Assembly: GCA_943736015.1 (NCBI GenBank)
Contig: OX031071.1
Span: 38,472,619-38,536,618 of the forward strand
Source: Tridacna crocea
Taxonomy: Eukaryota > Mollusca > Bivalvia > Cardiida > Cardiidae
Reading direction: 5' to 3'
DNA length: 64,000 nt
The notes below the pieces were generated by a model. That model did not search any database, was not told the origin of the DNA, and worked only from the letters and a program-made list of their open reading frames with translations. Shown here piece after piece: positions 1 to 64,000 of the stretch (position 1 is its first letter; the number at the start of each line of letters is the position of its first letter). The position numbers and the translations under genes were made by a program.

Positions 1-66
1 TGTAGTGTAATCCTGTCAGTGAATTACCGGAATTCACAGTGAATTAAACTGCTAGTGATGACAATA

Positions 67-292
67 TGGTGTTACCAAACAATCCCTGTTTTTTACGACC
101 CAGAAGAAGAAGCCCTTCTGAAAACATTGTACGAAAAGGAGAAAATGCTGGTTACTAGCATTTTCTCCTTTTCCCATGGTGTTTTCCACCCCCTAGGGTC
201 AAGTTTCGATTTTTGTGTCTCATTTATTTTGTTGTCTGCGAATGCTTTCAATTTAGACAAGTCTAAAATTTTGTCGTTAGGTAATGAGTTAG
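67..292 (+). mobile_element. TH element, full length, diverged
   Basis: The 5' end reads GTTACCAAACAATCCC. The hairpin centre is slightly decayed (GGTTACTAGC), and the 3' end GGTAATGAGTTA has lost the last base of its TTAA. Confidence 0.85.
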
Positions 293-448
293 GGAACGAA
301 AAGAATTTTATTTTTTTCATGGTTGTATGAAAAAAAAAACCCTAATCACACTTGTATTTGTATGAAATTGCTTCTCTTCATTCTTTATAAATTAGTTTTA
401 CAAAGAACATAGTACACCCACAGAAATAAGTCAAACTGCATTCAAACT

Positions 449-543
449 GGTAACCAGCATTTTCTCCTTTTCTCATAATGTTTGCTAACTTTGGCTTCTT
501 GCTCAGGGTCTTAAAAAGTAGGGATTGTGTGGTATTTAGTTAA
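449..543 (-). mobile_element. TH element, 3' half only
   Basis: Only the right hairpin arm and the TAGGGATTGTGTGGT end remain. The copy abuts the next one. Confidence 0.75.
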
Positions 544-770
544 CTCTTTACCAAACAACAAAATGTTGGACTAGTCTAAATTGAAAACATTTGCAAACGA
601 CAAAATAAAATGTGAATCAGAAATAGAATTTTGTTATTGGAAGGGTAGAAAAAATTGTCGCAAAAGGAAAAAATGCTGGTTACCAGCATTTTCTCCTTTT
701 CCCTCAATGTTTTCAACAGGCTTCTTTCCCAGGGTCATCAAAAGTAGGGATTGTGTGGTAATGGGTTTAA
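540..770 (-). mobile_element. TH element, subfamily A
   Basis: TTAA is present at both ends. It shares its right TTAA with the following copy, so the two sit head to tail. Confidence 0.9.
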
Positions 771-995
771 CTCATTACCAGACGACGTTATTTTAGACTT
801 GTTCAAATCAAAATCATTTGCAGACGACAACATAAAAGTGACTGAAATTTTAAAATCTATTTTGTTAAGGGTAGAAAACATTGTGGGAAAAGGAGAAAAT
901 GCTGGTTACCAGCATTTTCTCCTTTTCCAACAATGTTTTCAAAAGGCCTCTTTTCCAGGGGCGTCAAAAGTAGGGATTGTGTGGTAATGGGTTAA
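767..995 (-). mobile_element. TH element directly upstream of finger exon 1
   Basis: Intact copy with TTAA at both ends. It stops 33 nt before the first base of finger exon 1, so the intron just ahead of that acceptor is repeat-derived. Confidence 0.9.
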
Positions 996-1028
996 TACCA
1001 GAACAAGAGTATGTTTCTATCTTTGCAG

Positions 1029-1237
1029 ATTTTCCTAACGGTATTGAAGACTTGCCAAAACATTTTGTTTGCCCATATTGCGGAAAAACGAGCAGAAACA
1101 AATGGAATCTGGATGTGCATTTACGCACGCATACGGGCAAAAGACCATTTACTTGCTCTCGATGTAAAAAGTCCTTTACTACAAACGGCAATCTCCAACG
1201 TCACATTCAAAATGTTCACCTTTACAATCAGGTTTAG
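1029..1237 (+). CDS. C2H2 zinc-finger terminal exon 1
   Basis: A two-finger DNA-binding C-terminus, probably of a BTB/POZ-type transcription factor acting in the nucleus (inference from array layout). The exon opens after the pyrimidine tract and acceptor TTTCTATCTTTGCAG. Phase is 1, because the first codon is completed by one upstream base (Asp if that base is G). It encodes 69 residues ending in TAG. Finger 1 uses C15, C18, H31 and H35; a TGKRPF linker follows; finger 2 uses C43, C46, H59 and H64 with H-X4-H spacing. Predicted contact residues (-1,2,3,6) are N,W,N,V and T,G,N,R. Finger 1 has Ser where the core Phe usually sits, as do its relatives. It is closest to exon 2. The frame is also open for 52 nt upstream, but that stretch includes the acceptor and is not taken as coding. 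Confidence 0.88.
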
Positions 1238-1809
1238 CCATAAACTGCTGGAACCAACTTAGAATAATTTAATATCAGTTGTTTTCGTGAACATTGGTGA
1301 GTTCTGATTGGCAGAAATTTTGTTTTCATTGATCCATGAAAAATCCGGAACTACTTTTGTTGAGGGTTACTTTTGTAGGTCCTACACACCGCTTTGCTCC
1401 TTTACTTTCATTCTATTGGTTAGTTTTCAGTATTGGGGATCTAAAAACTGCTTCCCTATTATATTCTTGCGCCATACAAATAAAGTGGAAGGGACTTTAG
1501 ATTTTTAACTCTAACATTAGATTTAAAACTATAGAGTTTGAATGCAGTTTGAACTATTTCCATGGGAGTTTGTTGTCTGTAATATTAAATTATAAGCAAT
1601 GAAGAAATGTATGAAACTGCCTTGCGTTTTCACACGGTGAAAGAAATAAATGAAAGAAATAAAATTCTCTTCATTCCTTAATTAATTGCGCAATCTGAAC
1701 TTAGAACTACGCTTTCCACTAATATATTGCATTTTACTGCGAAGATAATTCTGGAATAATTGTGTATGGCAAGGTGTGTGTTCAGATTCTAAAATAATTT
1801 GGTGCAAAT
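1238..1809. other. Exon 1 3' flank, no further gene
   Basis: AT-rich sequence without a recognisable repeat for most of its length. The last part (about 1737-1800) resembles the sequence just after exon 2 (about 4024-4085), both carrying a variant of AATAATTGTG followed by a GATTCTA-type block. This suggests the two exons came from one duplicated segment. Confidence 0.5.
1479..1484 (+). terminator. candidate poly(A) signal AATAAA
   Basis: AATAAA lies about 240 nt after the exon 1 stop codon; further AATAAA motifs follow near 1645 and 1658. It would end an exon 1 transcript if this exon is terminal. Motif only. Confidence 0.4.
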
Positions 1810-2037
1810 TTACCTGTTACCACACAGCAAAATCTTAGACCTATCCAAAGTGAAAGCATTTGGCGAGGACAATTTCAAAGTGGCTCAAATGGTGCAATTT
1901 TGCTTAGATAAGGTAGAAAACTTTGTGGGAAAAGGAGAAAATGCTGGTTATCAGCATTTTTCCTTTTTCCCACAATGTTTTCTAAAGGCTTCACCCTCTG
2001 GGGCATTAAAAGTCGTCATTATGTGGAAAAGGGTTAA
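1810..2037 (-). mobile_element. TH element, CACAGCAAAAT variant
   Basis: Starts with a GTTACCACACAGC-type end and ends GGGTTAA. It belongs to a minor variant with AAAGTGGCTCAAATGG in the body, also seen near 14130, 46280 and 61196. Confidence 0.85.
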
Positions 2038-2108
2038 TAACCATGAATAGACTGTGTTTTGTGAAAAAACCTTGTTGCCAGCTCAAAGGTCAAGGTCACA
2101 GTGTTGGG

Positions 2109-2337
2109 TTAACTCATTACCACACGAGAAAATTTTGGACAGGTCCAAATTGAAAGCATTTGCAGACGACAAAAAAAAAGTGACTGAAAAATAGAAATTT
2201 GTTCAGGAAAGGGTAGAAAACATTGTGGGAAAAGGAGAAAATGCTGGTTACCAGCATTTTCTCCTTTTCCCACAGTGTTTTCTAAAGGCTTCTTTCTCAG
2301 GGGCGTCAAAAGTAGGGATTGAGTGGTAATGGGTTAA
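2109..2337 (-). mobile_element. TH element, subfamily A
   Basis: TTAA at both ends. The palindrome is nearly perfect, with one mismatch pair at the outer stem. Confidence 0.92.
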
Positions 2338-2429
2338 ACATAATGCCAATAAATGCTACAATTACTATAGTAACGACAATTTTTCGGGAAATCTGTGTCA
2401 GTGACACAGTTCTAATTCCCTGATGTTTC

Positions 2430-2659
2430 TTAACCCTTTACGCCATAGATACTCATTTCGTACGTGTTGCTTGTAGGAGCTTTTGGAAAACATTGTTGCA
2501 ATAGGTGAAATTGCTTGTGATGAGCAATTTCACGTTTTGTCACAATGTTTTCTATGCTATCAAAAGGTGTCATATACATATAAGAAACAGTTTTATCCTT
2601 GCTGTTATGTAAGGTCAGTTAGGGATACCATAGAAATGCCTTATGGGGTAAAAGATTAA
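2430..2659 (-). mobile_element. TH element, subfamily C
   Basis: TTAA at both ends. The outer part (CCATAGATACTCATTTC and GCCTTATGGGG) is unlike subfamily A, and the hairpin core is GAAATTGCTTG / tGAGCAATTTC. Confidence 0.9.
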
Positions 2660-2677
2660 CACTAAGGAAATAGCCTA

Positions 2678-2834
2678 TTAACCCATTACCACACAATCCC
2701 TACTTTTGAAAACCCTGAGAAAGGAGCCTTTATAAAACAATGTGGGAAAATGAGCTATTCACATTCATGTTGACATCTACAAAATGCTTTCAATTTGGAC
2801 AAGTCCAAAATTTTGTCATTTGGTAAAGAGTTAA
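2678..2834 (+). mobile_element. TH element, internally deleted
   Basis: Both TTAA ends remain, but the right hairpin arm and flanking bases are missing, leaving about 157 bp. Confidence 0.88.
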
Positions 2835-3043
2835 GTCTTTACCACACAATCCTGACTTATAATTATCCTGAGAAAGATGCCTTTTGAAAACAATGTGGGA
2901 AAAGGAGAAAATGCTGGTAACCACAATGTTTTCTACAATTTTTCACAAAACAAATTTCAAATTTTCAGTCACTTTTATTTTGTTGTCTGCAAATGCTTTC
3001 GATTTGGGCACACCTAAAATTTTGTTGTTTGGTAAAGAGTTAA
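2831..3043 (+). mobile_element. TH element with damaged hairpin
   Basis: Shares TTAA with the preceding copy. The centre runs AATGCTGGTAACCACAATG, so most of the right arm is lost. Confidence 0.88.
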
Positions 3044-3108
3044 TAACCAAGCATGTGCAGACAAAAATTCAAATGTTACTGAAATGGTTACATATTGTTA
3101 TAAACCCT

Positions 3109-3275
3109 TTAACTCGTTACCACATGACAAAATTTTAGGATTGTCCAAATCGAAAGCATTTGCAGACGACAAAATAAAAGTAACTGAAAAATTGAAATTT
3201 ATCTTGTGAAGGGTAGAAAACAAAGGCTTCTTTCTCAGGGGCGTCAAAAGTAGGGATTGTGTGGTAATTGGTTAA
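3109..3275 (-). mobile_element. TH element lacking the hairpin
   Basis: TTAA ends are present, but GGGTAGAAAAC runs straight into AAAGGCTTC: the whole central palindrome has been deleted cleanly. Confidence 0.88.
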
Positions 3276-3557
3276 CACACACAATCCTAAATTTTAACAA
3301 CCTTAATGAAGAAGCCTTTTGAAATCATTTAACTCTTTACCAAACAACAAAATTTTAAGACTTGTCCAAATTGAAAGCACTTGCAGACGACAAAATCAAC
3401 GTAACTCAAGAATTGAAATTTGTTTCCAGCAGGGCAGAAAACATTGTCGGAAATGGAGAAAATGCTGGTTACCAGCATTTTCTCCTTTTCCCACAATGTT
3501 TTCAAAACGCTTGTATCTCAGGGTTTTAAAGACCAGGGATTGTTTGGAAGAGGGTTA
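3276..3557 (-). mobile_element. TH fragment plus full TH element
   Basis: A + strand 5' end fragment (to about 3328) is cut by a full - copy with TTAA at 3329 and 3554. Confidence 0.85.
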
Positions 3558-3720
3558 AGGAAAAGAAGAGAATGCTGGTAACCACCATTTTCTCCTTTTC
3601 CTACAATGTTTTCCACTCTTCTGAAAAATGAAATGATCATTTTGGCTACATTCAATTTTGTTGTCTGCAAAATTCTTTGAAATTTGGATGAATTTAAAAT
3701 TTTGTTGTGTGGTAAAGAGT
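3558..3720 (+). mobile_element. TH element, 5' truncated, abutting exon 2 acceptor
   Basis: Runs from the hairpin to GTGTGGTAAAGAGT. Only 18 nt separate its end from the acceptor AG of exon 2, so the branch site of that exon probably lies inside the repeat (inference). Confidence 0.85.
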
Positions 3721-3738
3721 ATATTTCTGTCTTTGCAG

Positions 3739-3956
3739 ATTTGCCAAAAGGTTTAGAAGACTTGCCAAAACGTACTTTTGTTTGCCCGTATTGCGGGAAA
3801 ATGAACGGAAGCCAATGGAACCTGGATGTGCATTTACGTACACATACGGGAGAAAGACCGTTTACTTGCTCCCGTTGTAAAAGATCCTTTACGACAAATG
3901 GCAGTCTCAGCCGTCACATTAGAGCGGTTCACCATGACTATCAGATTTACCTATGA
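3739..3956 (+). CDS. C2H2 zinc-finger terminal exon 2
   Basis: Alternative two-finger C-terminus, sister of exon 1. Acceptor ATATTTCTGTCTTTGCAG, phase 1, 72 residues, stop TGA. Finger 1 uses C16, C19, H32 and H36; the linker is TGERPF; finger 2 uses C44, C47, H60 and H65 with H-X4-H. Predicted contact residues are S,W,N,V and T,G,S,R, so finger 2 differs from that of exon 1 at helix position 3 while finger 1 shares the W,N,V set. The spacer (LPKGLEDLPK) also matches exon 1, and part of the 3' flank is shared, so local duplication is the likely origin. Function as DNA-binding module is family knowledge; the target is unknown. Confidence 0.88.
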
Positions 3957-4128
3957 CATGCTAAGATTAGTTCTGTAGTCTTATCTTGGATCTACACTGT
4001 ACTCTACTCTATTTCATTTCTGTGCAAAAATAATTGTGAAATAACTGTGTTTGGCCAAGTGTATGGTCTGATTCTAGAATATACTACAATACTAAATATT
4101 GCTAGGTTTCACCGTGTTTCTCACAGTG

Positions 4129-4320
4129 TCCTTTAAAGGTGGCCCGTCAGATCTCGGGATGAAATTCTTACAAGAATACCAAAAAAAATCATCCTTATAC
4201 TCCCAAAACCTTTTATTTTCATTCATTAAAACCCCAGTGGTCGAAAACCATCCAACAACAAGAGAAATTAAAGATTTACTATGCCCAAGATTGACACGAC
4301 GGGAAACACAGTCTATTTTT
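4129..4320 (+). mobile_element. P repeat, left part
   Basis: Starts TTTAAAGGTGGCCC, the left end of a family with matching ends CCCACCTTTAA elsewhere (31102, 33423, 62454). It contains the first half of a conserved short reading frame, here shifted relative to the other copies. It is split by the S repeat inserted after TTTTT. Confidence 0.75.
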
Positions 4321-4880
4321 AGCTCACCTGAGCACAACTTGCTCAAGGGGAGCTTTTAGGATCACCCAGTGTCCGTCGTGCATCGTCAACAATTCTTTAA
4401 ACATCAACTCCTCCTAAACCACAGGGCCAATTTAGACCAAACTTGGCTGGAATGTTCCTTGGGAGGTCCTCTTTAAAAAATGTTCACAGAATTTGATTCT
4501 ATCAAAAACCAAATGGAATTTTCTACGAAATTCTTTAAAATTCTTCTCTGAAACCACTGGCCAGATTTTAAAATTATTTCACAGAGATGTTCCTTGTGTG
4601 GCCCTTTACAAAAATTTTACAAGAAATTTTGATCCATCAAGAAACATGGCTCTGCTGAATGGTGGCTACTTGCTCTATAGGGACATGAAGAAATTCTTGA
4701 AAATTATTCTTTTCTTAAACTGCTGGTCAGATTTTGCAATGACTTTTACAGGTGACCTTTTGAAAATTGCTTCACAAAGTAATGGTTTTGTTTCCAGTGT
4801 TTCAATACCTCAACAAAAAATTGGCGATGGTCCTCTCAAAAATTCAGGTGAGCGATCCAGGGCCATCTTAGCCTCTTGTT
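4321..4880 (+). mobile_element. S repeat inserted in P repeat
   Basis: Starts AGCTCACCTGAGC and ends GGGCCATCTTAGCCTCTTGTT. The uninterrupted P copies read TATTTTTACATGA here, which fixes both edges. One internal unit of about 166 bp is present where other copies have several. No transposase is seen. Confidence 0.75.
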
Positions 4881-5147
4881 ACATGAGCAACTCGCCCGTT
4901 TACATACCAGAAGTACACAGACGAAGCTTCAAACATACTGTCCGAAGAAGACATTATGGAAAATAATTACATATTTGTTATGCTTTGGAATTTAAGCGTC
5001 ATTAGTCATGTGCCATTCACATGACTTTCCCAGAATGATTTTTTTATTTCTGGCTTGAAATCTAAAAATACCTGAAGAGGCTACGTAAAGAAATATTTTT
5101 TTTTGTGATTTTATGATTCTTAATTATTGATGATTTGTATTGTTTTT
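4881..5147 (+). mobile_element. P repeat, right part
   Basis: Resumes at ACATGAGCAACTCGC and carries the second half of the family's short frame to its usual TAA. It is truncated at TTGTTTTT by a second AGCTCACC element. Confidence 0.75.
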
Positions 5148-5640
5148 AGCTCACCTGAGCATGAAGTGCTCATGGTGAGCTATTGTGAATGTGCTGTGTC
5201 CGTCGTGCGTCATCTGTCGTCAACTTTTTACCTTGTGTACGCTCTAGAGGCCACATTTTCGGTCCGATACTCTTGAAAGTTGGTCAGGATGTTTGCCTCG
5301 ATGAAATCTCGGACAAGTTCAAAAATGTGTCATGTCGGGTCAAAAACTACATGTAGGTCACTAGGTCAAATCTTAGAAAAACCTTGTGTACACTCTAGAG
5401 GCCACATTTTCAGTCAGATACTCATGTTTTTCAGGATGCTATCTCGGACAAGTTCGAAAATGGGTCATGTGGGGTCAAAAACTAGGTCACTAGGTCAAAT
5501 TTTAGAAAAACCTTGTGTACGCTCTAGAGGCCACATTTTCAGTCGGATACTCATGAAAGTTGGTCAGGATGTTTGCCTGGATGTTATCTCGGACGAGTTT
5601 GAAAATGGGTCATGTCATCTTTTACTGTATCGCACTCTTG
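5148..5640 (+). mobile_element. S-type repeat, GGTGAGCTATTGTG subtype
   Basis: Opens AGCTCACCTGAGC like the S repeat. The body is different: about three units of 115-140 bp, each with CTCTAGAGGCCACATTTTC and GGTCACTAGGTCAAAT. The copy at 56384 is of the same subtype. Confidence 0.7.
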
Positions 5641-5989
5641 TCTAAACCAGTCCGATCAATGTACAATATCAGATTTCTTGAGCACAGAGTCCCCTTTAAC
5701 TGGTTCTAAATCGCTTTTGACTTCCGATAAACACTTTTCGAGTTCGATGTAAATCTTTATGATTACTCCCAGCTCAAATAAAACGTCGTCCTATATTTTA
5801 ATCCGCTAATGTGGTATATGACGTCATTAAGATGACATCATACTTTACCTACCTGAATATGATGACATTTATAAGTTTGAGCCAGTTACCAGATAATTGG
5901 TGCTCATCCATGCAAAATCTTGTAATTCTGCGTGTAGTAGTTTTCAAAATAACGAGGTAGTCCACGATATTTTTGATCACCCCACGTAA
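5641..5989. other. No feature recognised
   Basis: AT-rich spacer with two short GACGTCAT/GATGACATCAT-like stretches. No exon with a splice site and no known repeat seen. Confidence 0.4.
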
Positions 5990-6824
5990 TTCGGTGCTAA
6001 AATCTCTATGACAGGATGTTAATTTGGTGTTAAACTCCCAATGACACATGCTGTTACATCGGTCTTAAACTTCCAGTGACCTAGGCTGTTACATTACTGT
6101 TAATCTCTCAAAGACCTAGGCTGTTACATTATGTTAAACTCCCAATGACCCAGGCTGTTACATTGGTGTTAAACTCCCAATGATCCAGGCTGTTACATTG
6201 GTGTTAAACTCCCAATGACCCAGGCTGTTACATTGGTGTTAAACTCCCAATGACCAAGGCTGTTACATTGGTGTTAAACTCCCAATGACCTAGGCTGTTA
6301 TGTTATGTTAAACTCCAAATGACCTAGGCTGTTACGTTATGTTAAACTCCCAATGACCTAGATTGTTACATTGGTGTTAAACTCCCAATGACCCAGGCTG
6401 TTACATTATGTTAAACTCCCAATGACCTAGGCTGTTACATTGATGTTAAACTCCCAGTGACCTAGACTGTTTCATTGGTGTTAAATTCCATTGACTCAGG
6501 CTGTTACATTGGTGTTAAACTCCCAATGACCCAGGCTGTTACATTGGTGTTAAACTCCCAATGACCCAGGCTGTTACATTATGTTAAACTGCCAATGACC
6601 TAGGCTGTTACGTTATGTTAAACTCCAAATGACCTAGGCTGTTACGTTATGTTAAACTCCCAATGACCTAGATTGTTACATTGATGTTAAACTCCCAATG
6701 ACCCAGGCTGTTACATTATGTTAAACTCCCAATGACCTAGGCTGTTACATTGATGTTAAACTCCCAGTGACATAGACTGTTTCATTGGTGTTAAATTCCA
6801 TTGACTCAGGCTGTTACGTTGGTG
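5990..6824. repeat. 34-35 bp minisatellite, block 1
   Basis: About 24 tandem units of the type GTTAAACTCCCAATGACC then CAGGCTGTTACATTGGT, with 34 and 35 bp variants. A higher-order period of about 310 bp (nine units) is visible, since the same order of variant units recurs at 6361 and 6671. Confidence 0.9.
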
Positions 6825-7053
6825 TTAACCCATTACCACTCAATCCCTACTTTTGACGCCCCTGAGAAAGAAGCCTTATGAAAACACTGTTGGAAAAGGA
6901 GAAAATGCTGGTAACCAGCATTTTCTTCTTTTTTCAGAGTGTTTTCTACCCTTTCCAGAAAAAATATCAATTTTTCAGTCACCTTTATTTTGTTGTCTGC
7001 AAATGCTTTCAATTTGGACCAGTCCAAAATTTTCTCGTGTGGTAATGAGTTAA
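6825..7053 (+). mobile_element. TH element inside the minisatellite
   Basis: Inserted exactly at the TTAA of a repeat unit: the left flank ends GGTG-TTAA and the right flank resumes TTAA-ACTCCC. This is a clear TTAA target duplication. Confidence 0.95.
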
Positions 7054-7216
7054 ACTCCCATTGACCCAGGCTGTTACCTTGGTGTTAAACTCCCAATGAC
7101 CCAGGCTGTTACGTTGGTGTTAAACTCCCAGTGACCCAGGCTGTTACGTTGGTGTTAAACTCCCAATGACCCAGGCTGTTACGTTGGTGTTAAACTCCCA
7201 ATGATGTAGGCTGTTA
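7054..7216. repeat. 34-35 bp minisatellite, block 1 continued
   Basis: Four to five more units in the same register after the TH insertion, most with GTTACGTTGGTG. Confidence 0.9.
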
Positions 7217-7458
7217 AATTATCCAGGGTAAAAAATTTGTTTGCTCGTCAATAACTTTTTTATCAGGTGTTGTTTAAAAAATCTAACACATCAAGCAAAT
7301 CCCTGGAGTCCTTCCGCCTTCTCTGCTTAAACCAAATTCCAATCGGTCACGTATTAACGGAATTATTGAAGATTTTCTTACCTGAAGTTAGGGAATTTCT
7401 TCAAATGTCGGTCATTGTTGTTGTTGTTGTGTCACGTGATTCCCAGCCGTGTAGGTTA
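7217..7458. other. Non-repeat segment within the minisatellite
   Basis: A 240 bp segment unlike the tandem unit, containing a short GTTGTTGTT run. It has no supported exon. Confidence 0.4.
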
Positions 7459-7679
7459 TTTAACTCTTTACCAAACGACAAAATTTTTGACTAGTCCAAA
7501 TTGAAAGCATTTGCAGACAAAAAATAAATGTGACTAAAGAATTGAGATTTGTTTTAGGAAGGGAAGAAAACATTTTGGGAAAAGGTGAAAATGCTGGTTA
7601 CCAGCATTTTCTCCTGTTCCCACAATGTTTTCAAAAGGCTTTTTTCACAGTGGTGTTAAGTCCGGATTGTGTGGTAAAC
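7459..7679 (-). mobile_element. TH element, right TTAA lost
   Basis: Left TTAA present; the copy ends GGATTGTGTGGTAAACG without TTAA. The hairpin is intact apart from a few bases. Confidence 0.88.
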
Positions 7680-7858
7680 GCATGTGAAATCCATGTTAAA
7701 CCTACAATAGCCTATGATGTTAAATTGGTATTAAACTCCAAGGGACCTAGGCTGCTTATCTGGAGTTAGTCTCACAATGAACTAGGCTGTTAAATTGGCG
7801 ATGAATTTTCAGTGAAGGGGCTGTTAAATGCGTGTTAAACTCTCAATGACCTCAGCTG
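7680..7858. repeat. Degenerate minisatellite units
   Basis: Four or five diverged units (TGTTAAATTGG, TTAAACTCTCAATGACC) link the two minisatellite blocks. Confidence 0.7.
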
Positions 7859-8084
7859 TTTAACTCATTACCAAACAACAATATTTTAGTTTTGTCCAAA
7901 TAGCATTTGCATACGACAAAATGAAAGTGACTGAAAATATGAATTTTGTTTTGTGAAGGGTAGAAAACATTGTGGGAAAAGGAGAAAATGCTGGTTACCA
8001 GCATTTTCTCCTTTTCCCACAATGTCTTCTAACAACTTCTTACTCAGGGGCGTCAAAAGTAGGGATTGTGTGGTAATGGGTTAA
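7859..8084 (-). mobile_element. TH element inside the minisatellite
   Basis: The left flank is GCTG-TTTAA and the right flank TTAA-TTGGTG, which reads as one tandem unit once the element and one TTAA are set aside. Confidence 0.94.
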
Positions 8085-8655
8085 TTGGTGTTAAAGTCCA
8101 AATGACCTGGGCTGTTTAATCAGTTAAAAGTCCAAATGACCTGGGCTGTTTAATCAGTGTAAAAGTCCAAGTGACCTGGGCTGTTTAATCAGTGTAAAAG
8201 TCCAAATGATCGGGGCTGTTTAATCAGTGTAAAAGTCCAAATGACCGGGGCTGTTTAATCGGTGTTAAAGTCCAAATGACCGGGGCTGTTTAATCGGTGT
8301 AAAAGTCCAAATGACCGGGGCTGTTTAATCGGTGTAAAAGTCCAAATGACCGGGGCTGTTTAATTGGTGTAAAAGTCCAAGTCCAAGTGACCTGGGCTGT
8401 TTAATCGGTGTTAAAGTCCAAATGACTGGGGCAGTTTAATCGGTGTTAAAGTCCAAATGACCTGGGCTGTTTAATCGGTGTTAAAGTCCAAATGACCGGG
8501 GCTGTTTAATCGGTGTAAAAGTCCAAATGACCGGGGCTGTTTAATCGGTGTAAAAGTCCAAGTCCAAGTGACCTGGGCTGTTTAATCGGTGTTAAAGTCC
8601 AAATGACTGGGGCAGTTTAATCGGTGTTAAAGTCCAAATGACCTGGGCTGCTAAA
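8085..8655. repeat. 35 bp minisatellite, block 2
   Basis: About 16 units related to block 1 but with GTCCAAATGACC and GGGGCTGTTTAATCGGTG. A higher-order repeat of about 175 bp (five units, including a GTCCAAGTCCAAG variant) recurs near 8374 and 8548. Confidence 0.9.
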
Positions 8656-8681
8656 AACATTTTTAACTCAGAATACAAACA

Positions 8682-8909
8682 TTAACCCATTACCACACAA
8701 TCCCTACTTTTGACGCCCCTGAGAAAGAAGCCTTTTGAAAACACTGTGGGAAAAGGAGAAAATGCTGGTAATCAGCATTTTCTCCTTTTCCCACAGTGTT
8801 TTCTACCTTCCCAGAACAAATTTCAATTTTTCAGTCGCCTTTATTTTGTCGTCTGCAAATGCTTTCAATTTGAACCAGTCTAAAATTGTGTCGTGTGGTA
8901 ATGGGTTAA
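8682..8909 (+). mobile_element. TH element, subfamily A
   Basis: TTAA at both ends. The outer stem carries the ACACTGTGGG / CCCACAGTGT pair. A short 3' fragment of another copy follows to about 8955. Confidence 0.93.
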
Positions 8910-9018
8910 AGGCTTTTTTTTTGTCGTTAAAACTTGGGATTGTGTAGTGAAGGGCTATATTGAGGTAAAATTATACATGTATCTGATACACGAGTATTAA
9001 AGATACATCTGTACTTGT

Positions 9019-9140
9019 TTTCAGCCAGTTTTCAGGTAGTTTTCAGCCTGTTTTCAGGTAGTTTTTAGCCAGTTTTCAGGTAGTTTTTAGCCAGTTTTCA
9101 GGTAGTTTTTAGCAAGCTTTAAGCCAGTTTTTAAAGCATT
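9019..9140. repeat. 22 bp tandem repeat
   Basis: About five units of CCAGTTTTCAGGTAGTTTTT plus AG, decaying at the right edge. Confidence 0.8.
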
Positions 9141-9161
9141 TTATCCTTATTTTATGAAACT

Positions 9162-9390
9162 TTAACCTTTTCCCAAACAATCCCTGGTTTTTACGGGTCA
9201 GGAACAGAAGCCTTTCGAAAACATTGTGGGAATGGGAGAAAATGCTGGTAACCAGCATTTTCTCCCTTTCCCACAATGTTTTCTATTCTATCATATAGAA
9301 AAATCACCTTTTCAGTAACTGTAAATTTGTCATCTGCAAAACGCTTTCAATTTGGTCTAGTCCAAAATTTGCCATTTGGGAAAAGGTTAA
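9162..9390 (+). mobile_element. TH element, subfamily B
   Basis: TTAA-CCTTTTCCCAAACAATCC at the left and TTTGGGAAAAGG-TTAA at the right. The hairpin is intact. Confidence 0.92.
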
Positions 9391-9439
9391 TTATTGGCTC
9401 CACTGACCGAAGATGTCCATCAGTTTGTGTTTGAGTGCA

Positions 9440-9673
9440 TAAACCCTTTCCCAAAAGGCAAATTTTAGACCAGACCAAATTCAAAGCATTTTGCAGTCGA
9501 CAAATTAACAGTTGCTAAAAAAAATGATTTTTCTAAAGGATGGGGTGGAAAACAGCGTGGGAAAAGGAGAAAATGCTGGTTACCAGCATTTTCTCCTTTT
9601 CCCACAATGTTTTCAGAAGGCTTCTTATAATTCCTGACAAGTAAAAACCAGGGATTGTTTGGGAAAGGGTTAA
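9440..9673 (-). mobile_element. TH element, subfamily B
   Basis: Left end AAACCCTTTCCCAAAAGGC; right end TTTGGGAAAGGG-TTAA. Confidence 0.9.
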
Positions 9674-9682
9674 ATTAACTTA

Positions 9683-10580
9683 ACTGAAACTGCCCTTCCA
9701 AATTTGATGAAACTTTACAGAAATGATCCTGTCATGGTCCTCTTCAGAATTTGTTCAAAGAATTTGATTCCTTCAAAAATTCTGGTTGCCATGGCATCAG
9801 AACTGAAACAAAAATTACATTTTTAAAAATCTTCTTCTCTGAAACCACAAGGCCCAGGGTTTATGAATTTGGCATGTAGCTTTATCAACAAGTTTAACAA
9901 TTTCTTCATATTGTAGGTCTGAGGTCAAAATTGGCTCCATTCCAAACATGCGCTTCCTATATAGTCACTTCAATGACTCAATATTAATTAAGGGAAATAA
10001 GTCTATAAATGATAAAGTTTGTTACTATTTACATCCCTTGATACAAACTGCAGTGATACATGATTGGTGCTAGATATTTTAAGTTTTTTCTATAGAAAAT
10101 GTTCTCTTTTCAGGGAGAGTATTTCATTTCGATGCTAATAGTTATGCTCACATGAGTGGAATATTAACTTTTTACCATACAACAAAATTTCAGGTTTGTC
10201 CAAATCGAAAGCCTTTGCGGACGACAAAATAAAAGTGACTGAAAATTGTAAACTTGTTTTGTAAAGGGTAGAAAACATTATGGGCAAAGGAGAAAATGCT
10301 GGTTACCATCATTTTCACCTTTTCTCACAATGTTTTCTAAAGACTTCAATTTCAAGGTCATTCAAAGTCAGGATTGTGTGGTATAGAGTTTGATTTAAAG
10401 TAAGGTTGAGTTTTTTTCCCCCCAAGAAATTCACCTTTCATGCCAAAGAATAAACCTGCTTGTATTGCTTGACAGTGTTCATTGTTTTTGAAAGCCCTCT
10501 TCTTCAGGGTCATGAACACTTTAATTTGTGTGGTAAAGGGTTAAAAAGCCAGTGGAGCAATACAGGGCCATCATGGCCCT
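9683..10580 (+). mobile_element. R repeat, 5' truncated, with nested TH
   Basis: Matches the copies at 29676, 37593 and 42091 (CCAAATTTGATGAAACTT, GGCATGTAGCTTTATC, AATAAACCTGCTTGTATTGC). It ends in the short stem GGGCCATCATGGCCC then TCTTGT. It holds a TH insertion at 10164-10392. Confidence 0.8.
10164..10392 (-). mobile_element. TH element nested in R repeat
   Basis: Inserted at ATATTAA of the R repeat. The uninterrupted R copy near 30515 reads GGAATATTAAATTG at this point. Confidence 0.88.
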
Positions 10581-10608
10581 CTTGTACTTATTTAATAGGA
10601 TAACAGTT

Positions 10609-10832
10609 GAACCTTTACCATACAATCCCTGGTTTTCATGACCCTGGTAAAGAAGGCTTTTGATAACATTGAGGGAAAAGGAGAAAATGCTGGTAACCAG
10701 CATTTTCTCCCTTTCTCACAATGTTTCCTACCTTATTAAAGACCTAAAGCTCATTTATACCAATTTTGAATTGGTCTGTTAATGCTTTAAATTTTGGGAG
10801 AGTCTAAAATTTGTGATTTGGGAAAGGAATAG
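10609..10832 (+). mobile_element. TH element, subfamily B, degraded 3' half
   Basis: Hairpin intact (CTGGTAACCAGC). The 3' half, with TTTGGGAAAGG, is diverged and its TTAA is lost. Confidence 0.8.
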
Positions 10833-10860
10833 ATAAGGACAAATCCTTTATGTTTGTAAT

Positions 10861-11090
10861 TATACCCCCCAAAACTCTGTTTGGGGGGGGGGGGGGGGGG
10901 GGGGTATATAGGAGTCAGCTTGTTTTATCTATGTTCACACAGCTGATCTATTTTACACACTTTTCAAGTTTTAACACCATTTATTTTTCTCTGTAACTAT
11001 TATACCCCAATCATACCAAACTGGTTCTTAGCCTTTTTCTGAAAACTGTGTGTCAAACAAATTTAAACCGTGTTTGGGTGGAGTGAACAT
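10861..11090. repeat. Interspersed repeat with G tract
   Basis: Begins ATTATACCCCCCAAAACTC, then a run of over 20 G and TATATAGGAGTCAGC. It recurs in the second duplication copy at about 15207 with a shorter G run. Type unknown. Confidence 0.6.
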
Positions 11091-11116
11091 ATCAGCAATC
11101 ATTTACGATCTGTTCA

Positions 11117-11347
11117 TGAACCCTTTCCCAAACAATTCCTGGTTTACGATGCTGGAAAAAAAGGCTTTTTAAAACATTGTAAGAAAAGGAGAAAATGCTG
11201 ACAACCAGCATTTCCTCCTTTTCCAACAATGGTTTCCACTCTTTCATTGACAAAAGTTATCATTTGTATTACACTTAATTTGATGTCTGCAAACGGTTTC
11301 AATTTGGTCTTTCTTGTTCACAGTTTTGTCATTTGGGAAAGGATTAA
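11117..11347 (+). mobile_element. TH element, subfamily B, diverged
   Basis: AACCCTTTCCCAAACAATTC start, TTTGGGAAAGGATTAA end. The hairpin core is CTGACAACCAGC. Confidence 0.85.
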
Positions 11348-11926
11348 TGGATGGGTTAAGATGGGAAGGGTGACCAAGAACTTGAAACTGCTCAAAATTT
11401 TACTATCCAAGTACATAATCCATCTAGTCTTATAATCAGATGGAGTGACAACAAGCTGAAAATGTGGATGGACAGAGTTACTAGAAACAAAACTGTCGTA
11501 CTTTAGTCCTAATATTGATGGTGTGCAGTCAGGTATCACATGCGCGGATCCAGATATCTTTCTCAGGGGGGATCCCACCGAAAACACACTTGTCGTATTA
11601 TATGATACTTTGGTTTCCGGATTTCAGTGGATGTAAGCTGATTACAAGAAAAGTAAACGTTTCCAGTTCTAACCATGAGGAGGTCTTCACATTTAGAACC
11701 TTTTTTTTTTAAATTTATAACTGTATTTTACATAAATGCTGTGCAATATCAAACCAGTTCCATTTCACGAATCCGATAACCACATTTTTGCCAAAATTCC
11801 AGGGCAGTTGGCAGTGCATTAATTTTGCAGACCGTAATTACATGTCTGAGCCTGACCGCGGCTTCTTCATGATTTTTTTGACCGGAGTAAGACTTTCTAA
11901 GGACAGGTTTGGTGAGACAAGGGGCT
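11348..11926. other. No gene recognised, duplicated sequence
   Basis: About 580 bp of low-repeat sequence also present at 15686-16263. Open stretches occur on both strands, but none shows a splice site with a recognisable domain. Confidence 0.4.
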
Positions 11927-12155
11927 TTAACCCATTACCACACAATCCTTACTTTTGATGTCCCTGAGAAAGAAGCCTTTAGAAAACACTGTGGGAAAAG
12001 GAGAAAATGCTGGTAACCAGCATTTTCTCCTTTTCCCACAGTGTTTTCTACCCTTCCCAGAACAAATTCCAATTTTTCAGTCACGTTTATTTTGTCGTCT
12101 GCAAATGCTTTTAATTTGGGCCAGTCTAAATTTTTTTCGTGTGGTAAACAGTTAA
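11927..12155 (+). mobile_element. TH element, subfamily A
   Basis: TTAA at both ends, perfect central palindrome with the ACACTGTGGG / CCCACAGTGT stem pair. Confidence 0.93.
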
Positions 12156-12201
12156 GCATTATTAGCACAAAGTTATATCTTCTGCCCTGACCTCTATCCT
12201 T

Positions 12202-12819
12202 TTTATATCCCCCCCCCCCCGCCCCCCCACAACGAAGTGGAGGGGGGTATGCTGGAATCGCCATGGCTGTCCTTCCATCTGTCCGTCCATCTGTCTGTGG
12301 ACACAATTTTATCCAAAGTTTTTTTCCTACAGTTTTTCAAGTACTCCACTGAAATTAACACATAATGTTTGAGTACATATGAAATTGTGCATGTGCAATT
12401 TTCATGATCTTGCTGCAATTGGTTGCCGAATTATCTCCCTTTAAGCTTGTAAGGTTTCCTGCATTGTTGTTGTCAAGAGCATTACTCCTATAGTTTTGCA
12501 TTTACTGAACCCAATTCTATACATAATGTTTCTGTATATGACTGCAGACGACAAAATAAAGGTGACTGAAAAATTGAAATTTGTTCTGGGAAGGGCAGAA
12601 AGCACTGTGGGAAAAGGAGAAAATGCTGATGTTTTCAAAAGCCTTCTTTCATAGGGGTGTCAAAAGTAGGGATTGTGTGGTAATGGGTTAAGGAATTATT
12701 TCCCCTTTTACTTTTTCCAACTCTTACTTTTGTACTAAACCATTCTTTATTCTGTAACAAAGACCTGTTTTTGTGACAAGGAGCTGGTGGGGGGTATAAT
12801 CACGTTTAGTGATGGCTCT
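12202..12819. mobile_element. G repeat with nested TH remnant
   Basis: Starts TATATCCCCCCC with CACAACGAAGTGGAGGGGG and GGTATGCTGGAATCGCCATG; ends GGGGTATAATCACGTTTAG. The same family occurs at 36944 and 61672. A TH element is inserted at 12541-12691. Confidence 0.75.
12541..12691 (-). mobile_element. TH element, truncated, nested
   Basis: Starts within GCAGACGACAAAATAAAGG and ends GGTAATGGGTTAA. The right hairpin arm is missing. Confidence 0.85.
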
Positions 12820-12899
12820 AGTTCCGATTATGTTAGAATGGAGTAAGACGCTCTGTTGTAATAGCAGTTATAGGATGTTATATTTTTCTATATTTGCAG

Positions 12900-13111
12900 A
12901 GATTCAAAAAAAGAGCAAGCCCATGCCTACTTTTGTTTGCCCGTTTTGTGGAAGAGTCAGCTTTAGCAGATGGAAACTTGATGTGCATATTCGCTCACAT
13001 ACAGGCGAAAAACCGTTTGCTTGCCCCCAGTGCGAGACTTCCTTTACGACAAAAGGCAGTCTCATTCGTCACATTAAAACGATTCATGGAAACACGGGTT
13101 TAAACTCATGA
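12900..13111 (+). CDS. C2H2 zinc-finger terminal exon 3
   Basis: Alternative two-finger C-terminus. Acceptor ATTTTTCTATATTTGCAG, phase 1 (Glu if the donor base is G), 70 residues, stop TGA. Finger 1 uses C14, C17, H30 and H34; linker TGEKPF; finger 2 uses C42, C45, H58 and H63 (H-X4-H). Predicted contact residues are S,W,K,V and T,G,S,R, so it belongs to the exon 1-2 group (WxLDVH in finger 1, SFTTxGSL in finger 2). The protein is identical to exon 4. A strong foldback begins about 25 nt after the stop, so a transcript ending here would carry a stable 3' UTR hairpin. Confidence 0.9.
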
Positions 13112-13135
13112 AGCACTGAGATATGTTTAATAGAG

Positions 13136-13290
13136 GATAATCAACTGGTTGTTTTTGATATGAAAAATATCTCGCGAGGATGCGTTGTTAGGCGTTGAAA
13201 AAACGAGTACGCAGCACGAGTTTTTTTAACGCCTTACGACGCGTCCGAGTGAAATATTTTTCATATCAAAAACAACCAGTTGATTATTCT
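13136..13290. repeat. Foldback in the exon 3 3' flank
   Basis: Arms of roughly 75 bp: ATAATCAACTGGTTGTTTTT on the left is mirrored by AAAAACAACCAGTTGATTAT on the right. The inner stem has several mismatches. Confidence 0.9.
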
Positions 13291-13484
13291 ATTTATTATA
13301 TATACCTTATTAACATCATTATTTGTAATTTTGCGTTTGAAAGTCGAAAAAAATGTAGTCGAAAAAAAAAAAAAACGTAGTTCCCAAATTACGGCAGGAA
13401 GTGAAAGTGAAAGTTGATAACGTCACTAGTGATAATATCAAAATTTATTACACTGGGAAATTCCAGGATTTCACTGCTAGGTAT

Positions 13485-13490
13485 AATAAA
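13485..13490 (+). terminator. candidate poly(A) signal AATAAA
   Basis: In GGTATAATAAACTCC, about 375 nt after the exon 3 stop. The same site in the second copy is at 17821, just before the TH insertion. Motif only. Confidence 0.35.
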
Positions 13491-13547
13491 CTCCTTTAAC
13501 ACATGCCATATTGTAGCACAATTCAAATTGAAACTGTTTACGTGGAC

Positions 13548-13775
13548 TTATCCTTTTACCAAACAATCCCTGGTTTTTATGACCCCGAGATAAAAGCCTT
13601 TTGAAAACATTGTGGGAAAAGGAGAAAATGCTGGTAACCAGCATTTTCTCCTTTCCTCACAATGTTTTCTACCCTGCTGGAAACAAATTTCAATTTTTGA
13701 GTAACGTTTATCTTGTCCTCCGCAAATGCTTTGAATTTGGACCAGTCTAAAACTTTGTCATGTGGTAAAGAGTTA
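13548..13775 (+). mobile_element. TH element
   Basis: CCTTTTACCAAACAATCCC start, GTGGTAAAGAG-TTAA end. Identical in position in both duplication copies (second at 18109). Confidence 0.88.
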
Positions 13776-13906
13776 ACTCAGTTTTTGTGACAGTGTAGAT
13801 CAAGATCAGACTGCTTCTTTATTATATATTCTGGTGTAAACAATCATGAGCTAACATTGTTTTGCATGTTTTTCCTTATTGAAAGGTCTGTCCAACTAGT
13901 TCTAGG

Positions 13907-14131
13907 CATGTACCTTTTGCAAAAAATTGCTGACTTCCTGAACAACCTCAGGAAAGAAGCCTTTTGAAAACATTGTGAGAAAAGGAGAAACTGCTGGTAA
14001 CCAGCATTTTCTCCTTTTTCCACTATGTTTTCTATCCTATCAAAGAAAAATTGCGCCATTGGAGCCACATTGAAATTTTTTTCAGGTAATACTTCTATTT
14101 TGGACAAGTCAAAAATTTTGTCGTCTGTTAT
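13907..14131 (+). mobile_element. TH element, diverged
   Basis: Ends decayed; recognised by the hairpin (CTGCTGGTAACCAGCATTTT) and by TGGACAAGTCAAAAATTTTG. Confidence 0.7.
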
Positions 14132-14357
14132 TCCTTGACCACACGGCAAAATTTTTTAGACCTATCCAAATTGAAACCATTTGCAGACAACTATTCAAAG
14201 TGGCTCAAATGGTGCAATATTTTTTTGTATAGGGTAGAAAACTTCATGGTAAAAGGAAAAAAAGCTGGTTACCAGCAATTTCTCCTTTTCCCACAATGTT
14301 TTCCAAAGACCTCTTCCTCAGGGACGTCAGAAGTCGTCATTGTATTGTAAAGGGTTA
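14130..14357 (-). mobile_element. TH element, CACGGCAAAAT variant
   Basis: Body AAAGTGGCTCAAATGGTGC as at 1810. Right end GTAAAGGG-TTAA. The hairpin stem has decayed bases. Confidence 0.8.
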
Positions 14358-14918
14358 AGGGCTTTCTTTCTTTATTACACAATCTCAAGTTTTAACAAGC
14401 TTGAAAAAATATATTCTTGCAAACATTCTTGGAAAAGTAAAAGAAATGTTGGTGAACATTTTCTCCTTTTCCCACAATATCTTCTACCCTTTCAAATACA
14501 ATTTCAAAGAAATTATTCACCCATAATTTGTCGTCTCCAAATTGCCTTGAATTGGTATGTTTCTAAAAGTGTGTTTTCTATTATCAAGTAAACAATCCCG
14601 ACTTTTAACAACCCTGAGAAGGAAGCCTTTTTAAAAAATTGTGGGAAAAGGAAAAAATGCTGGTAATCGGCATTTTCTCCTTTTCCCACAATGTTTTCTA
14701 CTCTTCACAAAACAAATTTCAAATTTTTAGTCACTTTTATTTTGTCGTCTGCAAATGCTTTCAATTTGGACAAGCCTAAAATATTGTCATTTTGTAATGA
14801 CTTAAACCAGTACCATACAATCCCAAGTTTTAAGGACCAAAAGGAAGAGACCACTCACAAACATTGTAGGAAAAAGGTGAAAATGCAGCTAATAAGCAGT
14901 TTTTCATTCCTTCTTTTT
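14358..14918 (+). mobile_element. Three TH copies in a row
   Basis: A diverged copy (about 14370-14590), a good copy (14590-14805, ending ACTTAA) and the 5' half of a third that is cut by the duplication junction near 14918. Confidence 0.75.
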
Positions 14919-16263
14919 CAAAGCCCTCTTGTACTTATTTAATAGGATAACAGTTGAACCTTTACCATACAATCCCTGGTTTTCATGACCCTGGTAAAGA
15001 AGGCTTTTGATAACATTGAGGGAAAAGGAGAAAATGCTGGTAACCAGCATTTTCTCCTTTTCTCACAATGTTTCCTACCTTATTAAAGACCTAAAGCTCA
15101 TTTATACCAATTTTGAATTGGTCTGTTAATGCTTTAAATTTTGGGAGAGTCTAAAATTTGTGATTTGGGAAAGGAATAGATAAGGACAAATCCTCTATGT
15201 TTGTAATTATACCCCCCAAAACTCTGTTGGGGGGGGGGGGGGGTATATAGGAGTCAGCTTGTTTTATCTATGTTCACACAGCTGATCTATTTTACACACT
15301 TTTCAAGTTTTAACAGCATTTATTTTTCTCTGTAACTATTATACCCCAATCATACCAAACTGGTTCTTAGCCTTTTTCTGAAAACTGTGTGTCAAACAAA
15401 TTTAAACTGTTTGGGTGGAGTGAACATAATCAGCGACTATTTACGATCTGTTCATGAACCCTTTCCCAAACAATTCCTGGTTTACGATGCTGGAAAAAAA
15501 GGCTTTTTAAAACATTGTAAGAAAAGGAGAAAATGCTGATAACCAGCATTTCCTCCTTTTCCAACAATGGTTTCCACTCTTTCATTGACAAAAGTTATCA
15601 TTTGTGTTACACTTAATTTGATGTCTGCAAACGGTTTCAATTTGGTCTTTCTTGTTCACAATTTTGTCATTTGGGAAAGGATTAATGGATGGGTTAAGAT
15701 GGGAAGGGTGACCAAGAACTTGAAACTGCTCAAAATTTTACTATCCAAGTACATATCCATCTAGTCTTATAATCAGATGGAGTGACAACAAGCTGAAAAT
15801 GTGGATGGACAGAGTTACTAGAAACAAAACTGTCATACTTTAGTCCTAATATTGATGGTGTGCAGTCAGGTATCACATGCGCGGATCCAGATATCTTTCT
15901 CAGGGGGGATCCCACCGAAAACACACTTGTCGTATTATATGATACTTTGGTTTCCGGATTTCAGTGGATGTAAGCTGATTACAAGAAAAGTAAACGTTTC
16001 CAGTTCTAACCATGAGGAGGTCTCCACATTTAGAACCTTTTTTTTTTAAATTTATAACTGTATTTTACATAAATGCTGTGCAATATCAAACCAGTACCAT
16101 TTCACGAATCCGATAACCACATTTTTGCCAAAATTCCAGGGCAGTTGGCAGTGCATTAATTTTGCAGACCGTAATTACATGTCTGAGCCTGACCGCGGCT
16201 TCTTCATGATTTTGTTGACGGGAGTAAGACTTTCTAAGGACAGGTTTGGTGAGACAAGGGGCT

Positions 16264-16491
16264 TTAACCCATTACCACACAATCCCTACTTTTGATGTCC
16301 CTGAGAAAGAAGCCTTTAGAAAACACTGTGGGAAAAGGAGAAAATGCTGGTAACCAGCATTTTCTCCTTTTCCCACAGTGTTTTCTACCCTTCCCAGAAC
16401 AAATTCCAATTTTTCAGTCACGTTTATTTTGTCGTCTGCAAATGCTTTTAATTTGGGCCAGTCTAAATTTTTTTCGTGTGGTAAACAGTTA
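16264..16491 (+). mobile_element. TH element, subfamily A (copy 2 of 11927)
   Basis: Same insertion as at 11927, inherited through the duplication; hairpin perfect. Confidence 0.92.
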
Positions 16492-16537
16492 AGCATTATT
16501 AGCACAAAGTTATATCTTCTGCCCTGACCTCTATCCT

Positions 16538-17155
16538 TTTTATATCCCCCCCCCCCGCCCCCCCACAACGAAGTGGAGGGGGGTATGCTGGAATCGCCAT
16601 GGCTGTCCTTCCATCTGTCCGTCCATCTGTCTGTGGACACAATTTTATCCAAAGTTTTTTTCCTACAGTTTTTCAAGTACTCCACTGAAATTAACACATA
16701 ATGTTTGAGTACATATGAAATTGTGCATGTGCAATTTTCATGATCTTGCTGCAATTGGTTGCCGAATTATCTCCCTTTAAGCTTGTAAGGTTTCCTGCAT
16801 TGTTGTTGTCAAGAGCATTACTCCTATAGTTTTGCATTTACTGAACCCAATTCTATACATAATGTTTCTGTATATGACTGCAGACGACAAAATAAAGGTG
16901 ACTGAAAAATTGAAATTTGTTCTGGGAAGGGCAGAAAGCACTGTGGGAAAAGGAGAAAATGCTGATGTTTTCAAAAGCCTTCTTTCATAGGGGTGTCAAA
17001 AGTAGGGATTGTGTGGTAATGGGTTAAGGAATTATTTCCCCTTTTACTTTTTCCAACTCTTACTTTTGTACTAAACCATTCTTTATTCTGTAACAAAGAC
17101 CTGTTTTTGTGACAAGGAGCTGGTGGGGGGTATAATCACGTTTAGTGATGGCTCT
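16538..17155. mobile_element. G repeat with nested TH (copy 2 of 12202)
   Basis: Same nested structure as in the first copy, with a shorter C run at its start. Confidence 0.75.
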
Positions 17156-17235
17156 AGTTCCGATTATGTTAGAATGGAGTAAGACGCTCTGTTGTAATAG
17201 CAGTTATAGGATGTTATATTTTTCTATATTTGCAG

Positions 17236-17447
17236 AGATTCAAAAAAAGAGCAAGCCCATGCCTACTTTTGTTTGCCCGTTTTGTGGAAGAGTCAGCTTT
17301 AGCAGATGGAAACTTGATGTGCATATTCGCTCACATACAGGCGAAAAACCGTTTGCTTGCCCCCAGTGCGAGACTTCCTTTACGACAAAAGGCAGTCTCA
17401 TTCGTCACATTAAAACGATTCATGGAAACACGGGTTTAAACTCATGA
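17236..17447 (+). CDS. C2H2 zinc-finger terminal exon 4 (twin of exon 3)
   Basis: Same acceptor, phase 1, 70 residues and stop as exon 3. The predicted protein is identical and no base difference was noticed in the exon. It therefore adds no new DNA-binding specificity: it is either a very recent extra exon or a duplicate made in assembly from two haplotypes. The surrounding 4.5 kb supports a duplication, and the TH insertion downstream (17832) distinguishes this copy. Both exons would be equally usable from a shared donor, since acceptor and phase are the same. Confidence 0.85.
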
Positions 17448-17471
17448 AGCACTGAGATATGTTTAATAGAG

Positions 17472-17626
17472 GATAATCAACTGGTTGTTTTTGATATGAA
17501 AAATATCTCGCGAGGATGCGTTGTTAGGCGTTGAAAAAACGAGTACGCAGCACGAGTTTTTTTAACGCCTTACGACGCGTCCGAGTGAAATATTTTTCAT
17601 ATCAAAAACAACCAGTTGATTATTCT
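17472..17626. repeat. Foldback in the exon 4 3' flank
   Basis: Second copy of the foldback at 13136, same spacing from the stop codon. Confidence 0.9.
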
Positions 17627-17831
17627 ATTTATTATATATACCTTATTAACATCATTATTTGTAATTTTGCGTTTGAAAGTCGAAAAAAATGTAGTCGAAA
17701 AAAAAAAAAAACGTAGTTCCCAAATTACGGCAGGAAGTGAAAGTGAAAGTTGATAACGTCACTAGTGATAATATCAAAATTTATTACACTGGGAAATTCC
17801 AGGATTTCACTGCTAGGTATAATAAACTCCT

Positions 17832-18060
17832 TTAACCCATTACCACACAATCCCTACTTTTGACGCCCCTGAGAAAGAAGCCTTTTGAAAACACTGTGGG
17901 AAAAGGAGAAAATGCTGGTAACCAGCATTTTCTCCTTTTCCCACAGTGTTTTCTACCCTTTCCAGAACAAATTTTTATTTTTCAGTCACCTTTATTTTGT
18001 CATCTGCAAATGCTTTCAATTTGGACCAGTCCAAAATTCTCTCGTGTGGTAATGAGTTAA
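17832..18060 (+). mobile_element. TH element absent from duplication copy 1
   Basis: Copy 1 reads CTCCTTTAACACATGCC at 13491-13507. Here the same site is CTCCT-TTAA, 221 bp of TH, TTAA-CACATGCC. The empty and filled sites differ by exactly one element plus one TTAA, which proves the target duplication and a post-duplication insertion. Hairpin perfect; TIR CCCATTACCACAC / CTCATTACCACAC. Confidence 0.97.
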
Positions 18061-18108
18061 CACATGCCATATTGTAGCACAATTCAAATTGAAACTGTTT
18101 ACGTGGAC

Positions 18109-18336
18109 TTATCCTTTTACCAAACAATCCCTGGTTTTTATGACCCCGAGATAAAAGCCTTTTGAAAACATTGTGGGAAAAGGAGAAAATGCTGGTAACC
18201 AGCATTTTCTCCTTTCCTCACAATGTTTTCTACCCTGCTGGAAACAAATTTCAATTTTTGAGTAACGTTTATTTTGTCCTCCGCAAATGCTTTGAATTTG
18301 GACCAGTCTAAAACTTTGTCATGTGGTAAAGAGTTA
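18109..18336 (+). mobile_element. TH element (copy 2 of 13548)
   Basis: Same insertion as at 13548, right end AAAGAG-TTAA. Confidence 0.88.
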
Positions 18337-19366
18337 ACTCAGTTTTTGTGACAGTGTAGATCAAGATCAGACTGCTTCTTTATTATATATTCTGGTGTAA
18401 ACAATCATGAGCTAACATTGTTTTGCATGTTTTTCCTTATTGAAAGGTCTGTCCAACTAGTTCTAGGCATGTACCTTTTGCAAAAAATTGCTGACTTCCT
18501 GAACAACCTCAGGAAAGAAGCCTTTTGAAAACATTGTGAGAAAAGGAGAAACTGCTGGTAACCAGCATTTTCTCCTTTTTCCACTATGTTTTCTATCCTA
18601 TCAAAGAAAAATTGCGCCATTGGAGCCACATTGAAATTTTTTTCAGGTAATACTTCTATTTTGGACAAGTCAAAAATTTTGTCGTCTGTTATTCCTTGAC
18701 CACACGGCAAAATTTTTTAGACCTATCCAAATTGAAACCATTTGCAGACAACTATTCAAAGTGGCTCAAATGGTGCAATATTTTTTTGTATAGGGTAGAA
18801 AACTTCATGGTAAAAGGAAAAAAAGCTGGTTACCAGCAATTTCTCCTTTTCCCACAATGTTTTCCAAAGACCTCTTCCTCAGGGACGTCAGAAGTCGTCA
18901 TTGTATTGTAAAGGGTTAAGGGCTTTCTTTCTTTATTACACAATCTCAAGTTTTAACAAGCTTGAAAAAATATATTCTTGCAAACATTCTTGGAAAAGTA
19001 AAAGAAATGTTGGTGAACATTTTCTCCTTTTCCCACAATATCTTCTACCCTTTCAAATACAATTTCAAAGAAATTATTCACCCATAATTTGTCGTCTCCA
19101 AATTGCCTTGAATTGGTATGTTTCTAAAAGTGTGTTTTCTATTATCAAGTAAACAATCCCGACTTTTAACAACCCTGAGAAGGAAGCCTTTTTAAAAAAT
19201 TGTGGGAAAAGGAAAAAATGCTGGTAATCGGCATTTTCTCCTTTTCCCACAATGTTTTCTACTTTTCACAAAACAAATTTTCAAATTTTTAGTCACTTTT
19301 ATTTTGTCGTCTGCAAATGCTTTCAATTTGGACAAGCCTAAAATATTGTCATTTGGTAATGACTTA

Positions 19367-19475
19367 AACCAGTACCATACAATCCCAAGTTTTAAGGACC
19401 AAAAGGAAGAGACCACTCACAAACATTGTAGGAAAAAGGTGAAAATGCAGCTAATAAGCATTTTTTCATTCCTTC

Positions 19476-19518
<43 letters not shown>

Positions 19519-19622
19519 ACTCCCCCAAACAAAAACATACGTTTGGGTTTGGATCGCATACAAATTGTTGTCTGCGAATTCATTGGACAAGTCTAAAGTT
19601 TGGTTGCCTAGCAAAGAGTTGA
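19367..19622 (+). mobile_element. TH element split by a poly-C tract
   Basis: The 5' part (ACCATACAATCCCAAG) and the 3' part (TTGTTGTCTGCGAATTC, AAAGAGTTGAC) are separated by about 42 C residues where the right hairpin arm should be. Confidence 0.8.
19477..19518. repeat. Poly-C tract
   Basis: An uninterrupted C run at the end of duplication copy 2. It is the place where the two copies stop matching. Confidence 0.95.
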
Positions 19623-19629
19623 CAGCATA

Positions 19630-19857
19630 ATAACCCTTTACCCCATAAGGCATTTCTATTGTATCTCTAATTGACCCTAAATAACAGCAAGGATGAAGCC
19701 ATTTCTTATGTGTATATGACACCTTTTGATAGCATAGAAAACATTGTAACAAAAGGTGAAATTGCTCGTGACGAGCAATTTCACCTTTTGCCACAATGTT
19801 TTCCAAAAGCTCCTCCAAGCAATGTGTAGAAATGAGTATCTATGGAGTACAGGGATA
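19630..19857 (+). mobile_element. TH element, subfamily C
   Basis: CCCTTTACCCCATAAGGC start and GGAGTACAGGG end. Hairpin core GAAATTGCTCG / CGAGCAATTTC is perfect. Confidence 0.9.
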
Positions 19858-20106
19858 ATAACCATATTGTAAATAGTACTATAATGTATATTGTGTGCTG
19901 CTTAGGTACTATACAAATTGTGGCTACTCATTAATTAACGTTCATTTTCTATCTCTGTTTTTTCCTCAATTTTTTGTAAAAAAATGGCTTTTCTTTTTAG
20001 GGGTTGTTTTGTACACATTACATGAGCAGAGATATGGTAAAACCATGTATTGTATTACAAGATATATGTGTATATGTAAACATAATAAAAGTATGTCTAT
20101 GTCTAT

Positions 20107-20656
20107 ACATCTTTGCGAGCCTACGTTACGATCACTACGTGGATCTTACCTTGGCGGATCAAGCCCGATTTCGAGATTTCCACGATACGCCCCCCTATTT
20201 GAGGCTGCTTATTATCGCCCTTTACATCATATTTCTTATAGCCAATGAGATATTGTTTTACAGACCGCTTACAAATACAATAATTCAACATGAAGCAATG
20301 AACACAAACATACTTTGGCATTCCATGGTCAGGTGCTGGGATACAGCCTAAAACCTTTGATAATGGATTGGTTACACTGAAACTTTCTGTAAATATTGTT
20401 CGTTTATGTCTTTTTCGGTAATAAATCATTACAGAACCTGCACACATCCATGATTACCGTCTACTTTTATCCGAAAGGTCGCCACCTTGTTTTATTTTTA
20501 TCAAAGATGAAATGCTATGAGCGATTTGATTTTGTGCAGCTAGAGCTAGTTTCAACCAATGAAAATGCGTATCGGGAGAACGTCAAAATCAGGCTTGATC
20601 CGCCAAGGGTAGGGTAGCATAGTGGAACGTCAGCCTTGGCTTGCGAAGATGATGTC
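20107..20656. mobile_element. T element: TIR-bearing non-autonomous DNA transposon
   Basis: Left end CATCTTTGCGAGCCTACG with TTGGCGGATCAAGCC is mirrored on the right by GGCTTGATCCGCCAA and GGCTTGCGAAGATG. Imperfect inverted ends of about 80 bp, interior without a transposase. A shorter relative is at 28789. Confidence 0.75.
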
Positions 20657-20980
20657 TTTGTAGAAAAAGATATTTTTCTAGAACTGTAAATTTTTTGCTT
20701 TTTTATTTTGAATTCAGTGTTGAATAAAATGAATATTAACAAATTTGTGAATTTTTTACTTTTGCCCTTCATACAATGTAAAGAGGGAAATACTGGTTTC
20801 ACCATGTTTGTCCATTTAATCGTTTATCAGAATGAATGAATGAATGAATAGCATTTTAAGGCAACTTAGGTCATATTGGGCGCACTTACTTAGTAAACAA
20901 TAATGCAAGGTGAAAATGAGATACATGTGCAACAACATAGCACAAACATGATAAATGAGGAATGGACGAAACACAAAATG
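20657..20980. other. No feature recognised
   Basis: AT-rich spacer with a short GAATGAATGAATGAAT run near 20832. Confidence 0.4.
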
Positions 20981-20984
20981 ATGC

Positions 20985-21305
20985 CCCTTTTGTCGCCTTT
21001 TACGACATGCATGCTGTCACTTTTGTTCCGCCAGATGAAATGGCAGATGTGACGATCGCGGGACTGCAGTGGTTTATTCTTATTAAACCACACGGGGTCC
21101 CACAGGCCAATCAATTCCCATTCCAAACCCTATTTACATCGAGAAAAAAATATAGGATTTGGAATAAGAACTACCCAGCCTGCTGCAATCCTACGAATTA
21201 CGAGGAAAGCAGCCGTTTGTCTCTAATTTTAGTTGCCTTCTACGACATGCTATAGAAAGGCCGAGGTCCTATTCTATACAGTAAAAAAAAACCGGGACCC
21301 CACGG
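20985..21305. repeat. Interspersed repeat with two CCTTyTACGACATGC motifs
   Basis: GTCGCCTTTTACGACATGC and GTTGCCTTCTACGACATGC lie 245 bp apart, the second followed by GGCCGAGGTCCTATTCTAT and a CCCCACGGGG end. The motif resembles tails of molluscan SINE-like repeats (recognition from memory, tentative). Confidence 0.4.
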
Positions 21306-21448
21306 GGATTATCAGAATTAGTTCAGTTGTAGACATTTTTTGTTTCCATCTTCTGACTCAGAAGCGGATTGACCGAAGTCCCTGACACTTTATACAAGTG
21401 TTGGTCATGGCCAAAAGAGATGTCCTTTTGTTTTGGGGCCATATGGGT

Positions 21449-21675
21449 CAACCCTTTACCACACAATCCCGACTTTTAACGACCCTGAGAAAAAAGGCTT
21501 TTGAAAACATTGTGGGAAAAAGAGAAAATGCTGGTTACCAGCATTTTCTCCTTTTCCCACAGTGTTTTCTCCCCTGCTGGACACAGATTTCAATTTTTGA
21601 GTTTTGTCTATTTTGTCGTCTGCAAGTGATTTCAATTTGGACCAGTCTAAAATGTTGTTGTTTGGTAAAGAGTTA
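21449..21675 (+). mobile_element. TH element
   Basis: CAACCCTTTACCACACAATC start, AAAGAG-TTAA end; centre GCTGGTTACCAGC. Confidence 0.88.
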
Positions 21676-21763
21676 AAGGTCAAGATTACTGGTAAATTTT
21701 GTTTGGTAAGCTTAAAGGTCAAGGTCACTGATATTGAAGTTTGTTTGGTAAGCCTTTCCTTAC

Positions 21764-22040
21764 TTAAACCCTTTACCAAACAATCCCTGGTTTTTAAGAA
21801 CCAGAAGAAGAGGGCTTCTGAAAACATTGTGGGAAAAGGAGAAAATGCTGATAACCAGCATTTTCTCTTTGTCCCACCATGTTTTAATTTTACTCTTCTA
21901 AAGTCAAGTTTCAATTTTTAAGTTACGTTTATGTTGTCGTCTGCAAATGCTTCCAATTTGAACAAGTTTCAAATTTTGTTGTTTGGTAAAGAGTTAACTC
22001 TTTACCATACAATCCTGACCTTTCACGACCCACTGTAACA
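21764..22040 (+). mobile_element. TH element followed by a TH fragment
   Basis: Full copy to the TTAA at 21993, then the first 40 bp of another copy (CTCTTTACCATACAATCC). Confidence 0.85.
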
Positions 22041-22084
22041 GTGAAGAATTTGGAAAAATCGAAAAACTATCGCATGATATAACG

Positions 22085-22304
22085 TAAACCTTTTTTTATG
22101 GTGTGCATGGCTTTAAGGAAGAGTGTTGGCCTTGTAACAATAAGGACCTGAGTTTGATACACGGAAACGGGTGTCAACTTTGGGACTTTTCATTGGCTCA
22201 CACATTCGGCACGAGTACTGGTGTGGTTCCCAGAAAGCAGAATCGAAAGAGATTAGTATAAGCTGTAAGAACTTGTTTCTCAGTCCTTGTTAGATACATA
22301 TGTT
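22085..22304 (+). mobile_element. tRNA-headed SINE, diverged
   Basis: Box A-like GGAAGAGTGTTGGCC and box B-like TGAGTTTGATAC. The body GGGTGTCAACTTTGGGA and AGAGATTAGTATAAG is shared with the better copy at 23914. Confidence 0.7.
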
Positions 22305-22533
22305 TTAACTCATTACCAAACGACAATATTTTAGGCTTGTCCAAATCCAAAGCATTTGCAGACGACAAAATAAAAGTGACTAAAAATTTGAAACTTGTTT
22401 TGTGAAGGGTAAAAAACATTGTGAGAAAAGGAAAAAATGCTGGTTACCAGCATTTTTTCCTTTTCCCACAATGTTTTCTATAGACTTCTTCTTCAGGGGA
22501 GTCAAAAGTAGGGATTGTGTGGTAATGGGTTAA
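22305..22533 (-). mobile_element. TH element abutting the SINE 3' end
   Basis: TTAA at both ends; hairpin stem has AAAAAATGC / GCATTTTTT with paired changes on both arms. Confidence 0.9.
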
Positions 22534-22831
22534 ACTAACAGTCAAACCTTTATCAAAGCAATTGGAATTAAAAAATGTCTCAAATTAAAACAATGAATTT
22601 TGTCATATGACAAAAAGTGAACCACTTTCCAAAGAAATTTTGAAATATCATCTGAAACAGCGTAGAATTTGAACAAATTGGAAATTTCTTTTTTATGATG
22701 AAATGTAAACCTCTCTCAAAACAAAAAATTGTACCGTTTGAAACAACTTATAATTTGGACGAATTAGAAATCTATCTCGTTATAAAAATTAAACCCCTAT
22801 TCCAAACCAGGAATTCTAAATTTATCTAAGT
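22534..22831. other. AT-rich spacer, nothing recognised
   Basis: No exon, no known repeat end. Confidence 0.4.
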
Positions 22832-23065
22832 TTAACCCATTGCCACATAATCCCTACTTTTGACGACCCCGAGAAAGAAGCCTGTAGAAAACATTGTGGG
22901 AAAAGGAGAAAATACTGGTTACCAGCATTTTCTCCTTTTTCCACAATGTTTTCTAACCTGTCCTTCCCTCGACAAATTTCAATCTTTGAGCCACAGTTAT
23001 TTTGTCGCCTGCAAGTGCTTTCAATTTGGACATGTGCCAAATTTTGTCGTTTGGTAAAAGAGTTA
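22832..23065 (+). mobile_element. TH element
   Basis: TTAA at both ends; 5' end CCCATTGCCACATAATCCC. Confidence 0.9.
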
Positions 23066-23198
23066 AAATAAATAGTCAATATCAAATTGCATACACTTTG
23101 CAGCCGAAAAAAAAAGATAGAAATGAAAGATTGTATTTAAAAAAAACGTCACCAAAGGCCACGAAATTGCAAAATAGGCTCGACTTTGCAAAAAGTTA

Positions 23199-23393
23199 TT
23201 CCCAAACAACAAAAGTTTGGGTTTGTCCGAATTGAAAGCATTTGATGACAAAACATTAAAATGTAGCATGAATTATTACCAGCATTTTCTTGTTTTCTCA
23301 CAATGATATCAAAAGCCTTCCAAGGGAGTCATCAAAACTTGGGACTTTGTGTTAAGGGTTAACTCTTTATCACCCAGCAAAATTTTAGACCAA
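23199..23393 (-). mobile_element. TH element without left hairpin arm, plus fragment
   Basis: TTCCCAAACAACAAAAG start, TGTTAAGGG-TTAA end near 23360, then a 35 bp 5' fragment of another copy. Confidence 0.75.
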
Positions 23394-23469
23394 AGCTCCA
23401 GATAAGAGGGAGTGATCAGAGCTCCATAAGAGGGAGTAATGGTATTCTAAATCCATTATTTCTCTTTGA

Positions 23470-23543
23470 AACCCTATATTGTGGGTACTCATTAGAATCG
23501 TCTCGATGAGACGATTCTAATGAGTACCCACAACATAGGGTTT
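23470..23543. repeat. Foldback, 34 bp arms
   Basis: GTGGGTACTCATTAGAATCG is mirrored by CGATTCTAATGAGTACCCAC around a short centre. Flanking AGAGGGAGTGAT and GGTATTCTAAA blocks recur at 23423, 23440 and 23608, suggesting a larger repeat. Confidence 0.88.
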
Positions 23544-23675
23544 AGTGGCGCTTTATTAATATTTTCAATTTTAAAATCAAAATCACTCCCTCTATCTTGA
23601 GCTCTGAGTGATGGTATTCTAAAGTTATTATTTCTGTTTGAAACCTTATGCTAAAGGTACTCATTAGGATTGGCT

Positions 23676-23763
23676 CTTTAGCATTTTATCCTTTTCCCAT
23701 AATATTTTCAAAAGACTTCTTATTCAGAATTATTAGAACTCGGAGTAGTGTGATAAAGGGCCA
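23676..23763 (-). mobile_element. TH element, 3' half
   Basis: TTAGCATTTTATCCTTTTCC to GTGTGATAAAGGG; strongly diverged. Confidence 0.65.
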
Positions 23764-23913
23764 ATTTCAATCAAAGTTGAATTTAACCCTTAACGTGCTA
23801 AATAACTGAAATTAAATTTTCAGGTCGATATACCGGTAAATAACCCAAATTAGTCCGCTGCATATAGCATATTTCAAATGACACGACTACGGTCAACCTA
23901 CTTGAAATTATGT

Positions 23914-24122
23914 GATGTCCGCGGCTGTGAGGTAGAGTGTCGGCCTTGTAACAGTAAGGTCCCGAGTTCGATACCCGGGATCGGGTGTCAACTTTGGGAT
24001 TTTTCATTGGCCCACATATTCGGCATGAGTACTGGACCAGGTGTAGTTCCCAGGAAGCAGAATCGAGAGAGATTAGTATAAGTAGTTAGAACTTGTTTCT
24101 CAATCGATGTAAAAATAAATAT
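23914..24122 (+). mobile_element. tRNA-headed SINE
   Basis: Box A GTGAGGTAGAGTGTCGGCC and box B CGAGTTCGATACCCGGG are about 30 bp apart, as in a tRNA promoter, followed by a non-tRNA body shared with 22085 and an AAAAATAAATATG tail. Confidence 0.8.
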
Positions 24123-24190
24123 GTTTAAACTAACTATTAACCCAAATATTGATGTTTCAATGTCATATTTTAGGGAATAATATCTGCTTA

Positions 24191-24258
24191 TCGGACATTG
24201 TAGATCAAAGATCAGACTGCACATTTTGTGCAGTCTGATCTTGATCTACACTGTCCGC
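24191..24258. repeat. Foldback, about 32 bp arms
   Basis: AGATCAGACTGCACA is mirrored by TGTGCAGTCTGATCT around TTT, with outer arms CGGACATTGTAGATC and GATCTACACTGTCCG. The same GATCTTGATCTACACTGTC string occurs near 13787 in the opposite orientation. Confidence 0.88.
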
Positions 24259-24507
24259 AAAAGTTCAGCAAGTCGCGCTTAACAGACAAAGGGTTGAGTT
24301 TTTTTTCTAAAGGTATGACACTTCTAATTGGGTGAAATGGTTTACCCAAACAGATTTTGTTTTACATGTACTTTCAAATTTGGAAAGTTCTTGAGTATAA
24401 GACAACAGTAAGAATGTAAGAATGGATTGTAAATTCTGACCCAAATATGCATAGAAGTTAGACCGTCGTCACGATAACGTAATTCATGTATTTATTTCTA
24501 ATTACAG

Positions 24508-24731
24508 AGGTTCCGTACATGATAGTAGAAGAACGTCAGTTGGGTGATTTGAAACAAAAACTATTTGTGTGTTCCACTTGCGGACAAGGCTTTTCCGCTA
24601 AAAACGCACTGACAGTTCACATGCGAATACACACGGGGGAAAAACCTCACATGTGTAACATCTGTGGAAAAAGTTTTCGGCAGGCTGGAACCTTTAAGAG
24701 ACATTTGATTACACATTTGAAATCGACGTGA
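24508..24731 (+). CDS. C2H2 zinc-finger terminal exon 5
   Basis: Alternative two-finger C-terminus. Acceptor TTTATTTCTAATTACAG, phase 1 (Glu if the donor base is G), 74 residues, the longest of the array, stop TGA. A 19-residue charged spacer precedes finger 1 (C22, C25, H38, H42); linker TGEKPH; finger 2 uses C50, C53, H66 and H70. Both fingers keep the canonical Phe and have H-X3-H. Predicted contact residues are A,N,A,V and Q,G,T,R. It does not group closely with the other exons, so it is probably an old member. An ATTAAA lies about 45 nt after the stop. Confidence 0.9.
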
Positions 24732-24776
24732 ATGGAGTCTCGATGAACCACCAAGATTAATGAGGACTTGTTTGAA

Positions 24777-24782
24777 ATTAAA
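24777..24782 (+). terminator. candidate poly(A) signal ATTAAA
   Basis: The common variant signal, 46 nt after the exon 5 stop. Motif only. Confidence 0.35.
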
Positions 24783-24825
24783 GTGTTTACAAATTTCGCA
24801 GTAAATGTAGCTCAAATGTTTGTGT

Positions 24826-24875
24826 CTGTCTTTGACAGGGTTGAAAACATTGTGGGAAAAGGAGAAAAATGGTGA
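24826..24875. mobile_element. TH fragment, left hairpin arm
   Basis: GAAAACATTGTGGGAAAAGG followed by unrelated sequence. Confidence 0.7.
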
Positions 24876-24981
24876 TAAGGTAACAAAGAGCCAAAACCTT
24901 GTACAAGCAATTCTCTGAGTGTTCATGAGTGGACTGGTGTCCTGTCACCATTCTTTGACCGAAATATTGTCATGCATTATG

Positions 24982-25212
24982 TTAACCCATTACCACACAA
25001 TCCCTACTTTTTAACGACCCTGAGCAAGAAACCTTTTGAAAACATTGAGGGAAAAGGAGAAAATGCTGGTAACCAGCATTTTCTCCTTTTCCCACAATGT
25101 TTTCTACCCTTCCAAAATCAAAATTCAGTTTTTGATTCACATAATATTTTGCCATCTGTAAATGCTTTCCATTTGGACTAGTCCAACATTTTGTAATTTG
25201 CTAAAGAACTAA
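24982..25212 (+). mobile_element. TH element
   Basis: Left TTAA present; right end decayed to GCTAAAGAACTAA. Hairpin intact. Confidence 0.88.
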
Positions 25213-25661
25213 CACTGCAGAACATGATCATAAATTTTAATGACCCTACAAAAGAAAGCTTTTGTAAACATTCTTGGAAAACGAGAAAATGCTGGTTACC
25301 AGCATTGTCTTCTTTCCCTGCAATGTTTCTGCCTATTTAAGGACAAAATACTAATGATGAAGAAGGTTTTTGAAAACATTGCTGGATAAAAAAGAGCATT
25401 TTCTCCTTTTCCCACAATGTTTTTTTTACCTTTTCAAGGACAAAATACTATCATCTGAAAATGCATTTTAATTGCTGTCTATAAATTCTTAAGAAAGTTC
25501 TATGTTGATTCACCTGTATTAATCCCCCCATCCCCCTCAGGAAAATGTAACACTGTAACAATGTTGGTTACCTGCATTTTCTCCTTTTCCTTCAATGTCT
25601 TCAGAAGGCTGTTTTTTTTTTTCAGGGTCATTAAAAGTTGGGATTGCATAGTAAAGATTTA
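25213..25661. mobile_element. Cluster of three broken TH copies
   Basis: + fragments at about 25213-25355 and 25356-25510 and a - fragment at 25552-25661, all recognised by hairpin arms and GGGTCATTAAAAGTTGGG. Confidence 0.7.
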
Positions 25662-25886
25662 ACCCATTACCACACGAGAAAATTTTAGACTAGTCCAAAT
25701 TGAAAGCATTTGCAGACGACAAAATAAAGGTGAATGAAAAATTGAAATTTGTTCTGGGAAGGGTAGAAAACACTGTGGGAAAAGGAGAAAATGCTGGTTA
25801 CCAGCATTTTCTCCTTTTCCCACAGGGTTTTCAAAAGGCTTCTTTCTCAGGGGCGTCAAATGTAGGGATTGTGTGGTAATGGGTTA
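25659..25886 (-). mobile_element. TH element, subfamily A
   Basis: TTAA at both ends; hairpin nearly perfect (one stem mismatch, CACAGGGTTTT). Confidence 0.92.
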
Positions 25887-25982
25887 AAAAGAGACAAATT
25901 GTAATGTTTATCATTGTGTTGTGACTTGTAGTAAGGTTTTGATGTTGTAAAAGATTTTGTAAAGATGAGAAAAAATTTGTTT

Positions 25983-26205
25983 ATCTCTTTACTCCATAGA
26001 TACTCATTTCTATGCATTGCATGTAGAAGCCTTGGAAAAAATTGTGGCACAAGGTGAAATTGCTCATGACAAGCAATTTCACCTTTTGCCACAATGTTTT
26101 CAATGCTATCAATAGGTGTCATATAGACATAAACAGCTTCATCCTTGCTGTTATTTAGGGTCAATTAGAGATACCATAGAAATGCCTTATGAGGTACAGG
26201 GTTAA
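25983..26205 (-). mobile_element. TH element, subfamily C
   Basis: CTTTACTCCATAGATACTC to GAGGTACAGGG-TTAA; core GAAATTGCTCA / CAAGCAATTTC. Confidence 0.88.
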
Positions 26206-26896
26206 AAGATACAAGTAAATTTTCCTGGATCAAATACATGGGTTGAATCGGATGAAATAACAGTCATGACAGTAAAAAAAATCTGTATCTACATGCACTG
26301 AAATAGGGTCCTAAATACGTTGTCTGCGCATGTCATATTCTTCGAAGATTCGACTGTCTTATATGACGCATCACTAGCCCCAAAAGCGGGCTGACTGTAA
26401 TATTACGCTCTATAAAGTAGCAATGTTGAAAATAGCTTTTATCAATACGTTTGAGGAGAAATGAGACCTGGTTTAGCTCGAGATTTTTTTAAACTGCTGA
26501 TCATAGCTGAGTGAATTACACGAGGTAGCATTTTATTGAGTAAGCCTTTATTTTAGTTTTAAATTCAAAGTAACGGTTATTGCGTAGGAAAAGTGGTTCG
26601 ATTCTGTACCCAGGATGCCCATATTAGATAGATGAGTATTTATAGAATGCCATCTAGTGGGAGATAATGGTCCCAAATATGGTATGATGAGGTACTGGTA
26701 TGTCATGCCCAGACTAAGTATGCATTGAGTTGCACTTCGATTGGTCAAAATGTTACGTTGTAATATTGATCCACAATTCTTAAAAATACTGTTACTTCCA
26801 TCTGCACCATTAGTTCTGTGCTCTTTTCGAATAAAATGTCAACTATTGCAAAATGTTGTTGTTGAAATTTGCACTTGGAATATTATGTAGTAACTT
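26206..26896. other. No feature recognised
   Basis: About 690 bp without repeat ends, splice-flanked domain or RNA gene that I can recognise. It may be unique intron sequence. Confidence 0.4.
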
Positions 26897-27123
26897 TAAC
26901 CCTTTACCCCATAAGGCATTTCTTTGGTATCTCTAATTGACCTAAATAACAGCAAGGATGAAGCCATTTTTTATGGGTATATGACACCTTTTGATAGCAT
27001 AGAAAACATTGTGACAAAAAGTGAAATTGCTTGTCACAAGCAATTTCATCTTTTGCCACAATGTTTTCTAAAGGCTCCTATAAGCAATGCGTAGAAATGA
27101 GTATCTATGGATTAAAGGATTAA
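26897..27123 (+). mobile_element. TH element, subfamily C
   Basis: TTAA-CCCTTTACCCCATAAGGC to GGAT-TAAAGGATTAA; core GAAATTGCTTG / CAAGCAATTTC. Confidence 0.9.
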
Positions 27124-27149
27124 TGGTGCTTGTATTTACTTCTCGCTGT

Positions 27150-27224
27150 GTAAGAAAATTTTGACCTCAATTTTCATGACCCTGATGCGATTTGTTGCTG
27201 AATTATTTCCCCTTGAACTTTTTT
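27150..27224 (+). mobile_element. G repeat fragment
   Basis: CATGACCCTGATGCGATTTG and TATTTCCCCTTGAACTT match the middle of the G repeats at 36944 and 61672. It is cut by the S repeat that follows. Confidence 0.65.
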
Positions 27225-28350
27225 AGTTCCCCTGAGCACAACGTGGTCAGGGGGAGCATTTAGGACCACCCTGTGTCCGTCTTGTGTTGTGTGTCGTCAA
27301 CAATTCTTTAAACATCAACTCCTCCTAAACCACGGGGCCAATTTGAACCAAACTTGGCTGTATTGTTCCTTGGGAGGTCCTCTTAAAGACTGTTCACAGA
27401 ATTTGATTCTGTCAAAAAATCTGGTTTCCATGGCAACCAACTGGAATTTTCTAAAAAATTCTTTAAAAATCTTCTCTCAGATTTTAAAAGAGTTTCATAG
27501 AGATGTTTCTTGGGTGAACCTTTTCAAAAAGTGTTTGCAAAATTTTGATCCGTCAAGAAACATGGCTCTAGTGAATGGGGGCTACTTGCACTATACAGGA
27601 TTGAAGAAATTCTTGAAAATTCTTCTTCTCTGAAACTGCTTGTCAGATTTTGAATAATTTCACAGATATGTTCTTTGGGTGACCCATTTCAAAATCTGTT
27701 CCCGAAATTTTGATCGGTCAAGAAACATGGCTCTGGTGAATGGGGGCTACTTGCATTATATAGACATGAAGAAATTCTTGAAAAGTCTTCTTCTCTGAAA
27801 TGGCCGGTCAGATTTTAAAATAATTTCACAGCAATGTTCCTTGGTTGACCCTTTTAGAAAATTGTTCGCGAAATTTTGATCCATCAAGAAACATAGCTCT
27901 GGTGAATGGGGGCTACATGAAGAAATTCTTAAAAATTCTTCTCTGAAACAGCAGGCCAGATTTTAAAATAGTTTCACTTAGATGTTCCTTGGGTGACCCT
28001 TTTCAAAATTGTTCATGAAATTTTGATCGGTCAAGAAACATAACTCTGGTGAATGGGGGCTACTTGCACTATACAGACATGAAGAAATTCTTGAAAATTC
28101 CTCTTCTCTGAAATAGATGATCAGATTTTAAAATAATTTCACTGCATTGTTCCTTTGGTGACCTTTTTCAAAAACTGTTCACAAAATTCTACTCTGTCAA
28201 GAAACATGGCCCTGGTGAATGGGGGTCTACTTGCACTATACAGAAATTAAGAAATTCTTAAAAATTCTTCTTTTCTGAAATTGATGGTCAGATTTTGAAA
28301 TGGCTTTCACAGGTGACCAATTGAAAATTGCTTGGAAAAATAATGATATT
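27225..28350 (+). mobile_element. S repeat with tandem units
   Basis: Starts AGTTCCCCTGAGC after TTTTTT. The body holds about five units of roughly 166 bp (CATGGCTCTGGTGAATGGGG, GGTCAGATTTT, AATTTCACAG). The usual GGGCCAT end is missing. Confidence 0.75.
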
Positions 28351-28398
28351 GGGAAATGTTATTAAGTGAGCCTGTGGCAAGCTTAATAACATTTTTCC
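28351..28398. repeat. Short inverted repeat
   Basis: GGGAAATGTTATTAAG and CTTAATAACATTTTTCC, 15 bp apart. Confidence 0.75.
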
Positions 28399-28674
28399 TT
28401 GACAAGTTTAATAAAATCTTATCTCAAACGCCCACAATTGTCAGATTCTTTTTATCACATATCGATATTTCACAAAATATAGATCAGATGATGCACCCAC
28501 GATAGTATTCATAGTACCCTTCACTTCTATGAAATGCGTACAAAATGACATCAAACATGTGTAAGATAAGAAAATTGGTGATGAGTATATTACACTGAAA
28601 ACAAGTAAGGTCATGTTATAAATCCTGTTCTGTGCTAATTTATCTTTGATCCGTTATTTCGATCAGAACAAATG

Positions 28675-28785
28675 GGTTAACCCTTTACTACACAATACTG
28701 ACACTTCACAACCTTGTGAAAGATGCCTTTGGAAAATATATTAGGTTACCTGTATTTTCTCCTATACAACTATGTTTCCAACCCC
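28675..28785 (+). mobile_element. TH fragment, diverged
   Basis: GGTTAACCCTTTACTACACAATAC start; the hairpin is largely lost. Confidence 0.65.
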
Positions 28786-28788
28786 ATA

Positions 28789-29104
28789 AGCATCTTCGCA
28801 AGCCAAGACTGACGATTCACTACGTTGGTGGATCGAACTTGATTTTTACATTCACCTGATACGCTTTTTCATTGGATGCAGCCAGCTCTAGTTGCTACGA
28901 ATGAAACCGCTCGTAGCATTTCATCTTCGATTAAAATTGAACAAGGGTGCGACCTTTTGAATAGAAGGTAAACATGGAAACCCATGTGGATGTAATAACC
29001 AGCATCCAATGGAGGGCGCATCACGGGAATCTCGAAATCGGGCTCAATCAGCCAAGGTAAGATCCACATAGTGATCGTAAACTTGGCTCGTGAAGATGCC
29101 CCAT
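28789..29104. mobile_element. T element, short form
   Basis: Left GCATCTTCGCAAGCCAAG and right TTGGCTCGTGAAGATGC are inverted repeats; the inner GGGCTCAATCAGCCAAGG matches the 20107 copy. No coding interior. Confidence 0.75.
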
Positions 29105-29162
29105 CAGAGGCCAATTGGATTGCTTTACTCATGGTGAATGTGGTGTCTTTGAATACTTGAAA

Positions 29163-29392
29163 TTTAACCCTTTACCCCTCAATGACAACTTTTAACGACC
29201 CTGGGAAAGAAGCCTTTTGTAAACATTGTTGGAAAAGGAGAAAATGCTGGAAACGAGCATTTTCTCCTTTTCCCACAATGTTTTCACTGCTTCCCAAAAC
29301 AGATTTCAGTATTTTAGTCACATTTACTTTGTCGTCTGCAAATGCTTTCAATTTGGAACAGTCCAAAGTTTTGTTATCTAGTAAAGAGTTAA
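29163..29392 (+). mobile_element. TH element directly upstream of exon 6
   Basis: TTAA at both ends. It ends 30 nt before the first base of exon 6, so only a pyrimidine tract separates it from the acceptor. Confidence 0.9.
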
Positions 29393-29422
29393 AAGGCATT
29401 ATATTTCTCTGTTTCATTCCAG

Positions 29423-29622
29423 AGCGATCAGTTGTAGCTACGATCAAACAGCATCCATGCACTGTTTGCGGTAAACCGTTTACATGTCGAAGCAAACTTG
29501 AAAGGCACATGCGTGTACATACAGGGAAAAAACCATTCCAGTGCCATGTGTGCCATCGTCGTTTCAACGAGAAAGAAAACTTAAAGAGACATTCTTTGAC
29601 ACATATGGATATATCATTGTGA
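29423..29622 (+). CDS. C2H2 zinc-finger terminal exon 6
   Basis: Alternative two-finger C-terminus. Acceptor ATATTTCTCTGTTTCATTCCAG, phase 1 (Glu if the donor base is G), 66 residues, stop TGA. Finger 1 uses C13, C16, H29 and H33; linker TGKKPF; finger 2 uses C41, C44, H57 and H61. Predicted contact residues are C,S,K,R and E,E,N,R. The Cys at helix position -1 of finger 1 is unusual, and an acidic pair in finger 2 points to a specificity unlike the other exons. The open frame runs on upstream through the TH element, which is not taken as coding because the acceptor matches the rest of the array. Confidence 0.9.
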
Positions 29623-29675
29623 AAATCATCAATAGTGAAACTGAGCCACATTCTGTGCACAGCCCACGCAGGTTG

Positions 29676-30721
29676 ACCTTAGACAAAGGCCAGCAGGCTT
29701 ATGTCATGGCTCAGTGTCCGCCGTCCATCGTCCATGCGTGCATGCATGCGTTTGTCCATGCATTAACTTTTATTTCAAACATCTTCTTCTCTAAAACTAC
29801 TGATCCAAATTTGATAAAACTTCACTGAAATGATCCTGCCATGGTCCTCTTCTCAATTTCTTGAAAGAATTTGATTCCTTCAAAAACTCTGGTTGCCATG
29901 GCAACAAAACTAAAAAAAAAGATTAACCCATTACCACACAATCCCTACTTTTGACGCCCCTGAGAAGGAAGCCTTTTGAAAACACTGTGGGAAAAGGAGA
30001 AAATGCTGGTAACCAGCATTTTCTTCTTTTCCCACAGTGTTTTCTACCCTTCCCAGAACAAATTTCAATTTTTCATTTACATTTATTTTGTCGTCTGCAA
30101 ACGCTTTCAATTTGGACCAGTCTAAAATTTTCTCATATGGTAAAGAGTTAACAGTTTTAAAAATCTTCTTCTCTGAAATCACAAGGCCCAGGGCTACTGA
30201 ATTTGGCATATAGCTTTATCTAATCGACCTGTAACAAGTTTCTTCACATTATAGGCCTGGGGTGAAAATTGGCTCCATTCCAGTGATCACAAGTTCAACA
30301 TGGGCTTCCATAAACAGTCATTTCAATTTAAACATTAATCAAGGGAAATAACTCTTTTTATAAAGGATAAAGTTTGTTACTCTTTAACTCCCTTGATTAC
30401 CAAACTGCAGTGATACATGATTGGTGCTAGAATTCAAATTCTTTGACAGAAAATATTCTGTTTTCAGGGAGAGTGATTCATTTTGATGCGAATAGTTGTG
30501 CTCACATGATTGGAATATTAAATTGACAATAAGGTTTCTACTATTCAGGGTTTTTTCCCCAAGAACTTTACCTTTCATGCCAATGAATAAACCTGCTTGT
30601 ATTGCCTGACAGTGTTCATTTTTTTCAAAGGCCCTCTTTTTCCAGGTCATGAACACTTCAATTTGTGTGGTAAAGGGTAAAAAAGCCAGTGGAGCGATAT
30701 AGGGCCATCATGGCCCTCTTG
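29676..30721 (+). mobile_element. R repeat with nested TH
   Basis: Starts TTGACCTTAGACAAAGGCCAG (first bases diverged), then GGCTTATGTCATGG, and ends GGGCCATCATGGCCCTCTTG. A TH element sits at 29923-30151. Confidence 0.8.
29923..30151 (+). mobile_element. TH element nested in R repeat
   Basis: TTAA at both ends, in a different R position from the one at 10164, so the two are independent insertions. Confidence 0.93.
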
Positions 30722-30877
30722 TTTCCTTCTTCCCTCATTGATTTCAAAACCCATCTTCCTCAGTGGATAAAACAAAATTGTTTCATAAATTCTAGATAAG
30801 AGAATAATTCTATGGTGTATGTAGATTAATCCATGTAGTTTTGATGCTAGTAAATGTTTGTTAACTAAATTCTTTAT

Positions 30878-31105
30878 TATCCCTTTCCCAAACAGTCCCT
30901 GGTTTTTACAGGTCTGGAATAGTAGCCTTTTGAAAACATTATGGGAAAAGGAGAAAATGCTGGTAACCAGCATTTTCTCAATTTCCCACACTGTTTTCTA
31001 ACCCTTCACAAAACAAATTTCAAATTTTCAGTCACTTTTTATTTGTCTTCTGCAAATGCTTTCGATTTGGACAAGCCTGATATATTGTCGTTTGGTAATG
31101 AGTTA
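30878..31105 (+). mobile_element. TH element, B-type left end, A-type right end
   Basis: CCCTTTCCCAAACAGTCCC on the left, GGTAATGAG-TTAA on the right: a mixed copy. Its last TTAA is also the first TTAA of the P repeat. Confidence 0.9.
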
Positions 31106-31783
31106 AAGGTGGCCCTTCAGAATTTGTGACAAAATTTTACAAAAATGAAAAGAAAGTTTCTTATACTCCAAGAGCCTTTTTAATTTTCATTCATAAAAGT
31201 CAAATGGTTGAAAACCGTCTGATAGCAAGAGAAATTAGAGGTTTACTACTGCCTAGGTCAACACCGACGGGCAACACATTCTATTTTTACATGGGCGACT
31301 CGCTCATTTACCTACCAGAAATACACAGATGAAGCTTCAACCATAGCGTCCGAAGGAAGCTTCAACCATAGCGTCCGAAGGAGACATTATGGCAAATAAT
31401 TACATGTTTGTTATTTCATGGAATTCAAGCGTCACCAGTCACTTGACATTCCCATAATGCTTTTTTTAATTTTTTGCATAAAATCTAAATATACCTTAAG
31501 AGGCTACATAGCCTTTTAAGGGAATACTATCAAAAGGGAATCTTTTTGTAATTTTTTTATTCTTATTTATTGATGATTTGTATTGTTTTTCATATATATT
31601 TCAGTGATATATATAATTTGGTGAGATGTGTAAATTCTAAATACCCACCTTTAAGGGAATACCATAAAAAATTATATGATTCTTTATTATTGATGATTTG
31701 TATTGATTTTTCATAAAATTTTAGTGATATATATTTTTTTTTTTAATTTTGTGAGATGTGAAAAATTAAAATACCCACCTTTA
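31102..31783 (+). mobile_element. P repeat with duplicated tail
   Basis: TTAAAGGTGGCCC start and TACCCACCTTTA ends, the latter occurring twice (31651 and 31784), so the last 125 bp are duplicated. The family's short frame is present but stops early. Confidence 0.75.
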
Positions 31784-32259
31784 GATGTGGCTCAAATGAG
31801 GGACTTTGTCTTAGAAAGGGTAAAGAGTATTTTGGGAAAAGAGAACATGCTTGTTACCATATTTTATTAAGTCTTTTTTCAGTGTATTAAATACAGGATT
31901 ATCTTCTAATTCGCTTTTCATTGTTATTTCTTTGCACCAGACAATGACTCATGACATCAAAATTGAGTTACTTATGACGTCATCATAGTACTTAAGATAT
32001 TAGACCGATAACACTTCTAGTGCAACACGGAATAAAATTTCTTGATAGATGATAAATATGGATTTTTGTAGACAATAGTTTTGCACCTTTTTAACCTACC
32101 AAAAATTCCTTGGATGTCTATCTTGAAATTATTTGTTTATACTTTTGTAAATTTCCAGAAAAGGGAATAACTATCATCTTCTTTCGTAATGAGAATATAG
32201 TTTTTTTTTTATTTATAAATGATAAATCTAAGAAGGAAAACAAGGGAAAGGTGGCTCAG
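31784..32259. other. AT-rich spacer with a possible TH remnant
   Basis: A weak TH-like stretch (GGGTAAAGAGTATTTTGGG, about 31815-31890); otherwise no feature. Confidence 0.4.
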
Positions 32260-32488
32260 TTAACCCTTTTCCAAACAGCAAATTTTGGACCAGACCAAAT
32301 TGAAAGCATTTTGCAGATGACAAATTAACAGTTGCTAAAAAGATGATTTGTCTATATGACAGGGTAGAAAATATTGTGGTAAAAGGAGAAAATGCTGGTT
32401 ACCAGCATTTTCTCCTTTTCTAACAATGTTTTCAAAAGGCTTCTGTTCCTGACCCGTAAAAGCCAGGGATTGTTTAGGAAAGGGTTAA
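32260..32488 (-). mobile_element. TH element, subfamily B
   Basis: TTAA-CCCTTTTCCAAACAGC to TTTAGGAAAGGG-TTAA. Confidence 0.92.
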
Positions 32489-32756
32489 AGTAGTACAATA
32501 AAACTTGTTTTCAATCGTAGCAAATTTTTAGGATAATATTATAGTGGCAATTAATAGCTGCTTCCTATTACGTGGTTTACTACCTTAACATTACAGAATT
32601 AGAAGTTGTACTGTAAAGAAGTAAGTTCAGAATGAAGTTTGACAATTCATTCTCAGTAAAATGACAACAGGTTGAAGGTTTTCCCTTAGACTTTATTATT
32701 TTCTTTTTAATTTATGATATTCAGGGAAAATAAACTTAGCTAGTATTTGATGGTTG

Positions 32757-33012
32757 TATTGGTTGTATTGGGGTTTAACGCCACTTTAACAGCTATGGTC
32801 ATATCGGTAACGCATATGTGTTTCCTGGCTTTCTCACACCGGTACTAATACAACTTTCTTTTCAAAGCCACCGACTACTTTTCTCACATGCCTTAGAAGA
32901 GGTGAGAGGCGAAAATACGCCAGAAAGAAAGTTTGCCTCAACCGGGTATCAAACTCACAACCACCAGGTCATGAGTCCGACATGCTCACCACTGAGTCAC
33001 CCAGGCGGGCTA
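32757..33012 (-). mobile_element. tRNA-headed SINE
   Basis: Read on the minus strand: box A GGTGACTCAGTGGTGAGC and box B GTGAGTTTGATACCCGG, then a body shared with other SINEs here and a tail ending near GTTAAACCCC. Confidence 0.8.
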
Positions 33013-33097
33013 GCTAGTATTTGAATGTCGGACTTGGTATAAAATCAGAAATTTAAAAACATTTTGAAATCTCGTATCTATGTTTGTTTACATTAGT

Positions 33098-33303
33098 TTA
33101 ACTCATTCCCATGTGACAATATTTTAGGCTTGTCCAAATCGAAAACAAAATGAAAATTTGAAATTTGTTTTGTGAAGGGTAGAAAACATTGTGGGAAAAG
33201 GAGAAAATGCTGGTTACCAGCATTTTCTCCTTTTCCTACAATGTTTTCTAAAGATTTCTCTCTCAGGGTCGTCAAAAGTAGAGATTGTGTGGTACTGGGT
33301 TAA
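33098..33303 (-). mobile_element. TH element, small deletion in body
   Basis: TTAA at both ends; about 20 bp of the usual GCATTTGCAGACGAC part is missing. Confidence 0.9.
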
Positions 33304-33422
33304 TAGCGAAAGTGGTTTTGGTGTTGCGTGATTTTCATGGAGCTATGAAAACATTTTTCAGCAAACCAAAACTCGCCAATATTCATGAAGAAAACTAATA
33401 GTGAATTATATATGATAAAGAG

Positions 33423-33971
33423 TTAAAGGTGACCCTTAAGAATTTGGGACGAAAATTTTATAAAAATACAAAAATATCATCCTTATACTCCAAAAGCCTT
33501 ATAATAGTCAAACATAAAACCCCAGTAGTCGAAAATCATCTGACAACACGAGAAATTAGAGATTTACTACGGTCAAGGTTGACATCGACGGGAAACACGT
33601 TCTATTTTTACATGAACGACTCGCTCATTTACATACCGGTAATACACAGACGAAGCCTCAAACATAGCGTCCGAAAAAGATATTGTGAAAAATAATTACG
33701 TTTGTTATGTAATTGAATTTAAGTGTCATTAGTCACGTGCCAGTCACTTAACATTCCCACAATGCATTTTTTAAATTTTTGGCGCGAAATCTAAAAATAG
33801 CTTAAGAGGCTACGTAGCCTTTTAAGGGAATACCATCAAAAATTATTTATGGGGTAATTTTACGATTCTTAATTAATATTGATGATTTGTATTGTTTTTT
33901 CATATAAATTTCAGTGATATATATATTTTTTGATTTGGAGTGATGTGAAAATTCTAAGTACCCACCTTTAA
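33423..33971 (+). mobile_element. P repeat, complete
   Basis: TTAAAGGTGACCC start, TACCCACCTTTAA end, about 549 bp. It carries an open frame of 88 codons (33429-33695) whose C-terminal half recurs in the other copies. The left TTAA follows GATAAAGAG, a TH-like end. Confidence 0.8.
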
Positions 33972-33993
33972 GGTAATATAAAGTTGTTAGATG

Positions 33994-34080
33994 AATATCG
34001 TCGGTTTGCTTCCAAAACCTCGTAACTACAGCTTGAAACAAGCTGTAGTTACGAGGTTTTGTAACCAAACTGACGATATC
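33994..34080. repeat. Foldback just upstream of exon 7
   Basis: Arms of about 41 bp: AACCTCGTAACTACAGCTT is mirrored by AAGCTGTAGTTACGAGGTT around GAAAC. It ends 54 nt before the exon 7 start. Confidence 0.92.
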
Positions 34081-34134
34081 AAGAGAAACAACATTACTGT
34101 TCATCAATAATTTCATCGCTTTGTTTATTTTCAG

Positions 34135-34328
34135 TCATACAAGAAAATCAAGGTCAGAAGATGTACTGCTGCAAAATTTGCAGAAAGCTCTGGGCTTCGA
34201 AAACGGACTTGAGTCGTCATATGCGTGTACACACTGGCGAAAAACCTTTCAAATGTTCCGTGTGTCAACGGGAATTTAGTGTGAAGTCTAACTTGAAGCG
34301 GCACATAGTAACACATATGTCACAGTAA
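34135..34328 (+). CDS. C2H2 zinc-finger terminal exon 7
   Basis: Alternative two-finger C-terminus. Acceptor TTTGTTTATTTTCAG, phase 1 (Val if the donor base is G), 64 residues, stop TAA. Finger 1 uses C13, C16, H29 and H33 with an extra Cys at 12; linker TGEKPF; finger 2 uses C41, C44, H57 and H61. Predicted contact residues are S,T,D,R and V,S,N,R. It belongs with exons 8 and 9 (DLxRHxRVHTGE in the first finger end, FSxKSxxKRH in the second). The foldback upstream could bring splice elements together or hide them (inference). Confidence 0.9.
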
Positions 34329-34382
34329 ATGTATTTGTGTAAACCAGAATGGGATATTTGACACACAATTCCAACTTTTAAC

Positions 34383-35010
34383 CATTTATTAGTCGAACAA
34401 ATTGACATGAAATACATGACCTCTATATTACACGTTTGAATTATTGTCCGAACTTAGCCTCAGCAAATGTCGTCTGCATGCGGAACTATGTGCATGTTTT
34501 TGAACTCTTTAGGAGGCCAATAGATTTATAGTGTTTGCAAAAGATACTTAAAATACCTGAAATGAACATCATTTTGTTGGTTTAACCCATTACCACACAA
34601 TCCCTACTTTTGACGCCTCTGAGAAAGAAGCCTTTAGAAAACCAGCATTTTCTCCTTTTCTCACAATATTTTCTACCCTTCACAAAACAAATTTCAAATT
34701 TTCAGTTACTTTTATTTTGTCGTCTGCAAATACTTTCAATTTGGATCAGTCTAAAATATTGTCGTTTGGTAAAGAGTTAAACTGGTAATAGGTGGCAAGT
34801 GACATACATTTAAGATGCGCTTTCTGTGCAGCCTGATCTTGATCTATGCCATAAGCAAAAGCTTTCTGATTTTGGCTATGGCGCACTATAGGTCAAACTA
34901 TTAGCAGAATTTCAGTATGGTACGATTATACCCGATGATTTAAATATTCACGTTTTAATTATTCTTTGCATAAAGGTCAATTTCAGGTCAATTTATTTCA
35001 GTAATACCAA
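34383..35010. repeat. Exon 7 3' flank, paralogous to exon 9 flank
   Basis: Matches 45884-46560 in order: AACAAATTGA..ATGACCTCTAT, CCGAACTTAGCCTCAGC, CTGATCTTGATC, TACCCGATGATTTAAATATTC and CATAAAGGTCAATTTCAGG. This shows that exons 7 and 9 arose from one duplicated segment. A TH element has been inserted in each copy at different places. Confidence 0.8.
34582..34780 (+). mobile_element. TH element, left hairpin arm deleted
   Basis: TTAA at both ends; TTTAGAAAACCAGCATTTTC shows the missing arm. It is absent from the paralogous flank of exon 9. Confidence 0.9.
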
Positions 35011-35240
35011 ATGACAAAATCTTAGACAAGCACAAATTGAAAGCATTAATTAATTTTGCAGACGACAAATGGATCTCTTTCTCAGGGTCACCAAAACTCA
35101 GGATTGTGTGGCAAACAGTTAATGACCCTGAGAAAGCAAGGCTTTTAAAAAAATTGTGGTAAAAGGAAAAAAAATACTGGTGAACAGCATTTTCTTCTTT
35201 TTCCACAATGTTTTTATACTTTCAAAGACATCAATAATCT
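35002..35240. mobile_element. Two broken TH copies
   Basis: A - copy without hairpin (to the TTAA at 35118) followed by a + copy truncated after the hairpin. Confidence 0.75.
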
Positions 35241-35526
35241 GTTGCAGACTTTGAAGTTTTTCACTTTCCTTTGTTAGAAAGAAATTTTGATATTGCAGTA
35301 AATATTTTGAACAAATCTGATTGGTCAATAGAATTTTAATATCAGCTTTGATCTAGCATTGTGAAGCTAAGACTAATTCTGACCAAACGCATTTGTCCCA
35401 TTTTGACTATTGGGTTGAATTAATTCGTGAAAACTATAATTTTTCAAGTGCTTTCAAAATGGAAAAGTTTAAAGTTTTGTCATCTGGTAAAAATTAAGGT
35501 AACCCTTGATGAAAGTAGCCAGAATT

Positions 35527-35765
35527 TTAACTCATTACCAAACAACAACATCTTGGGTTTGTCCAAATCGAAAGCATTTGCAGACGACAAAATACTGAAA
35601 TAACTGAATGACTGAAAATTTAAAATTTGTTTTGTGAAGGGTAGAAAACACTGTGGGAAAAGGAGGAAATGCTGGTTACCAGCATTTTCTCCTGTTCCCA
35701 CAATGTTTTCTAAAGGCCTCTTTCTCAGGGTTGTCAAAAGTAGGGATTGTCTGGTAATGGTTTAA
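35527..35765 (-). mobile_element. TH element
   Basis: TTAA at both ends; a short duplication (ACTGAAATAACTGAATGACTG) in the body. Confidence 0.9.
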
Positions 35766-35786
35766 CAGTCTCGTTAAAGAGGCCAT

Positions 35787-36110
35787 TTAACCCTTTACCA
35801 AACAATCCCCCGTTTTAGCGACCCAGAGGAAAAAACCTTCTGAAATAAATTGTGGGAAAAGGAGAAAATGCTGGTACCCAGCCTTTTCTCCTTTTCCTAC
35901 AATGTTTTCTTCTCTTCTAAAGCCAAGTTTCATTTTTTTAGTCACTTTTGTCATCTGCAAATGCTTTCAATTCCGACAACTCTTAACCATTTGGGGAATA
36001 GGAGCAAATGCTGGAAATAGCATTTTCACCTTTTCCAAAAATGTTTTCTACCTATTCAAAAAAGTTTCAATTTCTGAGCCACAAAGTTTTTTCTTGTCAA
36101 AAGTTTTCAA
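35787..36110 (+). mobile_element. TH element truncated by a second TH fragment
   Basis: Left copy to about 35986 (lacks its final bases), then GGGGAATAGGAGCAAATGC starting another hairpin. Confidence 0.75.
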
Positions 36111-36575
36111 TGCCTAAAATTCTTGAAGAATGGTTGCCATTCTATTGTGTTGAGTTGTTTGTGTTGTTATGGTAGACCACTGCTCCCAATTTAAATACAG
36201 GGCCTATTCCTTTCGCTACTCCGAGCACTCCGAACATGTTCTAGGTAAATGGAGTATTTCAGAACACTGTGCCGTGCTCCTCAGGTTATGTTTTGACTGT
36301 TTTAATCCAATCGAGGTGTAGCGTACCTGCTAAACGGTGGCTTGGTGATACAAGACAGTAGCTCTTACAGCAGCCATCATGCCAGTGTACTTTCATTTCG
36401 AAATAGTTTAGAATAATGTTCCGAACATGCTTCATTCAAAAACATACTTCTAGAACAGTGTATTGTGTTCTGAAATATTCCTTTTGCACATTCCAGAACA
36501 GCATTCCAGAACTCAGAACATTGTGCCAGAACAGGTGAAAAGAATATGCCCACAATACCTGACCACTGCGTCAGG
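36111..36575. other. Low-repeat spacer with many GAACA motifs
   Basis: Repeated short motifs (CAGAACA, TTCTGAA, GAACATGTTC) in both orientations between 36219 and 36543. No exon recognised. Confidence 0.4.
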
Positions 36576-36870
36576 GAGATATCTCTTGGCTCAGTGGGTA
36601 TGGTATTGGTCTTTTCACTCTTTACCACACAAGAAAATTTTAGACTGATCCAAATTGAAAGCATTTGCAGACGACAAAATAAAGGTGACCGAAAAATTGA
36701 AATTTGTTCTGGGAAGGGTAGAAAACACTGTGGGAAAAGGAGAAAATGCTGGTTAAAGGCTTCTTTCTCAGGGGCGTCAAAAGTAGGGATTGTGTGGTAA
36801 TGGGTTAATCCTCGAAAAATGAGGTTATTTGTCCCTTCAAGGGTTCAAATCCTGCCAGATGGGGTTTGTA
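36576..36870 (+). mobile_element. tRNA-headed SINE interrupted by TH
   Basis: Box A-like TTGGCTCAGTGGGTATGG at about 36587-36605 and box B-like AAGGGTTCAAATCCTGCC at about 36838-36855 would be tRNA-spaced without the intervening TH element. Confidence 0.7.
36617..36807 (-). mobile_element. TH element nested in SINE, right arm deleted
   Basis: CTCTTTACCACACAAG start (TTAA not preserved), GGTAATGGG-TTAA end. AATGCTGG runs into TTAAAGGCTTC, so the right hairpin arm is lost. Confidence 0.85.
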
Positions 36871-36943
36871 TTTAAGCTATGCATTTTCATGTATTTGTTA
36901 CGGAGTTTGTTTGTAAGATTGTATTGAATTGATATTTCTTTTT

Positions 36944-37295
36944 ATACCCTCCCCCACCACAACAAAGTAGATGGGGGGGGGGGGGGGGGTATACTGGAAT
37001 CACCATGGCTGTCTGTCTGTCTGCCTGTCTGTCTGTTGACACATATTTGTCCGGAGCAATACTCCAACAGTTTTTCACATACTGATTGCGAATTTACATC
37101 GGGTTCCTATATAATATATATATTAAGTTGTGCATGTGCAATTTTCATGATCCTACTGCGATTTGAATTATCTCCCCTTGCAAAAACTTTTTTCAACTCT
37201 TACTTTTGTACTAAACTGTTCTACATTCTGTCACAAAGACTGTTTTTGTGACAAGGTGATGGTGGGGGTAGATTCATGTTTAGTGATAGCTCTAC
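36944..37295. mobile_element. G repeat
   Basis: ATACCCTCCCCCACCACAACA, a run of over 15 G, GTATACTGGAATCACCATGG with CTGTCTGTCTG; ends GGGGGTAGATTCATGTTTAG. Confidence 0.75.
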
Positions 37296-37592
37296 TTTAT
37301 TTTTCCTCTGGATACATATAAATTGTACAGAATTTGCAAATGGCATTTTGATTTGGATTAAAGACTGAATTAGAAAAAAAAACTTGCATTCCTTTCATTC
37401 CTCTTTTCTTCACTTTTACACAGAAATGATTATAAAATATGTAAGTTTTTATCTCAGTATTTGCTCTTTTGTCAGAGGTTCTGTCAAAACATGGGGATCT
37501 CGTGTGGTTCAATCAATCAATCAATCAACAGTCAACCATTTAAAATATCAAACACCTTGGACAAGTCATAATATTGCTCAAAAATCAATTTC

Positions 37593-38391
37593 TAGCTCTA
37601 GTGGCTGAAATCCAGCAGAGCTTATGTCATGGAAGGGTTTCCGTCGTCCACCTGTCTGTCAGTCTATCAGTTTGTCCATGTGTTAACTTTTATTTCAAAC
37701 ATCTTCTCTGAAACTACCCATCCAAATTTGATGAAACTTCACAGAAATTATCTTGCCATGGTCCTCTTCAGAATTTATGGAAAGAATTTGATTTCTTTAT
37801 AAACTGAAAAACAATAACATTTTTAAAAATCTTCTTCTCTGAAACCATAAGGCCCAGAGCAACTTACTGAATTTGGCATGTAGCTTTGTGTAATAGACCG
37901 TTAATAAGTTTCTTCATATTAGAGACCTTGGGTCAAAATTGGCTCAATGCTAGGGATCACAAGTTTAACATGCACTTCCATATATACCTACTTCAATTTA
38001 AACATTAGTCAAGGGAAATAACTTGTTATAAAGGATAAAGTTTGTTGTTATTCACCTCCCTTGATTCTAAAACTGCAGTGATACATTAGAGGTGCTAGAT
38101 ATTCAAGTTTGTTGAAAGAAAAAAGTCTGTTTTCAAGGAGGTTGATTCATTTTGATGCGAACATTTATGCTCACATGAGTGAAATATCAAATGCAAAGTA
38201 AGGTTTCTATCATTCAGGTTTTTTTCCAAGAACTTTACCTTTCATGTCAATGAATAAACCTGCTTGTATTGCCTGACAATGTTCATTGTTTTTGAAAGCC
38301 CTCTTTCAGGATCATGTCATGAACACTTCATTTTGTGTGGTAAAGGGTTAAAAAGCCAGTGAAACGACACAGGCCATCTTGGCCCTCTCGT
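37593..38391 (+). mobile_element. R repeat, complete
   Basis: TAGCTCTAGTGGCTGAAATC start with CAGAGCTTATGTCATGG; end CAGGCCATCTTGGCCCTCTC. About 800 bp, no TH insertion, useful as the reference copy. No coding capacity recognised. Confidence 0.8.
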
Positions 38392-38538
38392 TTTGCTTTC
38401 TTATTACAGATATTACCAATATGTATGCCTTGCTTTGTTCAAAAATCAAACCTTTTTGCGAGATTTTGAAAGTCTGCTTTTTTTCCCATACTTTCCCGTA
38501 CTGTCTACAATTTTGTCACATAGGTAATCATATTAATT

Positions 38539-38766
38539 TTAACTCTTTACCAAACAATCCCGACTTTTAACAACCCTGAGAAAGAAGCCTTTTGAAAACA
38601 TTGTGGGAAAAGGAGAAAATGCTGGTAACCAGCATTTTCTCCTTTTCCCACAATGTTTTCTGTACTTCCCAAAAGAAATTTCAATATTTGAGTCATATTT
38701 ATTTTGTTGTCTGTAAACGCTTTCAAATTGGAACAGTCTAAAATTTTGTCGTTTTGGTAAAATTAA
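38539..38766 (+). mobile_element. TH element upstream of exon 8
   Basis: TTAA at both ends, intact hairpin; ends 56 nt before exon 8. Confidence 0.92.
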
Positions 38767-38822
38767 CCATAATAATACTTTTTTCAGAGATTTCGATACG
38801 CTACTTTGTTTTCCCGTTACAG

Positions 38823-39019
38823 ATGTTGCAGAAATGTGTGCCATGACTGCATTCAAAAAGCATGTTTGTTCGGTTTGCCGAAAGATATGCGCTTCTAGGA
38901 TAGATCTACAGCGCCATCTACGTGTGCACACGGGTGAACGGCCTTTCAGATGTCCAGAATGTGGTCGACGTTTTAGCATGAAATCGAGCATGAAACGACA
39001 CATGGCTACACACTTATAA
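38823..39019 (+). CDS. C2H2 zinc-finger terminal exon 8
   Basis: Alternative two-finger C-terminus. Acceptor CTTTGTTTTCCCGTTACAG, phase 1 (Asp if the donor base is G), 65 residues, stop TAA one residue after the last His. Finger 1 uses C16, C19, H32 and H36; linker TGERPF; finger 2 uses C44, C47, H60 and H64. Predicted contact residues are S,I,D,R and M,S,S,R. Finger 1 has Cys in place of the core Phe. It is very close to exon 9 in finger 2 (CPECGRxFSxKSSMKRH). An earlier TTTTTTCAG at 38779-38787 would lead into a frame that stops, so the later acceptor is preferred. Confidence 0.9.
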
Positions 39020-39117
39020 GGCTTGGATTGTGATGCAACATCTATCTGGTGAATATTTTCCCCCCAATTTTCAACAATGTTAAAGAAAGGGAAAAAAACA
39101 ACGGCTTTTCACAGACA

Positions 39118-39238
39118 TGACAGAGAAGGCTTTTGAAAACATTGTGGAAAAAGAAGAAAATGCTGGTATGATTTATTAACCAGTATTTTCTTCTTTTTCC
39201 ACAATGTTACCTACCCCATCAAAGACAGAAATCATCAT
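39118..39238 (+). mobile_element. TH element, both ends lost
   Basis: GAGAAGGCTTTTGAAAACATT with the hairpin interrupted by ATGATTTATT. Confidence 0.75.
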
Positions 39239-39467
39239 TTAACCCATTACCAAACAACAAAATTTTAGACTGGTCCAAATTAAAAGCATTTGCAGACGAC
39301 AAAATAAAAGTGACTGAAAATTTAAATCTTGTTTTGTGAAGGGTAGAAAACATTGTGGGAAAAGGGGAAAATGCTGGTTACGGACATGTTCTCCTTTTTC
39401 GACAATGTTTTCTAAAGGCTTCTTTCTCAGGGGCATCAAAAGTAGGAATTGTGTGGTAATGGGTTAA
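39239..39467 (-). mobile_element. TH element
   Basis: TTAA at both ends; loop decayed (GGTTACGGACATG). It carries AATAAA at 39303, 284 nt after the exon 8 stop. Confidence 0.9.
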
Positions 39468-39701
39468 CCCTTTACCAAACAATCCCTGGTTTTTACAGCC
39501 AAGAGGTTGAAGCCTTCTCAAAACATTGTGGGAAAAGAAGGAAATGCTGGTAACCAGCATTTTCTCCTTTTACCACAATGTTTTCTAAGTCTAAAGTCAA
39601 GTTTTGATTTTTGAGTCAGAATTATTTTGTAAATATATTATTGTTTGCAAGTGCTTTCAATTTGGACTAGTCTAAAATTTTGTACGTTTGGTAAAGAGTT
39701 A
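39464..39701 (+). mobile_element. TH element sharing TTAA with its neighbour
   Basis: CCCTTTACCAAACAATCCC start, AAAGAGTTA end. Confidence 0.88.
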
Positions 39702-39723
39702 CGCAACAGTTAGTTGATAGTCC

Positions 39724-39832
39724 GGAAAATGCTTTTAATTTGGGCTAGTCCAAAATTTTAGGTTTTTTCTTTGTAAAAAGTTAAGTCTTTACCAGACAAC
39801 AGACAGTGATAGACTAGTCCAAATTGAAAGCA
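39724..39832. mobile_element. Two TH end fragments
   Basis: A + 3' end and a - 5' end meet at TTAAG near 39783. Confidence 0.7.
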
Positions 39833-39839
39833 CTGAGCA

Positions 39840-39945
39840 CTGGCAGTGCATTTGGGGTCATACAGGACTCAAGAGAATGGGTCGCTGGTTTGATCCCTGG
39901 CTCAGCTAATCTCTTTCTGACTGACTGATTGTGTTTAGCACTGCT
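39840..39945 (+). mobile_element. SINE head fragment
   Basis: Box B-like CTGGTTTGATCCCTGGCTC followed by AATCTCTTTCTGA, matching the head of the SINE at 54877. Confidence 0.55.
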
Positions 39946-40215
39946 TTCAACATTATTTCAGTTATACTGTGGCAGCCAGTGCACCTGTCCATACTTTCCT
40001 GGAGTCTCTTTTACTAGTACTCCGCACAGTTTTCTTTCCAAGCCACTGGCTGCTTTTAACATTTTTCGAAACAATGATCAGTGGTGGAAGAGGAATGAAT
40101 CCTGTCACAGTTACTGTCATCAATCCTCAGAAGGAAATTGGCCTAGCCAGGGATCAAACTCATGACCCCCTGTTCTGAAGTCTGGTATGCCACTGGCTGA
40201 GCTACCACGGCTCTG
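39946..40215 (-). mobile_element. tRNA-headed SINE
   Basis: On the minus strand: GGTAGCTCAGCCAGTGGC (box A) and CATGAGTTTGATCCCTGGC (box B), then GGATTGATGACAGTAACTGT. The body is shared with 55865, 59182, 60200 and 62075. Confidence 0.82.
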
Positions 40216-40280
40216 CTAATCTCTTTCTGAGGCTTGAAGATAGTCATTGCAACAGGATTCTTTCCTCTCACAGTGCTGAT

Positions 40281-40367
40281 CATATCAATGGGTAAGTGCA
40301 AGGCTATTGTAAGTGCATATACAATGTATATGCACTTACAATAGTCTTGCACTTACCCATCAATATG
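40281..40367. repeat. Foldback, same family as 53595
   Basis: TGTAAGTGCATATACA is mirrored by TGTATATGCACTTACA, with outer arms ATCAATGGGTAAGTGCAAG / CTTGCACTTACCCATCAAT. Confidence 0.92.
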
Positions 40368-40458
40368 TGGGAGCAGCCAGTGGTTTGGGAAGATTATTTT
40401 ACGGAGTGCCGGTGAAAAGAAACTCTATATAACTGAAATAATGTTGAAAAAATGTCAT

Positions 40459-41230
40459 TCACTCTTTCCCAAGCCACAGTGCTGTCCAATTGAAAGAATT
40501 TCCAGACGACAGAATAAAATGCAGTTTGAAAGTTAAAATTTGTTTCGGAAAGAGTAGAAAACATCTAGGGTCTTCTTTTCCTACAATGTTTTCAAAAGCT
40601 TAACTCCTCAATACTGCAAATTTAGACTGGACTAAGTTCAAATCTGTTTCTTGAATGGTGTGTAACTCGTATCCCTTAGTCTGGTTCAAACTGAAACTCT
40701 TTGCTGATGATAAGTCAGTTCTTGCCAAAATCTTGAGATGGGTCTTTGATAGAAAGAAAACATAGTGGGAAAAGGAGAAAATGCTGGTGACAGCATTTTC
40801 TCCTTTTCTCACTTTGTTTTCAAAAGGCCTTTTTTTTAGGGTCATTTAACCAACGGGATTAGATGTTAACCAAATGACAAAATTTTAGACTTGCCCAAAT
40901 TTACTTCTTGACCAATCCACAAAAATTGAGGCTTGAGCAAAATTGAAGTAAATTCAGAGAACAAAATAAATCAGACTCAAAAATTTATATTTATCTTGGG
41001 AGGATTAGAAACATTGTGGGAGAAGGAGAAAGTGCTGGTTACTTGTATTGTCTCCTTTTTCTCTGTTGGGTCCATTTAACCCTTGACCACAAAATCTGGT
41101 TTTTTACTGACCCTGAGAAAGAAGCTTTACGCTCAAATTTTGGGAAAATGAAAAAATGCCGGTTACCAACATTTTGTCCTTTTCTCACAATGTTTTCTAA
41201 CCTTCCTGATGCAAAATCAGTACAATAATT
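40459..41230. mobile_element. Cluster of four diverged TH copies
   Basis: - copies at about 40459-40602 (hairpin mostly lost), 40602-40870 and 40867-41078, then a + copy 41076-41230 with TTAA-CCCTTGACC. Recognised by hairpin arms and the shared internal words. Confidence 0.7.
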
Positions 41231-41458
41231 TAACTCTTTTCCAAACAACAAAGTTTAGACTTGTACAAATTTAGGACACTTTGCAGACGACAGAGTAATT
41301 TATCCTTAAACAATGAAATTTGTCTTAGATATGGTAGAAAACATTGTGGGAAAAGAAGAAAATGCTGGTTACCAGCATACTCCCCTTTTCTCACAAGATT
41401 TTCTAAAGGCTTCTTTTCTAGGGTTGTTAAAAGTCGGTATTGTGTGGCAAAGGGTCAA
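41229..41458 (-). mobile_element. TH element
   Basis: Left TTAA present; right end GCAAAGGGTCAA has one change in TTAA. Confidence 0.85.
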
Positions 41459-41701
41459 CCCTTTACCAAACAATTCCTGGTTTTTACGACACTGAGATAG
41501 CCTTTTGAAACCCTGAGATAGCCTTTCAAAAACATTGTGGGAAAAGGAGAAAATGCTGGTAACCAGCATTTTCTCCTTTTCCCACAATGTTTTCTACCCT
41601 GCTGAAAACAAATTTCAGTTCTTGAATTACATTTATTTTGTCGTCTGCAAGTGCTCTTAATTTGGACCAGTCTAAAATTTTGTCATTTAGTAAAGGGTTA
41701 T
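41457..41701 (+). mobile_element. TH element with small internal duplication
   Basis: A 20 bp stretch around CTGAGATAGCCTTT is doubled near 41490-41525. Hairpin perfect. Confidence 0.88.
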
Positions 41702-41800
41702 ATCATGAGGTAGACTGGTACTTCTACATGCAGAAAGTTAACTAATAGCGACAAGTTTTGGTACAGGTAAGCCTATGCAAATTGCACTGGCTTATCTGAG

Positions 41801-42029
41801 TTAACCCTTTACCCCATAAGGCATTTCTATGGTATCTCTAATTGACCCTAAATAACAGCAAGAATGAAGCTGTTTCTTATGTGAATATGACACCTTTTGA
41901 TAGCATAGAAAACATTGTGACAAAAGGTGAAATTGCTCATCACGAGCAATTTCACCTTTTGCCACAATGTTTTCCAAAGGCTCCTATAGGTAATGGGTAG
42001 AAATGAGTAACTATGGAGTAAAGGGTTAA
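41801..42029 (+). mobile_element. TH element, subfamily C
   Basis: TTAA-CCCTTTACCCCATAAGGC to GGAGTAAAGGG-TTAA; core GAAATTGCTCA / CGAGCAATTTC. Confidence 0.92.
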
Positions 42030-42090
42030 TAGTTTAATTTGCAGATGCACAAAGTCCCCTTTTCACAAGGCATGGTGGTTCTGGTTTCAT

Positions 42091-42638
42091 TAGCTTCACT
42101 GGTGGAAGACCACCAGGCTTATATCATGGCCTAGTGTCAGTCGTGCATCCAATGTCCTTGGTACGTCCATCCATCTGGGTACATGTGTGTGTTAACTTTT
42201 ATTTCAAACATCTTCACTGAAACTACCCATCCAAATTTGATGAAACTTCACAGAGATTATCCTGCCATTTCTTGAATAATAATTTCTTGAAAGAATTTGA
42301 TTCCTTCAAAAACTGTGATTGCTATGGCAATATAACTGAAAAGAATTAACATTTTTAAAAATCTTCTTCTCTGAAATCACAAGGCCCAGGGCTACTGAAT
42401 TTGGCATGTAGCTTTATCTTATGGACCTTTGACAAATGTCTTCATATTATAGGCCTGGGGTCAAAATTGGCTTTGTTCCAGGGATCACAAGTTTAACATG
42501 GGCTTCCATATATAGTGACTTCGATTTAAACATTAATTAAGGGAAATAACTCTAGTTATAAAGGATAAAGGTTGTTACTATTTACCTCCTTTGATTATCA
42601 AACTGCAGCGGTTCATGACTGGTGCTAGACATTAAGTT
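42091..42638 (+). mobile_element. R repeat, 3' truncated
   Basis: TAGCTTCACTGG start with CAGGCTTATATCATGG. It stops where the next R repeat begins. Confidence 0.75.
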
Positions 42639-43162
42639 TAGCTCCACTGGCCAAAGGCCAGCAGGCTTATGTGATGACCCGTTGTCCGTTGTGCGTCCGT
42701 CTGTGCGTTAACTTTTTTTAAAACATCTTCTCAGAACTTACCCAGTCAATTTTGATGAAACTTCACAGAAATTATCCTGCCATGGTCCTCTTCAGAATTT
42801 CTTGAAAGAATTTAATTCTTTCAAATTCTCTTGTTGCCTTGGCAACAAAACTGAAAAATTTTGAAAATCTTTGAAAATCTTTGAAAGTCTTCGTCTGAAA
42901 CCGTAAGGCCTAGGGCTACCAAATTTGGCATGTAGCTTTATCTAGTGGACCTCTACCAAGTTTCTTCAAATTATAGCCCTGGGGTCAAAATTGGCCCCAC
43001 CCCAGGGGTCACAAGTTTTACATGGGCTTATTTAAGGAGAACTTCCTCTTCCTCTTCTACTTTGGCATAGGGCCTAGGGCTACCAAATTTGGCATGAAGC
43101 TTTATCTAGTGGACCTCTATCAAGGGTGTCCAAATTATAGCCCAGGGGTCAAATTTGGCAGA
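42639..43162 (+). mobile_element. R repeat, second copy, 3' truncated
   Basis: TAGCTCCACTGGCCAAAGGCC start; contains a local duplication of GGCCTAGGGCTACCAAATTT near 42907 and 43070. Confidence 0.75.
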
Positions 43163-43303
43163 AACTCTGAGACAGAAGCCTCTTTCCATTATGTTTTCTA
43201 CACTTCAAAAAACAAATTTGAATTTTTAAGTCACATTTATTATGTTGTCTGCAAATGCTTTCAGTTTGGACAAGTCTAAAATTTTGCCGTTTGGTACAGT
43301 TAA
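43163..43303 (+). mobile_element. TH element, left half lost
   Basis: ATGTTTTCTACACTTC onward to TTTGGTACAG-TTAA. Confidence 0.8.
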
Positions 43304-43617
43304 ACAATGAACAAGTAATAAATGTTTAAGGTCAGAGGTAAAATTTAGACACTTTTGTGGTAACTGCAATCACATAATCATACCCAAAACTTCTAATCTG
43401 CCAGTTTTGTTTCTCCTATAAATTTGACAAATTGACCTTTCTACCAATTTTGATTGACAGGTCTACCAACGTCTTAATGGCCAATGACAATGCAGCATTG
43501 GGCATCATGTAAACAAAAAGGTCTGACACAATTTCTGGTTAGCTTGTCAGGCTTGACAACCAATATAGCGCGTTACTAAGGGGTGGTGTGCCAAACTCGC
43601 GTTTACAGAAAGGTCAA
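43304..43617. other. No feature recognised
   Basis: Low-repeat spacer. Confidence 0.4.
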
Positions 43618-43845
43618 TTAACTCTTTACCAAATGACAAAAATTATAGACTTGTCCAATTGAAAGCAACTGCAGATAACAAATAAAATATGGCTCAAATG
43701 GCTCAGATTGTCCTTGATAGAGTAGAAAACATTGTGGGAGAAGGAGAATATGCTTGTTACCAGCATTTTCTCTTTATCCCACAATGTTTTTTATAAGCCT
43801 CTTTCTCAGGATCGTTAAAAGTCGGGTTTGTGTGGTAATGGGTTA
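43618..43845 (-). mobile_element. TH element
   Basis: TTAA at both ends; hairpin with several decayed bases. Confidence 0.9.
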
Positions 43846-43948
43846 ATAGACGAATTTAATCAAAATAACTTGTAACATATGTCTGGACATTAGACATGGC
43901 ACCGTAGAGAAAAGATTCTTGATTTTGCAGATAGAAGTCAATATTTCT

Positions 43949-44176
43949 TTAACCCATTACCACACAATCCCTACTTTTGACGCCCCTGAGAAAGAAGCCT
44001 TTTGAAAACACTGTGGGAAAAGGAGAAAATGCTGGTAACCAGCATTTTCTCCTTTTCCCACAGTGTTTTCTACCTGTCTCGGAGCAAATTTCAATTTTTC
44101 GGTCACCTTTATTTTGTCGTCTGCAAATGCTTTCAATTTGGACCAGTCTAAATTTTTCTCGTGTGATAAAGAGTTA
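43949..44176 (+). mobile_element. TH element, subfamily A
   Basis: TTAA at both ends; perfect palindrome with ACACTGTGGG / CCCACAGTGT. Confidence 0.94.
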
Positions 44177-44225
44177 AAAGCGTGTAAACATATGCACGTG
44201 TGTGGTGTCTATCAGACAAACCAGA

Positions 44226-44454
44226 TTAACTCATTACCACACTAGAAAATTTTAGACTGGTCCATATTGAAAGCATTTGCAGACGACAAAATAAAAGTGA
44301 CTGAAAAATTGAAACTTGTTCTGGGAAGAGTAGAAAACACTGTGGGAAAAGGAGAAAATGCTGGTTACCAGCATTTTCTCCTTCTTCCATAGCGTTTTCA
44401 AAAGGCTTCTTTCTCAGGGGCGTCAAAAATAGGGATTGAGTGGTAATGGATTAA
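44226..44454 (-). mobile_element. TH element, subfamily A
   Basis: TTAA at both ends, 50 bp from an opposite-strand copy. The two could pair along most of their length if transcribed together. Confidence 0.93.
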
Positions 44455-44825
44455 AAAGAGAAGCATAAATTACTGAAAGTTTATCAGCAATACAGAAAAG
44501 CATGAAACTAATTTTACTAGAAAATAAAAACCAAGAGAAAGAGCTTGAAGATTTATGAATTTTTTTTTTCAATTTTCACTGTTAAGTTAATGAATGAATA
44601 CTAGGACGAAAAAGAAATGCAGGGTATCATACAAGATATTAAACATTTAGTCGCCATATGCAGTCAGTCACTACTTTTTTCACTGAGTAGGGGTTACTGT
44701 CAACAAGAAGCCATTTTCTCATTTCCTTTTGGCCACACTGAAATTAAATTTCGTCAAAATATTCAAAACTGATTAGTGTTAAACATAAATTCATAATTTA
44801 GAATTCTCAATCAATTTATACACTA
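44455..44825. other. AT-rich spacer
   Basis: Nothing recognised. Confidence 0.4.
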
Positions 44826-44944
44826 AACTACCTTTTCCACCCATCACAAAGGAAATTTCAAACTTTCAGTCTTCTTCATTTTGTCGTCTGCAAATAGTTT
44901 CGATTTCGACAAATATAAAATTTTGTCGTTTGGTACTGAGTTAA
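44826..44944 (+). mobile_element. TH element, right half
   Basis: ACCTTTTCCACCCATCAC onward to GGTACTGAG-TTAA. Confidence 0.8.
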
Positions 44945-45091
44945 AAATGGTGGTCAAGAAGTTTTGTTTAGTGTATTTTTTTTTGGCCTTTTTTTAGGTT
45001 ACTTTACAAATTTTTCCATCTGATAAGAAGCCATGTGAATTAGATTTTCTTTTTTCCAAGATGTTATACGACTGTCTTTTTCCCTTTACAG

Positions 45092-45282
45092 ATATGTTAT
45101 GGTACGCAAGATATGTTTGTACGATATGCGGAAAGGTACAGCCTTCTAGGAAAGACTTACAACGCCATATTCGCGTACATACTGGTGAACAGCCATACAA
45201 GTGTCCGGAATGTGGTCGCAGTTTTAGCATTAAATCTAGCATGAAACGACATGTTCGAGTGATGCATTTAAAAGACTTGTAG
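45092..45282 (+). CDS. C2H2 zinc-finger terminal exon 9
   Basis: Alternative two-finger C-terminus. Acceptor CTGTCTTTTTCCCTTTACAG, phase 1 (Asp if the donor base is G), 63 residues, the shortest of the array, stop TAG. Finger 1 uses C10, C13, H26 and H30; linker TGEQPY; finger 2 uses C38, C41, H54 and H59 (H-X4-H). Predicted contact residues are S,K,D,R and I,S,S,R. Finger 1 has Gln where the core aromatic residue usually is. It is most similar to exon 8 in protein, yet its downstream flank matches that of exon 7, so exons 7, 8 and 9 form one duplication cluster. Confidence 0.9.
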
Positions 45283-45299
45283 TTTTAACATTGGTTTTT

Positions 45300-45695
45300 A
45301 ATACCCTGAGATAGAAGCCTTTGGAAAATTGTGGGAAAAGGAGAAAATGCTGATTACCAGCATTTCAGCCTTTTTCCGACAATGATTTTTACCCGGCTGG
45401 AAACAAATCACGATTTATGGGATACATTACTTTGTCATCTACAAGTAATTTCAATTTGGACTAGTCTTAACCCATTACAATACAATCCCTACTTTTTACG
45501 ACCCTGGAAAAGAAACCTAAAGAAAAAATTTTGGAAAAAGGAGAAAATCCTGGTAACCAGCATTTTCTCCTTCTCCCCCAATGTTTTCTACTCTTCACAC
45601 AATAAATTTCAAATTTTCAGTCACTTTTATTTTGTTGTCTGCAAATGTTTTAAATTTGGAAAAGCCTAAAATATTGTTGTTTGGAAATGAGTTAA
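45300..45695 (+). mobile_element. Two TH copies after exon 9
   Basis: A 5' truncated copy from ATACCCTGAGATAGAAGCC ends at the TTAA of 45467, which is also the start of a full copy ending GGAAATGAG-TTAA at 45695. Confidence 0.85.
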
Positions 45696-45899
45696 GTTTT
45701 GTTGTTCGGTTAAAGTTAATTTTTCTGTCAATGACTAACAATAAGACCAACCATACAAAGACAGATTGTCATCTTCACAATAATTTCTATACTTTTAAAT
45801 TGTATGATATAAATTCAAAGAATTTAAACATGCATTTTGTTTACATTTCGCCTTTATTTTTACTGTTATAAAGTTAATTGTATTACTCAAACAAATTGA

Positions 45900-45905
45900 A
45901 ATAAA
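45900..45905 (+). terminator. candidate poly(A) signal AATAAA
   Basis: In TTGAAATAAATGACC, about 620 nt after the exon 9 stop. Motif only. Confidence 0.3.
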
Positions 45906-46279
45906 TGACCTCTATTACCATATATTAAACGGTTGAATCACTATCCAAACTTAGCTTCAGCTAATATCGTCAGCATGCTCAACTATTCGAACGATTTTCA
46001 ACTCTTTATGTAATAGATTTAAAGTACATGTATCTTTAAAGGTTACTGAAAATACCTGAAAAAAAAAAACATGATTTTCTTGTTTTAAATGGTAATATTA
46101 CATGGTAATATGTGGCTGAAGAAATAAATGAAAGATGCACTTTATGTGTACTCTGATCTTGATCCATTTCGTCTGCGAATGCTCTCATATTTTGATTATG
46201 GTAAGAGCCAAACCCGGCATATACCATTAACAGAATCTCCGTGACCTCCGACTATACCCAATGATATAAATATTCACCG

Positions 46280-46508
46280 TTTAACTCTTTACCAGACGAC
46301 AAAATTTTAGCCTTGTCCAAATTGAAAGCATTTGCAGACGACAATTTCAATGTGGCTCAAATGGTGTAATTTTTCTTTGAAAGAGTAGAAAACATTGTGG
46401 GAAAAGGAGAAAATGCTGGTAACCAGCATTTTCTTCTTTTCCCACAATGTTTCCAAAGGCTTCTTTTCTAGGAGCATCAAAAGTCAGCATTGTGTGGTAA
46501 AAGGCTAA
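46280..46508 (-). mobile_element. TH element in the exon 9 flank
   Basis: TTAA at the left; right end GGCTAATTATTC with the TTAA altered to CTAA. The AAAT-TTCAATGTGGCTC variant body. Confidence 0.88.
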
Positions 46509-46667
46509 TTATTCTTTGCAGAAAGGTAAATTTCAGGTCAATTTGCTTGAGTAATAACTGTACTGTTTTATTTTTTTAATCAAAAGAGGGTATATAAATT
46601 GAATAAAAATATGTCACTCTCAGTTGAAAGTTGTCAGTTTTCCTTCTAATGCCGAGTCATCAGAAAC

Positions 46668-46800
46668 TGTCTATTCTAATATAACACATGAATTCAGCTC
46701 CATAAACACAGTTCAATGAAAGGGTGGTAAAATCTATATTCTAACGTGACACGTGAATCTGGCTCTATTTAAACACAGTGCAAGGAAAGCGTGGTAAAAT
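46668..46800. repeat. Two-unit tandem repeat, about 66 bp
   Basis: CTATTCTAATATAACACATG and TATTCTAACGTGACACGTG start the two units, each ending GTGGTAAAATCT. Confidence 0.75.
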
Positions 46801-46811
46801 CTGCGACAATC

Positions 46812-47244
46812 CATGTAGAGTGATGTCATTCTATATCGAGTGACGTCATTCAATGAGTGAGTTATTCAATAGAACATTATCTTCATCCGCATGTTTGCTC
46901 CAAGTTTGAACTTGTTTTCCTTTCATTAAGAATTAGCCATGTTGGAATCAAAATAATCTTCTTTCTGTCGTGGTTTATCATTCAATAAACCACACTGTGA
47001 GATATGAGGCACAATAAACCACTCAGGCTATCGCCCTCGTGGATTATTTATTGTGCCTCATAACTCACAACTGTGGTTTATTGAACGATATACCACGATA
47101 AGAAGAAGATTATTTCTTAATTATTCTATGTGGAATGATGTCATTTCATATAGAACGACGTCATTCTGTACAATGTAAGTTATTGCATGGAATATAATCT
47201 GCATCAGCGTTTTCACTCTAAGTATGAACGTTTTTCTTTGATGA
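46812..47244. repeat. Direct repeats flanking a foldback
   Basis: ATGTAGAGTGATGTCATTC at about 46814 and ATGTGGAATGATGTCATTTC at about 47128 begin two similar 115 bp blocks on either side of the foldback at 46950-47114. Confidence 0.75.
46950..47114. repeat. Foldback, about 70 bp arms
   Basis: AAAATAATCTTCTTTCT..CGTGGT and GAGGCACAATAAACCAC on the left are mirrored by GTGGATTATTTATTGTGCCTC and ACCACGATAAGAAGAAGATT on the right. Confidence 0.9.
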
Positions 47245-47497
47245 ACCCTTTACCACACAATCCCGCCTTTTAATTCTTTACTCCACAGATACTCATTTTG
47301 ACATATCAACAAGAGACAACTTTTGAAAACATTGTGAGAAAAGGAGAAATTGCTCGTAATGAGCAATTTCTCCTTTTCCCACAATGTTTTCCACTCAATC
47401 TGATATTTGTATCCTCATTTGTCAATATTTTTGACACTATGTCTTTATTTGCTGCTGAAATGGAAGAGCCGCAAATTGGCATATCAAGTAAAGGGTT
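47241..47497 (+). mobile_element. TH fragment and a fourth hairpin variant
   Basis: A 30 bp A-type 5' end, then CTTTACTCCACAGATACTC with hairpin core GAGAAATTGCTCG / GAGCAATTTCTC and an unrelated right body, ending AGTAAAGGG-TTAA. Confidence 0.8.
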
Positions 47498-47697
47498 AAG
47501 GACTCTGAGAAACAAGCCATCTGAAAACATTGTGGGAAAAGGAGAAAATGCTGGTGACCAGCATTTTCTCCTTTTCCCACTATGTTTTCTTCCCTCTTCA
47601 AATCAAATTTCAAATTTTCAGTTAACTTTTATTTTGTCTTCTGCAAATACTTTCAATTTGGACAAGTCTAAAATTTTGTTGTTTGGTAAAGAGTTAA
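47498..47697 (+). mobile_element. TH element, 5' end lost
   Basis: GGACTCTGAGAAACAAGCC to AAAGAG-TTAA; hairpin perfect with loop GGTGACC. Confidence 0.88.
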
Positions 47698-47717
47698 GAG
47701 TTGGTCATTTTAGAATT

Positions 47718-47835
47718 GAAATAGTTTATTGTTCAATAAACCACGTTTTGAGTTATTAGGTGCAATTAATAAACCAATGGGGTTATCACCCTCGTGGATT
47801 ATTTATTGTGCCTCATAACTCACAACTGTGGTCTA
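47718..47835. repeat. Foldback copy, left part, interrupted
   Basis: Same family as 46950; breaks off at CTGTGGTCTATT and resumes at 50489 with TGAACAATAAACAACAATAG. The 2.65 kb between is inserted sequence. Confidence 0.8.
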
Positions 47836-47905
47836 TTAGCTGTACTGGCTGAAGGCCAGCAGAGCTTATGTCATGGTGTGGTTTCCATCCGTCTGCCCAT
47901 CCCTT
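47836..47905 (+). mobile_element. R repeat, first 70 bp only
   Basis: AGCTGTACTGGCTGAAGGCC with CAGAGCTTATGTCATGG, then cut by the S repeat. Confidence 0.7.
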
Positions 47906-47915
47906 AGTCTTTTTT

Positions 47916-49513
47916 AGCTCACCTGAGCACAACGTGCTCAAGGGGAGCTTTTAGGATCATCCGGTGTCCGTCGTCCGTCGTCCATCGTCCGTCGTCAACA
48001 ATTCTTTAAACATCAACTCCTCCTAAACCGCTGGGCGGATTTGGACCAAACTTGGCAGGAATGTTTCTTGGGAGGTCCTCTTTAAAAATTTGTTCACAGA
48101 ATTTGATTCCATCAAAAACTCTGGTTGCCATGGCAACCAAATGGAATTTTTTAGCAAATTCTTTAAAAATCTTCTCCTCTGAAACTGCTGGTCGGATTTT
48201 GAAATAATTTCACAGATATGTTCCCTATGTGACCCTTTTCAAAAAGTGTTCGTGAAATTTTGATTCGTCAAAAAATGTGGCTCTGGTGAATGGGGGCTAC
48301 TTGCACTATACAGAAATGAAGGAATTCTTTAAAAATCTTCTCCTCTGAAACCGCTGGTCAGATTTTGAAATAATTTCACAGATATGTTCCTTGGGTGACC
48401 CTTTTCAAAATTTGTTCGTGAAATTTTGATCCGTCAAAAAATGTGGCTCTGGTGAATTGGGGCTACTTGCACTATACAGAAATGAAGGAATTCTTAAAAA
48501 ATCTTCTTCTCTGAAACCGCTGGTCAGATTTTGAAATAATTTCACAGAGTTTCTCCTTGGGTGACCCTTTTAAAAAACTGTTGGCGAAATTTTGATCTGT
48601 CAAGAAACATGGCTCTGGTGAATGGGGGCTTCTTGCACTATACAGAAATGAAGGAATTCGTAAAAAATCTTCTTCTCTGAAACCGCTGGCCAGATTTTAA
48701 AATAATTTCACAGAGTTGCTCCTTGGGTGACCCTTTTCAAAAAGTGTTCGCGAAATTTTGATCCGTCAAGAAACATGGCTCTGGTGAATGGTGGCTTCTT
48801 GCACTATACAGAAATGAAGCAATTCTTTAAAATTCTTCTTCTCTGAAACCGCTGGTCAGATTTTGAAATAATTTCAAAGAGATGTTCCTTGGATGACCCT
48901 TTCCAAAAATTGTTCGTGAAATTTTGATAGGTAAAGAAACCTGGCGCTGGGGAATGGGGGCTACTTGCGCTATAGGGAAATGAAGAAATTCTTAAAAATT
49001 CTTCTTCTCTCGAACGGCTGGTCAGTTTTTTAAATAATTTCACAGAGATGTTCCTTGGGTGACCTTTTTCAAAATTGTTCGTGAAATTTTGATTCATCAA
49101 GAAACATGGCTCTGGTGAATGGGGGCTATTTGCACTATAGGGCAATGAAGAAATTCTTAAAAATTCTTCTTCTCTGAAACGGCTTGTCAGATTTTGGAAA
49201 ATTTTCACAGAGATATTCCTTGGGTGACCCTTTTCAAAAACTGTTCATGAAAGTTTGATTCGTAGAGAAACATTGCTCTGGTGAATGGGGGCTACTTGCA
49301 CTACATGTATATGGAAATGAAGAAATTCTTGAAAATTCTTCTTCTCTGAAACTGCTGGTCAGATTTTGAAAGGACTTTTACAGGTGACCTTTTAAAAATT
49401 GCTTGTCAAAATGATGATTTTGTTTCCAGTGTTTCAATACCTTCAAAAAAAAAAAGGCTATGGTCCTCTCAAAAATTCAGGTGAGCGATCCAGGGCCATT
49501 TTGGCCCTCTTGT
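47916..49513 (+). mobile_element. S repeat with about seven 166 bp tandem units
   Basis: AGCTCACCTGAGCACAACG start after TTTTTT, GGGCCATTTTGGCCCTCTTG end. Unit boundaries at GAAAC(T/C)GCTGGTC fall at 48181, 48347, 48513, 48679, 48845, 49012, 49176 and 49348, a regular 164-172 bp spacing. Confidence 0.85.
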
Positions 49514-49519
49514 CTTGTT

Positions 49520-49840
49520 TATGCAATAAAGCCTGCATTTGTGGTCAGATTTCCATGAATCTTGCACGGTTTCTTTATCTCATCAATAGCTTGAACTGTA
49601 TTGATTTTTAGAAAAATCCAACTAACAATATGGGAAAAGTAGCCATTTCAAGTTGAAAATTTTCATTTCATGTTTAGGCCATAAAGTCTGCATTTGTTTT
49701 CAGATTTTTGTGAAACTTGCACAGTTTGTTTATCTCATGAATGGCTTCAATCCTATTGTTTTTTAAAAAAAATCCAACAGACAGTATGGGAAGAGTAGCC
49801 ATTTGAAGTTGAAATTGTCATTTTCTTTTTTATGCGATGA
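49520..49840. repeat. 155 bp tandem repeat, two units
   Basis: TAAAGCCTGCATTTG and TAAAGTCTGCATTTG start two units sharing CTTGCAC, TTTATCTCAT and TAGCCATTT. Confidence 0.8.
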
Positions 49841-49951
49841 AGTTAGCGATTCTTGTTTTAATCTGTATTATTTTTCTTTTTGCATCATGAATTCATAACG
49901 CATGCTGGCATAAAAGCAGAATCTCTGCCAGGAGTTTGATTTCAGGCCCTT

Positions 49952-50488
49952 CAGGGCGGCGTTGGACATTTGAGCGAACCCGCAGCACAAAAGAGCGAAA
50001 AAAATAATACGTTTGAGCGACAAAATAGTGGACATTTGAGCAACAATTTTTAACCCATTTGAGCGACATTTCAAATTCGTGGTGGACATTTGAGCGACAG
50101 GTTTTTACCCCATTTGAGCTATTTAAGAGATTCTTGGACAAATTTATTGGATTTGTACCTCTTCCGTCAGCCAGACAAAGTCTGAGCAGGATAAATTTTT
50201 TTACATTTGGCGCTAACTTGGAGTACATGCCTGTCGATTTGTCTATCGTCTGTTTCATGATCATGTGAATTTTTTTGTCGTAAGATCATATTTGCAGAAG
50301 AATCAGTGCGTATTCTTGCTTTACATCCCTTTGAAGTACATCTTTTAACCGGTGAAAATCGTTCACTCAAATGTCCACCTGGAAATACAGGTGGACGTTA
50401 AAATCTGTCGCTCAAATGACCACCAAAGCTGTCGCTCAAATGTCCACTACAAAAATTTTCAATTTCGCTCAAATGTCCTGCGCCCCTG
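49952..50488. mobile_element. TIR element with GGACATTTGAGCGA iterons
   Basis: Left end CAGGGCGGCG then TTGGACATTTGAGCGA; right end TCGCTCAAATGTCCTG then CGCCCCTG. At least four copies of the motif in each orientation fill the ends. CAGGG-type ends recall hAT elements, but no 8 bp target duplication was found, so the superfamily is uncertain. No transposase inside. Confidence 0.7.
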
Positions 50489-50540
50489 GTTGAACAATAA
50501 ACAACAATAGAAAGAAGATAATTTCTTAATTATTCTTACC
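50489..50540. repeat. Foldback copy, right part
   Basis: Continues the element broken at 47835; AGAAGATAATTTCTTAATTA matches the right end of the 46950 copy. Confidence 0.75.
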
Positions 50541-50573
50541 AATCATTCCAACCCTTACAACACAATGCCAGCT

Positions 50574-50802
50574 TTAACCCATTACCACACAATCCCTACT
50601 TTTGACGCCCCTGAGAAAGAAGCCTTTAGAAAACATTGTGGGAAAAGGAGAAAATGCTGGTAACCAGCATTTTCTCCTTTTCCCACAATGTTTTCTACCC
50701 TTCACAAAACAAATTTCAAATTGTCAGTCACTTTTATTTTGTCGTCTGCAAATGCTTTCAATTTGGACCAGTGTAAAATATTGTTGTTTGGTAATGAGTT
50801 AA
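50574..50802 (+). mobile_element. TH element, subfamily A
   Basis: TTAA at both ends; palindrome with the ACATTGTGGG / CCCACAATGT stem pair. Confidence 0.95.
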
Positions 50803-50897
50803 ATGACCCCCAGGAAGAATGCTTTTGGAAACATTGTTTGAAAAGGAGAAAGCCTGGTAAGCAGCATTTTCTATCTCACAAGGACTATTTTCAACAT
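50803..50897 (+). mobile_element. TH fragment
   Basis: ATGCTTTTGGAAACATTG and a broken hairpin. Confidence 0.7.
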
Positions 50898-51126
50898 TTA
50901 ACCCTTTCCCAAACAATCCCTGGTTTTTACGGGTCTGGAATAGTAACCTTTTGAAAACATTGTGGGAAAAGGAGAAAATGCTGGTAACCAGCATTTTCTC
51001 CTTTTCCCACAATGTTTTCTACCCTATCATAGACAGATATCATCTTTTCATCAAGAATTGAATTGTCTTCTGCAAAGGCTTTGAATTTGGTCTAGTCCAA
51101 AAGTTTGTCGTTTGGGAAAGGGTTAA
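50898..51126 (+). mobile_element. TH element, subfamily B
   Basis: TTAA-CCCTTTCCCAAACAATCC to TTTGGGAAAGGG-TTAA; hairpin perfect. Confidence 0.94.
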
Positions 51127-51654
51127 CCCTAAACCACTATTAAAGACCCTGAAAACTAGGCCTTTTGAAAACATTGTGGGAAAAGGAGAAAATGCTGGTA
51201 ACCAGCATTTTCTCCTTTTTCCACAATGTTTTCAACTGTTCCCAAAACAATTTTCAATTTTTTATCTACAGTTATTTTGTTCGTGTGCAAATGCTTTCAA
51301 TTTTGACAAGTCTAAAATTTTGTCGTTGGGTAAAGAGTTTACTCATTACCACAAAATCCCTACTTTTGAAGACCCTGAGAAAGAAGCATTTAGAAAACAT
51401 TGTGGGAAAAGAAGAAACTGTTTGTAACCAGTATTTTCTCCTTTTCCCACAATGTTTTCTACCCTAGCTTCCCAAAATGATTTTCAATTTTTGAGCCACA
51501 TTTATTTTGTTCGTCTGCATGTAAATGCTTTCAGTTTGGACAAGTCTTCAATTTTGTTGTTTGGTAAAGAGTTAAGGTACCTCTAATTTTTGTTGTCCAC
51601 AAATGCTTTCAAATTTGGACCTGTCTAAAATTGTGTTATTTGGCAAAGAGTTAA
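51127..51654 (+). mobile_element. Run of three TH copies
   Basis: 51127-51340 (left end decayed), 51338-51575 (ends AAAGAG-TTAA) and a 3' end fragment 51580-51654, all in the same orientation. Confidence 0.82.
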
Positions 51655-51879
51655 CCCTTTCCCAAACAAGCCCTGGTTTTTACTTGTTTGCAGTAAAAGT
51701 CTTTTGAAAAAACTGTGGGGAAAGGAGAAATTGCTTGTTACGAGCAATTTCTCCTTTTCCCACAGTTTTTTTTCCATCCTTTTGAGAACTTTCTGTTATT
51801 TTCTCCAAATCTAAAATTGTCGTCTGCAAACACTTTTGGTTTGGAAGAGTCCAAAATTTGTTGTTTGGGAAAGGGTTAA
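51651..51879 (+). mobile_element. TH element, B-type ends with C-like hairpin core
   Basis: TTAA at both ends. Core GAAATTGCTTG / CGAGCAATTTC within an otherwise B-type frame, a mosaic copy. Confidence 0.9.
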
Positions 51880-52014
51880 AACCTAGCTTACTGCAAATTT
51901 TTAAAAATTCAACTTTGGACAACAAGCATAAACAAGGTTTTTTTTCCCCCCTGGAATAAGTTCAGGCACCTCTAATTTTTATCGTCGACAAACACTTTCA
52001 AATATGGACGTGTC

Positions 52015-52242
52015 TTAACCGTTTCCCAAACAATCCCTGGTTTTTACGGGTCTGGAATAGAAGCCTTTTGAAAACATGGTGGGAAAAGGAGAAAATGCTG
52101 GTAACCAGCATTTTCTCCTTTTCCCACAATGTTTTCTACCCTATCATAAAGAAAAATAATCTTTTAGCAACTGTTAATTTGTCATCTGCAAAATGCTTTG
52201 AATTTAGTCTGGTCCAAAATTTGCGGTTTGGGAAAGGGTTAA
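52015..52242 (+). mobile_element. TH element, subfamily B
   Basis: TTAA-CCGTTTCCCAAACAATC to TTTGGGAAAGGG-TTAA. Flanked on both sides by copies of CAACTTyGGACAACAAGC, a host repeat about 385 bp apart. Confidence 0.92.
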
Positions 52243-52365
52243 ACTGTGTTATTTGGTAAGGAGTTTAAACCTACCTTACGGAAATTTTGTACAAATTCAA
52301 CTTCGGACAACAAGCGTTAACAAGATTTCCCCTCTTCCCCCCCCCCTCCCCCCCCCCTTGAATAG

Positions 52366-52680
52366 TTAAGCCTTTACCACACAATCTTGACTTTTAACAA
52401 CCCTTAAAACGAAAGCCTTCTAAAACACTGTGGGAAAAGGAGAAACTGCTGGTTGCCAGCATTTTCTCCGCTTACCACACAATTTTCTACTCTTTTCAAA
52501 ACAAGTTTCAATGTTTGAGTCATGGTTACTTTGTTGTCTACAAATGCTGTCATTTTGGAAAAAACTACAATTTTGCTGTTTGGTAAAGAGTTAACCCTTT
52601 ACCAAACAATCCCTGGTTTTTATGGCCCTTAGATAGAAGCCTTTGAAAACATTATGGAAAAAGGAGGAAATGCTGGTAAA
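52366..52680 (+). mobile_element. TH element plus TH 5' half
   Basis: Full copy 52366-52594 sharing its last TTAA with a second copy that breaks off after GGTAAACATGC. Confidence 0.85.
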
Positions 52681-52705
52681 CATGCTGCTTATTTTTTGAG
52701 TTATT

Positions 52706-52945
52706 GCCCTTTGTTGTTTTTCATACTTGAATTTTGTCCGGACCATATCTCCAAAATTATACTAGCTAGGATTATGAAATTTCATGGGTGGACAGATCTC
52801 ATCAAGCAAGCAAGAGTTATGATTCCTGTGCACTGCACTCCCCCTTGATAAGATCTATCCACCCATGAAATTTCATAACCCTAGCTAGTATAGTTTGGGA
52901 GATATTCACCTGACAAAATTCAAATATGAAAAATGACAAAAGCCC
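52706..52945. repeat. Long foldback, about 95 bp arms
   Basis: ATGAAATTTCATGGGTGGA and CTAGCTAGG on the left are mirrored by TCCACCCATGAAATTTCAT and CTAGCTAG on the right; loop about 45 bp. Confidence 0.93.
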
Positions 52946-53072
52946 AGGGTCAGTAGGCAAATTTGTATCATTGAGCCAATGAAAGGCCATGAGTGAGAGA
53001 AGCTATTTTCAATAAAAAAATAAGTGTCTCAACGATTGATTATATATCTGAGTGCCCCAAAAAAACTCATTT

Positions 53073-53396
53073 GCTTGAGAAAAAAATGTGTTTAACTTGG
53101 TTTATTTCCTTCGCTTTTGCACAAAATAAGATACATGGTTATCAAAATTCAGTCTTGATCTTATAGTGGTATTGTCTACGACAAATACCACAAAAACCAG
53201 GGATTGTTTGGTAAAAGGTAAGCCAATCAAATTTGCTTGAGAAAAAATGAGTTTAACTGGGTTTATTTCCTTCGGCTTTGCACAAAATAAGATACATGGT
53301 TATCAAAATTCAATCTTGATCTCATAATGGTATTGTCTACGACAAATACCACAAAAACCGGGGATTGTTTGGTAAAAGGTAAGCCAATAAAATTCT
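53073..53396. repeat. Tandem duplication, about 163 bp units
   Basis: GCTTGAGAAAAAA..TGTTTGGTAAAAGGTAAGCCAAT occurs twice in a row with few differences. Each unit ends in a TH-like AGGGATTGTTTGGTAAAAGG word. Confidence 0.88.
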
Positions 53397-53594
53397 TGGA
53401 CACCTGCCTTTTCTATCACCTGACTGATTTTGTCTTGTCCAATCAACTTTTGTGCTAAAATTTTTTAGTTTCAGAAATTTAGAGCAGATTTATCCCTGAT
53501 TTAATTATGATGAATTTGCAAGGCTCCAACCTATTGTAGATATTGAAAATAAAAAAAATGATATGCCAATCCATGTACCAGGCACCTGCCTTGC

Positions 53595-53680
53595 ATATCG
53601 ATCGGTGAGTGCAACACAATTCTAAGTGCCTGTACAATGTACAGGCACTTAGAATAGTGTTGCACTCACCGATCGATATG
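53595..53680. repeat. Foldback, same family as 40281
   Basis: AAGTGCCTGTACA is mirrored by TGTACAGGCACTT, outer arms ATCGATCGGTGAGTGCAAC / GTTGCACTCACCGATCGAT. Confidence 0.93.
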
Positions 53681-53764
53681 ACATGACTGATTTTGAATTA
53701 ACCAATCACATTTTGTTTCATAATTTTTCAGGGTCATCAATTTCAAATGAAGTTACAGTCTAGT

Positions 53765-53995
53765 TTAACTCTTCACCACACAATTCCTACCTTTAATGAC
53801 CCTGAGAGAGAAGCCTTCTGAAAACATTGTGGGAAAGGGAGAAAATGCTGGTAATCAGCATTTTCTCCTTTTCCCACAATGTTTTCTTCCCTTCCCAAAA
53901 CAAATATCAAATTTCCAGTCACTTTTATCATGTCGTCTGCAAATACTTTCCGTTTCGACCAGTCTAAAATTTTGTCGATAAAGAAAAAGAGTTAA
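53765..53995 (+). mobile_element. TH element in the acceptor repeat
   Basis: TTAA at both ends. The next repeat unit reads CTAGTCTAACTTGCAAAG where this one has CTAGT-TTAA..TTAA-CCTGCAAAG, giving an empty-site comparison. Confidence 0.93.
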
Positions 53996-54295
53996 CCTGC
54001 AAAGTTCTATGCCATTGGAGATATTGAAAAATAATCACAGGCCAATCCAAGTACAGGACACCTTACTTGCATATCACATGACCAATTTTGAATTAACCAA
54101 TCACATTCTGTTTTGTAATTTTTCAGGGTTATAAATTTCAAATGGAGTTACACCCTAGTCTAACTTGCAAAGTTCTATGCCTTTTGGAGATACTGAAAAA
54201 TAATGACAAGCCAATCCGAATACAGCACACCTGCCTTGTATATCACATGACCAATTTTGAATTAACCAATCACATTTTGTTCTGTACTTTTTCAG

Positions 54296-54489
54296 GGTCA
54301 GATACTACCTTGCCAAAGATACACCCATGTTTGGTGTGCAGGAAGCTCTTCCCATCGAAGGCAGCACTTCAAGATCACTTCCGTATCCATACTGGGGAAA
54401 AACCGTTTGAATGTGAAATCTGTAAGAAACGATTTTCTCTCAAGGGCAATAAGAAGAAACACATGCGAGCTATCCATAACATGCAGTGA
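54296..54489 (+). CDS. C2H2 zinc-finger terminal exon 10
   Basis: Alternative two-finger C-terminus. Acceptor TTTTGTTCTGTACTTTTTCAG, phase 1 (Gly if the donor base is G), 64 residues, stop TGA. Finger 1 uses C12, C15, H28 and H32; linker TGEKPF; finger 2 uses C40, C43, H56 and H61 (H-X4-H). Predicted contact residues are S,A,A,D and L,G,N,K. Finger 2 has Lys where the helix Leu is normally found (GNKKKH), which may weaken its fold. The 168 bp upstream, including an acceptor-like site, is repeated at least twice more, but the earlier copies run into stop codons soon after their CAG. It groups with none of the other exons closely. Confidence 0.9.
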
Positions 54490-54508
54490 TTCTATGTAAA
54501 TGAAATAC

Positions 54509-54633
54509 TTAACTCTTTGCGACACAAATTCCCACTTTTAATGATACTGAAAGATAATGCCTTTGAAAACATTGTGGGAAAAGAAGAATTAATGGTAACC
54601 AGCATTTTCTCGTAATCCCACAATGTTTTCTCT
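54509..54633 (+). mobile_element. TH element, right body lost
   Basis: TTAA-CTCTTTGCGACAC start; cut after the hairpin by the next copy. Confidence 0.82.
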
Positions 54634-54634
54634 C

Positions 54635-54863
54635 TTAACTCATTACCAAACGACAACTTTTTAGATATGTCCAGATTGAAAGAACTTGCAGATGTCAAAA
54701 TAAAAGTGACTCAAAATTTGAAATTTTTGTGGTGAAGGATAGAAAACATTGCGGGAAAAGGAGAAAATGCTGGTTACCAGCATTTTCTCCTTTTCCCACA
54801 ATGTTTCCTAAAGGCTTCTTTTTCAGGGTCAACAAAGGTAGGGATTGTTTGGTAATGGGTTAA
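54635..54863 (-). mobile_element. TH element
   Basis: TTAA at both ends; it carries AATAAA at 54699, 210 nt after the exon 10 stop. Confidence 0.92.
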
Positions 54864-54876
54864 ATGAAAACAGTTA

Positions 54877-55075
54877 AGCCCTGGTTGCTCAGTCTGTAGC
54901 GTGCAGGACTTGAGAACAAGGGGTTGTTGGTTCAATCCCTAGCTCACCCAATTTCTGTCTGAGGATCGATGATAGTCATTGTGACAGTATGCCGGGCAGT
55001 ATCTTCTCCCACTGCCAACCATTGTTTCGACAAAGATTATGTAAGAAAACACCATACAATCAATCATTAAAACAT
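54877..55075 (+). mobile_element. tRNA-headed SINE
   Basis: Box A TGGTTGCTCAGTCTGTAGC, box B GTTGGTTCAATCCCTAGC, body TGAGGATCGATGATAGTC, tail ACCATACAATCAATCA. Confidence 0.82.
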
Positions 55076-55082
55076 GGTATGT

Positions 55083-55160
55083 TGGAATAGACGTTGTTGG
55101 AAAATGAGCAAATGCTGGTTACCAGCATTTCCTACTTTTCCAACAGTATTTTCAAAACCA
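55083..55160 (-). mobile_element. TH fragment, hairpin only
   Basis: GTTGGAAAATGAGCAAATGC with centre CTGGTTACCAG. Confidence 0.75.
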
Positions 55161-55294
55161 TTCTGTACAAAGTTTGATACTTTAATTTATCTGTCTTCCA
55201 AACTGACTTAAGTCTTCTGAGTAATAACAAATTCATGTGGAATTGTAAGGTCAGGTTGTAAGTTATTTTCATAGTCCTTACATATCGAATATTA

Positions 55295-55524
55295 GTTAAC
55301 TCATTACCAGATGACAAAATTTTAGACTTGTCCAAATTGAAAGCATTTGCAGATGACAAAATAAAAGTGACTGAAACATTGAAATTTGTTCTGGGAAGGG
55401 TAGAAAACATTGTGGGCAAAGGAGAAAATGCTGGTTACCAGCATTTTCTCCTTTTCCCACAATGTTTTCAAAAGGCTTCTTTTCCAGAGGCATCAAAAGT
55501 AGGGATTGTGTGGTAATGGGTTAA
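55295..55524 (-). mobile_element. TH element, subfamily A
   Basis: TTAA at both ends; palindrome perfect except one stem base. Confidence 0.94.
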
Positions 55525-55585
55525 CACGTTTTGAAGTTTCATTCCTAGGGTCCCTAACAGTTGGTATTGTGGGGTAAAGGATTAA
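55525..55585 (-). mobile_element. TH 3' end fragment
   Basis: CTAGGGTCCCTAACAGTTGG to GGTAAAGGATTAA. Confidence 0.7.
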
Positions 55586-55811
55586 CCCATTACCACACAA
55601 TCCCTACTTTTGACGACCCCGAGAAAGAAGCCTTCAGAAAACATCTTGAGGAAAAGGAGAAAATGCTGGTAACCAGCATTTTCTCCTTTTACCACACTGT
55701 TTTCTGCCCTTCACAGAACAAATTTCAAATTTTCACCCACTTTTATTTTGTCGTCTGCAAATGATTTCCAATTGGACAAGCCTAAAATATTGTCGTTTGG
55801 TAATGAGTTAA
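55582..55811 (+). mobile_element. TH element, subfamily A
   Basis: TTAA at both ends; shares its left TTAA with the fragment before it. Confidence 0.92.
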
Positions 55812-55864
55812 ACCTGTCTTTATTTTTTGCCAAATGACAAAATTCTGGACTTGTCAAAATTGAA

Positions 55865-56178
55865 TATAAATGTAAATTGATTGCATGGTGTTTAACACCA
55901 TTTTAAACATTTTCTCAGTTACATGTGGCCCCCAGTACACCTATCCACATTTTCCTGGAGTTTCTGTTATCAGCACTCTGCACAATACTCTTTCCAGGCC
56001 ACTGGCTGCTTTCCCACATTGCTATTGCAGAAACAATTTCCTGTAGTAGAAGAATAAATCCTGTCGCTTTGACTATTGTCATTCCTTGGAAAGAAGTCAC
56101 GTTGCCTGAACCTTGGATTGAACCTGTAACCTCCTGTCCTCAAGTCTTGACTACTGACAGAGCTGCAGGGGCTTGCAC
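55865..56178 (-). mobile_element. tRNA-headed SINE
   Basis: Body CACATTTTCCTGGAGTTTC and GCCACTGGCTGCTTT as at 39946; box B on the minus strand is ACAGGTTCAATCCAAGG. Confidence 0.78.
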
Positions 56179-56179
56179 T

Positions 56180-56210
56180 CCCCCCCCCCCACACACACAC
56201 ACACACACAC
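56180..56210. repeat. C run and (AC)n microsatellite
   Basis: Nine to ten C followed by about ten AC units. Confidence 0.9.
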
Positions 56211-56224
56211 TATACAGCACAATG

Positions 56225-56333
56225 CAGACTGTTAGACCCTGGGAAAAAAAGCCTTTTGAAAACATTGTGGGAAAAGGAGAAAATGCTGGTAACTAGCATT
56301 TTCTCCTTTTCCCACAATGTTTTCTACCCAGAA
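56225..56333 (+). mobile_element. TH element, ends lost
   Basis: GACCCTGGGAAAAAAAGCC and a nearly perfect hairpin, then unrelated sequence. Confidence 0.82.
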
Positions 56334-56383
56334 AAATCGGAAAATCAAACCAGGTAAAAACACAGGGGATGCAACACTTTTTT

Positions 56384-56690
56384 AGCTCACCTGAAAAAAA
56401 GTGGGCTATTGTGATCATGCTGTGTCAGGCATCTAGCCTGTGTTGTAAAATTTTTACTCTGTGGATGCTCTAGGGGGCCACATTTTTAGTCCAATACTCA
56501 TGAAACTTAAGCAGAATGTTTATCTCAATAACAACCTTGGAAGAGTTTGAAAGTGGGTCATGTAGGGTCAAAAACTAGGTCACTAGATCAAATCTCAGAA
56601 AAACCTTTTGGACGCTCTAGAGTCCACATTTTTCTGTCCAATATTTCTGAAAGTTGGTCAGAATGTTTTTTCTATGTAAAATTTGTACAG
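56384..56690 (+). mobile_element. S-type repeat, GGCTATTGTG subtype
   Basis: AGCTCACCTG start after TTTTT; contains GGTCACTAGATCAAATC and GACGCTCTAGAGTCCACAT, matching 5148. Confidence 0.65.
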
Positions 56691-56952
56691 AGATTTTTAT
56701 TATTGATTTCAGGTTTCACTTTCTTTATGAGATGAAGGTTTAAATTTAAAAAAAAAATTGTTGATGTCAGATTAACCTTAGTTTGTACTGCTTGAATGAA
56801 ATAATTTGATTGAAGATTTCAAAAATATGTCAATTCTTTTAAAGGATGAAAAAAAAAATGATTGGTAATTTCTAGCTTCTCTAATTTCCATTGATTTGAA
56901 TGTTAAAAAATGTGAATGTTGAATTGAAGTCTAGCTGAGTTTCTATGGGATG

Positions 56953-57179
56953 TTTAACTCTTTACCAAACAACAAAATTTTAGACTGGTCCAAATTGAAA
57001 GCATTTGCAGACATCACAAACCTAACTAAAAAACTGAAATTTGTTTCCAGCAGAGTAGAAAACATTGTGGGAAAAGAAGAAAATGCTGGTTATCAGCATT
57101 TTCTCGTTTTTTCACAATATCTTCAAAAGGCTTCTGTCTCAGGGTCCTAACAACCAGGGATTGTTTGGTAAAGGATTAA
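56953..57179 (-). mobile_element. TH element
   Basis: TTAA at both ends; right part ACCAGGGATTGTTTGG as in subfamily B. Confidence 0.9.
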
Positions 57180-57404
57180 CCCATTACCAAACGAAAATAT
57201 CTTAGACTGGTCCAAATTGAAAGAATTTGCAGACGACAAAATAAAACTGACTGAAAATTTGAAATTTGTTTTGTGAAGGGTAGAAAACATTGTGGGAAAA
57301 GGAGAAAATGCTGGTTACCAGCATTTTCTCCTTTTCTCACAGCATTTTCTAAAGGCTTCTTTCTCAGGGTCGTCAAAAGTAGGGATTGTGTGGTAATGAG
57401 TTAT
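57176..57404 (-). mobile_element. TH element
   Basis: Shares TTAA with the preceding copy; right end GGTAATGAGTTA has lost one base of its TTAA. Confidence 0.9.
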
Positions 57405-57686
57405 GGTATTGATTGATGGATTCATATCTACCTTAATTTGTATGTGATATTAAAAAAAAATGTGATTGGTGATGTAAAATCTAGCCTAATTTGTATGGAA
57501 TGAATGAAAAAATTTATTGTTGATATAAAAAATTAATCTTAGTTTGTAATGTATGAATAAAATAATTTGACAGTAGATTTCAAAAATAACTCAATTTTTA
57601 TAGGATAGGATAAAAAAAAAAGAAACTGATTGCTAATTTCTATCTTCACTAAATTTGTATTGGATGCTTTTTAAAAAATGTGATTG

Positions 57687-57915
57687 TTAACCCATTACCA
57701 AACGACAATATTTTAGACTGGTCTAAACTGAAAGCATTTGCAGACGACAAAATAAAAGTGAGTGAAAATTTGAAATTTGTTTTCTGAAGGATAGAAAACA
57801 TTGTGGGGAAAGGAGAAAATGCTGGTTACCAGCATTTTCTCCTTTTCCCACAATGTTTTCTAAAGGCTTCTTTCTCAGGGGCGTCAAAAGTAGGGATTGT
57901 GTGGTAATGGGTTAA
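57687..57915 (-). mobile_element. TH element
   Basis: TTAA at both ends; inserted in the AT-rich repeat; hairpin perfect. Confidence 0.93.
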
Positions 57916-58101
57916 TTGGAAGCCTACTTTCGTTTGTATGGAATGACTGAGATAATGATTGCTAAATTCATGTTAACCTATTTTTTATTGTAAAATATGT
58001 AAAAAAAAAAAATGTGATTTTTAATAGCCTTATAATGGATGGAGTGAATGTTACAAAAATTTATTATTGATTTCTAGATTGTTTTAATTTTTATTGGACG
58101 T

Positions 58102-58323
58102 TTAACCCTTTACCTTTACTTTTGACGCCCCTGGGAAAGAAGCCTTTTGAAAACACTGTTGGAAAAGGAGAAAATGCTGGTAACCAGCATTTTCTCCTTT
58201 TCCCACAGTGTTTTTCTACCCTTCCCAAAACAAATTTCTATTTTTCAGTCACCTTTATTTTGTCGTCTGCAAATGCTTTCAATTTGGACCAGTCTAAAAT
58301 TTTCTCGTGTGGTAAAGAGTTAA
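58102..58323 (+). mobile_element. TH element, small 5' deletion
   Basis: TTAA-CCCTTTACC runs directly into TTTACTTTTGACGCCCC. Confidence 0.92.
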
Positions 58324-58402
58324 AAAATGTGAATGTTAATTTGAAGTATATTTTGATTTATATGGGATGATTTAGATATTGATTGTTGGATACAAGCCAA
58401 CC

Positions 58403-58470
58403 TTAACCCTTTCCCAAACGACAAATTTTAGACTCCTCCAAACTCAAAGAGTTTGCAGACGACAATTTTT
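58403..58470 (-). mobile_element. TH 5' fragment, subfamily B
   Basis: TTAA-CCCTTTCCCAAACGAC then GTTTGCAGACGACAAT. Confidence 0.75.
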
Positions 58471-58565
58471 TTTGAAAATATCGGTTATACGGTTAATTGA
58501 CTTGAGATCACTAGTTTTAAAAGTGGTATTCATTGACAAAATAATCAGAGGAAATGTATTATATA

Positions 58566-58792
58566 ATTTATTTCATCATCATGTGGTTAATATGGGGAAA
58601 TATTTGCCAAAAATGGAAAGGTATGCGAAAATAATGAGTGCCTTACGGCACTCGTTATTTTCGTGGACCTTTCCCTTTTGAGGCAAAGGTACGCGAAAAT
58701 AACTCATGCCTTACGGCACTCGTCATTTTCGCATACCTTTCCCTTTTTTCGCAAATATTTCCCCATATTAACCACAAGCTGATGAAATAAAC
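58566..58792. repeat. Compound foldback, about 105 bp arms
   Basis: GTGGTTAATATGGGGAAATA is mirrored by TATTTCCCCATATTAACCAC. Inside, GCCTTACGGCACTCGT occurs twice in direct order with its own short stems. Confidence 0.92.
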
Positions 58793-58888
58793 TCTATTTA
58801 AACTTAATTTGTGTTGCATGATTGAAACAATTTGACTGTAAATAGAGTTTGGAACAAATATCTTCTTTTTATCTTTTTTGTTGACCTT

Positions 58889-59176
58889 TCAACCCTTAAT
58901 CCAATGATCGTAAAGGCTTGGAAAGCAATGTGAGCAAAGGAGAATCTTATGCTCACTTGTATTTTCTCCTTTTCCTGATATGCTTTTTACTCTTTCACAA
59001 ACAGATTCCATAATTTGAGCCAGTTCAATTTGTTGTCTGCTGAATGCGTCTGGTAAAAAGTCACCAAAGAATCCATACTGTCAAACCCTGGGTAGAAGGA
59101 TTTTGAAAACATTGGGAGAACCAGCATTTTCTTCTTTTTCCACAATGTTTTCTAACCTCCCAAAAACAAAAATCTT
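58889..59176 (+). mobile_element. Two diverged TH copies
   Basis: 58889-59064 with AGCAAAGGAGAATC and CTCCTTTTCC, then 59065-59176 with the left hairpin arm largely missing. Confidence 0.65.
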
Positions 59177-59181
59177 CCCAT

Positions 59182-59400
59182 TGTTGATTGATTGAATGGT
59201 GTTTAACACTGCTTTCAACATTATTTCAGTTATATTACTGCAACAATTCACATAATCCATGTATGTTATTGGTTTGACCAGTACTGGGCTGGGACTTGAA
59301 AGTGTCTTGCCCAAGGACACTCCACCGAGAAACCTGCAGCATCAAACATGGAGCCTTCAGGCTACTAGTCCAACACTTTACCACAAAGCCACCCAGAACC
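59182..59400 (-). mobile_element. tRNA-headed SINE, diverged
   Basis: GATTGATTGAATGGTGTTTA tail and CAACATTATTTCAGTTATA body; the head is poorly preserved. Confidence 0.65.
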
Positions 59401-59411
59401 CCTCCTTTCTT

Positions 59412-59639
59412 TTAACCCTTGCCAGAACAAATCCCTGGTTTTCATGGTCCAGAAAAAAGAGTCTTTTGAAAACATTGTGAGAAAAGGAGAAAGTGCTGAT
59501 AACCAACATTTTCTCCTTTTCTCACATTTTCTATTTTCCCAGAGAAAATTTCAATTTTTGAATCACATTAAATTTTTTTTGTCTGCAAATGTTTTCAATT
59601 TGGACCAGTCTAAAATTTTTAAATTTGGTAAAGAGTTAA
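59412..59639 (+). mobile_element. TH element
   Basis: TTAA at both ends; right hairpin arm lost a few bases (CTCACATTTTC). Confidence 0.9.
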
Positions 59640-59830
59640 ATGACTTGCTCTACGGAAGTACTTTGTTTTTTATAGGAGTTTTGTGCCATGTTACAAGTTT
59701 AGGTCATATATCATGGTGCCAAGTGCATCTACATATGTTTTCATGATTTTCTCACACCAGTACTGACCCAACTCCAAGCAAGCAGATGTGAGAGGTGAAA
59801 AATGATAGAAAGAAAATTTGACTTATCCAG

Positions 59831-60028
59831 GGTCTGTATTCACCAACCATTCTTAAAAATGTTCTTAGTCTTATTCTTCAAAATTTTGTCAATGTGAAAG
59901 TAATAACAGAACTTCTGATTGGCTAAACCATTTGGTTTAGCCAATCAGAAGTTTTGTTACTTTCACAATCAGGAAATTTTGAAGAATAAGACAAAGAATG
60001 TTCTTAAGAATGGTTGGTGAATACGGGC
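59831..60028. repeat. Foldback, about 95 bp arms
   Basis: GTATTCACCAACCATTCTTAA is mirrored by TTAAGAATGGTTGGTGAATAC; the centre is AAACCATTTGGTTT. Confidence 0.94.
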
Positions 60029-60130
60029 CTCTTAATTTACAGAATTTTCTACATTTGTAAGTAACACAACTTCTGATGGCTAAACCATTTGGTTTAGCCA
60101 ATCAGAAGTTCTGTTACTTACAAATTTCTG
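60029..60130. repeat. Foldback, shorter relative of 59831
   Basis: Same centre GGCTAAACCATTTGGTTTAG with shorter arms (TTTGTAAGTAAC / GTTACTTACAAA). Confidence 0.88.
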
Positions 60131-60199
60131 GTATCCAGGTTGCCAGTCAGATACACTAACCACTTAGGTACCTTGTTTGGTCATTTCAATGAAATGATG

Positions 60200-60455
60200 C
60201 AGGATTGATTGATCGATTGTATGGTGTTATTGCCGTTTTCAATATTATTTCAGTTATATCGCAGTGGGCAGTACATTTATCTATGTGTTCCTTGAGTTTC
60301 TTTTACCAGTACTTCACACAATTGTTTTTCAAAGCCACTAGCTGCTTTTCCACACAAAAAAATGGTCTATGGTGGGAGAGGAATGAATCCTGTCGCAGTG
60401 ACTATCATCAATCCTGAAAAGAAATTTGCCGAGCCAGGGGTCATAGCCAGGGAGA
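60200..60455 (-). mobile_element. tRNA-headed SINE
   Basis: GATTGATCGATTGTATGGTG tail, body CACTAGCTGCTTTTCCACAC, partly decayed head near GCCGAGCCAGGGGTC. Confidence 0.75.
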
Positions 60456-60544
60456 AGTGATGCAAGACCTCTCAATTCTATTCTATGAATGGCTGTACAA
60501 AAGTAGAAAACTCGCTACTTATAAGAATGAAGTGGCAAACATGT

Positions 60545-61199
60545 AACCTTTTACCACAATTTTTTTTGTTAATTCTAACTTTTAATGAACCAAAAGAAGA
60601 AGACTTTTGAAAACATTGTGAGAAAAGGAGAAAATGCTTGTAACCAGCATTTTCTCCTTTTCTCACAATGTTTTCCTATCCGACGAATGACAGAAATCTT
60701 TATTTTAGCAACATGAGATTTGTTATCTGCAAAATGCTCTCTATTTGGTTTTGTCTAAATTTTTCATTTGACAAAGAATTAACTCTACCAAACGACTGAT
60801 CCAAATTGAAAGCAGTTGCAGACGACAATTTAAATGAGGGTCAAATGTAGAAAATTGTATCAGAAAGGGTAGAAAACATTGCAGAAAAAGGAATACTGCT
60901 GGTTGCCTACATTTTCTCCTTTTCCCACAATGTTTAAATAAGGCTTTCTTCTTCAGGGTCATAAAAACTCTGGAATTAACCCTCTACCAAACAATCCTTG
61001 GTTTTTACAACCCTGAGATACAGGCCTTTTGAAAACATAGTGAGAAAAGGAGAAAATGCTGGTTACCAGCATTTTCTCCTTTTCCCACAATGTTCTCTAC
61101 CAGCTGGAAACAAATTTTATTTTTTGAATTATTTTGTTGTCTGCAAGTGCTTTCAATTTGGACCAGTCTAAAATTTTGTCGTTTGAAAAAGGGTTTACC
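60545..61199. mobile_element. Three TH copies in a row
   Basis: + 60545-60782, - 60779-60979 and + 60976-61199, joined at shared TTAA sites at 60779 and 60976. Confidence 0.85.
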
Positions 61200-61396
61200 T
61201 ATTACCACACAGCAAAATTTTAGACCTATCCAAATTAGCATTTGCAGACAACAATTTCTAAGTGGCTCCTATGGATAGAAAACTGTGGGAAAGGAAGAAA
61301 ATGCTGGTTACCAGCATTTTCTCCTTTTCCCACAATGTTTTCGAAAAGCTTCTTCCTCAGGGGTGTTAAAAGTCGTCATTATGTGGTAAAGAGTTA
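61196..61396 (-). mobile_element. TH element, CACAGCAAAAT variant
   Basis: AAGTGGCTC body as at 1810; right end GGTAAAGAG-TTAA; hairpin perfect. Confidence 0.88.
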
Positions 61397-61671
61397 AACA
61401 GAATTGTACAGAAAAGGCTGCATTGCAAATTTTGGAAACAGTTGGCATTACAAGAACAAAAAACATTTTTCTTCTAAAAGCTATTTTACTACAGAAGAGT
61501 GCATTTCTACAAGAATATAGAAAGAGATAATTTTACAGTCAAACGAAAATTTAACACATAAATGCATCAACAGAATTGCAACTTCAAAACAAAAAGGCTG
61601 CCAGCAGCTAAATAAAAGTCTTTCAATACATTATATGTGTTTGTATGTTGTTTTACCTTATTGATTTTTTT
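61397..61671. other. AT-rich spacer
   Basis: Nothing recognised. Confidence 0.4.
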
Positions 61672-62019
61672 TTCACCCCTCCCCCCACCCCCACCCCCCC
61701 ACAACGTAGTGGAGCGGGGTATACTGGAATCACCATGGCTGTCAGTCTGTCTGTCCGTCTGTCCCTAGACACAAATTTGTCCATAGCAATACTCCAACAG
61801 TTTTTCACATACTGAACTCAAATTTACACACATGGTTCCTATATATGTGAAGTTGTGCATGTGCAATTATCATGACCCTGCTGCGATTTGTTGTGGAATT
61901 ATCTCCCCTTGAACTTTTTCAACTCTTACTTTTGTACTAAACCATTCTTTATTCTGTGACAAAGACCTATTTTTGTGACAAGGAGCTGGTGGAGGGTATA
62001 ATCACGTTTAGTGATAGCT
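61672..62019. mobile_element. G repeat
   Basis: CACCCCTCCCCCCACCCCCAC, CACAACGTAGTGGAGCGGGG, TATACTGGAATCACCATGG; ends GGAGGGTATAATCACGTTTAG. Confidence 0.78.
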
Positions 62020-62074
62020 CTCGATTTTTGAATTATATCCTGTCACCCAGTTCACTGTGTCATGCTTACATGGT

Positions 62075-62240
62075 GTTTCTTATATTTTTACAGGTACTTT
62101 GCACAATATTTTTCCAAGTTACTGGCTGTTTTCCCCACATAATCATCAACAAAACAATGATCAGGTGTGAGAGAGGAATGAATCCTGTCACAATGACTAT
62201 CATCAATCCTTGGAAAGAGATACAACCAGCTTTGTAGATC
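62075..62240 (-). mobile_element. SINE, partial
   Basis: TTTACAGGTACTTTGCACAA and GAGGAATGAATCCTGTCAC match the SINE bodies elsewhere; both ends are missing. Confidence 0.65.
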
Positions 62241-62372
62241 AATGCAAGGAATCATAGTCCCTGCTTATAAAACCTGTAATAAATGTAAATGTTATGTTCC
62301 TCAAATAATTTTTTATGTGGTAATTACAAAAATATGGGCATTGCTCTGTCAAAAGAGGGCTTAATGCATCTG

Positions 62373-62436
62373 AAAAAAGTTTTGACCCAGGTCAGCCTGC
62401 GCAGTACGCGCAGGCTGACCTGGGTCAAAACTTTTT
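62373..62436. repeat. Foldback, 29 bp arms
   Basis: TTGACCCAGGTCAGCCTGCG is mirrored by CGCAGGCTGACCTGGGTCAA around AGTA. Confidence 0.94.
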
Positions 62437-62453
62437 GCCACTGGTCAATTCTG

Positions 62454-62971
62454 TTAAAGGTGGCCCTTCAGTTTTTGTGACAAAAATTTTACAAAAAAAT
62501 CATCCTTATACTTCCAAAGTCTTTTCATTTTCATTAATAAAACTACAGTAGTCAAAAACCATCTGACAACAAGAGAAATAAGAGATTTACTAAGGCCCAG
62601 CTTGACACCGACGGGAAACATGTTTTATTTTTACATAAGCAGCTCGCTCATCTACATACCGGAAATACAAAGACAAAGCTTCAAACATACCGTCAGAAGG
62701 AGATATTATGAAAAATAATTACATGTATGTTATGTTATGGAATTTAAGTGTCATTAGTCACGTGCCAGTCAATTGACATGTTTTTTTTTTTTTAATTTTT
62801 GGCACGAAATCTAAAAATAACTTAAGAGGCTATACCACGAAAAAAAATTTTTTTTGGTAATTTTATGATTCTTAAATTACTGATGATTTGTATTTTATTT
62901 CATATAAATTTCAGTCATATATACATATTTTAATTTAGTAAGATGTGAAAAATCTAAATACCCACCTTTAA
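62454..62971 (+). mobile_element. P repeat, complete
   Basis: TTAAAGGTGGCCC start, TACCCACCTTTAA end, 518 bp. The conserved short frame is open to its usual TAA (about 62550-62718). Confidence 0.8.
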
Positions 62972-63087
62972 TGTCAAAGGACAATTTCACTCCCAGATCT
63001 GATTAGGTGTCAGAATAAATGGGTTGTACACGTATGGATCCGTAACTATGTGATGACGTGCTTGGTATCATACGTCACAGACATCCA

Positions 63088-63315
63088 TTAACCAATTACC
63101 AAACGACAATATTTTAGGCGTGTCCAAATCGAAAGCATTTGCAGACGACAAAATAAAAGTGACTGAAAATTTGAAATTTGTTTTGTGAAGGGTAGAAAAC
63201 ATTGTGGGAAAAAGGAGAAAATGCTGGTTACCAGCATTTTCTCCTTTTCCCACAATGTTTTCTAAATGCTTCTTTCTCAGGGGCGTCAAAAGTAGGGATT
63301 GTGTGGTAATGGGTT
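63088..63315 (-). mobile_element. TH element
   Basis: TTAA at both ends; one extra A in the hairpin stem. Confidence 0.94.
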
Positions 63316-63373
63316 AAGCCTCCTTTTGCCAGGGTAATGTCCATATACATATTTATTTTTTAAGAAAACGGGG

Positions 63374-63602
63374 TTAACCCATTACCACACAATCCCTTCT
63401 TTTGACGCCCCCGAGAAAGAAGCCTTTTGAAAACATTGTGGGAAAAGGAGAAAATGCTGGTGACCAGCATTTTCTCCTTTTCCCACAATGTTTTCTACCT
63501 TTCCCAAAACAAATTTCAAATTTTCAGTCACTTTTATTTTGTCGTCTGCAAATGCTTTCAATTTGGACCAGTCTAAAATATCGTCGTTTGGTAATAGATT
63601 AA
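63374..63602 (+). mobile_element. TH element
   Basis: TTAA at both ends; perfect stem, loop GGTGACC. Confidence 0.95.
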
Positions 63603-63871
63603 TACTACAACTAGTTGTGAAAAAATTACAAAAATATGGACGGATATTAATAACATAAACAAATTTATAACAAGTATCAAAATCACATGTATACTTTCAA
63701 GAGAGAGAGAGAAAAAAAAAAACACATTGAAAACTCAACACCAGTTTCAATCTAAATACAGGTAAAAAATTTAATTGTTACATATTTTTTTTTACTACTT
63801 CTGTGTGTTTAGTCCAGTTGAAACATAAAAATGTGAAATCTTAATTTTTCTCATTTGTCCAACACGTTTTC
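63603..63871. other. AT-rich spacer
   Basis: Contains a short GAGAGAGAGA run near 63700; nothing else recognised. Confidence 0.4.
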
Positions 63872-63998
63872 TACTTTTTTCCCACAATGTTTTCTACCCT
63901 GCTGGAAACAAATTTCAATTTTTGACTAACATTTTATTTTGTCATCTGCAAGTGCTTTCAATTTGGACCAGTCTAAAATTTTGTCATTTGTTAATGTG
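63872..63998 (+). mobile_element. TH element, right half
   Basis: Starts TTTTTCCCACAATGTTTTC; right end TTTGTTAATGTGAC is decayed. Confidence 0.8.
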
Positions 63999-64000
63999 AC

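Follow-up and report, generated by a model that had tools for sequence, protein, structure and literature searches.

The 64,000-nucleotide stretch of Tridacna crocea DNA analysed here (the window) carries a row of ten plus-strand exons, each encoding two C2H2 zinc fingers and ending in its own stop codon, and these are probably best read as a set of alternative terminal exons that share a single 5' half. We favour this reading because no other coding domain, no recurrent 5' exon and no BTB were found in the window. The coordinates, lengths and strand given for the exons in an earlier note on this DNA were reproduced, and all ten are present, but they amount to only nine distinct finger pairs, as E3 and E4 are identical. 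The exons, all of them two-finger terminal exons of phase 1, and the tandem duplication that holds two of them, are as follows.

E1, 1029..1237, plus strand: 68 complete codons, ending in TAG
E2, 3739..3956, plus strand: 71 codons, ending in TGA
Tandem duplication, 10576..19476, no strand: copy A 10576-14914 (E3), copy B 14923-19476 (E4)
E3, 12900..13111, plus strand: 69 codons, in copy A of the tandem duplication
E4, 17236..17447, plus strand: identical to E3, in copy B of the tandem duplication
E5, 24508..24731, plus strand: 73 codons
E6, 29423..29622, plus strand: 65 codons
E7, 34135..34328, plus strand: 63 codons
E8, 38823..39019, plus strand: 64 codons, nearest paralogue E9
E9, 45092..45282, plus strand: 62 codons
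E10, 54296..54489, plus strand: 63 codons

Leaving aside its split codon, each exon has 62-73 complete codons (63-74 by the earlier count, which includes it), with 1-7 residues between finger 2 and the exon end in E1-E10, and the exons are separated by gaps of 2.5-9.0 kb in an array of more than 53 kb. Strict C2H2 motifs occur 20 times on the plus strand of the window and not once on the minus strand; a chance origin is ruled out, since the mean count in 100 order-1 Markov controls was 0.08 and none of them had more than 1. All 20 fingers are of the C2H2 type with TG-x-x-P linkers, none is C2HC, and the ten short-linker finger pairs of the window all lie on the plus strand. Each of the nine distinct exons matches PF00096 in two stretches, at 38.7-55.7 bits against a curated cut-off of 25.2. 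An HMM built from the ten exons recovered all of them at E <= 1.1e-27 among all six-frame ORFs of at least 15 aa in the window, where the next match had E = 0.14; this search revealed no eleventh finger exon on either strand, and extra or dead copies can be rejected at E < 0.1. Solved structures gave matches to 139 distinct sequences with E8 as the query and 95 with E3, the best being C2H2 proteins with multiple fingers (ZNF568 and CTCF, for example) and several ZBTB proteins also appearing, but such matches are generic, have no discriminating value and decide nothing.

The shared phase, which the earlier note had also described, was recovered when acceptors were ranked by a score blind to phase, with generic base frequencies. 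For every exon the AG chosen previously came top of 6-19 candidates, at the 97.8-99.7 percentile among all AGs in the window, and two bases precede the first full codon in all ten. The acceptor region of E10 is itself repeated with a 169-bp period, and a second AG at 54126 lies in a different frame. A common phase is to be expected of paralogous exons and by itself does not prove a common donor, although it does constrain one: a donor ending in T would create stops in E3-E6 and is therefore excluded, and one ending in G would place D or E at the split codon of eight exons. An in-frame ATG upstream of the fingers is present in eight exons and absent from E1 and E2, which therefore need an upstream exon and cannot be intronless two-finger genes. 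Serial joining in one mRNA is likewise ruled out, given a stop in each exon and the absence of an internal GTRAG donor from nine of the ten. Provided that the exons belong to one gene, the same stops make them mutually exclusive. The distance from the stop to the first poly(A) signal is 45-1515 nt, with a median of 293 as compared with 474.5 for 5000 random positions, and lends no real support to their being terminal.

The exons themselves behave as functional coding sequence, as judged from dN/dS values below 1 and from the way in which similarity between E1 and E2 is confined around the exon. All eight computable pairs have dN/dS below 1 (of 45 pairs; six of 36 when E3 and E4 are counted once), for example 0.38 for E1/E2 and 0.22 for E8/E9, and in all ten exons the zinc ligands are intact and the frame is open. 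E2 is the closest relative of E1 (71% at the amino acid level), their similarity reaching from 24 nt 5' of the acceptor to 6-12 nt 3' of the stop and thus centring on exon and acceptor. Among the nine distinct exons, similarity declines with distance along the array (Mantel test, r 0.54, p 0.0017).

Under the favoured reading, the window would hold the 3' half of a single gene for a transcription factor, whose common 5' half lies to the left and ends in a donor after codon base 1, most likely G and possibly any base other than T. Acceptor choice, along with the stop of the chosen exon and presumably a polyadenylation site specific to it, would join the pre-mRNA to one of the ten terminal exons, each of which yields a C-terminal C2H2 finger pair (nine different ones). 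The partner or dimerisation half of the protein would then stay constant and the DNA-binding half be swapped, in an array that would have expanded through local tandem duplication.

The nature of the common half is a separate matter. The best match in the window to a lola BTB query had E = 0.83, and a non-BTB half, with another dimerisation domain or more fingers, is a version of the favoured reading that we consider plausible but on the unlikely side. The best-known loci of such layout, lola as well as Broad, fru and ttk, have BTB halves, which speaks against it. The lack of a BTB in the window is in its favour, as are fingers that are uniformly C2H2 with TG-x-x-P linkers and never C2HC, and TTK-type BTBs are described in PMC11426971 as absent outside Arthropoda after a search that took in Mollusca, with a few plant sequences attributed to lateral transfer.

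A different arrangement, in which the row consists of small independent genes clustered in tandem, with private 5' exons and promoters between the finger exons and a phase inherited from their ancestor, would account for several of the same observations. The exons are paralogous and neighbours are more alike, equal phase comes free with paralogy, and the gaps of several kilobases leave room for private 5' exons. Against it, no coding segment recurring beside the exons was found among 410 tblastx rows between inter-exon stretches after repeat masking. Only 14 of these rows were non-repeat at the DNA level: three in the E1/E2 3' flank, eight from one pair of stretches that are alike in many frames and on both strands, and three that are short. 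Any private 5' exon of E4 would be confined to about 2.3 kb of duplicated DNA, or lie further out. No domain above the Pfam cut-off was detected in 40 other ORFs of the window, a scan that left out 25 of 63 low-repeat non-finger ORFs of at least 70 aa (three on the plus strand, 22 on the minus) and all shorter ones, so that 5' exons could be missed if small or fast-evolving. Searches for tRNA and Rfam families had no match. A two-finger protein without a further domain would be unusual, which also counts against separate genes. Oyster genomes do contain clusters of duplicated BTB genes, according to PMC12111275, but overall we think this arrangement unlikely.

We give little credence to the idea that the array is partly dead, or that E3 and E4 represent an unresolved haplotype entered twice by the assembler. 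The two copies, of about 4.3 kb, lie 8 bases apart and share 4308 of 4327 aligned bases (99.56%), as two alleles placed in a row might, and copy B ends in a stretch of some 50 C, which could point the same way; a 229-bp element at a TTAA site, found in copy B alone, is as compatible with a duplication as with a second allele. The ten open frames, intact zinc ligands and low dN/dS values argue against a dead array. Separate transcription of exons or groups with trans-splicing to the common half, a further sub-case of the favoured reading, is highly improbable, since no sequence feature indicates it, even though the array exceeds 53 kb and such splicing is reported for fly lola and mod(mdg4) (PMC11426971, PMC1947980).

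One of 31 candidate stretches in viral contigs proved to be a relative (L001), with a single multi-finger ORF and no exon array, and genome contigs gave 39 loci. Runs of at least two strict fingers occur at 16 of 43 loci, in ORFs mostly with three or more fingers; the other 27 lack such a run, 18 of them coming from one Kistimonas MAG. No row of two-finger exons was present among the matches listed, at most eight for each of the 43 loci. The sequence TTTTAGCTCACCTGAGC was found at three loci in viral contigs, none alignable with the window, and at two of the three the ORFs appeared phage-like by eye. The repeat core had no match in viral contigs, the repeat letters none in paper texts, the 42.8-43.4 kb stretch none in phages and E3 none in plasmids. 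The bivR primer of BIV160 has two sites 164 bp apart in the window, with 2 and 3 mismatches of 21, the better score being reached by 0 of 200 Markov controls and the other by 1 of 200, and bivF has no match above chance; this BIV160-like repeat may weigh modestly in favour of a bivalve origin, as the earlier note inferred. Arrays with a 166-bp unit lie at 27.5 and 48 kb; their assignment to BIV160 is unsupported, as neither primer matches them above chance.

Among known systems, the Drosophila Broad-Complex, fruitless and tramtrack, all with an arthropod TTK-type BTB, combine a common core with alternative C2H2 finger pairs. Broad is the nearest in layout, with ten alternatives here against about 2-5 in those genes. 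The earlier note had likened the array to Drosophila lola, in which a common half is joined to many alternative finger exons; 20 isoforms are reported, of which 17 differ in their C2H2 fingers (PMC11426971), and the fingers are of C2H2 or C2HC type, with three isoforms lacking them (PMC1947980). What holds of that comparison is the anatomy: several putatively alternative C-terminal finger exons of the same phase with their own stops, consistent with alternative terminal exons also in the scarcity of GTRAG, the missing ATG of E1 and E2 and the lack of a recurrent 5' exon. A common BTB half like that of lola would lie to the left of the window, in which no BTB was found, and the uniform C2H2 type of the 20 fingers is a further difference, albeit a weak criterion given that lola isoforms vary. 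The array may nevertheless work like lola or Broad. The mod(mdg4) locus joins a common half to alternative C-terminal exons in at least 30 isoforms (PMC11426971), but these are mostly FLYWCH rather than C2H2 and are trans-spliced. The Crassostrea clusters BTBGC1 and BTBGC2, described in PMC12111275 as duplicated BTB genes, are also duplicated loci in a bivalve, but there whole genes with similar promoters were copied and they do not form an exon array. We found no comparable array in a mollusc in the open-access literature.

Since published TTK-type BTBs are confined to arthropods, an array in a mollusc would make the likeness to lola and Broad convergent. We suggest, tentatively and with confidence a little short of even, that outside the TTK-BTB lineage of arthropods a bivalve independently evolved a combinatorial locus of this kind, with one common half and no fewer than nine different two-finger terminal exons, and one that, judging from the identical E3/E4 pair, is still growing by tandem duplication. 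If this is true, evolution has more than once arrived at a constant partner domain with exchangeable DNA-binding tails, one locus could yield many regulators, and the array would offer a second system in which to study choice among many terminal acceptors over 50 kb.

A six-frame scan of the whole window returned 20 strict C2H2 motifs on the + strand and 0 on the - strand, against a mean of 0.08 and a maximum of 1 in 100 order-1 Markov controls of window length. These motifs fall into ten pairs, one in each of the following exons.

Two-finger exons (E1-E10, + strand) and the direct tandem duplication that carries two of them
1029-1237, E1
3739-3956, E2
12900-13111, E3, in copy A
17236-17447, E4, in copy B
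24508-24731, E5
29423-29622, E6
34135-34328, E7
38823-39019, E8
45092-45282, E9
54296-54489, E10
10576-14914, duplication copy A
14923-19476, duplication copy B

Translated from the acceptors proposed in the earlier note, every exon opens with a split codon, continues for 62-73 full codons that include two fingers, and closes with a stop. Pfam recognised two C2H2 stretches in 9/9 distinct exons, and 14 alignment columns are invariant, including the eight zinc ligands (8/8) and the linker T-G-x-x-P. An HMM of E1-E10 found no eleventh copy in the window, its next match (E = 0.14) lying on the opposite strand. The claim of ten + strand exons, each with two C2H2 fingers and its own stop, is reproduced.

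Because acceptors should not be chosen to fit, we applied a generic, phase-blind score to every AG from the upstream in-frame stop to finger 1. The AG originally proposed scored highest in 10/10 exons (97.8-99.7 percentile among all AGs of the window) and leaves two bases ahead of the first full codon in each, confirming that all ten share phase 1. A donor-final T would give an initial stop codon in E3, E4, E5 and E6, and a donor-final G would give D or E as first residue in 8/10 exons, from which we infer that T is excluded as the last base of a common donor and that G is plausible there. At E10, the 169 bp 5' of the exon, acceptor included, are tandemly repeated 1.8 times (53993-54298), and an extra AG at 54126 has the second-best acceptor score, in a different frame.

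Eight exons have an in-frame ATG after the last stop and ahead of finger 1; E1 and E2 have none and so need an upstream exon. We searched for a recurrent 5' exon by tblastx between the repeat-masked inter-exon stretches and inspected all 410 rows, none of which resembles such an exon repeated beside each finger exon. DNA-level overlap with repeats or the E3/E4 duplication accounts for 396; eight pair 40260-40386 with 53575-53701, similar in many frames on both strands; three are a stretch downstream of E1 and E2, and three are short. Pfam was run on 38 of the 63 non-finger, low-repeat ORFs of at least 70 aa and on two others; all 40 stayed below the curated cut-offs, with four sub-threshold matches (E 0.0086-0.05) that look like chance. 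No BTB was found in the window, the best match to a lola BTB query having E = 0.83. Taken together, the lack of a recurrent 5' exon, another domain or a BTB favours a single common 5' half beyond the window feeding the array. The earlier statement that no other coding exon was found between the array members holds for these searches, but small private 5' exons, making one gene per finger exon, may still be present. Equal phase would also be expected from common descent of the exons, and poly(A) signals do not discriminate one gene from many. Serial joining of E1-E10 was rejected, given a stop in every exon and an internal GTRAG in E10 only.

Exons that lie closer together in the array are more alike (Mantel test on the nine distinct exons, r 0.54, p 0.0017). 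By FastTree, E1-E4 form one group (support 0.96) adjoined by E5, with E6-E10 on the opposite side and E8 and E9 as sisters. E1 and E2 are 80.6% identical in DNA over 1005-1249 vs 3715-3962, a block that begins 24 nt 5' of the acceptor and ends 12 nt (E1) and 6 nt (E2) after the stop; outside it their flanks are alike only in repeats and one weak downstream stretch (1682-1802 vs 3967-4087). dN/dS was computable in 8/45 pairs (6/36 among distinct exons) and was 0.18-0.57, two of these having dS above 1.5; E3/E4 gave 0/0, and dS was saturated in the remaining 36. E3 and E4 are identical in sequence, and their duplication copies agree at 4308/4327 aligned bases. Less probably, one of the copies is a second haplotype left unresolved in the assembly. 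A 229-bp element with TTAA bounds in copy B faces an empty TTAA site in copy A. A run of ~50 C adjoins the right end of copy B (19477-19526) and is either a genuine poly-C tract or an assembly scar.

The 229-bp element (reference copy 17832-18060) has TTAA ends and a 67-bp near-perfect central palindrome, and its target site suggests a piggyBac-like MITE. It occupies 124 merged blast loci (~21 kb of the window), its core motif occurs 68 times, and 55 copies in both orientations are near full-length, with TTAA near both ends in 37/55. In 3/10 exons (E1, E2 and E6; 990-1028, 3715-3738, 29390-29422) it ends 18-33 nt 5' of the acceptor. Since an element end lies within 40 nt of 7.7% of 27,810 comparable positions, the excess is mild and could be due to chance. 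Two copies of a 92-nt stretch, 90% identical, lie at ~42.9-43.2 kb with a spacing of 164 nt. Each has a site that matches the published BIV160 reverse primer, mismatched at 2 of 21 bases in one and at 3 of 21 in the other; the better score arose in 0/200 Markov sequences and the other in 1/200. The forward primer had no match above chance in the window, and the longer 166-bp arrays matched neither primer above chance (primers as given in PMC5139131). BIV160 has been described as a satellite of long standing in bivalves (PMC6934838), and the reverse-primer matches lend modest support to a bivalve source, which is likely.

A similar logic is seen in Candidatus Endonucleobacter ex Gigantidas childressi, a mussel-associated bacterium and intranuclear parasite, although there it arose by whole-gene duplication.

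Bacterial array
contig JASXSU010000001.1, L005 (L006 and L007 alike), tandem array of intronless genes

A near-constant N-terminal half is common to 9/10 ORFs of at least 280 aa in L005, the tenth being without its first part, and all ten end in C2H2 fingers that differ between copies (by eye; one by Pfam). That these proteins are nuclear effectors is a guess.

Broad joins a common half to alternative C-terminal finger exons, and the layout proposed for the window matches this. As far as genomic sequence can tell, the layout also matches that of lola, which uses cis- and trans-splicing to attach its common BTB half to one of many exons for unique C-terminal fingers (PMC1947980, PMC11426971). 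In contrast to some lola isoforms, none of the window's 20 fingers is C2HC. TTK-type BTBs are reported as absent outside Arthropoda, with Mollusca among the phyla searched, save for a handful of plant sequences attributed to lateral transfer (PMC11426971). If the common-half model is right, the window would therefore work like a lola or Broad locus, without being assignable to that class. Our topic searches of open-access literature, some of them strict and empty, turned up no such array in a mollusc.

Base contacts are usually assigned to helix positions -1, 2, 3 and 6. In finger 1 these read NWNV, SWNV, SWKV, ANAV, CSKR, STDR, SIDR, SKDR and SAAD, and position 6 of finger 2 stays R or K; the variability of the contact positions as a group does not clearly exceed that of the remaining finger positions. 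Given that the contact residues vary between exons, different exons should read different DNA.
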